Shown here piece by piece: positions 1-57,539 of a stretch of DNA of 57,539 nucleotides. The notes below the pieces were generated by a model that saw only the letters and a program-made list of their open reading frames with translations, was not told where the DNA came from and did no database searches. The translations under genes and the position numbers were made by a program. This DNA is from a bacterium (GTDB lineage Bacteria > SZUA-182 > DTGQ01). The stretch's first letter is position 1. Every line of letters begins with the position of its first letter. The DNA lies in NCBI GenBank assembly GCA_023512255.1, contig JAILZY010000015.1:1-57539 (forward strand). The letters run 5' to 3'.

Positions 1-76
1 TGATGAGCATGGAAAAGATACCTTACAGGAAATGCCAGAATAACTATTTGAATCTATTGGCGCAAAAAAGGCAAGG
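1..76. other. sequence left of the CRISPR array (possible leader edge)
   Basis: These 76 bases precede the first complete repeat and contain no repeat copy or convincing gene. Spacers in the array are mostly 35-49 nt, so this is longer than a normal spacer. The repeats decay toward the right end, which suggests that the leader lies on this side, partly outside the window. No promoter can be assigned from this fragment. Confidence 0.35.
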
Positions 77-1777
77 GTAGAAATCCATGACCTGATGATT
101 AAGGGATTGCGACGATTCAGATGAGACTCCGCCAACGACTGTTTTTGAGTAGAAATCCATGACCTGATGATTAAGGGATTGCGACTCCCTCCTATGTATT
201 AAAGTTTAAAATGACAATCTCCGTAGAAATCCATGACCTGATGATTAAGGGATTGCGACTTTATTATCCCAATACCGATGATAAAAAACCCACGGCAAAT
301 TAGTAGAAATCCATGACCTGATGATTAAGGGATTGCGACTTATTTGATAAAGATTCCCATACTGCCTTATTTTTTTTCAATTCTCTGTAGAAATCCATGA
401 CCTGATGATTAAGGGATTGCGACATGCCCTGTAAAAGCGACCTTAAATGGTCGCAAGGGTTCCGTAGAAATCCATGACCTGATGATTAAGGGATTGCGAC
501 TGCAGACGAGTTTTTTGCCTCGTCTTCGGAGAGCCGTTGGGTAGAAATCCATGACCTGATGATTAAGGGATTGCGACACTTATTATTTTCGCGGCATCCC
601 GAATTTTGTGAAAAGTAGAAATCCATGACCTGATGATTAAGGGATTGCGACCGCACATAGTATACCACTACGTACGGGAGTAATTTTGCAGTAACGTAGA
701 AATCCATGACCTGATGATTAAGGGATTGCAACATAAGTTTGGCCACCTGACACAATGGTTATATTAATTGTTATTAGGTAGAAATCCATGACCTGATGAT
801 TAAGGGATTGCGACAGTAATACACAGTATGGCAACACCTCACCATTGTTGGTAGAAATCCATGACCTGATGATTAAGGGATTGCGACACTATCCAACAAT
901 AAGTTAACTACTTCTAATACTAGTAGTAATGTAGAAATCCATGACCTGATGATTAAGGGATTGCGACAAATAATATAGAAGCAACTACAATCATCAAACT
1001 TGAATACGTAGAAATCCATGACCTGATGATTAAGGGATTGCGACTTACGATGACCGCCGCCCCTCTCCTCGGCGACTATGATTAGCTGGTAGAAATCCAT
1101 GACCTGATGATTAAGGGATTGCGACATCCAGGAGCGCTTTTTTGGGGGTTGTTCCTATTCCATAGCAGATTGGTAGAAATCCATGACCTGATGATTAAGG
1201 GATTGCGACAATTTTTCTATATTATAATTGTGGTTATGAAATTTCATATCCAGTAGAAATCCATGACCTGATGATTAAGGGATTGCGACCCTCTACGGTA
1301 ATGGGGAGGAGTTCCTCCTCTCCAAGTAGAAATCCATGACCTGATGATTAAGGGATTGCGACGAATACGTTTACGCAGCTCGGGACTGCTAATATTGATA
1401 TTATTACTGTACATAATAATGCATAGTAGAAATCCATGACCTGATGATTAAGGGATTGCGACCTTTTATAATAACGTATAGTATTAGTATGCTTCTTTTT
1501 ATTCAGTAGAAATCCATGACCTGATGATTAAGGGATTGCGACTTATTGTACCTAACCGCAGTGACAGCAACTTCCAGTTGGTAGAAATCCATGACCTGAT
1601 GATTAAGGGATTGCGACTTTAATGCTTCTTTCAATATTTTTTGTAATAGCTTTAATTTTTATTTGAGTAGAAATCCTGACCTGATGATTAAGGGATTGCG
1701 ACTCGTTCCCCGTCTCCTGTAATCCAGGGGGAGATTATAAGTAGAAATCCATGACCTGATGATTAAGGGATTGCGAC
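77..1777 (+). CRISPR. CRISPR array, 22 repeats of 37 bp
   Basis: Repeats begin GTAGAAATCC and end GGGATTGCGAC. They start at 77, 149, 223, 303, 387, 464, 541, 615, 696, 778, 851, 931, 1008, 1089, 1173, 1253, 1326, 1426, 1506, 1581, 1667 and 1741. All are identical except the copy at 696 (ends GCAAC) and the copy at 1667 (one base missing, 36 bp). The 21 spacers are 35-49 nt apart from one of 63 nt (1363-1425), and none looks like another. The ATTGcgAC 3' end resembles the ATTGAAAC ends common in type I and III repeats, so this orientation is favoured. No cas gene lies in the window, so the subtype is open. The reverse strand has open frames reading repeated SLNHQVMDFY peptides; these are artefacts of the repeat. 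Confidence 0.98.
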
Positions 1778-1937
1778 ACCAAGTACGGGTACGTTGTACC
1801 GTGCCCCTACCAATGACCAATGTACAGCCTGTGGACAGGCAAAATCAAACAGGTAGCCCAGGCGGCTCGCCTGTGCTACCAGCCCGCCCAGGCGAGCCGC
1901 CTGGGCTACCTGTGCTACCCTAAAAGGAGCTAATTCC
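1778..1937. repeat. intergenic segment with 22-bp perfect inverted repeat
   Basis: The stretch between the last regular repeat and the small gene at 1938 contains perfect 22-bp arms, GGTAGCCCAGGCGGCTCGCC... at 1852-1873 and its complement at 1889-1910, around a 15-nt loop. A third partial copy (TGTGCTACC) follows. GC-rich GCCTGGGCTACC palindromes of this type occur as dispersed repeats in several environmental bacterial genomes (recalled, not searched). It lies just upstream of the ribosome binding site of the next gene and could form a hairpin in its leader. Confidence 0.7.
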
Positions 1938-2258
1938 ATGTCCAAAACAAACAATGATGATCTGATTTTTGATTTCTGGGCACATAATCCGACTTGGGAT
2001 GAAATGATAAAGATGTGGGGTGATGCCGTACCTGTTGTTTGGGGAGAACCGCTTACAACCGGTGAAAACGCCCGCGATGTTACTGCCCATACCATTGCCT
2101 GCCTATATGCTCTGCGAAGAGATAAGATTAAAGCCCAGCAGTATGCCAGAGCCATAAATGATGAAAAGTGGCGAGCTGATGCTTTTAAATTCATTGAAAA
2201 TCCAACTGTTTTTGATCCTATCAAAGGCCTTATCCCCTTGGCAGAAGAGCAATCCTGA
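1938..2258 (+). CDS. hypothetical protein, 106 aa, inside the CRISPR distal end
   Basis: I do not recognise this protein. It is small and soluble, with no signal peptide or membrane segment. The N-terminal half is Trp-rich and acidic (FWAHNPTWDEMIKMWGD, then VPVVWGEP), and the C-terminal half is probably helical (RRDKIKAQQYARAIND). An AAAGGAG ribosome binding site sits 9 nt before the ATG, which supports real expression. The gene lies between CRISPR repeats: the last array repeat ends at 1777 and an isolated intact repeat starts at 2293. It has therefore been inserted into the array, or the array has grown around it. A role in CRISPR function or defence is possible, but nothing in the sequence shows it. 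Confidence 0.7.
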   Translation: MSKTNNDDLIFDFWAHNPTWDEMIKMWGDAVPVVWGEPLTTGENARDVTAHTIACLYALRRDKIKAQQYARAINDEKWRADAFKFIENPTVFDPIKGLIPLAEEQS

Positions 2259-2292
2259 GAAACTCTTCGTCTACGTCTGATTTTGATTTATC

Positions 2293-2329
2293 GTAGAAAT
2301 CCATGACCTGATGATTAAGGGATTGCAAC
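2293..2329 (+). repeat. isolated CRISPR repeat, GCAAC variant
   Basis: A full 37-bp repeat matches the array consensus except that it ends TTGCAAC, the variant also seen at 696. It lies 515 bp beyond the last regular repeat, with the small gene between, and is followed by a 61-nt spacer-like stretch. Confidence 0.95.
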
Positions 2330-2390
2330 TTACCATGCACATCTACCAAGAGAGGATCAATCAGGACTAAATAAGGTGGAAAAGTAATTG

Positions 2391-2425
2391 GTAAACATGC
2401 ATGAGCAGAATTAAGGGATGGCAAC
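2391..2425 (+). repeat. degenerate terminal CRISPR repeat
   Basis: The sequence starting GTAAACATGCATGAGCAG and ending ATTAAGGGATGGCAAC aligns end to end with the repeat, with several substitutions and two gaps. Repeat decay normally marks the leader-distal end of an array, so this is probably the true right end. Confidence 0.85.
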
Positions 2426-2434
2426 CAGTGGAGC

Positions 2435-2481
2435 CTGCTTCCAGCAGGCTTTCTTAAGCTGCTTCTAGCAGGCTTCTTAAG
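2435..2481. repeat. tandem duplication with hairpin before the DUF2589 gene
   Basis: A 24-bp unit, CTGCTTCCAGCAGGCTTTC..., at 2435-2458 is repeated at 2459-2481 with one substitution and one missing base. The first copy also forms a short hairpin (AGCCTGCT/AGCAGGCT). It is one of many intergenic microduplications in this window. Confidence 0.8.
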
Positions 2482-2535
2482 TGTTTTGCCAGAGTATAAA
2501 AATCAATTTTTCAGGCCGAAAGGGAGGTAAATATT

Positions 2536-3129
2536 ATGGCTACACCAGGACAAGAATTAGCTTCATTGGATTTTGAAAGTCTTATTGGCGGACCGCTAGT
2601 GGCGATTGTCCATGCCCAGGCTCAGGCTGCTTTGGCTACGGCCAATTTTATCAAGCAGGTTGGCTTCAAGCCACCAACAGGTACGCAAACTGCGACCGAG
2701 CAGACTACGGGAGAGCCGGCAACTGTCACCTTTACCTACAAGAAGATGGTTCCCAAGGCGGATGGAAGCGGCGAAGAAGAAAAGACCGCAACCCTAACCG
2801 TTCCTTTCCTGGCCATGCTGCCAATTCCCTATCTGCGGGTGGAGGAGGCCAATGTGGATTTTTTGGCCAAGATCAACTCTGTCCAATTTCGGCAGGTTGA
2901 CACCAACCTGGAGGTAAAGGGTGAGCTAGAGGCTAAGGCAGGATGGCTGTGGGGAAGCGCAAGACTCAAAGTTACCACCACCTATCAGAGGCAGACCAAA
3001 GAGGGGTCTACTGTAACTCGAGACTATTCAATGGGGGTCAAGGTGAAGGCTGTTCAGGAGGAGATGCCCGGCGGGCTGGCTAAGCTCTTGAGCGTTCTTG
3101 AATCGTTGATCAAAGAGACTACAGCCTAA
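2536..3129 (+). CDS. DUF2589 family protein
   Basis: This 197-aa soluble protein opens with LDFESLIGGPLVAIVHAQAQ, the hallmark N terminus of the DUF2589 family: a short amphipathic segment followed by AQAALATANFIKQVGF. The middle is predicted beta-rich (VTFTYKKM, LTVPFLAMLPIPYLRVEEANVDF), and the family name rests on this pattern. The biochemical function of DUF2589 proteins is not known to me. There is no signal peptide. A GGGAGG ribosome binding site 8 nt upstream fixes the start. The gene is followed after 19 bp by a partner gene of matching style, and the pair ends in a strong terminator, so it is a two-gene unit beside a CRISPR array. Confidence 0.75.
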   Translation: MATPGQELASLDFESLIGGPLVAIVHAQAQAALATANFIKQVGFKPPTGTQTATEQTTGEPATVTFTYKKMVPKADGSGEEEKTATLTVPFLAMLPIPYLRVEEANVDFLAKINSVQFRQVDTNLEVKGELEAKAGWLWGSARLKVTTTYQRQTKEGSTVTRDYSMGVKVKAVQEEMPGGLAKLLSVLESLIKETTA

Positions 3130-3148
3130 GTCAAGGAGGGTCTTCCCA

Positions 3149-3895
3149 ATGGCAAGTTTAGGAGAGGTAGTCGGTGCCCTGATCAGTCAGATCAGCAAGG
3201 GGCGAAGTCAGGCGGATATGGCTACCTTGGAAGTGGCTAAGGTATATAAAGAGCACCCTCTCCTGTCGTCCTTCCCAGTGCCGAAGATGACCCTGGATGA
3301 AGTGGTGATCGACCTTAAGGTGTCGATCTCGGCTGCTCCGGTGCGAAAGGTTCTGAGCGCTGAGGCAAAAAGGGAAATCTTGGCTGAGATAGATAAGATG
3401 ACCCGTGAGGCAGTAACTAGTGAGCCCTCTCTACAGAAGCTCAGCCGCAAATTTCCTGATCTTTCGGGCATCATGGACCAGACTCATCCCAAGTTTATGG
3501 AGAGATTGTCTGAGCTTTTGCCTGAAGAAAAAGAGATTGAGCCGAAAAGTATTGCCCAAGCCGCAGCTTCGGTCATTAGGGGACATTTGACCGATACGGT
3601 CCTGGGGGCTGATCCGAAGGTAGTTAACAAACTTTCTAAAGACTTCCTACAAAGCGAATCCCCCCAGATTGAGGCTAAATTAGCCTCACAGATCCAGGCT
3701 AAAATCTCAGGGGTTCTTGAGGTTCAGCCAATTGATAAGGAGCGACTTGAGGTCTTGGTAACCGCCTCTGAGCTTCAGTCAATTCCGCCAGAGAAGATCA
3801 CCACCTTGAGACTAACCCTGCGAGAAGCGGATCAATCCTGGACTCAGATCGAGACTGAAAAAGGCGAAGTGCAAGAAAAGCTCGTTCCTCATTAG
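3149..3895 (+). CDS. DUF2589-associated hypothetical protein
   Basis: This 248-aa protein begins MASLGEVVGALISQISKGRS followed by a helix and HPLLSSFPVPKMTLDEVVID. That layout is typical of the second protein found next to DUF2589 genes: a helical N terminus, then a beta stretch built around a PVPK/R motif. The remainder is mostly helical, charged and Ala/Lys-rich, with no transmembrane segment or recognisable catalytic motif. The start is supported by AAGGAGGG 8 nt upstream. It lies 19 bp after the DUF2589 gene and is surely cotranscribed with it, so I infer that the two proteins act together. The function is unknown. Confidence 0.7.
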   Translation: MASLGEVVGALISQISKGRSQADMATLEVAKVYKEHPLLSSFPVPKMTLDEVVIDLKVSISAAPVRKVLSAEAKREILAEIDKMTREAVTSEPSLQKLSRKFPDLSGIMDQTHPKFMERLSELLPEEKEIEPKSIAQAAASVIRGHLTDTVLGADPKVVNKLSKDFLQSESPQIEAKLASQIQAKISGVLEVQPIDKERLEVLVTASELQSIPPEKITTLRLTLREADQSWTQIETEKGEVQEKLVPH

Positions 3896-3906
3896 TAGAC
3901 TCATTG

Positions 3907-3946
3907 GTAGAAAGGTTGATCCAGGAGTAGAAAGGTTAATCCAGGA
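3907..3946. repeat. 20-bp tandem duplication after a stop codon
   Basis: GTAGAAAGGTTGATCCAGGA at 3907-3926 is followed directly by a copy with one substitution at 3927-3946. It lies 11 bp past the stop of the DUF2589 partner gene. Confidence 0.9.
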
Positions 3947-3969
3947 GAAAAATCTCAGATTAATTAAAG

Positions 3970-4053
3970 GCTTCTCTTCCCCTCTTACCCTGCCCCCCAC
4001 TAAGGTGAGGGCAGGGAAGGAGGGAAGCGGAAGAGAGGGATTTTTCTTTTCTT
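3970..4053 (+). terminator. rho-independent terminator after the DUF2589 pair
   Basis: A long GC-rich hairpin pairs CCCTGCCC (3988-3995) with GGGCAGGG (4009-4016), and further out CTCTTCC with GGAAGAG. A T-rich run, TTTTTCTTTTCTT, follows from 4041. Confidence 0.8.
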
Positions 4054-4290
4054 ATGCTCTAGCTAAATAAACCTACTCCACTAAATAAACCTTATTCCAA
4101 TAGACCTTATTCCAAACTCTCTTTGTCTAACTAAAAATAAAGTCTAACTAAAAATAAACCTACTCCAGACTCTATTTGTCTAACTAAACTTAGTCTAACT
4201 AAACTTACTCCACACTCTCTGTCCCCTCACGGTAAATCTAGCATAATACCTATATTTAGCATGATACCTAGAGATAAGCGCTAACTAAAC
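4054..4290. repeat. AT-rich nest of short tandem duplications
   Basis: No gene is evident here. The stretch is built from several adjacent short duplications: CTAAATAAACC(T)TA.TCCA units, GTCTAACTAAAAATAAA twice, GTCTAACTAAACTTA twice, and TAGCAT(A/G)ATACCTA twice. The units differ from one duplication to the next, which suggests repeated independent slippage or duplication events rather than one microsatellite. Confidence 0.75.
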
Positions 4291-4489
4291 GGTCTTTTCG
4301 CTAATAAAGTGCGTAAGCTGCGGCGGTAAAGTGCGCAAGCTAGGGGTGGGCAACAAGGTCCGCACCTACAATTGATAGCATCATTGAGCCGCTGTGCGGA
4401 CCTTGTGTTACGCGCGCTCCGAGCTGGCGGTGAGTGGAGCGCTCTGTGATCTGTCTGCGTACTTTTGTTACCCACTTAGCGAAAGAGCC
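4291..4489. repeat. MITE-like palindromic element, repeat family C
   Basis: The ends are imperfect inverted repeats: GGTCTTTTCGCTAATAAAGTG on the left and CACTTAGCGAAAGAGCC on the right. Inside are further inverted pieces (CAAGGTCCGCA and TGCGGACCTTG). Two related shorter copies lie at 29694-29810 and 29822-29925. No transposase is encoded. It looks like a non-autonomous palindromic repeat. Confidence 0.7.
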
Positions 4490-4507
4490 ACTAAAGATTT
4501 CCCCCTT

Positions 4508-5083
4508 TTAGGGAAGTATAGGCCCTAAGCCTAGAATAAGAGATGCGGTTAGCAAAGAGGTAAGGGAAGGGGTTGTAGCTACAGAAGAGGGTGGATAAGC
4601 AGCAACAAAGGTATTGTTGGCTACCGGCACATTGTTAGTCAGCCAACTGGTGGCGGTAGGCGCCAGAAGGCTCCAGCCTTTGATTAAAGAAAGGTTAATC
4701 GGAGCCGGAAGCCCAGTGAGCGGGTCTTTTAAATATGCTGGAGGCCAGGGATTTATTCCATACAGAGGGTCGTAATAAACCAAACCAGGGGGAACATAAT
4801 ATAAAAGCCAAGGATAGGGTCTTCGAGGGTCCCAGGTAAGGCCTGGTTGCACAGGCAGGACTCTGGTTGATTCCAAGCTGCTGACAATAGGCGTGGGGAG
4901 GCCGGTCAGGGGATTGGTCGGTGAAAGAGGAGGAGACCACAGCGGCCATAAGGTATTGTAAGGAGGTAGGTTTATCCAGTTGGCAGACTCTGAGGCTGTG
5001 GGAAGATAGAAGCTAATCCCCAAAGTTATGATTAAGACTAAAATCAAGACCTTAAAGATATTTTTTGGAGTCATATGAGCCAT
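4508..5083 (-). CDS. small secreted proline/aromatic-rich protein
   Basis: I do not recognise this 191-aa protein. An N-terminal signal peptide is clear (KNIFKVLILVLIITLGISF, with cleavage near TASESA). The mature part is rich in Pro, Leu, Trp and Tyr and carries a repeated motif, NPLTGLPTPI and DPLTGLPAPI, flanking a YPWLLYYVPPGLVYYDPLYG stretch. The C terminus is a hydrophobic Ser/Thr/Leu tail ending GLGPILP. AGAGGT lies 7 nt before the ATG. It is downstream of the cytochrome/FN3 cluster but beyond that cluster's terminator, so it is probably transcribed separately. An extracellular structural or adhesive role is possible, but only composition supports it. Confidence 0.65.
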   Translation of the reverse strand: MAHMTPKNIFKVLILVLIITLGISFYLPTASESANWINLPPYNTLWPLWSPPLSPTNPLTGLPTPIVSSLESTRVLPVQPGLTWDPRRPYPWLLYYVPPGLVYYDPLYGINPWPPAYLKDPLTGLPAPINLSLIKGWSLLAPTATSWLTNNVPVANNTFVAAYPPSSVATTPSLTSLLTASLILGLGPILP

Positions 5084-5276
5084 AATAGCACCTCTTCTTA
5101 TCTCCCCCCCATTTACTTAACATATAGTGGCTATCCTATATAAGAATTAAGAATATAGGATAAGGATATAGGGAAAATATTATCATATTAGCTTATTCAT
5201 TTAAATTTTATCCTATTTAGAACAGATTTTCAAAAATATTTTTTTTGATTTTTTCTATGGGAAGATAGATATGAAA
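5084..5276. other. AT-rich upstream region of the small secreted protein gene
   Basis: This is non-coding. It holds a perfect 10-bp inverted repeat, TATCCTATAT (5132-5141) and ATATAGGATA (5153-5162), about 50 bp upstream of the minus-strand start at 5083. That could be an operator or a leader hairpin. No confident -35/-10 pair was found. Confidence 0.45.
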
Positions 5277-5336
5277 AATTTAAAGTTTTAGGAGGATGGC
5301 TTGGAAGGAACCCTTTTTCAAAAGGGTTCCTTCCAA
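5277..5336. repeat. hairpin repeat, family B
   Basis: TTTAAAGTTTTAGGAGGATGG is followed by perfect 17-bp arms TTGGAAGGAACCCTTTT (5301-5317) and their complement (5320-5336) around a 2-nt loop. The same head and nearly the same arms occur in reverse orientation at 46149-46206. A variant with different arms is at 46213-46276. Confidence 0.85.
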
Positions 5337-5356
5337 AATAAATAAGGATTAAAAAT

Positions 5357-5392
5357 AAAAAAAGCGGGGTTGTTAACCAGCCCCGCTTTTTT
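5357..5392 (-). terminator. rho-independent terminator of the cytochrome/FN3 cluster
   Basis: A strong stem, AAAAAGCGGGG with CCCCGCTTTTT, encloses an 11-nt loop. It has A/T tracts on both sides, so it can work in either direction. It lies 20 bp past the FN3 gene's stop on the minus strand. Confidence 0.9.
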
Positions 5393-5412
5393 GTTTTCAG
5401 GTTAAAAATTTC

Positions 5413-8400
5413 TCACTCCTCAGAAAGCTCCACAAAGCCTATAGTCTGGCCAATCAAGACCTCTTCGCCCCGCAGGATTTTGATCTTAACTAGTCTTCCA
5501 TCCCCTGGGGCCTTGAGCAGGATCTGCCCATGTCGCTCGATCTCGATCCTAGCCAGCGGCTCTCCTCGGCGAACCTCATCACCTTCGGTTTTTAGCCACT
5601 CAAGGAGGCGGCCGCGAACATCTTTTAGACTATCCATAAGGTCGTCACGCTCTCGCGGCTTACCCTCCTCCTCATCCTCCTGTACCCTGCAGAGCGGAAC
5701 AAACAGGCTCCCCCGGGCTCTACGAAGCTCTCTCTGCTTAGGAGGCTCGGAGGAAACCCTGCCCCTGATTTGCACAAGCCCTGGCTCTCTTCCCGCTCGG
5801 TAGGTGCAGGAGGCCTGGCCATTTCGGTTAGTTTGGAGCGTTGAGGCTGAAAGCTCACCATTTCGGGATAGCCTTCCCTGCTCATCCTGAAGCCTTAACT
5901 GAATAATGGCTTGCGGATTTGGATTTTCATTGATATCGGTAACCGTAAGGGCAATCTCAGCTACCTCGTCGCTGTCGGCCTCAAGACAGGCATCAGGCAA
6001 AGCAGTCATGATGAGTTTGGCCGGAGCATCACTCATCAGGATGATACTGACCGAGTCCTCAAGATATGGGGCGCCATCGGGATTTTCAAGACGGCTGGCT
6101 ACGGCGCTGATAGTTACCGTACCGATATTTTTCCCAGCCTGATAAAAGATATATCCGGCGCCTGCCGAATCGGTAATCAGGCTCTGGGGTTGTAGGCTCC
6201 CTTCTTCAGCCACTTCTCCATCTGCCAGAGAGAATGAAACCCGATACTTTTTGCTCACCGGCTTTCCCTGGCTATCGAGCAGCCTAACACTTATTCTTGA
6301 GCGGCTTCGGCCATCAGCCGTGATTTTGGGCGGGTCTGCGCTCAGGATCATCCTAGCCGCATCACCTGGCCCTGCTGCTGCCGCCGCCAGAGCCCTATTT
6401 CGCTGCCTTGACCGCAACCAAATGTCCAGACTGCTTTCAATAAAGCTGGTGATATAGCCTACTCCAGCTTGGCCGCTGTCTAGGTCTTTAGCAATAATCA
6501 AGGCTGTCTTGGCGGCAAAGCCAGCCGTATAGGTGGCCTCACACCGCCCCAAGCTATCGGTAACTCCCTCAAAGTCAATGGCCAGTTTGCCGTCAATTTC
6601 CTGGCCAAAATTCCCCCCACCGATGACATCGGTGTATTCGTCGGTTGTGGCCAAAGTCAGAGCTACATGATGGCCGCTTACAGGGTTCCCATTGACATCC
6701 TTAATCTCCATGGTAAGCTTGGCCTGTGATTTATTATCAGCCCGAAGCTCTTGCTTTTGGGCAGATACGGTAATCACTGAGCGGGTGTCGATGGAGAGGG
6801 TCTCCTCACTGCTCTTAGTGGTTAAATTGCCAGCCTGATCGGATAAGTAGCCAAAGACTGCGATCTTGTCCGCATCATCCCCAATTTGAATAACATAGCT
6901 GCCCTGATACTCTCCCTGAATGAAGCGAGACTCTTGCATCGGGATCTTTTTCCCCTCCGCACCGAGGCTGAAGAAGGCGATAGCACCAGGCTCTCCAGAA
7001 AGAATGACCTCCAGCTGATCTCCAGCCACCAGTTTTCCCGAAATCCCAGCTATCCGAGAGCCATTATGCGACAGCTTGCTGATCACAGGGGGCTCTTGAT
7101 CATCCACCTGTACATTGATCCGCAAGGGTTTTGCTCCCTTGCCCAGCCTCTGCCTCCCTGCCCGATCAGAGACCCTAGCCACCAGGGCTGCCTCTTCAGC
7201 CCGATCCGAAGCCCTGACCTTGTATTCACCCCGATATACCCCTGGCCGGACCTCTTCGAGCGCGGTCCAAGGCACTACTCCCTCGATAGAATAATACGCT
7301 TCACAGCCCCGATCCGCCTCAACCTTTATGGTTACTATCCGGCCCGTTTTGACCGGAATACCCAAGGTATCGTCGGTAACTGAAAAGATAGCTGGCGAGT
7401 CGCTATATTGAGCTAAATCAATTCGCACCGGCTCAGAGAGTTTTGATCGATTTCCAGCCTCATCCACGGTCCTGACTGCATAATAGTAAACCGCACCGCT
7501 CTCGGCCTTATCATCTACATAGGAAGAAATCCCCCGCTTGACAAGAACATATGAGGGCGGCGGAAAGTTTGGATCAACAGCCGAGGGTGAGCGAATTACC
7601 TCTACGGCGGAAAAACTACCCTCAGCCGGCAGAGTCCAGGAGAGTTCAGGCTGGCCATAGGTATTAACCTTACCGTTGAGAGAAAGTACCGGAGGAGGGG
7701 GATCATTTTTGATCGAGATCGTGCCTGCGGCCTTTTTCATGCTTCGATTGCCCTGCGGGTCAGCCAGACATCCCCAAACCGGCGCCTGGCTAAGATTAAT
7801 TCCCGAAGGTACGGTAAACTCCTGATAATACACGCCTGGCCCTGTTTCTCTCATCGGCTGATTCTCAGTCAAGCCCTCGATGGTGAAAGAGGCCTGACAG
7901 CCAGGCTCACCACGCATGATTAGGGTAATGATATCACCCGCTTTTTTCGGCTTTCCTTGCGTATCTTCACTAATCGAAGCGATATAAAGAGCTTGAGTAT
8001 AGCAGGAAACCTCAAGCGGAAACAGACTCTCTCGGCCCTCTTTATTAACACTGACCACCGAATAAAGATATCTCTTATTTTCCTCAACCGCTTCATCCAC
8101 ATAGGAGGTGCTGGTTAGGGGTTTTTCAGTAAGCTTTTGAAATTGCTTCTCTTCCAAAGATTCCCGACGATAGACATTATAGCCTACCACTTGAGGATCA
8201 GAGCTTGCCGGCCACTCCAGCCTTACCTTGCCAAGTTCATAGGTGGCTTTAAGATCAGAAGGCTCAACCGGATTAGCCATAGGAGTTGCCTCCCTCTCCT
8301 CAGACCGAGGGCTTTCCATGCCATCCTCACCCACTGAGGTAATTACATAATAGTACCTTAGGCCATTTTTAACCTCATGATCTTCAAAATAGGTACACTC

Positions 8401-9042
8401 GATCGGCACACTGGTAATTTTCTGATAGTCCTGACCAGGCCTTAGCGTCCGATACAGGTGGTATCCACGGATTGAGTCCGAGGTGCCTTCCTCCCAAAAG
8501 AGCTTGATGCGGCTGTCAGCACCAATGGCCATAAAGCCGGCGGGCGGTAGAATAGTGGGCGTGGCAAAAACAAGCTCTGAGGGAGGGCTCTCATTGCCGC
8601 TAAAATCAACCGCCTTGACAATGTAGTAATAGGTCTGACCATTTTTAAGCCCGCGATCAATAAAAGAGCACTCAGAGACAAGCTCTTTATTGATCTTCTC
8701 GTTCTGCTCCTGTCGGCTGGTTCCTCGATAGATATTGTATCCGGCAAGATCCACCAGAGGTGTTCCATCCACATTTTTCGTGGGTGCAATCCAGGAAATC
8801 TGTATCTGCCCATCTCCTCCTATAGCCCGAATAGCCCAGGCCGAAGAAGAAAAAAGCACTATCCACCACAGGCTAGCCATCAAAAACAAAAAGCTTCCCA
8901 TAAAAAGAAGCACTCCTCTACTAAGGAGCGCTCCTCTCCCTGCCCCTCGGCCAAATCCACGACTATAACAACCAGCAGACTCTGACAAAGGCGGCTTATC
9001 CCCTCTCGGTCTCAAACTCTTGTCCAGATTCGTGATCAACAT
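5413..9042 (-). CDS. exported FN3/Ig-like repeat protein with C-terminal lipoyl-like domain
   Basis: This protein of about 1209 aa has an N-terminal membrane/signal segment (GVLLFMGSFLFLMASLWWIV, cleavage near SSSAWA). Three fibronectin type III domains follow (residues ~70-350, each ending near ATP), then a GEPGCQASFTIEG-type Ig-like domain, a fourth FN3, two more Ig-like domains of that kind, and three invasin/Big_1-like domains (~740-1110). The last ~70 residues look like a biotinyl/lipoyl domain: WLKTEGDEVRRGEPLARIEI, then LKAPGDGRLVKI and GEEVLIGQTIG. The usual DKA lysine position reads ERH, so modification is unlikely. The start was set at the ATG of 9042, with GAGGAG 11 nt upstream; a TTG at 9048 is the alternative. 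It is last in the cytochrome cluster and is inferred to be a surface scaffold. Confidence 0.8.
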   Translation of the reverse strand: MLITNLDKSLRPRGDKPPLSESAGCYSRGFGRGAGRGALLSRGVLLFMGSFLFLMASLWWIVLFSSSAWAIRAIGGDGQIQISWIAPTKNVDGTPLVDLAGYNIYRGTSRQEQNEKINKELVSECSFIDRGLKNGQTYYYIVKAVDFSGNESPPSELVFATPTILPPAGFMAIGADSRIKLFWEEGTSDSIRGYHLYRTLRPGQDYQKITSVPIECTYFEDHEVKNGLRYYYVITSVGEDGMESPRSEEREATPMANPVEPSDLKATYELGKVRLEWPASSDPQVVGYNVYRRESLEEKQFQKLTEKPLTSTSYVDEAVEENKRYLYSVVSVNKEGRESLFPLEVSCYTQALYIASISEDTQGKPKKAGDIITLIMRGEPGCQASFTIEGLTENQPMRETGPGVYYQEFTVPSGINLSQAPVWGCLADPQGNRSMKKAAGTISIKNDPPPPVLSLNGKVNTYGQPELSWTLPAEGSFSAVEVIRSPSAVDPNFPPPSYVLVKRGISSYVDDKAESGAVYYYAVRTVDEAGNRSKLSEPVRIDLAQYSDSPAIFSVTDDTLGIPVKTGRIVTIKVEADRGCEAYYSIEGVVPWTALEEVRPGVYRGEYKVRASDRAEEAALVARVSDRAGRQRLGKGAKPLRINVQVDDQEPPVISKLSHNGSRIAGISGKLVAGDQLEVILSGEPGAIAFFSLGAEGKKIPMQESRFIQGEYQGSYVIQIGDDADKIAVFGYLSDQAGNLTTKSSEETLSIDTRSVITVSAQKQELRADNKSQAKLTMEIKDVNGNPVSGHHVALTLATTDEYTDVIGGGNFGQEIDGKLAIDFEGVTDSLGRCEATYTAGFAAKTALIIAKDLDSGQAGVGYITSFIESSLDIWLRSRQRNRALAAAAAGPGDAARMILSADPPKITADGRSRSRISVRLLDSQGKPVSKKYRVSFSLADGEVAEEGSLQPQSLITDSAGAGYIFYQAGKNIGTVTISAVASRLENPDGAPYLEDSVSIILMSDAPAKLIMTALPDACLEADSDEVAEIALTVTDINENPNPQAIIQLRLQDEQGRLSRNGELSASTLQTNRNGQASCTYRAGREPGLVQIRGRVSSEPPKQRELRRARGSLFVPLCRVQEDEEEGKPRERDDLMDSLKDVRGRLLEWLKTEGDEVRRGEPLARIEIERHGQILLKAPGDGRLVKIKILRGEEVLIGQTIGFVELSEE

Positions 9043-9097
9043 GGCCAATCTTGCTCCTCAATCATGTTTTGTTTTTGTGCTGGCAGCTCTCTTTGCG

Positions 9098-10705
9098 TTA
9101 TTTAGGTGGCTCAGGAGCCACGGTATCCTTTTCCCCTGATCCGCTCCCTCCTTTTCGGGCGAGCAGAGGAACAAATTTCAGATGACAGGAGGTCGTATTG
9201 CAACTTATATTCGTTTTGATCTTGACCGGATTATGAATGTGAGTGATACTGTGGCAGCCACCTGCTGGGTCATTGATAAAACAGCTTGAGGCACCATCCA
9301 CTGAGGTGATCACGCCGGTTGCGGTGGCCGGACTCCCCACAGCTTGATATCCTCCGCCAGCGGGAAGAGGGCTGACTACGGCTGAATTAGCCAGCAGCCA
9401 GTCTTTCAAGATATGTCCTCGCTGAACACCGATAATTCCACTGGTTGTCTTCCCAACATATGTCCCCAGAGTGCCGTGGGGATCGTGGCAGTAAGTGCAG
9501 GAGGCATTCTTTAAGTGGGTAAAGTGGCCATTTATAATATTATACGGTTTTATTCCGGTCTTAACCAGATGACAGGTACTGCAGCCGCCCGTAGCCGGTG
9601 TATGAGTATGAGGATAGTAGAAATTGGATGCGGTCAAGAGCGGATCGTAATATTTATTGTTAAGCTCAAAGGAAATATTCGGCGCCCCAGGCCAGGGAGG
9701 ATTAGGAGGAGTGAAGATATCTGGAGCATGGCATTCCAGGCAGAAGAGGTCCACAGCTGGAACTCCAGCGGCATTGACATTGCCAACAAAGAAGGGCGAT
9801 CCTGAGATCGGATAGCCAGCCAGGCCGATAATGGGCAGCGTCGCCTGAGGAACCGGCGTAACCGGATATAACTCCGCCTTTGAGTAAGGATCGGAAATCG
9901 GATGTCCGGCTTCCACAGTGGTATCGTGGTGCGGATTATGGCAGTCACAGCAGCCGATTACATTAGTCGGCACACCGCCAAGCAAGACCCCCTCGATATG
10001 ATGATGTGATGGATTTGAAGGATCGAATTCAGTGGCCTTTTCTGGATGACAGCCGCTCATATAACAAAGCCTAGGCTGCTCAAGCATGAGCATGCTCTTG
10101 AAGTTTGATCCGTGGTATTTGTGGCAGTCAAGACAGCGCAGATTTCTCCTGCGGTTTTGAGCATGGCCGCAGGGCAGACTCCACAGGGGAGCAATGATCC
10201 GACCCGGGGAGACCACTCCGTTGACACTGAACCAGACCGGCGGATTTGCCGGATCATTGGGGAGATCATGGCAACTTAGGCAAAAATTGTTGGTCATGAT
10301 CGGATCCCCATTATAGGGATAGGCATCCAGAGGATCAGGATCGCGCAGCAGAACCACACCCCGGGTATGGTTGAGCAGATAATTATGGCAGGCACAGCAG
10401 TCCTGCCGAATGGCTTTCACCTTGGTAACCATATCGACCGGGGTCGAAGAGGCTACGGCATTGGGGTGATGATCGGCAAAATTAGTGAACAGACTGGCCT
10501 GAAAATCATGACAGCCCGTGCAGCTCAAAGGAGGGCTTGTGGGCGGAGGCAGCGGTACCTGCTGCGCCTCAGCCAAAAGAGTATGCACGATGGCATATCC
10601 CAAAATCCCTATACCGACCAACAAGGCGCTCCAGCCCAAGATCTTGATTCCCTTCTTGAATGAATAATTTTTTCTATGCCCGCTTACCTTCAAAGCAATC
10701 TTCAT
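9098..10705 (-). CDS. multihaem c-type cytochrome, 8 CXXCH plus two CX4CH
   Basis: This 535-aa exported cytochrome has a hydrophobic signal/anchor at residues ~20-48 (ILGWSALLVGIGILGYAIV). Eight CXXCH haem motifs are visible (CTGCH, CCACH, CLSCH, CLDCH, CCDCH, CLECH, CSTCH, CTYCH). Two wider motifs, CYMSGCH and CNTTSCH, could also bind haem. A further C-(8)-CH is doubtful. CHNPHH and CHDPHG pairs are of the doubled-CXXCH type. The C terminus ends in a GSGSGEK linker and DTVAPEPPK, which resembles the start of an FN3 domain. The gene lies between the 21-haem cytochrome (40 bp upstream) and the FN3 protein (55 bp downstream). I infer a role in electron transfer outside the inner membrane. Confidence 0.9.
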   Translation of the reverse strand: MKIALKVSGHRKNYSFKKGIKILGWSALLVGIGILGYAIVHTLLAEAQQVPLPPPTSPPLSCTGCHDFQASLFTNFADHHPNAVASSTPVDMVTKVKAIRQDCCACHNYLLNHTRGVVLLRDPDPLDAYPYNGDPIMTNNFCLSCHDLPNDPANPPVWFSVNGVVSPGRIIAPLWSLPCGHAQNRRRNLRCLDCHKYHGSNFKSMLMLEQPRLCYMSGCHPEKATEFDPSNPSHHHIEGVLLGGVPTNVIGCCDCHNPHHDTTVEAGHPISDPYSKAELYPVTPVPQATLPIIGLAGYPISGSPFFVGNVNAAGVPAVDLFCLECHAPDIFTPPNPPWPGAPNISFELNNKYYDPLLTASNFYYPHTHTPATGGCSTCHLVKTGIKPYNIINGHFTHLKNASCTYCHDPHGTLGTYVGKTTSGIIGVQRGHILKDWLLANSAVVSPLPAGGGYQAVGSPATATGVITSVDGASSCFINDPAGGCHSITHIHNPVKIKTNISCNTTSCHLKFVPLLARKGGSGSGEKDTVAPEPPK

Positions 10706-10745
10706 CTCCTCACCTAAATTTTTTATCGGTCAAAAGCAGACCTTT

Positions 10746-13700
10746 CTAAGGGATAGCCGGCAGAGGCCAGGGCACCGCGGGTAAAACCGCAGGCGGCAGC
10801 GCCTGTGGGGCAACAAGCAGCTTTCGATATTCGGCATCAAGCAGCGGATTGGGCATCCAGTCAGGCAGCGGAGGTGAAGGAAGTGTTGGTGGAGTTGGGC
10901 GCTTGACAGCCAAAGACCAACTTGGGGTTGGATTGATCAGATTCGGAGCCTCATCTGGATCCCCTACCAGAGGATTATGGCATCCCACAAAGCAGGTCTG
11001 CTCAATAGGATTGTATAAGGCCGGCAATCCCGGATAGCTCATCTTGGTCGGATACTCTCCGGTTAGCCGGGGAAAACCAAACAGGGGGTTAAAATCAACA
11101 CTGACTTTCGAGCGGATGAAAACAGGGTTAACCACCGTAGCCCCACCCGCATTGTGCAGACAGCCGATATGGCAGGTCAGACAGTCATATCGGCAATTGA
11201 ACACGTGAACCGAATGGGCTCCGGCCCCGCCCGGATAGTTCTCATCCGTATCGCCGGGCCCAGACCAGCCATTGCCAGTGGTTGTCGGCGGGAAGCTGTG
11301 GCAGTCAATGCAAAATACCGTAATCCGGTTATGCTGATGACAATCGGTGCAGGCGTAGGCCCCTAGGCTAGAGTGCTCATAGACGGTCGGGGTCGGTGGG
11401 GTAATCGGCAGCGGACTTCCCCAGGATGGATTTACGGCCACAAATGGGACCGAGGTCGGCCCAAGGCCGCTTGAGGGCTGATACGACCAGCCGTGACAGT
11501 TGACGCAGATCAGGCGGCTTTCGGTGCTGTTGCGCTGCTCTTTATGATAGGCCATATTGCGACTGGCATAGAATCCGGCATTGACCTTGCCGCCGAGCAC
11601 CTCCTTAATGAAAGCCTGGTTTTGGGTCTTAGCCTTGGTCCATCCCCGATGAGGATCATGACAGTCACTGCAGGCTAGCTTATCACCCTTCATAATGCCA
11701 CCTCCCGCTATCGGCGACTTGATATAGTGGCCGCCAGTTTTAAACCCATAGGGAGGTACATTTTGTAGCCAGAGAGGAGCCACCTCATAGTAGCCGATCA
11801 GCTCTCCGCCAGGCATATCGGTGAAGGCTATATCCTGAGGGATAAACTCTCCGTAGGCAGCCAGCGGAGGATCATCATTACACCGAGAGTGACAATCGTA
11901 GCACAAGATAGTGTCGCCAAGGGTATAGGCGGGATTAATTCTCTGCTGGAAACAGCTCTCTTCGGCAGCAAGACTTCGAGCCCACATGATCGGCTTGCCA
12001 TTCCAGGTTATTCCTGCCGCAGCATTGTGCGGCACATGGCAGGCCGAGCATACGCCCTTTTGGCCGATCTTGCAGCCAAGCCGATAGCCGGGTGAAAAAT
12101 CATGGGGAGAGTTGACGATACCCGAAACCCCAGGATGGCAGCGGATGCACATATCGCTGCCTGAGGGATCAAAGTAGTTGTCTATGACCAGGAGATTGCC
12201 GTGATTGCCCGGGGCCGACACCCCGTCAAGGGAATGGGGAAAATCAGCCCATCCGTCAAAGGTAGTTGACGCCGCGTGAACACTGTGGCAGGTCAGACAA
12301 ATGACCCGTCCAACAACCGGAGCCTCGCCGGCAGGGGTGAAGGTAACCCCTCCTTTTTCACCGCTCAGGCCAGTAGTAAATTCAGGCAGCCAGGTGGTGC
12401 TGGTTGTGCCGGAGACAAGATTTGGCCCTCGCCCAAGCGGATGATTGAGCAGAGGATCAACAAACATGGTACTACCGGGAGCAGTATGACACTCCTCGCA
12501 AAATCCCATGGCCACATAGGGAGACTGGGTTCCGCGCAGGTAGGGAGAGCGGGGATTTGAGCGATTATTGTGAACATCATGACAAGTTCCACAGTAGATG
12601 AGCCCGGCGCTTACTCCGTAATCATCCAGGGTAGCCAACCCCGGCCCATCCGACAGCGGAAACTTGCCGCCTGGCCGGATATTAATGGCCGTAGTCTCGC
12701 TCTTTGGGGCAGTAGCAAAGCGATGACTGAATCTGATACTGCCTGGGATATTCCTCTCTGCCGGATCAAGACTTCGGGGAGGAATCAGTTTCGAGCCAAG
12801 AAGCCCCGGCCCCTTGACAATAACAGAGCGGCCATGACAGCCAAAGCACATATCTTCATAGTCAAATAAATCAATATCATTCCACTTGTCTGCCCAGGCC
12901 AGATTCATAGGCGGAACCCTCATCAGAGCATCAAGATCAGGGGTCAAAATCTCTCCCCGCTGGGTTCCGTCTATATTTTGTCCGTCATGGATAAAGTGGC
13001 AAAGCATACAATTTCCGCAACCAGTCTCTTTTTGGACATTGGCTTTGGTTTCTGGATCCTTTACGGTTATAAGACGCTTGACTGGCGAGGTCCCGACCGT
13101 CTGATGATGCCCCTGCCCTTCATCTCCCAGATTGTAAGCGCTCTTGTCTGGATGACAGACGCAGCAAAAGAGGGCCGAATCTTGCGAAAAATCCCACCGC
13201 AGAAAATTATTATTCCGATCGCCCTGATGGAATCCATTATGGCAGGAAACACAGGTCAGCTCGCCAGCCTTGTTCATCAGGGATTGACCACATCCCCTGG
13301 CCCGGGGAATCTTCCCGAAAACGGCCTGAGTGCCCATTGGATGATGCTCGCGAGGAGTCGGGCTATCATCGCCATGAATAGTGGTTGCACCTGCTGGCCC
13401 CCATTGGGCCGCACCCTGAGGGCCATGACAGCCATAGCAGAGAGAGGATGGAAAATCTCCCGTACTACCATCGTCAATTCGCGGCACATTGGGTTTGGCC
13501 ACAAAGGGTACAGGCACTACCTCCTTGATGAAAATTTTGCGGCCAATGACTTCATTATCAGAGATAAGGGTTGCCCCTCGGTGGGGATGATGGCAGTCCA
13601 GACAGTCATTGTCCGGTGCATGGAGATTGCCGTGGCACTCGATGCAAAATTCCTTCCTCCGGCCAGGCGCGCCAACATTTCCATCCTTGGTGCGAAGGTA

Positions 13701-14318
13701 GTCACTGCCCGGCTGGTAGACTCCCGATGAGTCTCCGTGGGGATTGTGGCAGGAGCCGCAATAGAAGCCGCTCCCTCCCCGCTGATAGTTGAGATTCGCT
13801 CGACCATGGGCGGTTCCTTCCCTGACCGATGGCACAGTATCCCAGTCTTCGGGATTTAACGGGAAAATCTTCTTGTTGATACTGCCAACCAACTTCAGAC
13901 TGGCCGCCAGGGGATAGTCGCCTGGTTTGACCGCGGCTGCACCGTGCATGACATGGTCTTCAAAGTTTTTCCGGGAAAAAACATCCCGAAGACCGCTATA
14001 AGCACCGCCTGAGCCGTCATGACATGAATAGCAAAGCCCGCGTACTCCACCAAAGGTGGCATTTTCTGGATCCGGGATATCTTTGGCCCAGATCTTCGGC
14101 CCCTTTCCTCCATGAGGTATATGACAGATGGCGCAAGCACCTCGGTAAGCCCCCCGATCAACACCCTCCATATTCGGATCAAAGAAATGCGGCCCACACA
14201 CAGCTAAGGAGACTGAAGGGAAGACAAGGTGAAAGCAGCAGAAAACCACCATAGCCGTAATGGCCGAATAGAGAAAGATATAGGAAAAATTTTTCATAAT
14301 TCGGTCAGCTTTTTTCAC
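10746..14318 (-). CDS. giant multihaem cytochrome c, 21 CXXCH plus one CX3CH
   Basis: This 1190-aa protein has a signal peptide (FSYIFLYSAITAMVVFCCFHLVF, cleavage near SLAV). I count 21 CXXCH motifs plus TCFVGCH, a CX3CH variant, near the C terminus. Many are doubled-CXXCH type (CHIPHGG, CHNPHGD, CHVPHNA, CHDPHRG). Motif order and intervening sequence match the first 19 haems of the 26-haem protein upstream: both have NLAW.D...D...DYED/DFED then CFGCH, and YCG.CHDVH then SPY..... GFC..CH. The tail is a Pro-rich low-complexity stretch. The start is GTG at 14318; an ATG seven codons later is possible. No porin or propeller domain is present, so it is a haem-wire type protein, and the extracellular location is inferred. 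Confidence 0.92.
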   Translation of the reverse strand: MKKADRIMKNFSYIFLYSAITAMVVFCCFHLVFPSVSLAVCGPHFFDPNMEGVDRGAYRGACAICHIPHGGKGPKIWAKDIPDPENATFGGVRGLCYSCHDGSGGAYSGLRDVFSRKNFEDHVMHGAAAVKPGDYPLAASLKLVGSINKKIFPLNPEDWDTVPSVREGTAHGRANLNYQRGGSGFYCGSCHNPHGDSSGVYQPGSDYLRTKDGNVGAPGRRKEFCIECHGNLHAPDNDCLDCHHPHRGATLISDNEVIGRKIFIKEVVPVPFVAKPNVPRIDDGSTGDFPSSLCYGCHGPQGAAQWGPAGATTIHGDDSPTPREHHPMGTQAVFGKIPRARGCGQSLMNKAGELTCVSCHNGFHQGDRNNNFLRWDFSQDSALFCCVCHPDKSAYNLGDEGQGHHQTVGTSPVKRLITVKDPETKANVQKETGCGNCMLCHFIHDGQNIDGTQRGEILTPDLDALMRVPPMNLAWADKWNDIDLFDYEDMCFGCHGRSVIVKGPGLLGSKLIPPRSLDPAERNIPGSIRFSHRFATAPKSETTAINIRPGGKFPLSDGPGLATLDDYGVSAGLIYCGTCHDVHNNRSNPRSPYLRGTQSPYVAMGFCEECHTAPGSTMFVDPLLNHPLGRGPNLVSGTTSTTWLPEFTTGLSGEKGGVTFTPAGEAPVVGRVICLTCHSVHAASTTFDGWADFPHSLDGVSAPGNHGNLLVIDNYFDPSGSDMCIRCHPGVSGIVNSPHDFSPGYRLGCKIGQKGVCSACHVPHNAAAGITWNGKPIMWARSLAAEESCFQQRINPAYTLGDTILCYDCHSRCNDDPPLAAYGEFIPQDIAFTDMPGGELIGYYEVAPLWLQNVPPYGFKTGGHYIKSPIAGGGIMKGDKLACSDCHDPHRGWTKAKTQNQAFIKEVLGGKVNAGFYASRNMAYHKEQRNSTESRLICVNCHGWSYQPSSGLGPTSVPFVAVNPSWGSPLPITPPTPTVYEHSSLGAYACTDCHQHNRITVFCIDCHSFPPTTTGNGWSGPGDTDENYPGGAGAHSVHVFNCRYDCLTCHIGCLHNAGGATVVNPVFIRSKVSVDFNPLFGFPRLTGEYPTKMSYPGLPALYNPIEQTCFVGCHNPLVGDPDEAPNLINPTPSWSLAVKRPTPPTLPSPPLPDWMPNPLLDAEYRKLLVAPQALPPAVLPAVPWPLPAIP

Positions 14319-14736
14319 AGGTAATGAGCTTCTCTTACTCTATCCTTCAAGCGGCAGAAAATAACCTGCAGGCTATTGCCTATGCGGCCAGCCTCAAGCT
14401 GCCATCAAAAAGTAAGGTATTATTTTTAAGGTTAAATCTGACACAGCGATAGGTTATTATGCAAGTTTAGTTCCTGTGCCCTGGGGAGTAGCTTTTTTAT
14501 TATTTTAACCTACTGTGAAAAAAACTACAATATGTTTTACATGCTGGCAGGATTTTAATCTCCTAGAGAATGCCAAAAAGAGAATCGCTCTTATATATCA
14601 GACACCATAAGCCCTCGAAGGAGCTTAGCTCTTATTAGGGTTATGTCTCTCAATGGTAGCTAATAAATAAATAAGAGCGAAGAGAATATCGAAGGGAGCG
14701 ATTTTTGATTTTTAACCCTCTCGCTCTTGTCCACAC
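14319..14736. other. intergenic region between the two giant cytochrome genes
   Basis: This is non-coding. It separates the 26-haem gene from the 21-haem gene, which read in the same direction. It is AT-rich, with short inverted pieces (AAGAGCGAAGAG with CTCTCGCTCTT, 14673-14727) that could terminate or attenuate upstream transcription. No convincing promoter was identified. The 21-haem gene may have its own promoter here. Confidence 0.4.
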
Positions 14737-14788
14737 CTGTCACCTTACTCACTCTCAGCTGTCACCTTACTCACTCTGGCGACTCAGG
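14737..14788. repeat. tandem duplications at the end of the 26-haem gene
   Basis: CTGTCACCTTACTCACTCT occurs at 14737-14755 and again at 14759-14777. TCTCACTCTGGCG pieces repeat into the last codons. On the minus strand this duplicates the stop-codon neighbourhood (GCCAGAGTGA). Confidence 0.8.
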
Positions 14789-14792
14789 TTTC

Positions 14793-17700
14793 TCACTCTG
14801 GCGGCTCCGGTGCCGTCCGATCCATAAGTGGACGAGGATAGTAGCGGTAATTTCCACCCACCCGCTGCAGCTTGCCATGACATTCCCAGCAATAAAGGTC
14901 TAGGTAATTATCAAGGCTGTCATCATAGACCCCATATTCTCTGCTGCCAATAGAGCCATATTCTTCCCCTTCCTCATCTATCCGATGCTCGATCGCCAGG
15001 TCATCTCGGGTCATAGAGATGTAGTGGGACCCATGCGGATTATGGCAGGCCGTGCAGGAGGGCCGGGAGTCCAATATTCCGTCCCGATCCGAATCCCAGA
15101 AGGCGTAAGGCCTCTCCTTGACTATGCTTGTGCCGGCATGGCATCGGCTCGAATAGCAGGTCTGCCTTCTGCGGTTATTGCTACTGCTGCTGCCTTGTGG
15201 CTGTGGTCTTATAATCGCGTTCGGATCGATAACAGCATCCGGCAGCGAGAGATGATTCCAGTGAAGATTGTATCTGCGCATGGGAAAGAGCTTGCTAAAA
15301 TCAATAGTTATGCCCTGTCCCATCTTTCTCAGAGGATAGATCCCGTGCTCATCTGCGTTACTGAAGCTGGTCAGGGGATAGGTATTAACATTAAGATTTA
15401 CATAAGGATTATGATTGTCAGTATAATCCCAATACCCTGGCGGGAGCCCAATAATGGAAGCCTCCTTATGACAGCTAAAACAGAGAGTAAAATCGGTGCT
15501 GCGATATTCTTCCGACCTGCGGGGTAGCTCAAGAGGCAGCCTCAGCCGGAATTTGTTAGCCTGCCAATTTTTGAAATTCTTCTTTTTCTCTCGCTGGCTA
15601 TTAACGATGTGTCTGGCCTGCGGCGCATGGCAAGCAGTGCAGTCAAGCCCAGCGCCTCCCCGGCCTGATTGCTCATAATTTCCTCCCTTAGGCAACCCAT
15701 GCCCACTGATATAAAATCCACTGCTTCGATCCGTCGGATCACCTAGGATATTAGGGGCCTGAACCCATAGTGTCTCCGGCAGACTGGGATTTTGGATCCG
15801 GGATGGCTGATCATCATGGCAGCTAATGCACCACTCCTCCTTGCCCGACTTAAGTTGCCAGTCTGTTTGCTCCTTATCGTATACGCCCTTTTTCCAGGAA
15901 GCCTTGGCTCCATTGGTGGCTGAATTCCCATTCACTCCGTCATAACGCCCCCACCGACTGTGGCAGATATCGCAAACGCTGGTTTCGGCCAGGGGTTTCC
16001 CATCGTTAAAGATTAATTTGCCGGCCTTAAAGTAAAGCTCCGGAGAGTGGCAGATATCGCAATTTCGGCCTGAGACGGCAGCGCCTCCCTGGGTTTGTTG
16101 ATGAAGTAAGATCGAATCCTCCCCGCCAGCCAACAGGCTTCTGAAGTGGAATTCATGAGTGCCCGGCCCAGTGCGGGGGGATTTTGGCACAGCCATTCGA
16201 TTGTGGAGATGGCACTTGGTGCAGGGGGTGCTATGTTCGGCTGCCGTATGCTCAACCAGCCTGAGTTTATCCTGCGAGGGGGTTTTCACAATTTCTACTC
16301 CGAAGAGTCGCACCGGTGTATTCTTCGGCAGATCTGACTCAGAATAGCCATGGCAGGCGGCACAGATTTCCCGGCCTGTTCCGGTTCCGTTGCGGCTGTT
16401 TCTGCTTGCTCGAAGTCTGTCTGAGGAGCTCGTCCCCAAGGGGGAGCGTAAAAAGGCCTCATTGCCGCCAGGCCGATTGTGCGGATCGTGGCAGAGGCTG
16501 CACGAGAGCTTGTCACCGGTATTGATGCCGTTAGTAGTTTCAGTTAGGCCGACTGTCTTTATGTAATGTCCGCCGGTCTCCATCCCTTCGGGAGGAAGAT
16601 CACCCAAGCCACTTTCGCCTATGCTCCCTGGTGGAATAGTCTCATAAAAACCAACCTTTGAGTTCTTGCCAGGACCATCGCTGAAGGCAATATCCTGGGG
16701 CGGGGAGAGAAAGGCATTGATCGGCGGATCATCATCAACCGTATAATGATCATCATGGCAGTCATAGCATAGCAGACTTACCCCTAAGGTATAGTTTGGC
16801 CTCTTAGTTTGGCTAAATATTTTACGCTCTTGGGCTAGACTGCGCGACCAGAGCCTGATCTTTTCCGAAGATCCGTGGGGAAGATGACAAGCCGCACAGA
16901 CACCACCAGTCGAAGAGCCTAGGTTAAGATTAGAAAAATCATGCCGCGAGCCGACAATGCTCTCATAAGGAGTATGACAGCCGCGGCAGAGGTCGCTTCC
17001 CTCTTGTGATGAAAAATTATCCACCACCAAAAGCTTACCATGAGACCTTCCCTCTGCTCTGCCAGCGGCCGCACTGGAAGCTAGCTTGATCTGGCCGCTT
17101 GGGCTGGTTTTGGCCGCATGGATACTATGGCAGCTCAGGCACAGAAGCTGGCCGCTTGGGCTCTCGTCAGAGGTGATTCCATAAGGCAGGCCGCTCTTTC
17201 CTCCGTAGGCAAAGCGAGGAAATCTCTCATCAGTGATCCCTGGTCTGGGGAAGACATTGACCGGATGGCTCGATTGCCCTCCGGCCGGAAGCTCGCTGTG
17301 GCAGCGGGCGCAAAAGCCGCTGCCCCGGTAGGGAGAATCCTTGCCCCTCAGATAGGGAGGATTGGCGCTCTTGTGGACATCGTGGCAACTTCCGCAATAA
17401 ATCTTCCCCTGCCCTGCTCCGTAATCATCCACTACCTTAAGCTGATCCCCATCAGAAATCGGCAGAGTCGGATGAATTTTCTCCGAAGGGACAGATGAGA
17501 TTCGATGGCTGAAGTATTTGTCAGGCTGTAGCTTAGCTCCCTTTGCTCCGCTGCCCTTCATGTAGAGATCGCGGCTGTGGCAGCCAAAGCAAAGGTCCTC
17601 AAAGTCTTCTGTGTCTGTATCATCGGCCTGATCAGACCAGGCCAAATTGACCGGATCAGGCCTAAGGAGAGCCTCAGTGGCCGGGACCTTGCGGCTTCCT

Positions 17701-19073
17701 CGGTCAGGGCCATCATGGATGAAGTGGCAAAACATGCACTCACTCCGCTGGTTTGGGCTCTGGCCAAAGAGCTGGCGGTGAGCGTATCCTGGCGCTCCAA
17801 GCTCTTTGGCGCTCTTGTCACAGTGGCAGAAGGTGCACAAGGTGGCAGAATCAGCGGTAAAATTTGCTCTAAGAAAATGTGGATTCTTTCCCCGGTGAAA
17901 CCCATTGTGGCATGAGGTACAGGTTACCTGCCCTGAGCTATTTAAAACCGCTTTGTTAAGCCCTGGAGCACGAGGGGCTCGGCCAAGCTGGGCCTGGCTG
18001 CCCATAGGATGATGAGCCTTCTTAGTCTCGCAGTCATCGCCAAACAAAGGCCTGGCCCCGGCCTCCCGCATCTGCGGTGAAGCGCTCGGCCCATGACAGC
18101 TGTAGCAAAGGCTGGAGACATCCTCCTCCCCTCCTCCCCCAGCCACCACGCCTCCCCCAGCCGCGGCAGGGCCAAAGGCCACTACGTTCGGCAGTGCCTT
18201 AAACTTTACCGGCCTTACCTTGCTGATCAAAATGGCCCGAGCAAGCTGTGGCTGGCGGCCGAGCTGGTAGTATCCATCGTGGGGATGATGGCAGAGGCTA
18301 CAGCTTAGCGAGGCTCCGTGCTGTCTGCTATTCTTATTTTTTGAGTCGGCCCGATGACACTGAAGACAGAAAGATGTTCTTTGATCCGGTTGCCCGACTG
18401 ATTTCTCTTCCTTGGTCCGCAGATAGTCTCCCCGGCCGCTGATATCATGATTTGGCTGCGTGTGAGGATCATGACAGCTCGTGCAGGTAAAGCCGCTGTC
18501 TCGATTGTCAGATGCGGCCGCAAGAGGAAAGGTGCTCTCATCAAGACTCGCCGGGAGTTTGCCCCGGTTTGGATCAAGCTCCACCTGCTCGGCCATGACG
18601 TGGCTTTCTCCAATCCCCAGCAGTGAGGTATCTAGCAGTACGTTGCCATGAATAAAATCATGCCCCTGCGGCTCATGACTACCCAAGGTAAAGCCGGAGC
18701 GGGCATTGACCGCATTGCCCGGATAGTGGCAGCTGCCGCATATCGTCTTAATACCTCTTGCCCCTGGGATGGTTTGGGCCCCAAGCGGAGTGTCTGCCCA
18801 GATCTTTTCCCCTTCCTTTTTGCCCGCTTTAGAGAAATGGCAATAGGTACAAACCGGCCCTTTAATAGCTGCTATTTTCTGATTATGGGCACCGCTCTCG
18901 TATCCAGCCCCTCCATCTACAGCCAAAGCCTGAGAGCCAAGAGCGACCCAGGCAGCCAAAAAAGAGCCTGCAAGCAGCAGGGGCAATGATCTCTTGGCGC
19001 ATCCTCTCTCCTTTGATCTTTGAACACTCAGCCTAGAGTACATTTTTAACCACTTCCTGAAAAAGAGTTTCAT
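14793..19073 (-). CDS. giant multihaem cytochrome c, 26 CXXCH plus one CX4CH
   Basis: This protein of up to 1426 aa is the largest cytochrome here. The signal peptide is near residues 28-50 (SLPLLLAGSFLAAWVALGSQ, then ALAVDG). I count 26 CXXCH motifs, plus CYSSRCH (CX4CH) near the end. Haems 1-19 are collinear with the 21-haem neighbour. The last third adds seven haems in a CDICH/CISCH/CTACH block. A Gly/Ala insert (GPAAAGGGVVAGGGG) occurs near residue 310. The C terminus reads DRTAPEPPE, close to the DTVAPEPPK tail of the 8-haem protein. The 5' end overlaps the isomerase gene by 41 bp (11 bp if the ATG at 19043 is used), suggesting translational coupling. An extracellular or outer-surface wire is inferred. 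Confidence 0.92.
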   Translation of the reverse strand: MKLFFRKWLKMYSRLSVQRSKERGCAKRSLPLLLAGSFLAAWVALGSQALAVDGGAGYESGAHNQKIAAIKGPVCTYCHFSKAGKKEGEKIWADTPLGAQTIPGARGIKTICGSCHYPGNAVNARSGFTLGSHEPQGHDFIHGNVLLDTSLLGIGESHVMAEQVELDPNRGKLPASLDESTFPLAAASDNRDSGFTCTSCHDPHTQPNHDISGRGDYLRTKEEKSVGQPDQRTSFCLQCHRADSKNKNSRQHGASLSCSLCHHPHDGYYQLGRQPQLARAILISKVRPVKFKALPNVVAFGPAAAGGGVVAGGGGEEDVSSLCYSCHGPSASPQMREAGARPLFGDDCETKKAHHPMGSQAQLGRAPRAPGLNKAVLNSSGQVTCTSCHNGFHRGKNPHFLRANFTADSATLCTFCHCDKSAKELGAPGYAHRQLFGQSPNQRSECMFCHFIHDGPDRGSRKVPATEALLRPDPVNLAWSDQADDTDTEDFEDLCFGCHSRDLYMKGSGAKGAKLQPDKYFSHRISSVPSEKIHPTLPISDGDQLKVVDDYGAGQGKIYCGSCHDVHKSANPPYLRGKDSPYRGSGFCARCHSELPAGGQSSHPVNVFPRPGITDERFPRFAYGGKSGLPYGITSDESPSGQLLCLSCHSIHAAKTSPSGQIKLASSAAAGRAEGRSHGKLLVVDNFSSQEGSDLCRGCHTPYESIVGSRHDFSNLNLGSSTGGVCAACHLPHGSSEKIRLWSRSLAQERKIFSQTKRPNYTLGVSLLCYDCHDDHYTVDDDPPINAFLSPPQDIAFSDGPGKNSKVGFYETIPPGSIGESGLGDLPPEGMETGGHYIKTVGLTETTNGINTGDKLSCSLCHDPHNRPGGNEAFLRSPLGTSSSDRLRASRNSRNGTGTGREICAACHGYSESDLPKNTPVRLFGVEIVKTPSQDKLRLVEHTAAEHSTPCTKCHLHNRMAVPKSPRTGPGTHEFHFRSLLAGGEDSILLHQQTQGGAAVSGRNCDICHSPELYFKAGKLIFNDGKPLAETSVCDICHSRWGRYDGVNGNSATNGAKASWKKGVYDKEQTDWQLKSGKEEWCISCHDDQPSRIQNPSLPETLWVQAPNILGDPTDRSSGFYISGHGLPKGGNYEQSGRGGAGLDCTACHAPQARHIVNSQREKKKNFKNWQANKFRLRLPLELPRRSEEYRSTDFTLCFSCHKEASIIGLPPGYWDYTDNHNPYVNLNVNTYPLTSFSNADEHGIYPLRKMGQGITIDFSKLFPMRRYNLHWNHLSLPDAVIDPNAIIRPQPQGSSSSNNRRRQTCYSSRCHAGTSIVKERPYAFWDSDRDGILDSRPSCTACHNPHGSHYISMTRDDLAIEHRIDEEGEEYGSIGSREYGVYDDSLDNYLDLYCWECHGKLQRVGGNYRYYPRPLMDRTAPEPPE

Positions 19074-20829
19074 TCACCACTACCCTGCTTTTGCGTCTCA
19101 AAGCGGCAATGTGATCCTGGAGTGCTTTCTCTTTTTTTACAGACAGCAGGATTTCTCTTATTCTTGGCTCCACCTCAGACAGCTTGGCAAAACCCTCGCT
19201 TTGCCGCTCAAGGAGCTTTACCAGGTGAAATCCCTTGGCCGTTTTGATTGGTTTGCTCACCTCGCCTAGCCTTAAACTGAAAACCCGATCCTCGAATTCC
19301 CTCCCCATCCCGCTCCCTCCTCTTGCCCACAAGCCCTTTGGTGTTAATGAATCTGGCGGCGGATATTTTTTTAGCAATTCGCTAAATTGCTCTCCCCGAG
19401 CAAGTTGCCGGCTAATCTCGGTTGCAGCCTTCTCATCAGGAACGATAATCTGGCTTATCCTGACCCGCTCCGGGACCTGATATTCGGCCAGATGCTCTTG
19501 GTAATATTTTTGGCATTCTTCGGAAGTTACGATAAGACCCTTGTAGATTTTTTCGGCAACCAACCTTCTGGTAATCAGGTCATCTTTGAGGCGGGCGATA
19601 TTTTTTTTAACCTTGGGCAACTGATCGTAGTGGAGCTGTCGGGCATAGTCAGCCACAAGCGCGATCTTGATCTTGCGATCCAGGATTCTTCGAAGCAAAG
19701 CAGGGTCTTTCTCCCAGGGGCGCTCGCCGCCAAAGGCAGGGTCTGAGGGGTTAGGGATAATTTCCTTGAGCCGGATAGATCGGCCCCTTACCCTGGCGAT
19801 CTCAAGGCCGCTCATCCGGGCTAGAGTCGAGGCCGCCGCTGAGGTCTGGCTGTTGCGGCTAGTGCTCTGAGTGCGGCTTTTTGCTTGCCGAGCATCAAGG
19901 ATGGCCTGCTCGATCTGCTTCCACAAATCCTCATTGATCAGGGGCTGATACTCCTCGCTAAGATGTCTAAGAAGCTGATCCCAGCGCTCTTTTTTTTGCT
20001 CCAAACTAATCTGCTGGCGAATATATTGCTTGGTGCGCTCAAGAGCCTCGGCGCTAACTTTGCGAGTTCCGATCACCTGAAACAGGGCATATCCCTCACG
20101 GATGGATGCCGGACCGATAATTTCACCCTTCTTCGAGCCAAAGATCTCTTCGACTACCTTTTTGGGGAAAATGCCTTGATCAAAGGCCATATAGCCAATA
20201 TCTCCTCCCTTATGGGCATCCTCGGCCAGGGAGAACCTTTTGGCCAGGCTGGCAAAATCAGCCCCCTGCTCAAGCTGTTTCCGAAGATGCAGGGCTTTCT
20301 GCTGGGTATCGGTTACGATCCGGCGAAGGTGCACTTCAAACTTTTGATTTTCTGGAATTCTCCGCTCAACCTCACGCTCATCTATCCTGATTCCCTTATC
20401 AATCTGCTCTTCGCCAACCATATTGACCAGTAGGGTCTGCTCAAAGTCAGCTACTTCCTGCCGATAGCCTTGCAAGGCATCAGGATATAGCCGACGAGCC
20501 TCTTCAGCCATCAACACCTGGCCGATCAGGGCATCGAGCACCTCTTTCGGAGAATCCTGAGCGCTGCTATTAGGAGAGCTCCAGCGGGCGATCCGCGGTC
20601 TGGTTTGGTAAAAATCGACAAAATCCTCAACCGTGATTTTCCTCTTGTCAACCGTAGCCAGAATCTTATTGGCCAGCTTGGCTGGAAGCGCCGCCGCGGC
20701 AAATAGAGCAAAGGCAAATAAAAAGGATAAACCTGAAGATATGATGATCGTAACTAAAAGCGGCCTGATCAGACCCCCATTGCCCGCCAAAGCTGGGCAG
20801 GAGCCTTTTTTCCCCTTATCCTTGTCCAT
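19033..20829 (-). CDS. PpiC/SurA-type peptidyl-prolyl isomerase, two parvulin domains
   Basis: This 598-aa protein has an N-terminal signal or membrane anchor at residues ~23-50 (PLLVTIIISSGLSFLFAFAL). A SurA_N-like helical region (ITVEDFVDFYQTRP) leads to a first parvulin domain at ~175-270 (FASLAKRFSLAEDAHKGGDI, then GPASIREGYALFQV). A second SurA_N-like half follows, and then a second parvulin domain at ~460-555 (FSELLKKYPP, GREFEDRVFSLRLGEVSKPI, KGFHLVKLLE). Parvulins catalyse cis-trans isomerisation of prolyl bonds in exported proteins. It is first in the cytochrome unit and overlaps the 26-haem gene, so folding or delivery of the Pro-rich giant cytochromes is the likely job. The two-half layout suggests internal duplication. 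Confidence 0.9.
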   Translation of the reverse strand: MDKDKGKKGSCPALAGNGGLIRPLLVTIIISSGLSFLFAFALFAAAALPAKLANKILATVDKRKITVEDFVDFYQTRPRIARWSSPNSSAQDSPKEVLDALIGQVLMAEEARRLYPDALQGYRQEVADFEQTLLVNMVGEEQIDKGIRIDEREVERRIPENQKFEVHLRRIVTDTQQKALHLRKQLEQGADFASLAKRFSLAEDAHKGGDIGYMAFDQGIFPKKVVEEIFGSKKGEIIGPASIREGYALFQVIGTRKVSAEALERTKQYIRQQISLEQKKERWDQLLRHLSEEYQPLINEDLWKQIEQAILDARQAKSRTQSTSRNSQTSAAASTLARMSGLEIARVRGRSIRLKEIIPNPSDPAFGGERPWEKDPALLRRILDRKIKIALVADYARQLHYDQLPKVKKNIARLKDDLITRRLVAEKIYKGLIVTSEECQKYYQEHLAEYQVPERVRISQIIVPDEKAATEISRQLARGEQFSELLKKYPPPDSLTPKGLWARGGSGMGREFEDRVFSLRLGEVSKPIKTAKGFHLVKLLERQSEGFAKLSEVEPRIREILLSVKKEKALQDHIAALRRKSRVVVNETLFQEVVKNVL

Positions 20830-21054
20830 AAAATCCCTCTGTTTGGTCGATATTATAATAACTTAAAAAGTGAAAAAGATGACCGTCTTCGAAATTTTAT
20901 CGCCTTCTCAACAGTGAAAAATCGCTCTACTGTGCTTTCTGCTGATGATCAGGCAAGATGTAGTTTTTACTTCAGAAACCGGCTCCTCATCCTGCAAAAG
21001 AGCCTTCTGCTAGTAAAAAATGTGGATTTCCTTGTTCGCATTTTTACTAATTCC
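20830..21054. other. divergent control region, isomerase/tetrahaem cytochrome
   Basis: This is non-coding. It separates the minus-strand isomerase-cytochrome cluster from the plus-strand tetrahaem gene. An inverted repeat, TAGTAAAAAATG (21011-21022) with CATTTTTACTA (21039-21049), sits just upstream of the -35 box at 21055, and TTCCTTG is repeated at about 21027 and 21051. A promoter for the minus direction is expected here but was not clearly identified. Confidence 0.45.
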
Positions 21055-21084
21055 TTGACAAGGAAAACTCCACTCTAGTAATAT
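21055..21084 (+). promoter_or_regulatory. sigma70-type promoter of the tetrahaem cytochrome, with palindrome over -35
   Basis: TTGACA (21055-21060) and TAATAT (21079-21084) are 18 nt apart, giving a start near 21091 and a leader of about 58 nt. The perfect palindrome TCCTTGACAAGGA (21052-21064) overlaps the -35 box and is a plausible repressor site. Confidence 0.65.
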
Positions 21085-21148
21085 TAGCGTAACGTAAGCA
21101 CGACTATGTGGTACTCCAAACCATACAGGAAAGGAGGTGGTTCAGAAA

Positions 21149-21676
21149 ATGAAAAAGTGTTTACCCCTTCTACTTCTCGTGGTTCTGCTTACCCCAGCAA
21201 TTGCCTTAGCCGGTGAAGGGCATGAGGAATGTTCCCTTTGCCATGGAGCTCACACGGCAGTAGGGCCAGGCCTTTTGACCGAAAAACCGAATACTACGAC
21301 CATTAATCCTGCCACTGGAAAGCCGCTGGAGAGAATGGAGCAAATCTGCATGGCCTGTCATGCAGCCGAGCCCGATGGTCTAGGCTATCGGCCCATCAAA
21401 ATGGAGAGCACTCATCCATGCGGCATCAAACCAAAGAAGGTCATTTTACCGGAAAGTGCAAAGGGTTTCAAGGGGCAGGAAGATCAGCTTACCTGCATGG
21501 GATGTCATGATCCTCACCCGTCAAATACCAACTATATGTATCTGAGAGGCCCTCAGGTTTCGGCGGGCAATACCCAAGCTTTCTGCATCTGGTGTCATCC
21601 GGCACAGGCAGGGTCAGCATCTCATCAGGCGGCTCCAGCACCTAAGCCGGCTCCAGCACCGAAGCCTAAGGAGTAG
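21149..21676 (+). CDS. small tetrahaem c-type cytochrome
   Basis: This 175-aa exported protein has a clean signal peptide (KKCLPLLLLVVLLTPAIALA, cleaved before GEGHEE). Four CXXCH motifs are present (CSLCHGAH, CMACHAAE, CMGCHDPH, CIWCHPAQ), partly of the doubled-CXXCH kind. The tail is an Ala/Pro/Lys stretch ending APKPKE, which may anchor it or contact a partner. The ATG at 21149 is preferred because AAGGAGGT lies 10 nt upstream; an in-frame GTG at 21137 overlaps that site. It is divergent from the giant-cytochrome cluster and has its own promoter and terminator. A periplasmic shuttle feeding the large cytochromes is a reasonable inference. Confidence 0.9.
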   Translation: MKKCLPLLLLVVLLTPAIALAGEGHEECSLCHGAHTAVGPGLLTEKPNTTTINPATGKPLERMEQICMACHAAEPDGLGYRPIKMESTHPCGIKPKKVILPESAKGFKGQEDQLTCMGCHDPHPSNTNYMYLRGPQVSAGNTQAFCIWCHPAQAGSASHQAAPAPKPAPAPKPKE

Positions 21677-21730
21677 CTGATAATAATTAATCTACAAGTT
21701 GAGTTTGCGTTAACACGGCACATATCATGG

Positions 21731-21763
21731 GGAGCTTAGCTCTTTGCAGCTAAGCTCCTTTTA
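21731..21763 (+). terminator. rho-independent terminator of the tetrahaem gene
   Basis: The perfect 11-bp stem GGAGCTTAGCT/AGCTAAGCTCC (21731-21741, 21748-21758) encloses a 6-nt loop. A TTTT run follows. Confidence 0.85.
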
Positions 21764-21815
21764 TATTTCAAGGCACTTTATCCTTGAATATATTTCAAGG
21801 CACTTTATCCTTGAA
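21763..21815. repeat. 26-bp tandem duplication
   Basis: The unit beginning ATATTTCAAGGCACTTTATC occurs at 21763-21788 and, exactly, at 21790-21815. It lies directly after the terminator. Confidence 0.9.
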
Positions 21816-21848
21816 ACCTGTTTTATTTTCACTACCGACACTTTTATC

Positions 21849-21926
21849 GTCACTTCCGCAGAAAGTGGTAATCCATGTATGGTTGCAGCAACCCTCTGGA
21901 TTCCAGCCTCCGTGGGAATGACATGA
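21849..21926. repeat. REP-like palindrome (GGATTCC...GGGAATGAC type)
   Basis: CTGGATTCCAGCCTCCGTGG... at the right end pairs imperfectly with GTCACTTCCGCAGAAAGTGG at the left end. TGGATTCC(n)GGGAATGAC palindromes are widespread dispersed repeats in bacteria (recalled). The rest of 21677-22089 shows no gene. Confidence 0.6.
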
Positions 21927-22089
21927 AATGACTGCACTTAAGAAGGCGCATACAAAACTGGAAGATAAAATGTGTCCGCCAGTGAGGGTTTTAGTTAAGG
22001 ATAAGTTTGTTTTTTGAAGGGTAAATTTATTTTTTTGAAGTTATCAACCAAAACTATCGATAGAGAAAGATAAAATAAGGAAGTGAATT

Positions 22090-23874
22090 GTGGTGATTTT
22101 AATTGGCAGTGATCATGGTGGATGGGAATTAAAAGAATTTTTAAAAGCCTATCTTGAAAGTCAAAACTACCAGGTCAAAGACCTTGGGACCTTCGGACCC
22201 GAGCCAGTAGATTACCCCGAGATCGGAAAACGGCTGGTAGAGAGCATGGTTGACAAAAAATCAGACAAAGGTATTCTTATCTGTGGTACAGGAATTGGCA
22301 TGTCCATTGTGGCTAACCGCTATCCGGGCATCAGAGCTGCCCTGTGCAGTGAGCCGATGTCCGCCCGGCTGAGCCGAGAGCATAACGATGCCAATGTACT
22401 GGTTCTGGGAGGGCGGATTATCGGCAAGGAAATGGCTGCTGAAATTACCAAAACTTGGCTGACGAGCGAATTTTCCGGAGGAAGGCATGCTAGTCGGATA
22501 GCCAAAATTGATCCTCTAGGGGAGAGTGGGCAGCAGGGTGATCAACAAGGGCAGACTGAACAGACAACAATAGGAGAGAAGGCAAAAAACATGCACCCGA
22601 GCAGACTGCAAGTGGTTGATCCGCAAATCAGTGCCGCGATCGAGCAGGAGACTGAGCGCACTTTCTATAACCTCCAGATGATCGCTTCGGAAAACTACGC
22701 CAGTGAAGCGGTCTTGGAGGCTCAAGGGTCGATTCTGACCAATAAATACGCCGAGGGCTATCCAGGAGCACGCTACTATGGCGGCTGTGAATATGTAGAC
22801 AAAGTGGAAGCTCTGGCTATTGAGAGAGCCAAACAGTTATTTGGGGCAGAGCATGTCAATGTCCAGCCGCACTCTGGCACCCAGGCCAACCTGGCTGTCT
22901 ATTTCTCTGTCCTTGAGCCTGGGGATACTATCCTTGGTATGGAGCTCTCTCATGGTGGACACCTCACTCACGGGAGCCCAGCTAATCTTTCCGGTAAATA
23001 CTTCCGCTGCGTTTCCTACGGTGTAGACCGCAAAACAGAAACAGTGGATTTTGAAACCTTACGAAATCTGGCTCTCGCTCACCGGCCAAAGCTGATTGTG
23101 GCCGGAGCAAGCGCCTATCCGCGGCAGCTTGACTGGCAGGCATTCAGACAAATCGCTGATGAGTGCGGGGCCTTTCTTATGGCCGATATCGCCCATATTG
23201 CCGGCCTGATAGCCGCCGGACTTCATCCCTCACCGATCCCGTACTGTGAGTTCGTTACCACCACCACCCACAAGACCCTGCGCGGCCCTCGCGGGGGGAT
23301 GATCATGTGCAAACGTGAGTTTGCCTCTAAAATCGATAAAGCGGTCTTCCCCGGAACCCAAGGAGGGCCAATGATGCATATCATCGCCGCCAAAGCGGTT
23401 TGCTTCAAGGAAGCTCTAAGTGAGGATTTCCGGCTATATCAGCAGCAGGTAGTCAAAAATGCTAAGGTAATTGCTGAGGAGATGCAGGGGGGAGGATTTC
23501 GGGTCGTCTCTGGCGGGACCGACAATCATCTGGTCCTTTTGGATCTTTCGCCCAAGGGGATTACCGGCAAGGATGCCGAAGCAGCCCTCGATGCCTCAGG
23601 CATAACCATCAATAAAAATGAAATTCCCTTCGATACTAAAGGCTCCCGTATCACCAGCGGCATTCGCATCGGCAGCCCGGCAGTTACTAGCCGCGGCATG
23701 AAGGAGCCGGAAATGAAATACATCGCTCAACTCATGATAGAGGTATTGAACCATATTGGAGATCAGGCGGTCTATGCTAGGGTCAAAGAGGCGGTCAGGG
23801 AGCTTTGTGGCCGTTTTCCCATTTATCAATCTCGGCTAGGGCGCTATGGCGGGGCGGTCAACCAGAGCGGTTAA
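22090..23874 (+). CDS. RpiB-GlyA fusion: ribose-5-phosphate isomerase B / serine hydroxymethyltransferase
   Basis: This is one 594-aa reading frame. Residues 1-148 are an RpiB/LacAB sugar-phosphate isomerase ([18 protein letters not shown], active-site region [20 protein letters not shown]). A Gln/Gly linker ([15 protein letters not shown]) leads to a complete GlyA from about residue 168, with [13 protein letters not shown], the PLP-lysine motif [14 protein letters not shown], and [15 protein letters not shown]. RpiB interconverts ribose 5-phosphate and ribulose 5-phosphate. GlyA makes glycine and methylene-tetrahydrofolate from serine. The GTG start has AAGGA 8 nt upstream. An internal ATG at 22591 has GAAGG 8 nt upstream, so free GlyA may also be made. 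It precedes a dCMP deaminase and rnf, suggesting a nucleotide/one-carbon link. Confidence 0.92.
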
Positions 23875-23878
23875 CCGA

Positions 23879-23958
23879 ATCGGATAGGGTGAGGAGGCTT
23901 AAATTGATCAAGGAAATTGAGCAGGTTAAAGGTCAACTGGATCAGATAGGGTAAGGAG
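23879..23958. repeat. duplicated ATCGGATAGGGTGAGGAG segment
   Basis: ATCGGATAGGGTGAGGAG (23879-23896) recurs as ATCAGATAGGGTAAGGAG (23941-23958), a 62-bp period with two differences. The second copy supplies the ribosome binding site of the dCMP deaminase. Confidence 0.75.
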
Positions 23959-23963
23959 CAAGG

Positions 23964-24416
23964 ATGTCAAGACCCTGTTGGAATGAATATTTTATGCAAA
24001 TTGCATACCTTGTTTCTCAACGTTCTACTTGCATTCGACGTCAAGTTGGTGTTATTATTGTTAAAGATAAGCGTATATTATCTACAGGTTACAATGGTGC
24101 ACCAACCGGATTGCGACATTGCCTCGATCTTGGCTGCCTGAGAGATCAACTACAGGTCCCCTCAGGAGAGCGGCACGAATTATGCCGCGGGCTCCACGGA
24201 GAGCAAAACGCCATTATCCAGGCTGCCGTGTACGGAGTTAGCATTAAGGGGGGGGATTTATATTCTACTCACCTGCCTTGTAGTCTGTGCGCCAAAATGC
24301 TCATCAATGCTGGTATCCACAATATCTATTACGCGGATGGCTACCCTGATGAGTTATCAACCCAGCTTATGGATGAGGCAGGGGTAAATATCCACAAGGT
24401 AAGTATAAGTATATGA
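23964..24416 (+). CDS. dCMP deaminase (ComEB/Dcd-type zinc deaminase)
   Basis: This 150-aa soluble enzyme shows the cytidine/deoxycytidylate deaminase zinc site: HGEQNAI (His ligand and catalytic Glu) and PCSLCAK (two Cys ligands). [14 protein letters not shown] is the family's nucleotide-binding stretch. The reaction converts dCMP to dUMP, the precursor for dTMP. The extended loop with extra Cys and His residues ([10 protein letters not shown]) is common in dCMP deaminases. Length is normal. GTAAGGAGCAAGG lies just upstream of the ATG. The stop overlaps the rnfC start by 4 bp (ATGA), tying its translation to the rnf operon. That is an odd partnership and is probably just operon packing. Confidence 0.9.
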
Positions 24417-25756
24417 GTATAAAATTAAAAACATTTTTAGGTGGCATCCACCCACCGGACCAAAAACAACTCAGCGCCTCGCACCGCATCGAGGACGCGC
24501 CGCTGCCCAAGAGGGTTTATCTGCCGCTTACGCAGCATATCGGCGCCCCTGCCATAGCTAGGGTCAAGGTAGGGCAAAAGGTGCTAAAAGGGGAAAAAAT
24601 CGCCGACAGCGAGGCCTTGATCTGTGCTCCTATTCATGCCTCTATCTCCGGCACGGTGGTGGATATCAAAAACCATCCTCACCCGAGCGGAAGCGAAGTG
24701 CCTACGATCATCATCGAATCAGACGGAAGGGATCTGTGGTTTCAGGAGCCGCACAATGGACAAGATCCCTTGGAGCTTGGCCCGGAAGAAATCAGGGGGA
24801 TGATCCGTGAGGCTGGGATCGTGGGGCTGGGGGGGGCTGCCTTTCCCACTCACGTGAAGCTGTCTCCACCGGAGGGAAAGCCGATTGATGCGATCATCCT
24901 GAATGGAGCCGAGTGTGAGCCTTATCTGACTGCAGATTATCGGCTGATGGTGGAAAAAGCCAAAGAAATCGTTCAGGGCTTGCGAATTCTGCTCCACGTT
25001 TTGGGAGTAGAGCGAGGCTATATTGGAATTGAGGCTAATAAGCCTGAGGCGATTTCGGCCATGAGCAAGGCGGCCTCAAGCTTTCCTCAGATTGAGGTAG
25101 TCAGCCTCAAGGTGCGCTATCCCCAGGGTGCGGAAAAGCAATTGATAAAAACCATCTTAAATCGAGAGGTCCCGCCGCCGCCGGCTCTGCCTCTAGATGT
25201 CGGGGTAGTGGTGCAGAACGTGGGCACTGCCTACGCCATTTATGAGGCAGTCAGTCTAAGAAAGCCTCTCATTGAGCGGATTGTTACCGTGAGCGGCCGG
25301 GGGATCAAGGAGCCTAAAAATTTGCGCCTTCGCCTCGGCACCCTCTTTGCTGAGGCCATTGGCTACTGTGGCGGTTTTCAGGGAAAGGTGGAAAAAATCC
25401 TAATGGGCGGGCCGATGATGGGTCTGGCCCAGTATACGACCCGGGTTCCGGTGATCAAGGGAACCTCGGGGATTTTAGTCCTGACCAAGGAGGAGTGTCC
25501 GCAGGCAGCAGAGGCTAGCCATTGCATCAACTGTGGCCTGTGCGTCCGGGCTTGTCCCATGCGGCTGGTGCCGAGCCTGATTGGGACCTTTTGTGAGAAG
25601 GGTCTGCTTGAAGAGGCAGAGGCTTATCATGTGCTCGATTGCATCGAATGTGGTTCGTGTGTCTATGTGTGTCCGGCCAAGAGGCATCTGGTCCATCTGA
25701 TGAAATATGGAAAGAGCGCCATTTTGGCCAAAAAGCGAAAACAGCCCAAAGCATAA
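24413..25756 (+). CDS. rnfC: Rnf complex subunit RnfC (NADH/FMN and 4Fe-4S subunit)
   Basis: This 447-aa protein matches RnfC throughout: the N-terminal FLGGIHPP motif, [12 protein letters not shown] (NAD/FMN-binding Rossmann region), [15 protein letters not shown], and two ferredoxin-type motifs near residues 363-420 ([12 protein letters not shown] and [12 protein letters not shown]). RnfC is the peripheral subunit that exchanges electrons with NAD(H) in the Rnf ferredoxin:NAD oxidoreductase, which pumps Na+ or H+. It is the compact form without the long Ala-rich C-terminal extension of enterobacterial RnfC. It starts in the ATGA overlap with the dCMP deaminase and leads rnfCDGEAB. Confidence 0.96.
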
Positions 25757-25798
25757 CGACAACTGATAACGGAAGAAAAGAATTTTAAGGATTTGCCT

Positions 25799-26836
25799 AT
25801 GCCAACCCAAGATCTGGCCGCGGTAGAGAGTATACCGCAAACTCTGGATATGCTTCTAACCGTTTCTGCTTCACCCCATATTCGCAGTGAAGTGACGGTT
25901 TCTAAGATTATGTACACTGTTCTTTTAGCCCTCCTGCCGACCAGCCTAGCTGGTGTTTACCTGTTTGGATTGAGTGCCCTGTGGGTTATCCTGCTTGGTA
26001 TCTTTGGGGCAGTAGCCACCGAGGCCCTCATCCAGCCGCTTTTGGGGAAAAAGGCTTCAGTGGTTCTGGATGGAAGTGCGGCTGTAACCGGCCTGCTCCT
26101 GGCCCTGACCCTTCCTCCGTCCCTTCCCTGGTGGATGGTATTGTGCGGCGCGGCCCTAGCCATTATTCTAGGCAAAGCGGTCTATGGCGGGCTGGGAAAC
26201 AATCCCTTTAATCCAGCCCTGATTGCCCGGGTAATCCTCCTGGTTTCATGGCCAGTGCATATGACCCGCTGGCAGAGCGCAAGTTATCTGTTTGCCAGAT
26301 CGGTCGATGCGACTACTGCGGCCACTCCCCTCGGAATGCTAAAAACCGATGGGCTGGCAAGCCTGTCTCACCTTCGGCTGCTTGATCTTTTTTTCGGCTA
26401 TCGGGGTGGATGTATTGGGGAAGTGTCTATTTTGGCTCTTCTTGTGGGCGCGGCCTTCTTGCTCTGGAAAGGTTATATAACCTGGCATATCCCGACAAGT
26501 TGTCTGGCTGCCGCCCTGCTGACTAGCGGCTGTTTTTGGGTATCAAACCCTCAGCAGTACGCCAATCCGCTCTTTCATCTCCTCACTGGTGGCCTGGTCC
26601 TGGGTGCTTTTTTTATGGCCACCGATATGGTTACTAGTCCGATTACCGGCCAAGGGATGCTTATCTACGGTGCTGGAATTGGAATACTGACCATTATTAT
26701 CAGGATATTCGGAGGGTATCCTGAGGGGACCTCATTTGCCATCCTGATCATGAACGCTCTCTGTCCAATGATCGATCGCTATACCCTGCCGAAAGGGTTC
26801 GGGAGGAGCAGAAGGAGAAAGAAAAACCATGCGTGA
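25799..26836 (+). CDS. rnfD: Rnf complex subunit RnfD (flavinylated membrane subunit)
   Basis: This 345-aa membrane protein has about nine or ten hydrophobic segments. The VDATTAATPLGML motif corresponds to the NqrB/RnfD site where FMN is attached to a threonine. FFMATDMVTSPITGQG and the C-terminal GGYPEGTSFAILIMNA are strongly conserved in the family. The start is taken at the ATG of 25799, 7 nt after AAGGA; an upstream in-frame TTG at 25793 is too close to that site. It lies 42 bp after rnfC and overlaps rnfG by 8 bp. No apbE flavin transferase gene is in the window, so flavinylation must be served from elsewhere. Confidence 0.96.
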   Translation: MPTQDLAAVESIPQTLDMLLTVSASPHIRSEVTVSKIMYTVLLALLPTSLAGVYLFGLSALWVILLGIFGAVATEALIQPLLGKKASVVLDGSAAVTGLLLALTLPPSLPWWMVLCGAALAIILGKAVYGGLGNNPFNPALIARVILLVSWPVHMTRWQSASYLFARSVDATTAATPLGMLKTDGLASLSHLRLLDLFFGYRGGCIGEVSILALLVGAAFLLWKGYITWHIPTSCLAAALLTSGCFWVSNPQQYANPLFHLLTGGLVLGAFFMATDMVTSPITGQGMLIYGAGIGILTIIIRIFGGYPEGTSFAILIMNALCPMIDRYTLPKGFGRSRRRKKNHA

Positions 26837-27410
26837 CATTCTGGAAATGATCATCATCCTGAGCACCATCTGCGTTATGGCTGCTATATCGCTGGCTAAG
26901 GTATATGATCTGACCAAAGAGCCGATCGCTAGCCAGAGGCGTCTGGCCAGGCTGCAAATGGTAAATAGGGTCCTGGCGCCTCATGATAATGAGCCTGATC
27001 AGAGCGCGGTTCAGATTCCCCTCGACACAAATGATGGGAAAAATCGGTCTGTGCTGGTTTATCGTGGGTTTCAAAACGGCAAGCTGACCGGTGTGGCCTT
27101 TGAAATGACTGCCCTAGGATATAGCGGACAGATTGGAGTAATGATCGGTCTTGATCCTGATGGAACCATCCGGGGGATTGAGATTACCTCGATGAATGAG
27201 ACCCCAGGGCTTGGGGCAAAAATAACTGAGCCTCAATTCAAGGAGCAATTTCAGGGTAGATCATTAGCTAATGCTCGTTTTAAGGTGAAAAAGGATGGCG
27301 GAGACTTTGATCAGATTGCCGGAGCAACTATCTCGCCCAGGGCCGTGGTTCAGGCGGTAAGAGAGGGACTGGAATTATACCGAAAGCATAAGGAGGCCAT
27401 TGTCCGCTAG
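26829..27410 (+). CDS. rnfG: Rnf complex subunit RnfG (covalent FMN subunit)
   Basis: This 193-aa protein has one N-terminal membrane helix (ILEMIIILSTICVMAAISLA) and a periplasmic FMN_bind domain. The flavinylation motif DQIAGATISPRAVVQAV is near residues 158-174; the threonine of GAT is the expected attachment site. GIEITSMNETPGLGAKI is the family's other conserved block. The start overlaps the end of rnfD by 8 bp, with AAGGAG in the rnfD 3' end serving as ribosome binding site. RnfG passes electrons between the other membrane subunits on the outer face. Confidence 0.95.
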   Translation: MRDILEMIIILSTICVMAAISLAKVYDLTKEPIASQRRLARLQMVNRVLAPHDNEPDQSAVQIPLDTNDGKNRSVLVYRGFQNGKLTGVAFEMTALGYSGQIGVMIGLDPDGTIRGIEITSMNETPGLGAKITEPQFKEQFQGRSLANARFKVKKDGGDFDQIAGATISPRAVVQAVREGLELYRKHKEAIVR

Positions 27411-27481
27411 GATTTTAGCTAAGTGTCTTTAGGTTAAGCTAAGACTTAAGCTATCTTTTGGCTAAGCTAAGGAGAAAAAGT

Positions 27482-28078
27482 GTGAATCTGATTCGTGATC
27501 TCGTTAACGGAATATGGAAAGAAAATCCAATCTTTCGGATTGTTCTTGGCATGTGCTCAACCCTGGCCATAACTACTCAGGCTCAAAACGCTATTGGCAT
27601 GGGAGCGGCGGTAACCTTCGTCCTAATCTGCTCGAATGTTCTTATCTCAAGCACGCGCAAGCTGATTCCGAAGAAGGTCAGATTAGCCGCTTTCATTGTT
27701 ATTATAGCCACCTTTGTAACCATTGTTGACCTGGTTATGGCCGCATTCTTTTTCAAGCTTCATCGAGCGCTGGGCATCTTTATTCCCCTGATTGTGGTCA
27801 ACTGCATTATTCTTGGTCGGGCTGAGGCTTTTGCCTCGAAAAATCCGGTTTTAAACTCTCTGATGGATGGGATCGGCATGGGAGTGGGGTATACTCTGGC
27901 CATTTTGATTGTCGGCGGTATCCGGGAGTTGCTGGGCAGTGGATCATTGTTTGGCTTATCAGTATTTGGGCCCGGCTATATTCCCTTTCTGGTGGCTATC
28001 TTGCCTCCGGGAGCCTTTATTGCGCTGGGACTTTTGCTTGGGCTGATGAACAAGATTAACCAAAGATTGGCGCTTTAA
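27482..28078 (+). CDS. rnfE: Rnf complex subunit RnfE
   Basis: This 198-aa membrane protein has six predicted helices and belongs to the RnfA/RnfE/NqrD/NqrE family: NPIFRIVLGMCSTLAIT, IPLIVVNCIILGRAEAFAS, and GIGMGVGYTLAILIVGGIRE. Conserved Cys residues in the LGMCS and VVNCII positions match those proposed to hold a membrane iron-sulfur centre with RnfA. The GTG at 27482 is chosen because AAGGAG lies 7 nt upstream. The upstream spacer is a jumble of repeated TTAAGCTA/GCTAAG pieces. Gene order is rnfC-D-G-E-A-B, the common order in clostridia and many anaerobes. Confidence 0.95.
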   Translation: MNLIRDLVNGIWKENPIFRIVLGMCSTLAITTQAQNAIGMGAAVTFVLICSNVLISSTRKLIPKKVRLAAFIVIIATFVTIVDLVMAAFFFKLHRALGIFIPLIVVNCIILGRAEAFASKNPVLNSLMDGIGMGVGYTLAILIVGGIRELLGSGSLFGLSVFGPGYIPFLVAILPPGAFIALGLLLGLMNKINQRLAL

Positions 28079-28095
28079 ATTATTGAGGATTTTCA

Positions 28096-28674
28096 ATGAC
28101 CAAAATACTTCTGATACTTGTCAGTACGATCCTGGTAAACAACTTTGTCCTGGCAAAATTTTTAGGTATCTGCCCTTTCCTGGGTGTATCTCGCAAAACA
28201 GAAACCGCGGTAGGGATGGGGCTTGCGGTAACGTTTGTGGTTACCCTGTCAACAGCTTTGACCTGGCTGATGCAGATGTTGATCTTAAAGCCGTTCCATA
28301 TTGAATACATGCAGACGATTGTCTTTATCTTGGTCATTGCCGGGCTGGTGCAATTTGTCGAAATGGTGCTTCAGAAAACCAGTCCCGCCCTATATCAGGC
28401 CCTGGGGATCTATCTTCCCCTAATCACCACTAACTGTATGGTTTTGGGAGTGGCGGTTCTGGCTGTACAATTAGAATACAGCTTTATCGAGTCACTGATC
28501 TACAGTTTTGGCGCCTCAGTCGGGTTTGCCTTGGCTTTGGTGCTCTTTGCCGGCATCCGCGAACGTCTTTCTCTGGCTGATGTTCCCGAAGCCTTACAGG
28601 GAACGGCTATTGGTTTGGTAACCACCGGCCTTTTGGCTCTGGCTTTTATGGGCTTTAATGGACTGGTTAAATAG
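28096..28674 (+). CDS. rnfA: Rnf complex subunit RnfA
   Basis: This 192-aa membrane protein is a paralogue of RnfE with six predicted helices. Diagnostic blocks are [36 protein letters not shown] and [22 protein letters not shown]. The Cys in GICPF and TTNCMV are the conserved pair matched by RnfE. GAGG lies 7 nt before the ATG, 17 bp after rnfE. The stop-codon region is duplicated: GACTGGTTAAATAG occurs at 28661-28674 and again at 28685-28698. Confidence 0.96.
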
Positions 28675-28698
28675 AGCCTTAACTGACTGGTTAAATAG
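28661..28698. repeat. 14-bp duplication copying the rnfA stop
   Basis: GACTGGTTAAATAG at 28661-28674 (the rnfA end) recurs exactly at 28685-28698. Confidence 0.9.
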
Positions 28699-28721
28699 AT
28701 AAAAATTAATAAGAATGATTT

Positions 28722-28750
28722 TTTACAAAAATTTGATTATTGCTTATAAT
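28722..28750 (+). promoter_or_regulatory. sigma70-type promoter of rnfB
   Basis: TTTACA (28722-28727) and TATAAT (28745-28750) are exactly 17 nt apart. The predicted start is near 28757, 20 nt before the rnfB ATG. It lies between rnfA and rnfB, so rnfB can be transcribed separately. Confidence 0.65.
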
Positions 28751-28777
28751 CTAAAGTAATCTAAAGGATAAGGAATT

Positions 28778-29596
28778 ATGATCGCCGCTGTAGCTACTCT
28801 AGGAGGTGTGGCTTTTATCTTGGCCCTTGGGCTCGGCCTAGCCTCCCGTATTTTCGCCGTTGAGCAAGATCCTAAAGTTTCTGCCATCATCAGCCTTCTG
28901 CCTGGTGCCAACTGCGGCGGCTGCGGTTATGCAGGCTGTGCGGGGTTTGCGCAAGCCTTAGTGGCTGGCCAGGCCGCACCGCTCGAGTGCAAGGCTTCAA
29001 GCGATGCGGCCATACAGGAAATATCCAAGATTTTGGGCATCGTTTACGTGCCGAAAGAAAAAATGATCGCCAAACTCTTCTGTCAAGGGAGAAACGATAA
29101 GGCAAAAGTCAAGTATCTCTATCAGGGCATCAGAGATTGCAGAGCGGCTGTGCTCCTTGGCGGAGGAGCTAAGGCCTGTGCCTATGGCTGTCTTGGTTTT
29201 GGCTCCTGTGTCAAGGCTTGTCCTTTTGGAGCCATTAGCATGGGGCCAGAAGGGCTGCCCAAAATCAATGAAAATGCCTGCACTGGCTGCGGAGCATGTA
29301 TCCGCGCCTGCCCAAAGGGAGTAATCCAGTTGATCCCTGCCCGGCAGATGTGGTATATTCCTTGTAATTCACGACAGAGGGGAAAAGCGGTGCGGCAGGT
29401 TTGTGATGTGGGCTGCCTTGCCTGCGGATTATGCGTAAAGAGCTGTCCAGAGCAGGCTATCACCCTAGACGACAATCGAGCACTCATTGATCCGCAGCGG
29501 TGCACTGGCTGTGGGATATGTGTTGAAAGGTGCCCACAAAAGATTATTCAATCACCTGGTGAGATGAAAGAAGTTGCTGCTGTATCCAAAGGATAA
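28778..29596 (+). CDS. rnfB: Rnf complex subunit RnfB (multi-cluster ferredoxin subunit)
   Basis: This 272-aa protein has an N-terminal membrane helix (AVATLGGVAFILALGLGLAS), followed by the Fe-S domain CGGCGYAGCAGFAQAL with its fourth Cys in PLEC. Downstream are four ferredoxin-like Cys blocks: CLGFGSCVKACP, CTGCGACIRACP, CLACGLCVKSCP and CTGCGICVERCP. Five or more [4Fe-4S] centres are therefore possible, as in the longer anaerobe-type RnfB. RnfB is the subunit that accepts electrons from ferredoxin. It is last in the rnf run, 103 bp after rnfA and behind its own promoter, with AAGGATAAGGA before the ATG. Confidence 0.96.
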   Translation: MIAAVATLGGVAFILALGLGLASRIFAVEQDPKVSAIISLLPGANCGGCGYAGCAGFAQALVAGQAAPLECKASSDAAIQEISKILGIVYVPKEKMIAKLFCQGRNDKAKVKYLYQGIRDCRAAVLLGGGAKACAYGCLGFGSCVKACPFGAISMGPEGLPKINENACTGCGACIRACPKGVIQLIPARQMWYIPCNSRQRGKAVRQVCDVGCLACGLCVKSCPEQAITLDDNRALIDPQRCTGCGICVERCPQKIIQSPGEMKEVAAVSKG

Positions 29597-29693
29597 TCGC
29601 CCCTTGAGCAATAACTCCCCTTCGGTCTGGTAGTTTGATGGGCTATCTCAAAGCTGCCGCGGCAGGCACAAGCCAGTCCCATTTAGCTTGAGT

Positions 29694-29925
29694 GCTCCTG
29701 TCGCTAACAAAGTGCACAAAGGTTAGTGCGGACAATAAGGTCTTGCACCCTGCGATTGATTGGGTAATTGATCCCCTGCCCGCTTGTGTTACGCACTTAG
29801 CTAAAAGAGCAACCTAATAAGTGCTCCTGGGGCTAACAAAGTGCGCAAAGGTTAGTGCGGACAGGAAGGTCTTGTACCCTGCGATTGATTGGGTAATTTG
29901 ATCTTCTCCCGCACTTGGCGATAGT
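29694..29925. repeat. two tandem copies of MITE-like repeat family C
   Basis: Copy one (29694-29810) runs from GCTCCTGTCGCTAACAAAGT to TTACGCACTTAGCTAAAAGA and has imperfect inverted ends. Copy two (29822-29925) repeats its first ~90 bp almost exactly but lacks the right end. Both relate to the element at 4291-4489. The surrounding 29597-30014 shows no gene. Confidence 0.75.
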
Positions 29926-30014
29926 AGTGTAAGCCTGAGTGTGTGAGCTAGATTTTGAAATTAAGCTCTTTATTAACCTGCCTTGAGAAGAAGCATAAAG
30001 AGAGCAAATGTAAA

Positions 30015-30644
30015 ATGCCGAGATATTATCCAATTTGTCTAGACATTCGAGAAAAGCCCTGTTTGGTAGTCGGGGGAGGTGCTGTTGCCGAGCGCAAGAT
30101 TATGACGCTATTGGATTATGAGGCCAAGGTTTCCGTGATCAGCCCTAAGGCTACCCACAGAATTACCCATCTAGGGAATGAGGGGAGATTAACCTATATG
30201 GCCAGGGAGTTTGAGCCTGGCGACACTCAGGGCTTTTTCTTGGTCATCGCGGCTACCGATCACGATCAGATCAATAGAGCCATCAGCCAGGAAGCTCGAC
30301 AAGGGAATATCCTGGTCAACGTGGTCGATTCACCGGATGAGTCAACCTTTATCCTTCCGGCTCTGATTCGACGGGGAGATCTGACGATCAGTATTTCTAC
30401 CGGAGGAAATAGCCCTGCCTTGGCTCGGAAAATAAGAGAGGATATGGAAGCCCAATACGGGCATGAATACGAGATTTTGGTTGACATTCTCGGAAATCTT
30501 CGAAAAAATATCCTCCAGCAGGAGCCGGACATTCTCAAGCGAAAAAAAATTTTTCAACAGCTGGCGCAATGGAGCGAGCTGTTAAAAATTATTCGAGAAA
30601 GCGGCCGAGAAGCTGCTGAAGAACGAATTAGGGAATTCCTATGA
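30015..30644 (+). CDS. precorrin-2 dehydrogenase / sirohydrochlorin ferrochelatase
   Basis: This protein of about 209 aa belongs to the Met8p/SirC/CysG-N family: YYPICLDIREKPCLVVGGGAVAERK (NAD-binding Rossmann motif GGGAVA), FFLVIAATDHDQIN, and STGGNSPALARKIRED. It oxidises precorrin-2 to sirohydrochlorin with NAD, and some members also insert iron to give siroheme. The ATG at 30015 is chosen because the family starts at this point; an in-frame ATG 60 bp upstream adds an unconserved stretch. The stop overlaps the next gene by 4 bp (ATGA). It opens the tetrapyrrole run and, with CobA-HemD, gives a siroheme branch from uroporphyrinogen III. Confidence 0.9.
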   Translation: MPRYYPICLDIREKPCLVVGGGAVAERKIMTLLDYEAKVSVISPKATHRITHLGNEGRLTYMAREFEPGDTQGFFLVIAATDHDQINRAISQEARQGNILVNVVDSPDESTFILPALIRRGDLTISISTGGNSPALARKIREDMEAQYGHEYEILVDILGNLRKNILQQEPDILKRKKIFQQLAQWSELLKIIRESGREAAEERIREFL

Positions 30645-31456
30645 ATGTCGCCTTTTTTTTGATCTCTCTGGGGTGTTATTTTGGAGCAGTGTTTTGCCAT
30701 TTGATGAATCTCATTAATCAGAGAGTATGGGCCCGTCAGTGGGGAAACCTGCTGACCCTTTCAGGATTCATCTTTCATACTCTTGCTCTAATTGTTCGGC
30801 TCTGGCACTCAGGGCATATTCCCATTGCCAATCTTCACGAGTCTCTCTCTTTTTTTGGCTGGGCAATTATTCTGTTCTATCTTGTTTTAGAGTATAAATA
30901 TCGGATCCCCTCCCTGGGAGCTTTTGTCCTCCCACTGGCCCTAGTTTTTGTATTCTCCGCCTCGATGCTGCCCAAGGAGATTCAGCCCCTGATACCTGCC
31001 TTGCAGAGTATGTGGTTAGGTATTCACACCACGACCTCATTTGGGGGATACGCCACTTTTGCTTTTGCTTTTGTGGCTGGCATCATGTACTTAATTCAAG
31101 AAAATCAATTGCGATCAAAAAAAATAGGCCTTTTTTACTACCGCCTGCCTTCTCTGGAAGTGTTAGATGATCTGATCCATAAGAGCCTGGTTTTCGGCTT
31201 TCCCTTATTGACCATAGGGATCATCACCGGATCGCTGTGGGCAAACACGGCCTGGGGGTCGTATTGGAGCTGGGATCCTAAGGAAACCTGGGCATTAATT
31301 ACCTGGTTTATTTATGCAGCCTTAGTTCACGCCAGATTCACGATCGGCTGGCGGGGAAGGAAGTCCGCTTATCTGGCTATTATTGGTTTCTGTTTTGTAC
31401 TGTTTACCTTTTTGGGGGTAAATCTCCTGCTCAAGGGTTTACACTCTTATGCCTGA
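30641..31456 (+). CDS. CcsA/HemX-type cytochrome c assembly membrane protein
   Basis: This 271-aa protein has about eight transmembrane segments and the tryptophan-rich haem-handling motif WGSYWSWDPKETWALITWFI near residues 206-225. Conserved histidines (for example IANLHESLSF, WLGIHTTTSFGGY and LVHARFTIGWRG) fit haem ligation as in CcsA/HemX. CcsA, with CcsB (ResB), exports and attaches haem to apocytochromes in system II maturation. HemX homologues next to hemA are linked to glutamyl-tRNA reductase level. The hemA neighbour fits HemX, while the many cytochromes here make a CcsA role equally plausible. No ccsB is in the window. It overlaps the upstream gene by 4 bp. Confidence 0.88.
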   Translation: MNVAFFLISLGCYFGAVFCHLMNLINQRVWARQWGNLLTLSGFIFHTLALIVRLWHSGHIPIANLHESLSFFGWAIILFYLVLEYKYRIPSLGAFVLPLALVFVFSASMLPKEIQPLIPALQSMWLGIHTTTSFGGYATFAFAFVAGIMYLIQENQLRSKKIGLFYYRLPSLEVLDDLIHKSLVFGFPLLTIGIITGSLWANTAWGSYWSWDPKETWALITWFIYAALVHARFTIGWRGRKSAYLAIIGFCFVLFTFLGVNLLLKGLHSYA

Positions 31457-31568
31457 GAGAAATATTGTATATTTTGTAGAAATTGTAAGTATTTTTAGAC
31501 GATGTTAGTAAAACCTATATCTATAATGATAGGATTAAAATTCTGCTGAAAACAGATTTAAAAATAGG

Positions 31569-31574
31569 TATAAT
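31569..31574 (+). promoter_or_regulatory. possible -10 element before hemA
   Basis: TATAAT occurs at 31569-31574, and another at 31522-31527, in a 149-bp AT-rich gap ahead of hemA. Neither has a good -35 match at 17 nt, so this is only a candidate internal promoter. Confidence 0.3.
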
Positions 31575-31605
31575 CCGTAATTATTAAGTTTGGGTTCATA
31601 AGGCG

Positions 31606-32883
31606 ATGGAAGTTATTGTTTTTGGATTAAATCATAAGACAGCTCCAGTAGAAATCCGAGAGAAACTCTCTTTTTCTAAGTCCCAGATCAGCTATGCTCA
31701 TAAGGAATGCATCAATAGCCAGATCGTTCAGGAACTTATGATCCTCTCAACCTGCAACCGTGTTGAGCTATTCGCTGTGGTGAACTCAACCGAAGAAAGT
31801 GTCAAGGCACTTAAGGAATTTTTAGCTAAATTCCACCATATTTCGCCGCAGATTCTTGATGATGTGAGTTATTTTTATACGCAAAAAGAAGCTATTCGGC
31901 ATTTATTCCGGGTGGCTTGCAGCCTGGATTCTATGGTCATCGGAGAGCCACAGATTTTAGGCCAGCTCAAGGAGGCGTATAACCAGGCTCTTGAGGACCG
32001 CTCAATCGGCAGTTGGCTGACGGAACTGGTGGAAAGATCGTTTCACGTGGCCAAAAAAATTCGGACCGAGACAGGGATTTGCAAAAACGCCGTCTCTATC
32101 AGCTTTGCTGCGGTAGAGCTGGCTAAAAAGATCTTCGACAAGATCGAGGGGAAATCCGTATTGCTCGTCGGCGCTGGAGAGATGAGTGAATTGGCTGCTC
32201 GGCATCTTTTGTCAAATGGAGTAACTAATATCTACGTAGCTAACCGTACTCATGAGCGGGCGGAGGAGCTAGCCAGGCAGTTCAATGGCCAGGTGCTTCC
32301 TTTTGCTTCGGTGAAAGAAAATCTTGAGCTGATGGACATTATTATCACCTCTACCAGTGCTCCTCATTTTCTCTTCAATAAGGAAGAGGTTCAAAAAACC
32401 CTTCACCGGAGAAAAAACAGGCCTCTTTTCTTTATTGATATTGCGGTTCCCCGAAATGTGGATCCGGCGGTCAGCAAATGTAGCGATGTTTACGTTTATG
32501 ATATTGACGACCTGCAGATGGTGGTCAATTCAAATCTTCTGGAGAGGCAAAAAGAGGCCAAGTATGCGGAAACGATTGTCGAGCGATTTGTGGAGCAGTT
32601 CTGGGAGAAGCTAAATTCCAGGAATGTCGTGCCGACAATCGTAGAATTGACGCAAAAATTTGAGGCTATACGTCAACAGGAATTGAAAAAGGCTTTCTCT
32701 AAACTGCCCAATCTTTCTGATGCTGAGCGGGAGGTTATTAGCTGTCTGGCTTCGGCCATAACCAAAAAGATGCTTCACGATCCAATTTGCCTGTTAAAAA
32801 AAAAGTCAAATTGCAGCAATACGGCATATTACATTCAAGCAGCTAAGGAACTCTTTAATCTGGATGGCTTTAAGAGGCCATAA
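31606..32883 (+). CDS. hemA: glutamyl-tRNA reductase
   Basis: This 425-aa enzyme reduces glutamyl-tRNA to glutamate-1-semialdehyde, the first committed step of C5-pathway haem synthesis. Visible features are the N-terminal GLNHKTAPVEIREKLSF, the catalytic cysteine in ILSTCNRVELFAV, the NADPH-binding motif LVGAGEMSELAARHLL and the helical dimerisation C terminus. Length is normal. hemL, the next enzyme, is not in the window. The last codons and stop are copied exactly just downstream (32871-32891 and 32892-32912). The order hemA-hemC-cobA/hemD-hemB is a classic haem operon order. Confidence 0.97.
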   Translation: MEVIVFGLNHKTAPVEIREKLSFSKSQISYAHKECINSQIVQELMILSTCNRVELFAVVNSTEESVKALKEFLAKFHHISPQILDDVSYFYTQKEAIRHLFRVACSLDSMVIGEPQILGQLKEAYNQALEDRSIGSWLTELVERSFHVAKKIRTETGICKNAVSISFAAVELAKKIFDKIEGKSVLLVGAGEMSELAARHLLSNGVTNIYVANRTHERAEELARQFNGQVLPFASVKENLELMDIIITSTSAPHFLFNKEEVQKTLHRRKNRPLFFIDIAVPRNVDPAVSKCSDVYVYDIDDLQMVVNSNLLERQKEAKYAETIVERFVEQFWEKLNSRNVVPTIVELTQKFEAIRQQELKKAFSKLPNLSDAEREVISCLASAITKKMLHDPICLLKKKSNCSNTAYYIQAAKELFNLDGFKRP

Positions 32884-32912
32884 AGCATCTATAAGAGGCC
32901 ATAAAGCATCTA
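32871..32912. repeat. 21-bp exact tandem duplication over the hemA stop
   Basis: The unit starting TAAGAGGCCATAAAGCATCT occurs at 32871-32891 and at 32892-32912 with no differences. The first copy contains the hemA stop codon. Confidence 0.95.
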
Positions 32913-32936
32913 TATATGGAGGAAAGACGAAAATTC

Positions 32937-33875
32937 ATGCAAGAACTTTTCAGAGTCGGTACCCGGGCCAGTAAACTTGCCCTGCAACAAACACGATGGG
33001 TCATATCTCAACTGGAAAATCTCAACCCAGATCTGCAGTTTGAAACTGTGGAGATCAAAACTACAGGAGATAAGATTCTCGATGTTCCTCTCGCCAAAAT
33101 CGGTGGTAAGGGGTTGTTTATTAAAGAACTTGAAGAAGCCCTTCTGAATGGCCAGGTCGATTTTGTGGTGCATAGCATGAAGGATGTGCCGGTGGAGTTG
33201 CACCCTGAATTAGAGATTGCGGCTATTACTGTCAGGGAGGATCCTCGCGATGTCCTTATTTCCCGTAACAATCTGATCTTAAAGCATCTGCCTAAAGACG
33301 CCGTGATCGGCACCAGCAGTCTGCGACGGCAGACCCAACTGCTGCGCTATTCTCCAACTTTTCAGATCGTGCAACTGCGGGGAAATCTGGAGACAAGGCT
33401 TCGCCGAGTTGAAGGAAATGGCCTAGATGCGGTTGTTCTGGCCGCGGCTGGAATCCATCGCATGGGCTGGGAGAACAAGATTGTCGAGTATCTGCCGATG
33501 GACATCTGCATGCCAGCCATTGGTCAGGGGGCATTAGGCATTGAGGTCCACCGAGGTCGTCCGGAGATCGCCCAGCTTGTCTGTGCTCTTGACCATATGG
33601 AAACCAGGGCTGCGGTCCTAGCAGAGCGGGCTTTACTGAAAAAATTGGAAGGAGGATGTCAGGTTCCGATTGCAGCTTTTGGCGAAGTTACGGCAGACAA
33701 GCTATCTCTCCAGGCTCTGGTAGGTTCCTTGCAAGGTGAGAGGATCATTCGGGATTCCATTGAGGGGAGCATTGACCAGCCTGAAGAGCTCGGGCTTCTG
33801 CTTGCTCAAAAGCTGATCGACCAGGGGGCTGATGAAATCCTAAGGGAAATCTTTGCCCTCAATCAGGCAGTTTAA
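32937..33875 (+). CDS. hemC: porphobilinogen deaminase (hydroxymethylbilane synthase)
   Basis: This 312-aa enzyme polymerises four porphobilinogens to hydroxymethylbilane. It shows VGTRASKLALQQT at the N terminus, VDFVVHSMKDVP, TSSLRRQTQLLR, and the dipyrromethane-cofactor cysteine in LEGGCQVPIAAFG. The start at 32937 fits the family N terminus and has GGAGGA upstream, though 13 nt away. The ATG at 32916 would add seven residues and lacks a ribosome binding site. It lies about 50 bp after hemA, across the 21-bp duplication. Confidence 0.96.
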   Translation: MQELFRVGTRASKLALQQTRWVISQLENLNPDLQFETVEIKTTGDKILDVPLAKIGGKGLFIKELEEALLNGQVDFVVHSMKDVPVELHPELEIAAITVREDPRDVLISRNNLILKHLPKDAVIGTSSLRRQTQLLRYSPTFQIVQLRGNLETRLRRVEGNGLDAVVLAAAGIHRMGWENKIVEYLPMDICMPAIGQGALGIEVHRGRPEIAQLVCALDHMETRAAVLAERALLKKLEGGCQVPIAAFGEVTADKLSLQALVGSLQGERIIRDSIEGSIDQPEELGLLLAQKLIDQGADEILREIFALNQAV

Positions 33876-33951
33876 GAAAAGGCTCATAAAGGCGTTTCAA
33901 AAATTATATTAGGTTAGGGATAGTATTAAAAACCCCGAGGAGGTTTATCGA

Positions 33952-34401
33952 ATGAGAAGGGCTGTGAGCTCTTGGTTGATTTTTCTTATCTGTGCCCCAT
34001 GTCTTTTTTTCTGTGCCTGCATTGCACCCACTAGCCAATTGCGGACGATACCGTTTCGCACCTTGATCGGCACGGTGGTAGATAATAACGGACAGCCGGT
34101 CAAGCAGGCCACAGTAACCACTGATCCGCCGACATCCACGGTGCTAACGGATGATTTGGGGAAGTTTATAATTACTAGTCTGGCTGAGGGGACCTATACC
34201 ATTCAGGTTTCTAAGCAAGGTTTTGCCATTAACTCGGCGGTGATTGCCATCAAGGGACTTGGTCCGTTTCACGCCGACATACAACTAACCAAAAGGGTAT
34301 TATCCACTGCTCCTGAGCAGGAGAAGCTAATTCCCCAGACCCAGGGTGGTAATTCTCGGAAAGAAAAAGAAGAAGGGGCTTCTTGGTGGCCAACTAAGTA
34401 A
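33952..34401 (+). CDS. putative lipoprotein with carboxypeptidase-regulatory-like domain
   Basis: This 149-aa exported protein has a signal sequence (SWLIFLICAPCLFFCAC) whose end looks like a lipobox of weak consensus, followed by IAPTSQL. The body matches the CarboxypepD_reg-like fold: FRTLIGTVVDNNGQPVKQAT, TDDLGKFIITSLAEGTYTIQ and VSKQGFAINSAVIAIKGLG. The C terminus is a charged, Gln/Lys/Glu-rich tail. AGGAGG lies 8 nt before the ATG. This is a binding or structural fold rather than an enzyme. Its position between hemC and cobA-hemD is unexpected and suggests, without proof, a link with haem handling at the envelope. Confidence 0.7.
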   Translation: MRRAVSSWLIFLICAPCLFFCACIAPTSQLRTIPFRTLIGTVVDNNGQPVKQATVTTDPPTSTVLTDDLGKFIITSLAEGTYTIQVSKQGFAINSAVIAIKGLGPFHADIQLTKRVLSTAPEQEKLIPQTQGGNSRKEKEEGASWWPTK

Positions 34402-34473
34402 CAGCCGCCGGTAAGATAGAAACTTACAGAATATAAACTTACAGACAGATAAGCAAAATGAGGCCAGTTTAAG

Positions 34474-36024
34474 GTGGAAAATAAAAAAGGTATTGTCTAT
34501 TTGATCGGTGCCGGCCCAGGCGATCCTAACCTAATAACCTTGCGGGGAAAGGAGTGCATTCAGGCGGCTGAGGTGGTGATCTACGATTACCTGGCTAATC
34601 CCATCTTTCTCTCCTGGGCAAAACCGGAAGCTGAGCTGCTCTATGTGGGCAAGAAGGGTGGAACTCAGCACATTTTGCAGGAGGAAATCAATGAGCTTAT
34701 CCTTGGCAAAGCTCTTGAGGGGAAAAGGGTAGCCCGACTAAAAGGTGGAGACCCTTTCATTTTTGGCCGTGGAGGAGAAGAGGCGGAAATACTGGCTGAT
34801 CATGGTATCCCATTTGAGATTGTTCCAGGTGTTACCTCAGCCATTTCAGTCCCTGCTTATGCCGGAATCCCCCTGACCCATCGGCAGTTTACCTCAACCG
34901 TGGCTTTTATCACTGGCCATGAAGACCCGACCAAGGAAGAATCAAACATTGACTGGGAAAAGATCAGTACTGGAGCAGGAACACTCGTTTTTCTGATGAG
35001 CATGTCCCATCTGTCAACCATTGTTGAGCGGCTACAGCAGCATGGTCTTTCAGCCACAACGCCGGTAGCGGTTATCCAATGGGGCACCAGCCCCAAGCAG
35101 CGGACCCTGGTGGCTGACCTGCAATCTGTGGTCAAACGGGTGGCAGAAGAAGGCCTGGGGCCGCCATCTATTATTGTCGTTGGGCAGGTCGTGCGATTGC
35201 GGGATCGGCTTAAGTGGTTTGAGAAGCGGCCTCTTTTTGGCAAAACTATCGTTGTTACTCGATCAAGGGCGCAAGCAAGCAGCTTTAGCCAAAACCTGGC
35301 TGAGCTTGGAGCCCAGGTGATCGAATTTCCAACGATTCGCCTGGCTGGTTTAAAGGACTATAAATTGCTCGATGAGGCCATTGCTGCTCTCTCAAGTTAT
35401 CAGTGGATCATTTTTACCAGTGTCAATGGGGTTGAGTTTTTCTTTAAGAGACTCAATGAATTAAAAAAAGACAGTCGGGCCTTAGGCCAAGCCAAAGTCT
35501 GTGCCATCGGCCCGGAGACTGCCGCTGGCCTGCGACAGCATGGGATTATCCCTGATTATGTTCCCCCTGAGTATCGGGCAGAAGCAATCATTGATGGCCT
35601 CATAAAATTAGGAGTGCGAGCGGCGCGCATTCTGATCCCAAGAGCCCTTGAGGCACGTGATATCCTGCCTGAGAAGCTTACCGAAGAGGGTGCTTTTGTT
35701 TCAGTGATTCCGGTTTATGAGACTTTGCCAGACAGTGCAGACACTGCCTATCTTTTAGACCTTCTGCAAAAAAATGCAGTCAACATGGTTACCTTTACCA
35801 GTAGCTCGACGGTAAAAAATTTCTGGTCAGCTTTAAAGGAAAAAGTTGATCTCTTGCCCAGCGAGCTGCTCAAGGGAGTGGATATTGCCTGTATCGGCCC
35901 TATCTGTGCTCAGGAGGCTAAGTCCCTTGGGCTTGAGGTCAGCCTTGTGCCGAAAGAATATACCATTGCCGCCCTGACCGAGGCGATTGTCAGTTTTTAC
36001 CAATCAGCTTCTACCAAAACGTAA
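34474..36024 (+). CDS. CobA-HemD fusion: uroporphyrinogen-III methyltransferase / synthase
   Basis: This 516-aa two-domain enzyme has two parts. Residues 1-250 are the SAM-dependent uroporphyrinogen-III C-methyltransferase ([59 protein letters not shown]), which makes precorrin-2. Residues 255-510 are uroporphyrinogen-III synthase ([20 protein letters not shown], then [14 protein letters not shown] and [12 protein letters not shown]), which closes the ring. This fusion is well known in Firmicutes and several anaerobic lineages. It places both the haem and siroheme branches in one polypeptide, and the precorrin-2 dehydrogenase earlier in the run completes the siroheme side. The start is GTG. 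Confidence 0.96.
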
Positions 36025-36065
36025 GAAATAGACCCAAAAGAATAGGAGTCAGTAGGAAAACGATC

Positions 36066-37052
36066 ATGCCCTTTCCAGTACATCGCCCGCGGAGAATTCG
36101 CCTTAGTGAAAACTTTCGTCGAATGGTGCGGGAGACTCATCTTGCCGTAGATAATCTTATCTATCCTATGTTTGTCGTCCCCGGCCAGGGGATAAAACGG
36201 CCCATCCAATCCATGCCCGGCATCAACCACTTTTCTGTCGATCTTCTCCTCGAAGAGCTGAAAAAGGTGTGTGAGCTGAAGATTCCAGGTATTCTGCTTT
36301 TTGGTATTCCACAAAAAAAAGATGATTTTGGCAGTGAAAGCTATGACCCTGAGGGTATAGTTCAGCAGGCCATCCGAGCCATTAAAAGTCGGTTTCCAGA
36401 TCTTTTGGTCATCACCGATATCTGTATGTGTGAATATACCGCTCATGGGCACTGCGGGATCATCAAAAACGGACAGGTTGACAATGACCGAACCCTGGAA
36501 TTTCTGGCCAAAATCGCCGTATCTCATGCTGAGGCTGGAGCCGATATGCTCGCCCCTTCCGATATGATGGACGGAAGGGTTAGCGCCATCCGCAAGGCTC
36601 TGGATGAGCGGGGCTATAGCCATATTCCGATCATGTCCTATGCGGCTAAGTATGCCTCTTCCTTTTACGGCCCCTTCCGTCAAGCGGCAGAATCGACTCC
36701 CCAGTTCGGAGACCGCCGCGGCTACCAGATGGATGTGGCCAATGCTGAGGAGGCTCTGCGGGAATGTGCCCTAGACCTTGAAGAGGGAGCAGACATTATC
36801 ATGGTTAAGCCGGCCCTTGGCTATCTGGATATCATCTACCGGGTCAAGAGTAAATTCTCTGTGCCTGTGGCCGCCTATAACGTCAGTGGAGAGTACGCCA
36901 TGATCAAGGCCGCGGCCGGCAATGGGTGGATTGATGAAACAAGAGTTATGATGGAGACTCTGATTTCAATAAAGCGCGCCGGAGCGGATATTATTCTCAC
37001 CTATTTTGCCAAAGAAGCGGCTTTTGCCCTGCGGCAGTCGCTGCTTCCGTAA
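36066..37052 (+). CDS. hemB: delta-aminolevulinic acid dehydratase (porphobilinogen synthase)
   Basis: This 328-aa enzyme condenses two 5-aminolevulinates to porphobilinogen. Visible features are the Cys-rich metal site [15 protein letters not shown] (zinc-type rather than the magnesium-only DALD type), the two active-site lysines in [15 protein letters not shown] and [12 protein letters not shown], and the conserved N-terminal [19 protein letters not shown]. Length is typical. It is last in the haem run, followed by a microduplication and a hairpin terminator. No hemE, hemG/H or ahb gene is present, so the path from uroporphyrinogen to haem must be encoded elsewhere. Confidence 0.97.
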
Positions 37053-37064
37053 GACCTGCACTGT

Positions 37065-37094
37065 AACAAGGCAAGCTACAACAAGGCAAGCTAC
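37065..37094. repeat. 15-bp exact tandem duplication
   Basis: AACAAGGCAAGCTAC at 37065-37079 is repeated exactly at 37080-37094, just after hemB. Confidence 0.9.
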
Positions 37095-37104
37095 GCTCTC
37101 GATC

Positions 37105-37133
37105 GACTCTTTCCAAAAGAGTCTAAAATTTTT
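37105..37133 (+). terminator. probable terminator after hemB
   Basis: The stem GACTCTT/AAGAGTC (37105-37111, 37117-37123) has a 5-nt loop and is followed by TAAAATTTTTATT. It separates hemB from the next gene. Confidence 0.6.
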
Positions 37134-37210
37134 ATTCACAGATTTTTATTGGCCGTAAGACGGCTTTGGCCGACAAGCCGAAATTACCTCACTAACTAAG
37201 ATCAAACGCC

Positions 37211-39757
37211 ATGAGCCAGGAAATACTTCTAACCCAGACAGACCTTTTTCAGCACCTGCCGCCAGAGGCCCTCAATCAACTCAAGGGTTTCTTTACCCTA
37301 AAAACTTTTCGGGCAGGCGAGACTATCATCCGCCAAGGGGCCAAAGAGACCCAGCATTTCTACATCGTGGTCAGGGGTCTAGTGGACCTTTTAGTCGATG
37401 AGAAGGATGGCTCACGGGTTTATCTTGCCTCCATAGGGCCGGGCGACTACTTTGGCGAGCGGGCCCTTCTGGTTGAGGAGGAAAACTCTTGCAGTGTAGT
37501 TGCTCGTGAGGATACCGAGGTCTATCTTCTGTCTAAGGAAAATTTTTATCAATTCCTAACCAGCTATCCTGAATTGAGCCGCCACTTTATCTGGACCTTT
37601 ACCCAGCGACTCCACAAAACCAATAGACTCCTTGAGGAGAAGGAATACAAAAAGGCTCTCATCGACCTCCTTTCCGAAGAATACAAACCTTACGCTGAAT
37701 CGATTTTTATTGCCAGAGGCAACCTCATGCGGCCAGTGCTTGAGGGTATAAAGCGGGCGATCAATAATTCTGCCCCTGTGTTAATCGAAGGCGAATACGG
37801 AGCTGGCAAGCAGCTTCTGGCCAGGCAGATTCACGCCAAAACAGCTAGATCAAAAAAAGCCTTTATTCCAGTAGATTGCGGAGCTCTGATGGAAGAGGGA
37901 AATTGGGAAGAGGCCCTCTTTGGTCGGGAGCACAAACAGCCCTTTTTTCACCTTACAGAGCACGCCTTCGGGTATATTGAGCTGGCTGAAGGTGGAACCT
38001 TATTCCTCAAAAACTGTGATCAACTCCCCTTGCAGGCCCAACAGCGGATCCGGCAAGTGGTTGAAACCCGCTCCTACAGTCGACTTGGCTCAACCCAGGT
38101 CCGGCAGGCTGATTTTCGGCTCATGGCCAGCACTAGAATAAATTTAAACCATAAGGTCGAGGCAGGGGAGTTTGATCCAGGGCTAGCTAAACTCCTCCTT
38201 GGTGGCACTTATATCTATCTGCCTCCGTTGAGAGAGCGCAAAAACACAATCCCCAAGCTGGTTGATTATTTCATCGCCAAATATGCCAAACTGGTCAATA
38301 AGAACATTACTGGAGTTACTCCAGAGGCCATGCAGGCCCTTCTTAAACATGACTATAGGCTTGGCAACATCAAAGAGCTTGAGCAGATCATCGAGCGGGC
38401 TGTGGCTCTGCCAAGCGATAACCAGATCTGGCCTCGGCACCTTTTCCTTGGCGCTCCGGCAGTCAAGCCTGACAATTGGTATTTCAATCTGTTAAAAATC
38501 AAGCCCTTTGCCCGATGGGTAATGAATAAAATTTATCCTGATAAGCTTCAGTATATTACTGCCAGCATATTTATTTTGCTGATGCTTTTATGCTTTCTTG
38601 GCCCAGCGAGTGCTGCCCGCAATCCGGCTGCCTTTTTGGTCTGGAGGGTTTGGTGGCCGCTGATGTTTCTGTCATTTTTCTGGATTGGCCGCACCTGGTG
38701 TTCTATCTGTGCTTATGCGACCTATGGCCACGTCGTCCGAAAGATTAGGGCGTATCAGCTTCCGGTCCCCTCATTTATTCGCAAGCATGATGTCTTGCTG
38801 GTAACCTTAGCCTTTCTCATCATTCTCTGGGCTGAGGAGATCACCCACATGCGCTCATCTCCCCGAGCCACTGGCTGGCTTATGGTTACCATGCTCTCTT
38901 TGGCCATAATCAGCGCGGTCATCTTCCGCCGAGAGAGCTGGTGTCGGCACCTTTGCCCAATGGGTGGGCTGATTGGGGTCTGCTCCATGAGCTCGGTGAT
39001 CGAATTGCGCTCTGATACCACGATCTGCGAAAATCAGTGCAAGGGGGCCGAGTGCTACAATGGGACCGCGGAAAACCCTGGCTGTCCCTTGTTTCAGCAT
39101 CTTCTCTTTGTCGACAACAACCAAAACTGCAAATTGTGCTTGCAGTGCATCCGAAACTGCCCTAATCATTCCGCGTCCTTGAATCTTCGCCTACCGGGGC
39201 GTGAAATCTGGCTCTCCAATCAAGTCCGGGCCAAGATGTCCTTTTTTGTCTGTGCCCTGCTTGGCTCTCTTTTGCCGGTTATCTATCTTGAGACTAAAAA
39301 AATCGCTCTTCAGGGAGGAGAGGTTAAGCTGCTCTATAGCCTAGCTCACTTTCTCATACCGGTGGCCATAGCCGCAGCTCTTTTCATCCCTGGCCTGCTC
39401 TGCTCACCTAGGACAAAATCGCTCCTTTGGGCCCGCTTCTGGCATACCTCCTATGCCTATGTTCCCCTGGCTCTGGCGGCTCACATAGCCCACCAGTTGC
39501 AATTTATTCCTGGTGGGGAATATTTCCACTACTTAATTCGCTCAAAGGCCGGTTGGCTAGCGCAAGGGCCGATTGCTCAGCCGCTTCAGGCCGTGACTTT
39601 GCTTGTCGGGCTATTTTTCTCCTGGTTTTGCCTGTGGCAGATCTATCAACACCGGCAGAGAAAAACCGGCGAGGCCAAGGCGTGCTTCTGGCTTGGTCAT
39701 GCTCTCTTGATGGGGCTTTATGCGGCTATTGTTTTTCATCTGATTGTGGTTAGGTAA
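37211..39757 (+). CDS. chimera: cNMP-binding domain, degenerate sigma54-type AAA+ domain, NosR-like 4Fe-4S membrane domain
   Basis: This 848-aa protein has three parts. Residues 1-140 are a CRP-type cyclic-nucleotide domain (GETIIRQGAKETQHFYIVVR, PGDYFGERALL). Residues ~165-415 resemble the AAA+ core of sigma54 activators, with Walker A GEYGAGKQ and LPPLRERKNTIPKLVDYF. However, the GAFTGA loop is missing and the Walker B reads TLFLKNCDQL instead of DE. From ~435 on come about six membrane helices with cysteine motifs (WCSICAYATYG, WCRHLCPMGG, CKLCLQCIRNCP) like NosR/NapH polyferredoxins. There is no DNA-binding domain. ATPase activity and sigma54 contact are therefore unlikely. A membrane redox protein gated by a ligand domain is the better reading. 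It follows the haem run but sits behind a terminator. Confidence 0.85.
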   Translation: MSQEILLTQTDLFQHLPPEALNQLKGFFTLKTFRAGETIIRQGAKETQHFYIVVRGLVDLLVDEKDGSRVYLASIGPGDYFGERALLVEEENSCSVVAREDTEVYLLSKENFYQFLTSYPELSRHFIWTFTQRLHKTNRLLEEKEYKKALIDLLSEEYKPYAESIFIARGNLMRPVLEGIKRAINNSAPVLIEGEYGAGKQLLARQIHAKTARSKKAFIPVDCGALMEEGNWEEALFGREHKQPFFHLTEHAFGYIELAEGGTLFLKNCDQLPLQAQQRIRQVVETRSYSRLGSTQVRQADFRLMASTRINLNHKVEAGEFDPGLAKLLLGGTYIYLPPLRERKNTIPKLVDYFIAKYAKLVNKNITGVTPEAMQALLKHDYRLGNIKELEQIIERAVALPSDNQIWPRHLFLGAPAVKPDNWYFNLLKIKPFARWVMNKIYPDKLQYITASIFILLMLLCFLGPASAARNPAAFLVWRVWWPLMFLSFFWIGRTWCSICAYATYGHVVRKIRAYQLPVPSFIRKHDVLLVTLAFLIILWAEEITHMRSSPRATGWLMVTMLSLAIISAVIFRRESWCRHLCPMGGLIGVCSMSSVIELRSDTTICENQCKGAECYNGTAENPGCPLFQHLLFVDNNQNCKLCLQCIRNCPNHSASLNLRLPGREIWLSNQVRAKMSFFVCALLGSLLPVIYLETKKIALQGGEVKLLYSLAHFLIPVAIAAALFIPGLLCSPRTKSLLWARFWHTSYAYVPLALAAHIAHQLQFIPGGEYFHYLIRSKAGWLAQGPIAQPLQAVTLLVGLFFSWFCLWQIYQHRQRKTGEAKACFWLGHALLMGLYAAIVFHLIVVR

Positions 39758-39947
39758 AAAGTGGGGAATTGTCAAGGCGTTTTTTTTTGTTTATCCGCGG
39801 AAGGCTTTTCGCTCAGCCATGAAATCATCGCTAAACCTATCCCTGCTAAACCTATCCCTCGAACCTAAATTCCTTTGGCCGCCTTACTGGTATTTTCTTT
39901 TCCATTTTTTTATCTCAAATATCCTGACAGGCGGATTCTGACCGAAC
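39758..39947. repeat. intergenic region with 15-bp tandem duplication
   Basis: GCTAAACCTATCCCT occurs at 39830-39844 and exactly again at 39845-39859. No gene is apparent between the two converging genes here, and a long T run follows the upstream stop. Confidence 0.8.
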
Positions 39948-40499
39948 TCAATGGCTCTTTCCGTCTGGCTCGGCCGAAGCAGCAGCAGGAGAGCCCACTA
40001 CCCAGCGGGCCGGGCATCCGGCCAGCTCCCGACAAGAGCGACAGCCAAGGAGGGCATGTTCAGTCAAAAGGCCGCCGACAACCACAACCAGCCCAAGCCC
40101 TAACCAAAGGCTCAACCGATCCTGCCAGAAAATAATCCGCCACACAGCCCCGGCCAGGGGAAAAAGGCCGATAGGCAGTAGGAAAACATTGTGCCAAACC
40201 CCGTCGGTAAAGACATGGTGGGTATCCTTGCGGTAGAGCAGGCCAGCCACAAGTCCAAAACCAGTGCTGCATCGCCGCCCGTGATAGAAGCATCGAGTGC
40301 AGCGAAGGCCAGGCATAATCATGATAGCCGCAGCCAAGCAGTAGAGGCCATACAAAATGGCCAGGCTGAGGTGAATCCCGGCGAGGGTCCAAAGCCCAAG
40401 CCCCAAAAGAGCCAGGTTGAACAGATTGCGCAGTAGAGGAACATAGATCGGATAATTATTCTTTATCTCTTTCATAACCTCAAAATTTCTCTCTCTCAT
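39948..40499 (-). CDS. Cys-motif membrane protein of unknown function
   Basis: I do not recognise this 183-aa protein. It has four or five hydrophobic segments and two cysteine clusters: CTRCFYHGRRCSTG after the second helix, and CRSCRELAGCPAR near the C terminus. These could bind a metal or an Fe-S centre, or form disulfides. The C terminus is soluble and Ala/Ser-rich. Two starts are possible: 40499, or the Met nine codons in at 40475. Both are preceded by the same TTTTGAGGTT because the leader has been duplicated. It converges with the NosR-like chimera. A shared redox role is a guess based only on the Cys motifs. Confidence 0.65.
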   Translation of the reverse strand: MRERNFEVMKEIKNNYPIYVPLLRNLFNLALLGLGLWTLAGIHLSLAILYGLYCLAAAIMIMPGLRCTRCFYHGRRCSTGFGLVAGLLYRKDTHHVFTDGVWHNVFLLPIGLFPLAGAVWRIIFWQDRLSLWLGLGLVVVVGGLLTEHALLGCRSCRELAGCPARWVVGSPAAASAEPDGKSH

Positions 40500-40536
40500 A
40501 ACCTCAAAAAGCCTCTATAAAATTCAATTAAAAAGA

Positions 40537-40587
40537 AAAAGCCAGGAGAGCCGAAAATCAAGCCCTTTCTTTCGGCCCCTGGCTTTT
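40537..40587 (-). terminator. rho-independent terminator after the monohaem cytochrome gene
   Basis: A long stem pairs AAAAGCCAGG (40537-40546) with CCTGGCTTTT (40578-40587) and CCGAAA with TTTCGG inside. On the minus strand it is followed by CTTTTTCTTTTTAATT. It lies 165 bp past the cytochrome stop. Confidence 0.85.
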
Positions 40588-40751
40588 GACTCATCTTAGT
40601 TGAATCAGACACCGCAAGCCCCACACTAAAATAACCTATCCCAAAAGTGTCCTCAAGACACCTATTGTCTGCTGATTTTTAAAAAAAATTTAGGATAGGC
40701 TCTCTTAAAGCTTTTAAGCAGTCCTTAAAGCTTAGTCCTTCCCCCCTTGTC

Positions 40752-41213
40752 TTACTTGCCCGACTTTTTGGCTGGTGGCGGGGATGAGGTTTTCGACCCA
40801 CTAGCCGCCGCATCAGCAGGAGGGGTTTTTAGGATAGAAAGGTATTGAACCAGAGCCTCAATATCAGCATCGGTAGGATCTTCCTCGAACATATCAATCC
40901 GCGGCTCCTCAAAGAGATGCTTTTTTAGCCACTGCCGCAGGTCCGCCTGGTCACGTCGGCTACCTACCCCGGCCAGGTCCTTGGAATTATTCAGTGGATG
41001 CCCCTTACCATCTCCCCCTTCTCCATTGAGAAGATGACACATCAGACAATTCACCTCATCAAAAATCTTTTTCCCAGCAGCTATCTGTTGTTGTACCTGC
41101 TTGGTATTTTGTGCCCTGGCGCTAGAGATGATCCCTCCGCTAAAGAGTACAATGGCCAACAGCATGAGAGTGAGCCTAACTCGTTGTCTAACTTGGGTGG
41201 ACCAAAATTGCAT
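40752..41213 (-). CDS. monohaem c-type cytochrome
   Basis: This 153-aa exported protein has a signal peptide (RVRLTLMLLAIVLFSGGIISSARA, then QNTKQ). One haem site is present, CLMCHLLNGEGGDGKGHPLN, followed by the class I cytochrome pattern DLAGVGSRRDQADLRQWLKK. The likely axial methionine is in PRIDMFEE, and DADIEALVQYLSIL is the usual C-terminal helix. The tail is a Ser/Pro/Lys linker. AAAGGAG lies 9 nt before the ATG. It carries electrons in the periplasm, but the partner is unknown. It follows the ABC exporter genes at a distance of 135 bp and is followed by a strong terminator. Confidence 0.92.
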   Translation of the reverse strand: MQFWSTQVRQRVRLTLMLLAIVLFSGGIISSARAQNTKQVQQQIAAGKKIFDEVNCLMCHLLNGEGGDGKGHPLNNSKDLAGVGSRRDQADLRQWLKKHLFEEPRIDMFEEDPTDADIEALVQYLSILKTPPADAAASGSKTSSPPPAKKSGK

Positions 41214-41348
41214 AGATCATTCTCCTTTTTCTGAACAAACAACGGGGTAATAACTGCTGATCTTGCCTTATAACCCTCTGGCGGTTAAATTTTCACTTGT
41301 AAATAATATAAATAATAAATTAATAGATACCATCCTTGGTCTGATTTG

Positions 41349-43148
41349 TCAATGTTTCCAAGCCAGGGTCTCGTATAACTTTTTATAAATTCCCCCCTGC
41401 TCAAGCAGCGTGTGGTGAGTCCCCTGCTCGGCTACCCTCCCCTTGTGCAGAACAAGGATCTGATCCGCATCGGTAATGGTTGACAGCCGATGAGCAATGA
41501 TAATCGAGGTGCGGTTTCGCACCAGCTTCCGCAAGGCATCCTGAACCAGGCTCTCGCTCTCAGAATCGATACTGGCTGTGGCCTCATCCAAAACCAGAAT
41601 GTCCGAGCCAGCAGCCAAAGCCCTGGCAAAGGCCAAAAGTTGCTTCTGTCCGGCAGACAGGCTATTTCCCCTCTCGGTCAGAACCGTGTGGTAGCCTTCG
41701 GGCAGATGCTCAATAAAGCCACTGGCATTTATATATTCGGCAATTTCCTGCACCCTCTTCAGACTTATGGCTGGATTTCCCAGGGTAATGTTATGGAGAA
41801 CAGTAGTTGAAAATAAAAATGTATCCTGCTGAACCATTGATATAGCTGATCGAAGCTCCTTAAGATCGTACTCCCGAATATCCAGGCCATCGATTAGAAT
41901 CCGGCCTCGCTGAAACTCGTAGTAGCGGCCCAAGAGATTAACAATGGATGTTTTCCCTGCTCCTGTGGTGCCGACAATAGCCAGGGTTTTCCCCTTCGGC
42001 AGACAGAAAGAGACATCCTTCAGGATATAATTTTCCCCCTCGTAGGCAAACCAAACCCGATCAAAGACAATTTCCCTCTGCAAGCCAGGAAATGGCCTAG
42101 GATTTACTGAGATTGCAATTTGCTTCCGGCTATCCAGCAGGCCGAAAATCTTCTCTGCCGAAGACATAGTGGCTTGCAGCAGGTTGTATTTCTCGCTTAA
42201 CTCCCTAACCGGACGGAAGAATCGTCCCATGTACTCGATAAAGGCTACCAGAAGGCCAACGGTCAGGGTGCCTTCATAGGCACGACAGCCTCCATACCAG
42301 ATGATCAGGGCAGTTGAAACTGAAGCCAGGACCTCGACTAAGGGGAAAAAAAGGGCATAGGAGAAAACAGCCCGCAGATAGGCATCCCGCTGTTCGCGGT
42401 TAATTTGGTCAAAGTGGTGGAAATTCTGCTCTTGACGCCCGAATAGCTGAACCTCTTTCATGCCGGTAATGTTTTCCTGCATAAAGGAATTGATCCTGGC
42501 GATCTTTTCCCTGATTTCTCGAAAGGCCTCCCGCACGCTGGACCTAAATTTCAAGCTGGCGGCAACAAGCAGGGGTAGTATGGAGAAAGCCACCAGGGCA
42601 AGACGCAGATTCATCCAGAGCATAACCGTAACAATGCCGCACAAGGTAAGCACATTTGCCAGCACCATCAGTATCCCATCTGCCAGCATCTCGTTGATGA
42701 CCTCAACATCATTGCCGATCCTAGTCATGATCCTTCCTACTGGATATCGATCGAAGAAGGAGAGAGAAAGAGACTGCACGTGAGTGAAAAGCTCCATCCG
42801 AAGATCACGAATAACCCGCTGTCCGAGCAGTTGAGTGAAGTAATTATCGAGAAAGCTCAAAAATGCCTTAAGCAGTAAGGTTATCAAGAACAGAAGAGCG
42901 ATCAGGGACAGACCGCTAAAATCCCCCGCCTTAATGTAGGTATCAATGGCTACCTTCACCAAGTAGGGGCCGACAAGCTCAAGGCCTGCACCAAGGAGGA
43001 GAAAGACTAGGGTCATGGCCAGGAGGGGCCGATAGGGGGCAAGATAGCCCAGGAGCCGGCGGATCAGCTTCCAGTCATAGATTTTGCCGGTGAGCTCATC
43101 ACTTGAAATTGGTGTATGCATGACTCTGCGGCTCTTAATCCTCCTCAC
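41349..43148 (-). CDS. ABC exporter half-transporter, canonical Walker B subunit
   Basis: This 599-aa protein has an N-terminal six-helix ABC exporter membrane domain (~40-330) and a C-terminal ATPase. Walker A is GTTGAGKTS, Walker B ILVLDEATASID retains the catalytic Glu, and the signature reads LSAGQKQ instead of LSGGQ. That pattern matches the subunit of a heterodimeric exporter that supplies the altered signature to the degenerate site. Its start overlaps the stop of the partner gene (4 bp), so the two are co-translated. The substrate cannot be told: lipid, peptide or drug are all possible. The neighbouring BshA-type gene raises the option of a thiol or glycoconjugate. Confidence 0.92.
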   Translation of the reverse strand: MRRIKSRRVMHTPISSDELTGKIYDWKLIRRLLGYLAPYRPLLAMTLVFLLLGAGLELVGPYLVKVAIDTYIKAGDFSGLSLIALLFLITLLLKAFLSFLDNYFTQLLGQRVIRDLRMELFTHVQSLSLSFFDRYPVGRIMTRIGNDVEVINEMLADGILMVLANVLTLCGIVTVMLWMNLRLALVAFSILPLLVAASLKFRSSVREAFREIREKIARINSFMQENITGMKEVQLFGRQEQNFHHFDQINREQRDAYLRAVFSYALFFPLVEVLASVSTALIIWYGGCRAYEGTLTVGLLVAFIEYMGRFFRPVRELSEKYNLLQATMSSAEKIFGLLDSRKQIAISVNPRPFPGLQREIVFDRVWFAYEGENYILKDVSFCLPKGKTLAIVGTTGAGKTSIVNLLGRYYEFQRGRILIDGLDIREYDLKELRSAISMVQQDTFLFSTTVLHNITLGNPAISLKRVQEIAEYINASGFIEHLPEGYHTVLTERGNSLSAGQKQLLAFARALAAGSDILVLDEATASIDSESESLVQDALRKLVRNRTSIIIAHRLSTITDADQILVLHKGRVAEQGTHHTLLEQGGIYKKLYETLAWKH

Positions 43149-44899
43149 TCAAGCTCTTGGCTAAGAAGTTGCCTTTGATAGGTTTGGGCATAGAAGCCGC
43201 CAAGGCTGATCAACTCAGTGTGAGTGCCTGACTCTACGATTTTCCCCTGCTCAAGGACATAGATCCTGTGGCAGTCGCGGACCGCGGACAGCCTATGGGC
43301 AATGATCAGACAGGTTCGCCCCTGCATGAGCGGGCGGATTTTCTTGAGAATCTGCTGCTCGGTCTCAAGGTCCACACTTGAGAAGACATCATCGAAGATC
43401 AGAATCGGGGGTTTGCGAATAAGGGCTCGAGATATGGCCATCCGCTGCTTCTGTCCCCCTGACAGGGTAAGGCCACGTTCTCCGACTACAGTTTCAAACT
43501 GGTCAGGAAAGCTCTCAATATCGTCAAGCAGGTGAGCGAAAAAGGCCGCTTCCCTAATCAAGTCAGGGTTTTCCTCTCTTAGACTCAGGCCGATATTGTG
43601 CTTAATCGACTCAGAAAAGACAAAGGTTTCCTGGGGAACATAGCCGATATTCTCCCGCAACTGCTGCAAAGGAATCTGTTTGATCGGCAGGCCATCAATC
43701 CTAATTTCCCCGCCTGAGACATCATACAGTCGGGGAATAAGGTTAGCCAGGCTACTCTTGCCGCATCCGGTCCGACCGACCAGACCGATTGACTCTCCCG
43801 GGTTGATCCTTAGGGTTATATCCGAAAGAACCCTGGGGCCAGAAGGAGTATAGGCAAAATCAACATGATCAAACTCAATCTCTCCCCGCAGAGGGCTGGC
43901 AAGAGGAGTTGTCGCCGCGGCATCTCTAATTTGAGGCTCAATCCGCATCACCTCATTGATCCGGCCCATCGACACTGCTCCCCGCTGAAAGAGATTGATT
44001 ACCCAGCCAAGGGCCACTGCTGGCCAAAGAAGCAATCCAAGGTAGCCGACAAAAGCAGCCAAGCCCCCAAGGCTCATCTGCCCCCGGATGACCTGAAGAC
44101 CTCCAAGCCAGATAATCAACAGCAGAAAAAAGCCGGTCAGAAAGGACATCATCGGATGAAATATGCCGCTGACTTTGGCCAGTTGCATATTCCGCTCCAA
44201 ATACAGATCATTGGCCCGCTGAAATTCCTCAGCTGCCCAACCCTCTCTGGCATAAGCCTGGATCACCCTGATGCCGGAGAAATTTTCCTGAATCTGGGTA
44301 TTAATCAGAGAAAATTGCTCCTGTACAGCCTTAAACCGAATATGAAGGCATCGGGAAATGTGCATAACCACAATAGATATCAGGGGAAAGAGGATAATGA
44401 TCGACAGGGTAAGCCGCCAGCTAGTGGCGATCATAAAACCAATATCCATAGGAAACAGAATCAGAGTATGGAGCAGATACATAATACCAGGGCCAAGAAG
44501 ATTACGAACAGCATTAAGATCATTAGTCGCCAGAGACATCAGCTCGCCGGTTCGCCTCTGCTGAAAAAAAGAGAGCGAGAGGGTCTGGAGATGGGCGAAA
44601 AAGTCATTCCTCAGAAGATACTCCACCTTGCGAGAGATGCCAATCAGAAGGTTTCGCATCCAGAACCTGAAAAACCCCTGAATGAGTGCAAAGAGGACGA
44701 TCAGGCCGGCGTATCGCAACAAAATAGCCGGCTCGGCCCCAGCCTTGATACCATCAATCGCTTTTCTGAGCATCCAGGGAATGAGCAGAGTGAAGATACT
44801 GGTCAGGATAAGAGAAATAAACCCTATCGTATAGGCCAGCTTGAACCGAAGGATATACTTTTTTAGACTAGCAAGCTCAGCCCATGACTCAAACCTCAT
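43145..44899 (-). CDS. ABC exporter half-transporter, degenerate Walker B subunit
   Basis: This 584-aa protein has a six-helix ABC exporter membrane domain followed by an ATPase. Walker A is GRTGCGKSS and the signature is canonical (LSGGQKQRMAISRA). Walker B reads ILIFDDVFSSVD, with Asp at the catalytic Glu position. In heterodimeric exporters such as TM287/288 or BmrCD this marks the non-hydrolysing site. It pairs with the next gene, whose signature is LSAGQ, so the two together make one canonical and one degenerate site. It lies 39 bp after the BshA-type gene on the same strand. Confidence 0.92.
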   Translation of the reverse strand: MRFESWAELASLKKYILRFKLAYTIGFISLILTSIFTLLIPWMLRKAIDGIKAGAEPAILLRYAGLIVLFALIQGFFRFWMRNLLIGISRKVEYLLRNDFFAHLQTLSLSFFQQRRTGELMSLATNDLNAVRNLLGPGIMYLLHTLILFPMDIGFMIATSWRLTLSIIILFPLISIVVMHISRCLHIRFKAVQEQFSLINTQIQENFSGIRVIQAYAREGWAAEEFQRANDLYLERNMQLAKVSGIFHPMMSFLTGFFLLLIIWLGGLQVIRGQMSLGGLAAFVGYLGLLLWPAVALGWVINLFQRGAVSMGRINEVMRIEPQIRDAAATTPLASPLRGEIEFDHVDFAYTPSGPRVLSDITLRINPGESIGLVGRTGCGKSSLANLIPRLYDVSGGEIRIDGLPIKQIPLQQLRENIGYVPQETFVFSESIKHNIGLSLREENPDLIREAAFFAHLLDDIESFPDQFETVVGERGLTLSGGQKQRMAISRALIRKPPILIFDDVFSSVDLETEQQILKKIRPLMQGRTCLIIAHRLSAVRDCHRIYVLEQGKIVESGTHTELISLGGFYAQTYQRQLLSQELE

Positions 44900-44938
44900 A
44901 CCTCTTTTGTCCTCTTTACCTACTCTCTCTTGCCCTTT

Positions 44939-46069
44939 TTACTTACTCTCTTGCATCACTTGCTGATAGTACTGCTCATATTCAGCCGCCTTACTCTGGG
45001 CTGAAAATCGGCTCATGGCCAGAAATCTTCCCCGCTCGCCAAGCTTGCGCCCGAGCTTTTCATTCTCCAGGATCAGCAGAGCAAACCTAGCCATAGCCTC
45101 AATATCTCCCTTGTCAACCAAAAAACCACTTCGGCCATCTTCAACTACCTCAGGCAGCCCCCCTACCCGGTAAGCCACCACTGGCACCTGGCAGCTCATG
45201 GCTTCGAGCGCAGCTAACCCGAATGACTCATTTTCCGAGGGGAGCAAGAGTATATCGGTGATATTTAAGATTTTCTGAACCGAGTTGACAAATTTTAAAA
45301 AATGCACCCTCGAGGCCAGACCCATCTCACAGGCAAGCTTCTGGGCGGTTGGAGCCTGCGGCCCATCTCCCACCATAAGCAGCACCGCGGGCATCTGCTG
45401 CTGAATGAGCTGAAAAGCCTCCAGCACATCAGGGATTCTCTTGATCATCCGAAAGTTTGAGATATGGGTAATGATCCTCTCCCCACAAGGAGCATACTTT
45501 TTTCGTCCAACCTGATTTTCTGTTTTCATAAAGATATTGGGATTGACAAAATTATGAATCACTCTGATAGGTTGGAAAAATTGAAACTCCTGTCGGGTAA
45601 TTTCAGCCAGATAGCGAGAGACAGCCGTAATTCCATGACTTATCTCTAGCCCAAAGCGGGTGATACTGCGATATGAGGAATCCATCCCAACCAGATTGAC
45701 ATCGGTGCCGTGCAGGGTAGTAATGATCTTGGCCGGATAATCACCCAGGGCTTTTAGCGCCAGATAGGCGGCCATAGTATGCGGCACCGTATAGTGGACA
45801 TGAATAATCTCTAGGCCATATTTTTGAATCACCTCGATGATTTTGGCCGCCAGAGCCAGGGTATAGGGAGGAAATTTGAACAGCGGATAGGAAACCACCT
45901 CTACCGGATGGAAGGTGATCCCCCGGCTTAGCCCTGACTTAAGACGCACTGGAAGATGATAGCTGATAATATGGACCGTGTGTCCTCTCTCAGCCATTAA
46001 TTGGCCAAGTTCTGTGGCCACAACGCCACTTCCCCCATAGGTTGGATAACAGACAATGCCAATATTCAC
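44939..46069 (-). CDS. bshA: BshA-type GT4 glycosyltransferase (N-acetylglucosaminyl malate synthase-like)
   Basis: This 376-aa GT-B glycosyltransferase has an N terminus, IGIVCYPTYGGSGVVATELG, that is the signature of BshA. YPLFKFPPYTLALA, IIHVHYTVPHTMAAYLA and the C-terminal nucleotide-sugar site LLPSENESFGLAALEAMSC agree. BshA joins N-acetylglucosamine from UDP-GlcNAc to L-malate, the first step of bacillithiol synthesis. bshB and bshC are not in the window, so a related malate or glycan substrate cannot be excluded. The start is GTG at 46069, with AGGTAGGG upstream. It leads the exporter operon. Confidence 0.85.
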   Translation of the reverse strand: MNIGIVCYPTYGGSGVVATELGQLMAERGHTVHIISYHLPVRLKSGLSRGITFHPVEVVSYPLFKFPPYTLALAAKIIEVIQKYGLEIIHVHYTVPHTMAAYLALKALGDYPAKIITTLHGTDVNLVGMDSSYRSITRFGLEISHGITAVSRYLAEITRQEFQFFQPIRVIHNFVNPNIFMKTENQVGRKKYAPCGERIITHISNFRMIKRIPDVLEAFQLIQQQMPAVLLMVGDGPQAPTAQKLACEMGLASRVHFLKFVNSVQKILNITDILLLPSENESFGLAALEAMSCQVPVVAYRVGGLPEVVEDGRSGFLVDKGDIEAMARFALLILENEKLGRKLGERGRFLAMSRFSAQSKAAEYEQYYQQVMQESK

Positions 46070-46113
46070 TAGAGTATCCCTACCTGTAAAAAAATTTCGC
46101 CCAAAACAGCGCT

Positions 46114-46143
46114 AGTATAGCATCACAAGACAGCAGTAAGCAA
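46114..46143 (-). promoter_or_regulatory. candidate promoter of the bshA operon
   Basis: On the minus strand TTGCTT (46138-46143) and TATACT (46114-46119) are 18 nt apart, about 45 bp upstream of the GTG start. Confidence 0.45.
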
Positions 46144-46148
46144 ATTTA

Positions 46149-46276
46149 TTGGAAGGAACCCTTATTCAATAAGGGTTCCTTCCAAACCATCCTCCTAAAA
46201 CTTTAATTAATATTAATTAAAGTTTTAGGAAAGGGGTTACAAGGGGAAAACCCTTTTTCAAAAGGGTTTTCCCCTT
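46149..46276. repeat. three consecutive perfect palindromes, repeat family B
   Basis: Arms: TTGGAAGGAACCCTT (46149-46163 with 46171-46185); CCTAAAACTTTAATTAA (46194-46210 with 46213-46229); AAGGGGAAAACCCTTTT (46241-46257 with 46260-46276). All three are perfect. The central palindrome is where two elements meet head to head. The block lies between divergent genes, so it is not needed as a terminator. Confidence 0.9.
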
Positions 46277-46299
46277 AACTCGATGCTAATTTTTCCAGC

Positions 46300-46328
46300 T
46301 TGACAGCTCAAGAGTCTGATGTTAAGCT
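46300..46328 (+). promoter_or_regulatory. weak candidate promoter of metG
   Basis: TTGACA at 46300-46305 is a perfect -35, but the sequence 17 nt on is TAAGCT, a poor -10. The site is 42 bp before the metG ATG. Confidence 0.35.
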
Positions 46329-46370
46329 TAGGTCTGTTTTTGTTTAATTTTAATTTCAAAGGAGTAGCTT

Positions 46371-47984
46371 ATGAAACTGGTTGTAACCAGCGCTCTTCCC
46401 TATGCCAATGGGCCGATTCACCTTGGGCATCTGGTAGAATATATTCAGACCGACATCTATGTCCGGTTTTTGCGGCTTGCTGGAGAGCAGGTCATCTATT
46501 GCTGTGCGGATGACACCCACGGTGCCCCTATCGAAATCAATGCCTATAAGCTTGGGATCACGCCGCAAGAGCTTATTGCCCGCTCCTTTCAGGAGCACAC
46601 TGAGGATTTTGAGAAATTTCAGATCAGCTTTGATTCTTACTACTCGACTAATTCTCCAGAGAACAAGGAATTCAGCGATCTGATCTTCTCACGGCTGCGA
46701 GACAAAGGGGATATCTACCAAAAAGTGGTTGAATTGAGCTACTGCCCCAAATGCCAACGCTTTTTGCCTGACCGCTACGTTCGGGGAACCTGCCCACGCT
46801 GCGGCGCCCATGACCAATACGGAGACAATTGCGAAGTCTGCAATGCCACCTATGCCACCACTGATCTTATCGACCCATACTGCGCCATCTGCAAAAGTGT
46901 GCCTGCCCGCAAGGAGTCAGAGCATTACTTTTTCCGCTTAAGCAGCTATACGGATCGGCTGCGCGCCTGGCTGCTTGAGAATAAGAACTTGCAGGATGAA
47001 ATCAAAAATTATATCCTGAACTGGGTCGATGCTGGGCTAAAGGATTGGGATATCACCCGTGATGCTCCCTATTTTGGCTTTCAGATTCTCGATGATCCAA
47101 CCAAGTATTACTACGTCTGGCTAGATGCTCCTATCGGCTATATGGCCAGCACTAAGCATTACTGTCAGACTCACGGTGATGACTTTGACAGCTATTGGGT
47201 CAAGGACACCGGCAGGATTATTCATTTTATCGGCAAGGATATAATCTATTTTCATTTTTTGTTCTGGCCGGCTGTTCTGATGGGCAGTGGATTCCGTCTG
47301 CCTGAAAATATCGTGGTTCATGGGTTCCTGACGGTCAACAAGGAGCGGATGAGCAAATCTCGAGGCACCTTTATCACCGCCAGGGAATATTGGCAGAAGG
47401 CTGATCCGAGCTATCTGCGGTTTTATTTTGCCGCCAACCTCTCCCACAGTATTGCTGATATTGATTTTGACCTCAACGACTTCAAGGACCGAATCAACAG
47501 CGAGCTTCTCGGCAATGTAGCCAATCTGGCTAACAGAAGCCTAAATTTCCTAAAAAATAAGCTCAATGGGAAAATCGCCACTGCTGATGAGGGAGAATAC
47601 CGCGCTCTTTACGATCAAAAGGTTCCTGCTATCATTGATAGCTATTACAAGTTTGAGTTTCGCTCAGCCATTCGGGGTATTCTTGAGCTGAGTGACTTTG
47701 CCAATAAATATTTCCAGCACGCCGAGCCTTGGAAAAAGATCAAAGAGTCAGAGCAAGAGGCTGCCCGCATCGTCTCGACCTGTGTTCACTGGGTCAGGGA
47801 CCTGGCTATCTTGCTCAAACCCGTTATCCCCTTGATCTGCCAAAAACTTGAGCAGCAGCTCAACCTGCCCGATCTAACTCTCCAAGACCTCGGCCAGAGC
47901 CTCACCGGACACACCATCGCCGATCCTCAGCCCCTGGTTCAGCGAATCGACAACCTAACCCTGATCGGCAAGGGAATCTCATGA
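46371..47984 (+). CDS. metG: methionyl-tRNA synthetase
   Basis: This 537-aa class I synthetase charges tRNA-Met. The HIGH motif is HLGH in YANGPIHLGHLVEYI, and the KMSKS motif is RMSKSRGTF. The zinc region holds two knuckles (CPKCQRF...CPRCGAH and CEVCNAT...CAICKSV), the four-Cys-pair form. The anticodon-binding helical domain is present. The C-terminal tRNA-binding domain found in longer bacterial forms is absent, so it is the short form, or that domain is a separate gene. AAAGGAG precedes the ATG. It is a single gene, convergent with the HD protein 34 bp downstream. Confidence 0.97.
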   Translation: MKLVVTSALPYANGPIHLGHLVEYIQTDIYVRFLRLAGEQVIYCCADDTHGAPIEINAYKLGITPQELIARSFQEHTEDFEKFQISFDSYYSTNSPENKEFSDLIFSRLRDKGDIYQKVVELSYCPKCQRFLPDRYVRGTCPRCGAHDQYGDNCEVCNATYATTDLIDPYCAICKSVPARKESEHYFFRLSSYTDRLRAWLLENKNLQDEIKNYILNWVDAGLKDWDITRDAPYFGFQILDDPTKYYYVWLDAPIGYMASTKHYCQTHGDDFDSYWVKDTGRIIHFIGKDIIYFHFLFWPAVLMGSGFRLPENIVVHGFLTVNKERMSKSRGTFITAREYWQKADPSYLRFYFAANLSHSIADIDFDLNDFKDRINSELLGNVANLANRSLNFLKNKLNGKIATADEGEYRALYDQKVPAIIDSYYKFEFRSAIRGILELSDFANKYFQHAEPWKKIKESEQEAARIVSTCVHWVRDLAILLKPVIPLICQKLEQQLNLPDLTLQDLGQSLTGHTIADPQPLVQRIDNLTLIGKGIS

Positions 47985-48018
47985 GGCACTTTTGCAGGGG
48001 CGCTTTTGCCCTTCTGGT

Positions 48019-48570
48019 TTATAGACCAAGCTCTTCTGAGATTCCCTGCATAGCCTTGAGCCCAAGATCAATAAATTCCTCAAGGCTAAGCCCTATCTGC
48101 TCGCAGGAGAGAATCTGCTGACGGCTAGCTCCCTTGGCAAACCACTTCTCCTGAAATCGCTTGAGAATAAAAGATACATCCAGGCTAGCCAGTTTTTTTT
48201 GCGGGTGAACCAGGCTCGCGGCCACGATCAGGCCAGAGAGAGGATCCGCGGCAAAGAGGGCTTTCTCAAGCCGGCTCACTCTAGGCTGATCGTAGTGCGG
48301 GCTGTGTGCGGCTACGGCCTGACAGATAAGAGGGGCTGCTCCGGCCTCCTCCAAGGTTTTTGCTCCCAGACGGCCATGTTGCTTTGGCTCTTTGAGGGTC
48401 TGGTCATAGTCAAGGTCATGGACCAGCCCAGCCAGTCCCCAAAGATCGCTATCCTCTCCAAAATGCTCAGCCAACGCGCGCATAATAGCCTCGGTGGCCA
48501 GCATGTGTTTGATCAAATTCTCATTTTTTACCCCCGCCCGAATAAGGGCCAGGGCATCATTTCGATTCAT
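48019..48570 (-). CDS. HD-domain hydrolase
   Basis: This 183-aa protein has the HD metal-phosphohydrolase pattern: LIKHMLATEAIMRALAEHFG (first His), LAGLVHDLDYDQ (HD pair), KQHGRLGAKTLEEAG, VAAHSPHYDQ, and a late Asp in LFAADPLSGLI. Small HD proteins of this type hydrolyse phosphate esters or nucleotides, and the substrate cannot be read from the sequence. AAGGAA lies 9 nt before the ATG, 16 bp after the stop of the large propeller gene, so it is the last gene of that minus-strand run. It has no signal peptide and is cytoplasmic, unlike its neighbours. Confidence 0.88.
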   Translation of the reverse strand: MNRNDALALIRAGVKNENLIKHMLATEAIMRALAEHFGEDSDLWGLAGLVHDLDYDQTLKEPKQHGRLGAKTLEEAGAAPLICQAVAAHSPHYDQPRVSRLEKALFAADPLSGLIVAASLVHPQKKLASLDVSFILKRFQEKWFAKGASRQQILSCEQIGLSLEEFIDLGLKAMQGISEELGL

Positions 48571-48585
48571 ATGCTAAGTTCCTTC

Positions 48586-51500
48586 CTATCTTCTCGCCGC
48601 CTTGGGCCAGGTGAAAGAGATGCTTCGCTTAGCCTGAAGCCGCAGAATTAGGCTCTGATTCATGGGAAAGTCATCACCGCAGGGCCGGCCAAAGAGCCAG
48701 GCGCAGCTTTTGAGCAGCCTCCCATCTAGGTCGTAGGCCTGGAGAGAAGATAGGGTCTCCTCGCCAAGCTCCCTCAGAAAGGAAAAGGAAGTATACTGCT
48801 GATCCCTGCCGACTGGACAGAGCCAGAGATTGGCTCCTGGCTTAAGCTCTATGGAGGTCTGGCTTGAGGTTGCCGGGCCAATATCCAGGACAATAGTCTG
48901 CCGGGCCGAAAGCCGCTGATCTGAAGCCTCAAAAGTAATCGTATATCTGCCTGCTTGCCCAAGAGTAGGTGTCCAAAGAAAACAGGCTATTAGGTGGCTA
49001 TTTTGATCATCCAAAGCCTTATCAGCCAAAAGCAAACTATCTCCCCCCACCACAAGCAAACGGTCTCCCTCCGCCTGCCTAGACAAATTCCCTTCAAGGC
49101 CGCCCCCTCCCGCTTGCCCTGATAATACCCGGCAGAGGGCCCCAGCAGGAGCATTCAACATGCTGATAGTAAGATTTTGCCGATCTTGCGGATCAGGATC
49201 AAGCACTTCGATCGCCACTGCCATAGCCTCCCCCTCCTCTCCTTGAGTTTGGATCGGGATCAGGCAAAGCTCGGGCGGCTGGTTGGTTTCAGTCACAGTA
49301 ATTGTGATCTCCTCACTGTCGGCAAGGTTAAAATTTTCCTCCCGAACCGTAAATCGGATCGTATAGGTGCCGCTCTGGTCAAAGTCAGGTCTCCAGGAAA
49401 AGCGGCTGCCCAAAAGCTCTGCTCCCCGAGGCAGCGGCTCTGCGGAAAAGATGAGCCTGTCTCCTTCGGCGTCTTTAGCTGAGAGAGAAAAAGAGAGCAA
49501 ATCCCCCTCTGAGATACTCCGATTGCCAATAGGCTCAAGCTCTGGCGGCGTATCGAGCCCATTGTCGATCACGGCCAGGTTGATTGTCTGCTCGATGATA
49601 AACTCCCCATCCGAAACCTGAAAGCGGATATCAGGATAGAGGCCGCTGTCTCCAGAGCGTGGCTGCCAGGTAAAAACATTCCCAACCAAGGTAGCCCCCT
49701 TCGGCAGTCTGGCCAGAGAAACATCGTAGGTGAGCGGATCTCCGTCAGGGTCGCTGGCCTTGATGGTCAAGGTCAAGGTCTGCCCTTCAGCCACAGCTAT
49801 CAGTGGCTTGTCAGCCAAAGGCTCCATAAGGGGCGGGCGATTAGCCTCGACCGTAAACCCGTTAGGCAAGAAAACTGCATGGCCATTTGGGTCGGTCAGG
49901 GTAATATGATAGGTGCCCGGAGCAAGACCGCATGGCGTAGAAACTTGCAAGGTTTCAGAGTCGATATATGATACGGTTGGGCAGGGTTTGAAAGCTCTCA
50001 TAACCGCAAGCCCATTTCGGATAGCCAGATATAGATATTCTCCCCCATCGGCTACAGCTACATCCTCAGCCGGGGTCAAGGTGGCAAGAGAGGCTACAGC
50101 CAAGGGAAAGGCCTGCTGGCTAAGATCTATCACCTCTAGGCCGCTTTCGCCCTCGACCACATAGAGCTGCTTTTCGGAAAGAGCAAGGGATTGAGGCTTC
50201 CCTTTGAGTTTACAGGAGCTGACCAGATGCGGCTCCCTTGGCTGCTCGATCCCTACAGTTTGGATGAGCCCCGCGGCCCGGTTAGCCAGATAGGCGTATG
50301 GCCCGCTGATGAGAATATCGCTGATCGAGCCTGAGAGGGGGAGCGTGCCGGCCACGACAGGCTGCCTCAAATCTTGGAGGTCAAAGATAGCTACTCCTGC
50401 CTCACCACAGGCCAAAAAGGCGTAATTGCCCAAAACATCAATAGCCTCACTACGGCCTTGAAAACCATCAACCCAGGCCACTCCAAGAGCCGAAGGCAGC
50501 ATTTTCGTATCCTGAGAAAAGATTTTTAAAGCTGGCCGGCCACTAGACATAGAGTCGGCCACTAGCAAGGTTTTATCCCGAAGGAGAATTCCCCCACCGC
50601 CGCAGCTTTCACGATCATAAAACGACACTCGCTGAGGAGCCTGCCGTACGGTAACATTGAAAACCTGAAGCCCGAGATCAGCATCCACCAAATAGGCATA
50701 TTCCCCTTGACTTATGACCAACTCCTCAGGCCTTGGGCCGATATTGCAGCTCTTCCCTATAAGCCTGGGATTTTGGGGATGGCTTACGTCCAGAATCTTC
50801 AGCCAATTTTCTCCAAAATAGGGGGTGGCTCTACTAAAGACATAGGCATAATTTCCCGCTAAGGTAAGCCCGCAGACCTCAAGACCATCCTCTCCCTCAA
50901 GGAGATCAACCACACTGACCAGCGAGGGATTGCGAGGATTTTCTGCATCTAGGATTTGCAACCCTCCCTGGCTGTCGGCAACAAAAACATGGTTATCAAC
51001 TACTTGCAAATCCACTGCCCAGCCCGGGGTCTCCTGAAACCCAACCAGGCTACAGCCCTTGGGGAGGTCATGCCGAAAAATTTCTACCCCCCGATAATCA
51101 TCAGCCACATAGAGGTAGTTTCCCCTAATAGCCACCTGGCGAGCAAGACCGCAAGTGCTCAGGCGAAAGAGGGCTTTTGGTGCCAGGGGATCGGCAGCAT
51201 CAAGGATCTCAACCCCATCCTGCAACTCGGAAAGATAAAGATAATTTTGATACTTATAAATTCCAATGACAAAGCGGCCCGGACAGGGAAGCTCGGCCAC
51301 GATCCTAGGAGAGCGAGGATGGCTGATATCAATAATCTTGACTCCCGACCAGCCAGCAGCTAGATAGGCATAGCTCCCCTCGGCAACTACATCTAAAATA
51401 GACCCGGCCTCAGCAAAAGACAGGGCACCTGCCTGAGCAGGCTGCTGCGGATTGCTGACATCTACAATCTGTAGCCCCCCATCCTCCGCGGCCAGATAAG

Positions 51501-52077
51501 CATAGTGGCCATAGAGGGAAATTTTCAGCGCTCTTGCTGTGGGCATGGGGAAAGAAGCAACTAGAGAAGGAACCCGCGGGTTTTCAACATCCAGAACCTG
51601 CAACCCAGCCTCGGCTACATAGGCGTAATGGTCAAAGACAAGGATATCACTGGCCGCCGCGGGCAGAGGCAGAAAGCCGATTGGCTGTGGGGCAGAAGGG
51701 TTGTGAATATCAAAAACCTGGACTCCACCCCCTTCGCCTGCCCTTGTCTGCTGCTGCGGGCCACAGGCAAGATACACATAAGAGCCAGAGCAATACAGGC
51801 TGTTAGCTGGCCCAGTCGTAAGGTGCGATCCCTTGATATAGACTCCACCCCCCCAAATTGAAACCCTCATCCCGGGCGAGAATCCCTCTCCCTTGATAAT
51901 CAGGTTGGTATTTACCCCACGAGGTCCATGATCAGGGGTAATATTGGTAATGGTAGCAGCCAGACTACCCTCACCCCAGGAGGCAATCATTAAAAAAATC
52001 CCAATCATCCACCACCAGCACAAGAAAACTTGCAAAAAAATCGCCTGCAAAACTCGATCATTGGGTAATTTTCTCAT
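48586..52077 (-). CDS. exported protein: TIG domain interrupted by LVIVD beta-propeller, then Ig-like domains
   Basis: This protein of about 1163 aa has its signal near residues 9-40 (AIFLQVFLCWWWMIGIFLMI, cleavage near SLAA). A TIG/IPT domain begins (ITPDHGPRGVNTNLIIKGEG) and breaks at VSIWGGG. About 600 residues of LVIVD-type repeats follow (GGLQIVDVSNPQQPAQAG, GVKIIDISHPRSPRIV), after which the TIG resumes (DSETLQVSTPCGLAPGTYHI). Three cadherin/He_PIG-like Ig domains follow (ASDPDGDPLTYD, FTWQPRSGDSG, FSWRPDFDQSGTYTI), then a short C-terminal beta domain. The start is set at the ATG of 52077; an upstream in-frame ATG would overlap the previous gene. Surface location and protein or polysaccharide binding are inferred. 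Confidence 0.85.
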   Translation of the reverse strand: MRKLPNDRVLQAIFLQVFLCWWWMIGIFLMIASWGEGSLAATITNITPDHGPRGVNTNLIIKGEGFSPGMRVSIWGGGVYIKGSHLTTGPANSLYCSGSYVYLACGPQQQTRAGEGGGVQVFDIHNPSAPQPIGFLPLPAAASDILVFDHYAYVAEAGLQVLDVENPRVPSLVASFPMPTARALKISLYGHYAYLAAEDGGLQIVDVSNPQQPAQAGALSFAEAGSILDVVAEGSYAYLAAGWSGVKIIDISHPRSPRIVAELPCPGRFVIGIYKYQNYLYLSELQDGVEILDAADPLAPKALFRLSTCGLARQVAIRGNYLYVADDYRGVEIFRHDLPKGCSLVGFQETPGWAVDLQVVDNHVFVADSQGGLQILDAENPRNPSLVSVVDLLEGEDGLEVCGLTLAGNYAYVFSRATPYFGENWLKILDVSHPQNPRLIGKSCNIGPRPEELVISQGEYAYLVDADLGLQVFNVTVRQAPQRVSFYDRESCGGGGILLRDKTLLVADSMSSGRPALKIFSQDTKMLPSALGVAWVDGFQGRSEAIDVLGNYAFLACGEAGVAIFDLQDLRQPVVAGTLPLSGSISDILISGPYAYLANRAAGLIQTVGIEQPREPHLVSSCKLKGKPQSLALSEKQLYVVEGESGLEVIDLSQQAFPLAVASLATLTPAEDVAVADGGEYLYLAIRNGLAVMRAFKPCPTVSYIDSETLQVSTPCGLAPGTYHITLTDPNGHAVFLPNGFTVEANRPPLMEPLADKPLIAVAEGQTLTLTIKASDPDGDPLTYDVSLARLPKGATLVGNVFTWQPRSGDSGLYPDIRFQVSDGEFIIEQTINLAVIDNGLDTPPELEPIGNRSISEGDLLSFSLSAKDAEGDRLIFSAEPLPRGAELLGSRFSWRPDFDQSGTYTIRFTVREENFNLADSEEITITVTETNQPPELCLIPIQTQGEEGEAMAVAIEVLDPDPQDRQNLTISMLNAPAGALCRVLSGQAGGGGLEGNLSRQAEGDRLLVVGGDSLLLADKALDDQNSHLIACFLWTPTLGQAGRYTITFEASDQRLSARQTIVLDIGPATSSQTSIELKPGANLWLCPVGRDQQYTSFSFLRELGEETLSSLQAYDLDGRLLKSCAWLFGRPCGDDFPMNQSLILRLQAKRSISFTWPKAARR

Positions 52078-52133
52078 CCTCACACCTGCCTTGAGTTTTT
52101 TGAGACACTCTGCCTTCTCGTTTCTTTTTTCTC

Positions 52134-54629
52134 TCAGTATTGCCGCCCAGCAAAAAGGGAGGAGAAAAAGGGGCTGCTGGTAAGAGCAAAGCTGCTGGCA
52201 AGAGCGCCGCTTACGGCCCCATACCAAACAGCGGCGCTGGCAGGCGGACAGCTTAAGCTGCCGCCCAGCGGATTGAAATAGCTTTGGCTATATAAGCTGG
52301 AGCTATATAAGCTTGAGAAAAAGTCTCCGCCACCTGAGCCGGCGGAAAAGGATGCGGCTGAAGAAGGCAGGGCAGTTAGGGCAGAAAATGTGGCCGAAGA
52401 TAAAAAGGTGGCAGGATAAAACGATGGGCCTGCAAAGCCCAGGGCTGAAGACAGGGCCAAGGTTGCCGGATTCCAGATCGGTGAGCCAGACCCAGCCAGC
52501 CCGCTAAATTGGTATGTACTGCTGCTCCATCTATTGTCAGGCAAACTGAGCGAGCCGCTTGCGGGCATAATGGTCGTACCTGCGGGCACAATGGTCGCAA
52601 AAGATGTGGCCGAGGGAGAATAGTTAGAAGGTAAGTAATTAAGCGTAGAGAATTGGCTGGGCATAGAAAATTGGCTGGAAGAATATCCTGTCCAGTTAGA
52701 AGAATACCCTGTCCAGAGAGAATTTGCCGACCATCCTCCTAATCCTGATCCTGCTAATCCCAATCCTGATATCGGTGGCGCTTTCTGGGTTTTAAACGAT
52801 AAACTGACCGGAGCGGCAAGAGCATTCTGAGCCTGATCTGTGGCTGATGTCCGAACCTCTACCTGATAGGTCGTATCATAGGCCAGCGCCTGGCGAGGGG
52901 AGATGCACCAGAGGGTCTCATCCTCCATCATAGTGAGCATATAGGCTACCTCTCCACCACCTGAGCGCACAAAGGAGATGGCTCGCTCAACCGACTGCGG
53001 AACCATCGGCTCGGTAAAGGCTAGATAAATTTTGGTCGAAGTCGAAACATTGTCAGTGCTGTTACCATCAAGGTAAAGGACCGCTTGCGGGGGGATGGTA
53101 TCAGGCTTATCCCCCTCAGGAGGTTGTGCCTGATCAGTGATAAAGGTAAATTGAAAAGCCGCAGCCAGCATCAGACCTTCTGCGTCCCGGGCCACCTGGC
53201 TAACTGATACAGTATAGAGCTGGTGAGCGGCCCAATAACCATCGGGCTGAAACTGAAGCCTCTGATTATTATTCAGCCACCGGATGCAGCCTTGAGTCGG
53301 GGGGGCGATGGAAAAAGCGGCACTGGTTAGCTCAGGATTCATCGGCTTGCTGAAATTTATGACAATAGCCTTATTCAGGGGGAAAAATAGTGAATCAGGA
53401 TCGCGGCTATCAGGAACAGAGCTCAAGACATAAGGATAGGGATTAGTCTTTGACGGAGCAAAGGAAATAGCTAGCCCCTCGGCCAGATCAGGATAATTTC
53501 CCTCTCGGCCATTGTAGGAGTAGAGCCGCGACAGCACCTGATTGCCCTGAGCATATTTGAGACCTACCGTAGCTGATTGGCCATAGCTATACCCATCCTG
53601 CGGGGATCTGAAGATAAGGTCCTGGTATTGAAAGGTAATAGTGTTGCTCCCCTCCCATAGAATCACCTCAAAGGAAATAGCTCCTTTGGCCACAGCCTGA
53701 TAAGAGCAGATCTCATGCCATTCAATAATGAATCGCCTAGGCGAGCTTTCCTCATCGAGCCAGGCGTAAACCTTTCCCCCATGCTCAGGATTCAGATCAT
53801 CCCAGAAAGGAGCAATAACCTTAAGAGGCTGAGTTATACTCTGTAAGTTATTGTTTTCAGGCTCAGTAGCATAATCCCCAATCAGAGTCAGATAGCCATT
53901 TGAGGAAACCAGCAAGCTAGTAATTTCTTGGCCGAAAAAGAAGAAGGGAAAACCAATGGCGACCTCTTCAAAGCTGTCATCCGAAGCTAGGGAATAGAGT
54001 GGCTCGCCCTTCTCAGAGAGCTCGATCCACTGATAAAGATCAATCATTGGGGTATATGAAAATCCTTCGATCTTCAGGGTATATCGATTGTCAGCCCCAG
54101 GAGTCGAAGAGAAAACCTGACAGTAATAAGTGCCAGGCTGGGCCTGAACGATAATTTCCTCATTATCCGTCTGGGAATAGGATGAGGCGATCCACTCGCT
54201 GCTGCCTGGCGACCAGGTGGAGACGCCTTCGCCCTGACGATACAGGATAAGATCCAGGTTGCCATTTTGACTATTTGAAAATAAAATACTTATTTTTAAG
54301 GCCATCTCCTCAGACAGAGTAATTTTATACCAGTCTGGATCAAGACAGCGAAGGTTTTCCCAGCAGCCGAATTGAATGGCTGTAGCCTGAGAAGGGATAT
54401 CATTTTCCATATCTTTTCCACTTACCTCAAGCTGATCATCTTCTTTGTCTACGGCTGGCTGGCTGCCGCTACTACCGTCACTACCATAAGCAGCCTGAGG
54501 CTGAGCAGACAGAAGCAGGAGCGACAAGGTTATAATGGCAAACAGAGCAGCAAAGCCAAAGAGGGCCCATGGGCCCGAAAAGCTTCTTTTTATCCCAGCC
54601 ATATATTTCCTTCTCATCTTCGCCCTCAT
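52134..54629 (-). CDS. exported PPC/NIDO-like/Big_5 protein with Ser- and aromatic-rich tail
   Basis: This 831-aa protein has its signal at ~20-48 (WALFGFAALFAIITLSLLLL, then AYGSDG). A pre-peptidase C-terminal (PPC) domain follows (~75-195, DPDWYKITLSEEMALKISI, GTYYCQVFSSTPGADNRYTL), then a NIDO-like beta domain (VSSNGYLTLIGDY, VIAPFWDDLNPEHGGKVYAW, then ISFEVILWEGSNTITFQY). Two Big_5/SbsA-type Ig domains come next (INFSKPMNPELTSAAFSI, LAFTEPMVPQSVERAISF). The last ~200 residues are low complexity, dominated by Ser, Ala, Gly, Tyr, Phe and Trp (for example NSLWTGYSSNWTGYSSSQFS). It starts in an ATGA overlap with the NHL gene upstream. No protease or enzyme domain is seen. It is probably a surface or matrix protein. 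Confidence 0.8.
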   Translation of the reverse strand: MRAKMRRKYMAGIKRSFSGPWALFGFAALFAIITLSLLLLSAQPQAAYGSDGSSGSQPAVDKEDDQLEVSGKDMENDIPSQATAIQFGCWENLRCLDPDWYKITLSEEMALKISILFSNSQNGNLDLILYRQGEGVSTWSPGSSEWIASSYSQTDNEEIIVQAQPGTYYCQVFSSTPGADNRYTLKIEGFSYTPMIDLYQWIELSEKGEPLYSLASDDSFEEVAIGFPFFFFGQEITSLLVSSNGYLTLIGDYATEPENNNLQSITQPLKVIAPFWDDLNPEHGGKVYAWLDEESSPRRFIIEWHEICSYQAVAKGAISFEVILWEGSNTITFQYQDLIFRSPQDGYSYGQSATVGLKYAQGNQVLSRLYSYNGREGNYPDLAEGLAISFAPSKTNPYPYVLSSVPDSRDPDSLFFPLNKAIVINFSKPMNPELTSAAFSIAPPTQGCIRWLNNNQRLQFQPDGYWAAHQLYTVSVSQVARDAEGLMLAAAFQFTFITDQAQPPEGDKPDTIPPQAVLYLDGNSTDNVSTSTKIYLAFTEPMVPQSVERAISFVRSGGGEVAYMLTMMEDETLWCISPRQALAYDTTYQVEVRTSATDQAQNALAAPVSLSFKTQKAPPISGLGLAGSGLGGWSANSLWTGYSSNWTGYSSSQFSMPSQFSTLNYLPSNYSPSATSFATIVPAGTTIMPASGSLSLPDNRWSSSTYQFSGLAGSGSPIWNPATLALSSALGFAGPSFYPATFLSSATFSALTALPSSAASFSAGSGGGDFFSSLYSSSLYSQSYFNPLGGSLSCPPASAAVWYGAVSGALASSFALTSSPFFSSLFAGRQY

Positions 54630-55660
54630 CTTCGCCTTTCCCCCAAATCTTTCAATATCTTAATGCAGTGAAGGCCCTGGAGAGAGACATAGATTGCCCC
54701 CTGCTGATCCATTGTCATATCAAACGGTTCTGATGAATTTAACCCATCGGGGACATCCGTATCTTTGATAATGCCTATCGGATGCCCGCCAGAGTCAAAG
54801 ACCTGAATCACTGACAGCAGTCGGTCAAGAACATAGATCTTCCCTTCGCTGTTCACCGAAACAGCCACAGGCCGGGCAAAATTTCCCACCCGGCTACCCA
54901 ATTCTCCAAAGAAGAATAGAAATTCTCTTTGGCGGCTATAGACCTGAACCCAGCCATTGATGGAATCAATGATATAGATCTGCCCCTGGCTATCAAAAGA
55001 GGTTTTACCCAAGACAGCCACAGCTCTTGTTTTTGTACGATCCAGGGGAAAGAGGCCGAGGAAATCCCCTTTGAGATTAAAGAGCTTAATATTGGCATTG
55101 GCGCTGTCTGAGAGGTAGAGAGTATCATGGCTGCGATCGAGGCCCATCTTAGTGCAGCGCATCGGCTGCCGATCATTAGGCCCCTGGATGTGGGCAAAGC
55201 TGAATTCGGACTGAAATTCGCCCTTGTTTGAAAAAGTTAGCACTTTCTTAAGCTCCGGATCCAAAACCAAAACCCTTCCCCGGCTAGTAACTTCAATGCT
55301 CATGGGAAGCAGAAAGGCACCCGCTTCTGTCCCCTTCTTCCCGAACCGGTATAGAAATTTCCCCTCAGGACTAAACACCTGAACCTCGGTCCGATCAAGA
55401 AAGATGGCAAATAGCTTTCCCTCATCATCGAGAGCAATCCCTTTTGGCAGCCCATCTTTAAGATTCGGCCTCCCCTGCTCATCCACTCCATAGATGGTGG
55501 CCAGGCAGCTCACCTTCCGGCCAACAGCCACCTCTTCGCTATCAGCCTTGGCTGGTTTTTTTTGAGCCAAAGCCAAAGATGCAGTAAAGTTTACAAAACC
55601 AAGGACCGTAGCCGTCAAGATAATAATAAGCACACTGGGGTAAAACCCGCTATCTTTCAT
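54626..55660 (-). CDS. exported NHL-repeat beta-propeller protein
   Basis: This 344-aa protein has a signal peptide (YPSVLIIILTATVLGFVNFT, then ASLALAQ). About six NHL-type blades follow, with the repeating pattern of a hydrophobic VxV/VFSPEGKFLYRFGKKG strand and IALDDEGKLFAIF or VSVNSEGKIYVLDR turns. NHL propellers bind proteins or ligands and are often found beside multihaem cytochrome genes in metal-reducing bacteria (established for Geobacter-like genomes, recalled). The N-terminal GRKVSCLATIYG resembles SRKVELVRRIYG in the other NHL protein here, so the two are paralogues. The stop overlaps the next gene's start by 4 bp. Confidence 0.9.
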   Translation of the reverse strand: MKDSGFYPSVLIIILTATVLGFVNFTASLALAQKKPAKADSEEVAVGRKVSCLATIYGVDEQGRPNLKDGLPKGIALDDEGKLFAIFLDRTEVQVFSPEGKFLYRFGKKGTEAGAFLLPMSIEVTSRGRVLVLDPELKKVLTFSNKGEFQSEFSFAHIQGPNDRQPMRCTKMGLDRSHDTLYLSDSANANIKLFNLKGDFLGLFPLDRTKTRAVAVLGKTSFDSQGQIYIIDSINGWVQVYSRQREFLFFFGELGSRVGNFARPVAVSVNSEGKIYVLDRLLSVIQVFDSGGHPIGIIKDTDVPDGLNSSEPFDMTMDQQGAIYVSLQGLHCIKILKDLGERRR

Positions 55661-56164
55661 AAGCCTTCCACCCGCCGAATTTCAGGGCACACAAGAACAC
55701 CTCATCAAGGCGTAATTCAAAAACCAGACAAGGCGCAATTCAAAAACCAGACCGCAAGGGTTTGAGGTACAGACTCAACAAATATAAGCAAATTAAAATA
55801 TGTGCAACTTACATACCATAAATGGCTGCTCATAACCCTTGATCATAAAAATCATTAATCTTAAATTTTATAAATATTTTTTTATTTTTCTTCTCAGTGA
55901 TTTATTAATCAAGGTATGCAAAAAAATGCAAGATAGGCAAATTTTTACCCACAATGTAGCGCTCTTTCGCTTTTTGATTATCCGGGCCCTATGTTTGCCC
56001 CTATGTTTACATTGATGAGGAAAGAAAAAAACCCACTTCTCGAAGAGCCATCTAAAAAGGCCCGAAATACCCACCCAAGCTAAAAATACCTAAAATACCC
56101 GCCTAAGGCCACCCGATATGATACCTTGAGGCTTCAGTGTAGTAGGCCGCCCCTCTTTTTCTCG
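55661..56164. other. intergenic region with 23-bp tandem duplication
   Basis: This 504-bp gap lies between the two NHL genes. The unit beginning CAAGGCGTAATTCAAAAACC occurs at 55706-55728 and again, with one substitution, at 55729-55751. Smaller repeats follow (CTATGTTTGCCC/CTATGTTTAC, and AAATACCC(A/G)CC). The centre (55800-55920) is AT-rich and may hold the promoter for 55660, but no clear box pair was found. No gene is seen. Confidence 0.7.
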
Positions 56165-57286
56165 TCATTCCTTATCCCGAATGACCGTCAGCCGATGAAA
56201 AGGCAGCTCGATTAGATAAATCAAATCCTTCTGCCCGATAAGGATGTGAGCTAAGCCTTGAAATCGCCCCTGTCCTCCCTTTTTATCGGGCACCTCCTTA
56301 ATCACCCCTAGGAATTTCCCCTGCGAGTCAAATACCTGAATTGCTGACAAGACGATATCGGTAGCATAAATTCTCGTTTGACTATCAATAGCCAGCCCCG
56401 AGATTCTCAAAAACTGCCCTACCCGTGAGCCGGTTTTCCCAATAGTAAACAACGGATTGCCCTTCTGGTCGCAAACCTGAATCCTATTGGCTAGGCCTTC
56501 GAGGATATAGATCCTGCCCTGCTTATCAAAACGGATATGCCCAGCAGTAGGAAAGCGCCCCGGCTCGGCTCCCCCAAGCGGGTAGAGGTATCTGCCTCGC
56601 TCATCGTGGACCCAGACATGACCATTGGCCGTATCACTGATATAAACCCTATCCTGAGCATCAATGGCAATATGTGAAGGGCTAGTATCCTGCTTTGGAT
56701 CTTCCTTAGTGAGCCCCTGTACTGAGGAGAACGAAAAGAGAAATTTCCCTTGGGCATCAAAGACCAAAACCTTTCTCTTTAAGACATCGCAGACATAGAC
56801 CTTATCCCGGCTGTTGATGGCTAGACCGCAAATATAGGAGGAAAAGGTTTGCTCCGTATTTCCCCTCTCCCCAAATTTGAACAAAAATTTGCCCTCTGGA
56901 TCGAACACCTGAATCTCCTGCTTCTGACCAGAATAAGTTACATACAGATTCCCTTTTGAATTTTGAGCTATAAAGACTGGTGTCCCGCCTATTTGGTCAG
57001 TATCCTGGATGTAGTTCCCTGAGTGGCCGCTTTGGCGGGAAAAACCATAAATTCTCCTCACAAGCTCTACTTTTCGGCTGGGAGCTACAGCATTCGGATC
57101 AGGTTGTTGGGCCTGATCGGCTGCTGAATCCCCCTCAGGGGAATCTGCCACGGCATTCGAATCGTTCTGCTGCTTGGCTTGAATTGCAGCCCCTGAGGTC
57201 AGGGAGAGAAGACAGAAGAGTAAAAGAGAGAAAAGAAGGGCATACGGTATGGTCCGAGCTGGTTTTTCTTTCGGTTCCCTAGTCAT
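56165..57286 (-). CDS. exported NHL-repeat beta-propeller protein
   Basis: This 373-aa protein has a signal peptide (ALLFSLLLFCLLSLTSGAAI, then QAKQQ). An acidic, Gln/Asp-rich linker (about residues 40-68) leads to SRKVELVRRIYGFSRQSGHS and about six NHL blades (IQVFDPEGKFLFKFGERG, VLVFDAQGKFLFSFSS, IQVCDQKGNPLFTIGKTG, IQVFDSQGKFLGVIKEVP). It is a paralogue of the 344-aa NHL protein downstream, sharing the same lead-in motif and blade style. It is separated from that protein by 504 bp, so the two may have separate promoters. I infer periplasmic or extracellular location and a scaffolding role with the neighbouring Ig-like proteins. Confidence 0.9.
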   Translation of the reverse strand: MTREPKEKPARTIPYALLFSLLLFCLLSLTSGAAIQAKQQNDSNAVADSPEGDSAADQAQQPDPNAVAPSRKVELVRRIYGFSRQSGHSGNYIQDTDQIGGTPVFIAQNSKGNLYVTYSGQKQEIQVFDPEGKFLFKFGERGNTEQTFSSYICGLAINSRDKVYVCDVLKRKVLVFDAQGKFLFSFSSVQGLTKEDPKQDTSPSHIAIDAQDRVYISDTANGHVWVHDERGRYLYPLGGAEPGRFPTAGHIRFDKQGRIYILEGLANRIQVCDQKGNPLFTIGKTGSRVGQFLRISGLAIDSQTRIYATDIVLSAIQVFDSQGKFLGVIKEVPDKKGGQGRFQGLAHILIGQKDLIYLIELPFHRLTVIRDKE

Positions 57287-57539
57287 GAATCATTGGCTCT
57301 CCTTGGAAGTTTATGAATATTAGCTCCCCATCTTGCGGCAGTATTACAAAATAAATAAGAGAAGGTTCAATCTTCTAAAGAGTAAGACACTAATTAAGGG
57401 AATAGAGGTTCGATCTTATAATTTAGCCCACCTTATCAGAAAATGTCTCTCAAGTCAATGATAAGGCAGATGTTCCCCATATTTAAAATTAGGAGAAGTA
57501 GATAAGCTGCAGGGGAAGGGTATTGAGGTAAAAGACAAT
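57287..57539. other. window-edge non-coding region
   Basis: There is no open gene, repeat or clear promoter pair in the last 253 bases. It is AT-rich and lies upstream of the minus-strand NHL gene, so it should contain that gene's promoter. Confidence 0.4.

Follow-up and report, generated by a model that had tools for sequence, protein, structure and literature searches.

Array architecture and polarity

The question raised by this locus is how a protein-coding gene, here termed gene Y, came to lie between the repeats of a CRISPR array in the place of a spacer. The window (the whole analysed stretch of 57,539 nucleotides, i.e. the complete contig C120) begins with the 3' part of an array leader: its initial 77 nt are shared without a mismatch by the leader of the array on contig C112 (C112:11030-11106), and the leader of a sister array on C87 is 97% identical. 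The leader sets the polarity of the array: spacers were added at the left, the repeats at 2293 and 2391 are the oldest ones, and gene Y is positioned at the leader-distal end, which a first-pass annotation of the sequence had thus correctly termed decaying.

The repeats of the regular array (GTAGAAATCCATGACCTGATGATTAAGGGATTGCGAC) are separated by spacers of 35-48 nt plus one of 63 nt, and a single repeat (1667-1702) carries a 1-nt deletion. Downstream of the last regular repeat (1741-1777) a repeat-free gap of exactly 515 bp is followed by a repeat that is identical to the consensus in 36 of 37 positions (with the mismatch in GCAAC), by a spacer-like stretch and by a terminal repeat that is well preserved in its 3' half alone (ATTAAGGGATGGCAAC; see Table 1). 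All elements of this arrangement described in the annotation, from the last regular repeat, the gap, the 106-codon reading frame and its AAAGGAG motif to the outlying repeat, the 61-nt stretch and the degenerate repeat, were recovered. Its reservation that the two outlying repeats might belong to an independent array does not apply, since they are of the same repeat type and on the same strand; gene Y is flanked by the repeats of one array. Directly past the array end (2536-3895), a DUF2589 gene is followed by a gene for a 248-aa protein without assigned identity.

Table 1. Features of the CRISPR array and of the insert at its leader-distal end (window coordinates).
Feature	Position	Strand	Remark
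Leader, 3' part	1..76	+	Identity to C112 leader, 97% to C87 leader
Regular array, 22 repeats of 37 nt	77..1777	+	
Spacer 7	578..614	+	31/37 match, Mu-like prophage G001:C9
Spacer 19	1543..1580	+	27/38 match, same G001:C9 prophage, weaker
515-bp insert occupying a spacer position	1778..2292	+	
Dispersed-element copy	1783..1815	+	Matches at C135
Inverted repeat, 28-nt arms, palindromic element	1849..1913	.	Relatives elsewhere in host genome
Ribosome-binding site AAAGGAG	1923..1929	+	
Gene Y, 106 aa	1938..2258	+	
34-nt stretch, stop codon to next repeat	2259..2292	+	Common to C144 copy; putative split-spacer origin
Intact repeat, 1 mismatch	2293..2329	+	
Spacer-like stretch, 61 nt	2330..2390	+	
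Degenerate terminal repeat	2391..2425	+	

Composition of the insert

The left part of the insert resembles, from position 1783 onwards and thus after 5 nt past the repeat, a host-specific dispersed element (GTA.GGG.ACG...CCGTGCCCCTACCAATG); positions 1778-1817 match C135:5268 in 28 of 40 nucleotides, and a further match is located at C135:5369-5397. The adjoining palindrome, given as 22 bp in the annotation, is in fact larger: its two 28-nt arms (1849-1876 and 1886-1913) are 96% complementary, and the region 1741-1940 folds with a z-score of -9.5 versus shuffled sequences. This palindromic element (GTAGCCCAGGCGGCTCGCCTG) recurs at more than ten places in the host genome (C135, C123, C41, C29, C133, C73 and C60 among them), and no significant relative was found in G001, a genome of the same genus.

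Outside the element and gene Y, 5 nt at the left (ACCAA) and 34 nt after the stop codon (GAAACTCTTCGTCTACGTCTGATTTTGATTTATC) remain. As these add up to 39 nt, a normal spacer length (35-48 nt), insertion into one existing spacer is the simplest account, the arithmetic being no proof. The insert does not qualify as an insertion sequence or MITE: neither a transposase nor terminal inverted repeats or a target-site duplication were found at the ends of 1778-2292. The search of the array spacers against the insert yielded no significant complementarity, and the Rfam search revealed nothing. A common 3' flank between the window and G001 was considered and rejected, its similarity not exceeding that of shuffled sequences (p 0.43).

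Coding status and relatives of gene Y

The reading frame of gene Y starts with ATG, 8 nt after the ribosome-binding site. Compared with its homologue in G001 (see below), dN is 0.27 and dS 1.20 (NG86, 98 codons), which corresponds to a dN/dS ratio of 0.22; two further methods gave 0.21-0.33. The differences are distributed over the three codon positions as 27/20/43, i.e. with an excess at the third position. This purifying selection argues against a chance frame, and gene Y is, judged from the substitution pattern, a true protein-coding gene. No family was assigned in Pfam, PADLOC or PHROGs, and no match was present among the PDB sequences. Beyond the genus, homologues were absent from approximately 50,000 phage genomes, plasmids, IMG/VR patterns and 386 genomes; the scans of genome contigs and viral contigs used short exact peptide patterns, which remote relatives may escape. 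An AlphaFold model calculated from the single sequence (pLDDT 69) consists mostly of helices with a TPR-like hairpin at low confidence; it had no significant match in the PDB (best E 0.7) and was not used as evidence of function.

A second copy beside type III-A cas genes

A partial second copy of gene Y is present in the same genome on contig C144 (C144:3-122), with 97% identity along 190 nt, of which the 34-nt flank and the repeat form part. The contig starts within the gene, and the exact identity of its initial 77 nt with window positions 2137-2213 suggests a de Bruijn break at k = 77; apart from the leader, no 77-mer is common to window 1-1777 and the other contig ends of the bin. The single repeat at C144 carries two changes (GTACAAATCC...GCGAA). 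The similarity between C120 and C144 ends at this repeat, past which the two loci are unrelated. In C144 the gene copy, the 34-nt flank and the repeat are followed by Cas6, NE0113, Cas10/Csm1, Csm2, Csm3, Csm4 and the start of a RAMP protein in the place of Csm5. As the second copy thus abuts cas6 of a III-A operon, the array is linked to a type III-A system. Positions at which window and G001 agree (D93, I95) are altered in C144, and it is therefore the C144 copy that looks like the decaying one.

As to the further cas complement of this genome, the NE0113 (Csx) gene of C144 is split over two frames (1319-2604, L012) and is either broken or misassembled. Contig C11 (L023) encodes Cas2, Cas1, a csx3-containing ORF and a Card1-type CARF nuclease and may belong to the same III-A locus; no sequence overlap joining C11 to C144 was found. 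A type I-E-like cas cluster, judged from its ORFs and a Cas1 match, is located on C118 (764-8999, L024), and a further Cas1 on C130.

Over-long units in sister arrays

The C87 sister array contains an older, 759-bp insert (11350-12108, L013) with a frameshifted zinc-ribbon/DUF1232 gene, the end of which runs into the next repeat; a 205-bp MITE with an 8-bp target duplication (TAAGGAGA) is inserted within the ribosome-binding site of this gene. Adjoining the insert is a spacer of 112 nt (11201-11312), over double the normal size. Over-long units were absent from both arrays examined in G001, for which the stretches covered comprise 117 and 42 repeats. On two examples, gene-sized inserts hence seem characteristic of this array family. 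The last 77 nt of the C112 contig (11799-11875, L014) recur at the ends of C118, C171, C135, C64, C33 and C34; a multi-copy element breaks the assembly right after the short C112 array.

A homologue in a Mu-like prophage remnant

The sole homologue outside the own genome was found in G001 (C61:39874-40173, minus strand), full-length and with 64% identity over the aligned region. It is flanked by fragments of a Mu portal (PF06074, E 1e-44), minor head (phrog_220, phrog_35295) and tail completion gene (phrog_26), and is encoded on the opposite strand, in convergent orientation to the minor-head fragment, the end of which it overlaps by 32 nt. According to this gene content the C61 locus is a decayed Mu-like prophage; the homologue thus resides inside a Mu-like structural gene cluster, which the window copy does not. 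No CRISPR array or recognisable cas gene was detected within the 20 kb examined around it. The first-pass annotation had proposed to search for homologues inside or beside arrays, and had regarded homologues scattered with no CRISPR association as speaking against its reading. The outcome is divided: the own-genome copy on C144 adjoins a repeat and cas6, the single outside homologue is devoid of CRISPR association, and nothing was found beyond the genus.

A fuller Mu-like prophage is present on G001:C9, with intact portal and minor head genes; it also appears to encode MuA-, MuB-, Gam- and gp16-like proteins. Convergent to the end of its minor-head gene, i.e. at the spot of the gene Y homologue in C61, a 96-aa orphan ORF of no known family is located (L055, 6140-6430). 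The small genes at this position in both prophages follow the pattern of morons and, by analogy, suggest a candidate moron spot. A relationship between Y and the 96-aa ORF was rejected (no BLASTP match, hhalign probability 1.3%).

Among all spacers of the three arrays, spacer 7 matched an ORF of the C9 prophage (at about 25793-25829) with a log10 E of -6.6, shuffled spacers reaching -1.9; spacer 19 matched 1.4 kb away (log10 E -2.2, borderline). The array hence remembers the kind of phage whose remnant holds the gene Y homologue. The phage origin of Y hangs on one locus, as there is a sole phage-context homologue and the wider searches were empty, and the G001 homologue may for its part be a host gene that ended up in a prophage remnant.

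Proposed origin of the insert

Gene Y is probably cargo of viral or host origin that became lodged in the III-A-linked array, rather than a part of the standard CRISPR machinery. A segment of approximately 480-515 bp would have been lodged in a spacer position by the oldest repeats; it would combine a palindromic intergenic element specific to the host with a moron of prophage type, which brings its own ribosome-binding site. The cargo probably entered an existing spacer, which would thereby have been split into the 5-nt and 34-nt remnants. By repeat recombination or array duplication, the block of gene Y plus repeat would have reached the second place before cas6 of the III-A operon. The protein is most likely a small helical product of the Mu-like phages of this genus directed against the host or rival phages, by superinfection exclusion or anti-defence. 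Within the array it would be a passenger that could be expressed along with array transcription, because gene Y lies on the same strand as the crRNA and no sigma-70-like promoter was found ahead of it in the insert (plus strand, 1700-1938; the scan knows one promoter type only).

Observed in accordance with cargo are the position, the content and the flanking repeats of the insert, the selection on the gene, the two copies with a common right boundary, the phage-side homologue and the anti-Mu spacer. Against it stands that both own copies are located beside the same repeat, so that a chance passenger needs a duplication; in addition, the assembly lacks the sequence upstream in the C144 copy. 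Two options had been offered in the annotation, cargo inserted between repeats by homologous exchange and an ancient accessory gene kept with the array. The former is the better supported, exchange being favoured for the copying step by the end of the C120/C144 similarity at the repeat; for the first entry, insertion into a spacer would fit the lengths. The latter draws limited support from the location of both own copies beside the same repeat, one of them abutting cas6, against which stand the restriction to one genus and an outside homologue in a prophage remnant without CRISPR.

Alternative explanations

An anti-CRISPR function is unlikely, yet it is the alternative that survives best: gene Y would encode an anti-CRISPR that originated in a Mu-like phage and became trapped in the array of the host under attack, maybe as a Racr-type unit of gene plus solitary repeat that recombined with the array. 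The protein is small, genus-restricted and, in the remnant of a Mu-like prophage, encoded at a spot typical of morons; one spacer of the array is directed against such a prophage, and in both own-genome copies a repeat follows the gene after 34 nt, comparable to a Racr candidate (PMC10651486). However, the surroundings of the G001 homologue contained no repeat of either genome (best 21/37, about the control level) and the repeat was found in no viral contig. Neither is there an aca-like regulator beside the homologue, its neighbours being head genes (the Aca2_YdiL match of the minor-head fragment reached 13.6 bits, far under the cut-off), nor similarity to known Acr proteins or a match in PADLOC or PHROGs; moreover, a permanent copy in the array would disarm the host.

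It is improbable that the 515 bp were acquired by Cas1-Cas2 as one oversized spacer, likewise the 759- and 112-nt units of C87. Three over-long units in one array family are indeed bounded by clean repeats, all of them at the old end; an insertion into a spacer would give the same picture, however, the regular spacers stay within 35-54 nt with the one exception of 63 nt, and the two G001 arrays examined contained no such unit. A length of 515 bp is far beyond those that Cas1-Cas2 is known to use.

Rather doubtful, and slightly less probable again, is a use of the array as an expression cassette, in which gene Y would be co-transcribed with the crRNA precursor and Cas6 would cut at the repeats 1741 and 2293, so that the giant "crRNA" would be the mRNA. 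If this were true, expression of the counter-defence or exclusion gene captured from a phage would be confined to times at which the array is transcribed, providing either a built-in brake or a further line of defence against the Mu-like phages among the targets of the array.

That the array ends at 1777, with gene Y as an ordinary gene and the repeats at 2293 and 2391 as a stray relic, would agree with the decay of trailer ends and with the intergenic host repeat ahead of the gene; it has a still smaller probability in view of the 36/37 identity of the repeat on the same strand and, above all, of the recurrence of the block of gene Y, 34 nt and repeat beside cas6. Least probable is a CRISPR-linked accessory or guardian gene, i.e. 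a toxin like CrePA, a protein toxin paired with a crRNA-like antitoxin, which would be repressed by a mini-array of the two outlying repeats around the 61-nt stretch. The anatomy resembles creA, with two divergent repeats that enclose a spacer-like stretch and adjoin a protein gene, and a cas operon follows directly downstream of the second copy. However, neither gene Y nor its upstream region is significantly matched by the 61-nt stretch (p = 0.64; the seed of 8/11 is the same as in ordinary spacers), C144 contains only one repeat, the cited CreTA/CrePA cases use type I effectors while the operon here is III-A, and the G001 homologue has no CRISPR nearby.

Implications and comparison with known systems

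CRISPR arrays are usually read as pure memory. The case of gene Y, for which lodged cargo is the favoured origin, suggests that whole genes can be trapped in arrays and spread by repeat recombination, and over-long, ORF-bearing "spacers" at old array ends might offer a cheap route to candidate anti-defence genes.

IS6110 is situated in the DR locus of M. tuberculosis, and as in such insertions of IS elements or MITEs into arrays, the present case concerns foreign DNA that separates repeats in the oldest part of the array. For the leader-distal part, insertions and deletions are documented (PMC4869251). Unlike in the IS/MITE cases, the present insert carries no transposase or IS terminal repeats, and an orphan gene with its own ribosome-binding site is under selection and occurs twice by the same repeat. 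The G001 homologue resembles the morons and acr genes of Mu-like phages in being a small orphan on the opposite strand downstream of the minor-head gene, where a second prophage contains a different small gene; in contrast, Y has no similarity to a known Acr or moron family and is present in the host's own array. With the Racr units (PMC10651486), in which a candidate lies 11 nt after an AcrIC5 homologue, it shares a small phage-type gene closely followed by one CRISPR repeat, seen twice; the repeats are here chromosomal (in the array or beside cas6), however, and none is present at the phage-side homologue. CreTA/CrePA systems (PMC8501985, PMC12737573), where creA consists of two divergent repeats around one spacer-like stretch (PMC8501985), are similar with regard to the gene beside two such repeats with a spacer-like stretch and to the copy upstream of a cas operon; they differ in that the 61-nt stretch does not match the upstream region of gene Y and that the operon is III-A instead of type I. 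Thus, while insertions at the old array end are already known, the unusual features here are an orphan gene of phage type that is under selection, and the recurrence of this gene at a cas operon.

Follow-up and report, generated by a model that had tools for sequence, protein, structure and literature searches.

Same-strand cytosine marks at the boundaries of short tandem duplications point to DNA topoisomerase I in an uncultured bacterial lineage

Introduction

Short tandem duplications are spread through the intergenic DNA of the bacterial genome described here, and their boundaries carry the cleavage mark of DNA topoisomerase I (TopA, type IA). Because the boundaries carry this mark, the enzyme probably makes the copies, and we regard the duplications as likely scars of its involvement. 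Topoisomerase-linked tandem duplication is already known from laboratory mutants. In E. coli, the topA R168C mutation gives rise to repeat-independent tandem duplications of 2-19 bp; its authors saw no match to known cleavage motifs at the hotspots, did not decide whether the enzyme acts directly, and regarded it as unknown how non-repeated DNA gives rise to tandem repeats (Bachar et al., NAR 2020, PMC6954433). In vivo, the sites cut by E. coli topoisomerase I lie in AT-rich DNA, with a C four positions before the break and T|A at the break itself (PMC9352719). The preference for C is set by a cytosine pocket formed by R169, R173 and Y177, at which topoisomerase III differs (PMC7587558).

Materials and methods

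The window, which is the whole stretch of 57,539 nucleotides that was analysed, is a complete contig of a 3.83 Mb genome assembled in 172 contigs, with 96.6% completeness and a contamination estimate of 2.2%. Duplications were counted in a sample of 1.33 Mb out of the 3.83 Mb. The relatives used for comparison were one genome of the same genus (G001), whose RnfB is 78% identical to the one encoded here, together with two members of the same family, one from the order and four from the class. Further controls were genomes from other phyla and a 150-kb sample of E. coli K-12, of which 18 kb is intergenic. The same simple gene-calling rule, which takes the longest ORF, was applied to all genomes, and the contrast between them was unchanged under a stricter rule. 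Duplications were detected with Tandem Repeats Finder and by exact search, and the counted class consists of exact adjacent units of 10-44 bp. The presence of C at position -4 was scored at unambiguous boundaries, with four positions for each duplication (two boundaries, two strands).

Results

Duplications in the window

Besides a CRISPR array, the window contains ordinary genes, among them the rnfCDGEAB operon and hemA. A first-pass annotation of this DNA had listed tandem duplications in its gaps, and most of them were confirmed in place by Tandem Repeats Finder and exact search; a strand is given below for those to which one was assigned. Exactly as listed were the 21-bp exact duplication at 32871..32912 (+ strand), which spans the hemA stop, and the exact 15-bp duplications at 37065..37094 and 39830..39859 (both + strand), each with C at -4 on the + strand at both boundaries. 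The duplications at 3907..3946 (20 bp, 19/20 matching) and 55706..55751 (23 bp, 22/23) are tandem, and the one at 2435..2481 is near-tandem (about 24 bp, 91% with an indel). Other entries were present with a different unit length. The exact duplication at 21762..21815, with C at -4 of its left boundary, has a unit of 27 bp and not 26 (listed as 21763-21815); that at 14734..14777 (listed as 14737-14777) has 22 bp (21/22) and not 19, and is overlapped by a second duplication at 14770-14811; that at 34416..34445 (listed as 34420-34445) has 15 bp (14/15) and not 11; and that at 40462..40509 (listed as 40473-40510) has 24 bp with two mismatches (22/24) and not 13, and duplicates the ATG of ORF 39948-40499, on the minus strand. 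Two of the listed repeats exist but are spaced rather than tandem, namely 28661..28698 (+ strand), where 15-bp copies with a 9-bp spacer duplicate the rnfA stop codon, and 23879-23958, a decayed repeat with more than 40 bp separating the copies.

The search also recovered duplications that were absent from the earlier list. These include a 12-bp duplication at 3888..3911 (11/12) and a nested cluster at 4084-4207, which begins with a 15-bp duplication at 4084..4113 (14/15) and continues with exact duplications at 4125..4158 (17 bp) and 4178..4207 (15 bp; C at -4 of the right boundary). An exact 10-bp duplication at 28747..28766, upstream of rnfB, has C at -4 of its left boundary. Others lie in frame within coding sequence: an 18-bp duplication at 21630..21665 (17/18), within ORF 21137-21676, and an exact 12-bp duplication at 54613..54636 (+ strand), with C at -4 on the + strand at both boundaries. 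The intergenic DNA of the window holds 6 exact duplications of 12-40 bp, as against about 0 in dinucleotide shuffles.

The CRISPR array occupies positions 80-1780, at the start of the contig, and consists of about 24 copies of the 37-bp repeat GTAGAAATCCATGACCTGATGATTAAGGGATTGCGAC. A lone copy of this repeat lies at 2293-2329, beyond ORF 1938-2258, as though an insertion had split the array. No cas genes were identified near the array, which is adjoined by a gene for a DUF2589 protein (2536-3129).

The duplications as real mutations

Among duplications in coding sequence, exact or near-exact, 84 of 106 have a unit length divisible by three, whereas the lengths of intergenic units are flat over the three frame classes (97/79/85). 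Errors of assembly would ignore reading frames, and we therefore take the duplications to be real mutations; assembly error is ruled out by the frame preference in genes together with the breakpoint mark described below. The site of the hemA duplication has one copy in the same-genus genome and two here, so that the duplication at 32871..32912 is derived. Similarly, dispersed repeats contain 19 duplications, and 18 of these have single-copy paralogues in the genome that are up to 98% identical. Mismatched duplications are as common as exact ones, which indicates that the process is long-running.

No unit sequence was found twice among 155 intergenic duplications, and this bears out the earlier view that the units are unrelated and reflect a mutational habit rather than one repeat family. 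A dispersed family of the REP or MITE kind was rejected as the source in the absence of a shared unit sequence; dispersed families are present, but as a separate feature. Nor do dispersed repeats inflate the C signal, which was unchanged after masking (0.385 in unique and 0.400 in repetitive intergenic DNA).

Of the intergenic DNA, 17% has five or more other copies. One dispersed repeat, about 110 bp long and intergenic, is present in high copy number, in the window at 29690-29912 and 4250-4500 and at many sampled loci, and is without a match in the sampled part of the same-genus genome. A second, CTCTTATATATCAGACACCATAAACCC...GAAGGGGCTTAGCTCTTATTAGGG, occurs in tens of copies, for example at about 14570-14680 of the window and at L079:2780-2900 and L149:2000-2080 among the sampled loci. 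In place of unrelated duplications, gaps of the same-genus genome (L114, L033) hold runs of the heptamer CTGACCA, which show up as an over-representation of 7- and 14-bp periods; repeat pairs in that genome with gaps of 30-40 bp resemble CRISPR spacing.

Density in the genome and in its relatives

The 210 kb of intergenic DNA sampled from this genome hold 156 exact duplications, or 7.41 per 10 kb, and the density in the window alone is 12.8 per 10 kb. Of the 57 sampled loci that are at least 17 kb long, 51 contain one or more duplications. The same-genus genome has 14 in 72 kb (1.94 per 10 kb; p=1.6e-8 against the genome studied here), a difference of about fourfold in standing density, which is not a measurement of mutation rate. 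The rest of the class has 1.27 and the other phyla 0.42 per 10 kb of intergenic DNA, and no exact duplication of 10-44 bp was found in the 150 kb of E. coli K-12. In coding sequence the density is 0.45 per 10 kb (50 in 1.12 Mb), compared with 0.19 in the same genus, 0.13 in other class members and 0.19 in other phyla. The expectation that the habit is genome-wide and its rate unusual thus survived comparison with unrelated bacteria (7.41 against 0.42 and 0). Inverted repeats are about as dense here as in the same-genus genome.

Co-directional, divergent and convergent gaps do not differ in duplication density, and promoter, terminator or strand context was rejected as a driver on this ground. 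It had also been suggested that copies of a stop or start codon let gene ends drift safely. Such copying does occur where duplications overlap the ends of rnfA and hemA, yet it finds no support as a cause, since density is independent of the kind of gap and no benefit is required as an explanation.

A probable topoisomerase I mark at the boundaries

C was found at -4 of the boundaries at a frequency of 0.387, compared with 0.191 expected (binomial p=1.5e-18), and at the remaining offsets from -12 to +12 at 0.08-0.20. Both boundaries of a duplication tend to be marked on the same strand rather than on opposite strands, in intergenic DNA (permutation p=0.001) as well as in coding DNA (p=0.005); in the pooled test, none of 20,000 permutations reached the observed value (p<5e-5). 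A same-strand pair of Cs is found in only about 40% of the duplications with unambiguous boundaries. Older, mismatched duplications are also marked by C at -4, at a lower rate, and a similar tendency is seen in the same-genus genome, in five duplications. The C-bearing strand is somewhat more often the template, in intergenic (42 vs 26) and in coding DNA (23 vs 13), significantly in neither set. Microhomology of 0, 1, 2 and 3 bases was counted 74, 24, 12 and 6 times, which is at or below chance.

When events were oriented by the C, the two boundaries differed. The first is followed by DNA with a GC content of 0.23 and has T|A at 19 of 117 events. The second also has C upstream, whereas its downstream side is like background, with a GC content of 0.36 and T|A 5 times. 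The contrast in GC is significant (p=7e-7), with the AT-rich unit itself contributing to it.

The mark also varied with unit length: units of 10-15 bp and of 21-30 bp had it strongly and those of 16-20 bp weakly, in a post hoc grouping of small numbers. This length dependence resembles helical phasing. Exact intergenic duplications with 8-9 bp units are over-represented, yet lack C at -4, and might be scars of transposon target duplications. With the mark missing at 8-9 bp and weak at 16-20 bp, either a second source or a length rule is indicated.

Topoisomerase I and the repair gene set

A single type IA enzyme was detected in the genome, a TopA that keeps R168, R169, D172, R173 and Y177. No catalytic lesion is visible in the alignment, and a substitution of R168 is absent; the residue matching R35 is K, as it is in most of the aligned relatives. 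RNase HI, RNase HII, MutS, the 5' exonuclease of Pol I and exonuclease VII are present. Ku was found neither in the genome (96.6% complete) nor in its class. Full-length MutS2 is absent here and equally absent from the same-genus genome and other class members, so its loss does not track the rate. Missing repair genes were accordingly rejected as the cause, the searched genes being present and the absence of MutS2 not following the rate.

Discussion

The breakpoint signature points to direct action of topoisomerase I. In the mechanism that we propose, TopA would cut a single strand at CNNN|U, U being the future unit, in DNA that is AT-rich and underwound, and its tyrosine would hold the 5' end of U. 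A polymerase would then lengthen the free 3' end across U (10-27 bases), displacing the TopA-bound strand; we give this extension step roughly even chances. On reaching CNNN again, the growing 3' end would fit the same cytosine pocket, and TopA would reseal the held 5' end there. The product would be X-U-U-Y in one strand, and the next replication would fix the duplication. Selection would purge most copies within genes, leaving survivors that are intergenic or in frame. The cut and the same-strand mark rest on statistics, and we infer the extension and the resealing. The asymmetry of the boundaries, with AT-rich DNA and T|A at the first only, fits cutting, extension and resealing, and fits two full cuts less well.

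Two cuts by TopA on the same strand, made in two sister strands or by two enzymes on one unwound region, could also produce a duplication together with a reciprocal deletion if the ends were rejoined out of register, and no polymerase would be needed. This would place C at -4 on the same strand at both boundaries, as observed. However, the second boundary lacks the downstream half-site, with GC and T|A at background, and two copies of the region would have to be in contact; we consider this route rather unlikely. It is less probable still that some other nicking enzyme with a preference for C at -4 acts through paired nicks, fill-in and ligation. The motif by itself names no enzyme, but the type IA rule matches the distance, the base, the AT-rich context and the T|A; nicks on opposite strands would mark opposite strands, which is not favoured, and Ku, which end joining would call for, was not found. 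Replication slippage at short direct repeats is the usual explanation for short tandem repeats and is very improbable here, because the microhomology counts equal chance and slippage would leave no fixed C at -4.

The number of duplications, as distinct from their origin, could reflect a normal rate if this lineage clears intergenic insertions less efficiently. The intergenic DNA is indeed somewhat larger and repeat-rich, and the same-genus genome shows a similar C at -4 tendency. Against this, duplications within genes are also at about twice the same-genus level and inverted repeats are no commoner than in that genome; weaker removal would account for the number and not for the breakpoint mark, and we judge it unlikely. 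An artefact of assembly or binning, for which the 172 contigs and the contamination estimate might be cited, is hardly credible, since it would respect neither reading frames nor topoisomerase sites, and since duplications occur across the great majority of loci, with many mismatched older copies that speak for a continuing process. The first-pass annotation had attributed the duplications to an unusual replication or repair bias. The rate is unusual in comparison with relatives, but the boundaries indicate topoisomerase I rather than slippage or generic repair, and microhomology is unused.

The closest known system is E. coli topA R168C. As in that mutant, the duplications are head-to-tail and arise de novo from a single copy, independently of existing repeats; their sizes overlap (2-19 bp there, 10-27 bp with the motif here), and they are raised relative to relatives, here as a standing density and not as a measured mutation rate. 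Unlike the mutant, this is a natural, uncultured lineage with an unaltered R168 and a long-running process, and its duplication boundaries clearly show the same-strand C at -4 that was sought in the E. coli hotspots and not found there. The C at -4 and the AT-rich surroundings are those of E. coli topoisomerase I in Topo-Seq (Sutormin et al. 2022, PMC9352719; reviewed in PMC7587558), and T|A at the cut is shared as well, here at the first boundary only (19/117 vs 5); the cytosine-pocket residues of bacterial topoisomerase I are conserved in the TopA of this genome. Topo-Seq maps transient cleavage, whereas the boundaries studied here are written into the genome. In yeast and in human cancer, type II topoisomerases generate new duplications whose units, mostly of 2-4 bp, are set by a four-base stagger, and which require non-homologous end joining (reviewed in PMC11477040). 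There, too, a topoisomerase intermediate and fill-in give a tandem duplication; the present duplications differ in having longer units (10-27 bp) and the mark on one strand, and no Ku was found in their genome.

In the open-licence literature that we searched, we found neither a natural genome shaped by topoisomerase duplication nor a breakpoint signature that indicates the enzyme. The present genome offers a natural lineage that topoisomerase-linked duplication probably shapes, and its breakpoint signature makes the question of direct action testable on data that are already public. We tentatively propose, at somewhat less than even odds, that topoisomerase I acts here as a natural, template-extending strand-transfer mutator and that new intergenic sequence stems mainly from this activity, which is readable from the same-strand C at -4 and yields motif-bearing units that follow the helix turn. 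If this strand-transfer reading is true, events of this kind could be counted in any bacterial genome by their same-strand C at -4. If the process is general, it would explain in part where new repeats, displaced gene ends and short in-frame insertions in bacteria come from.
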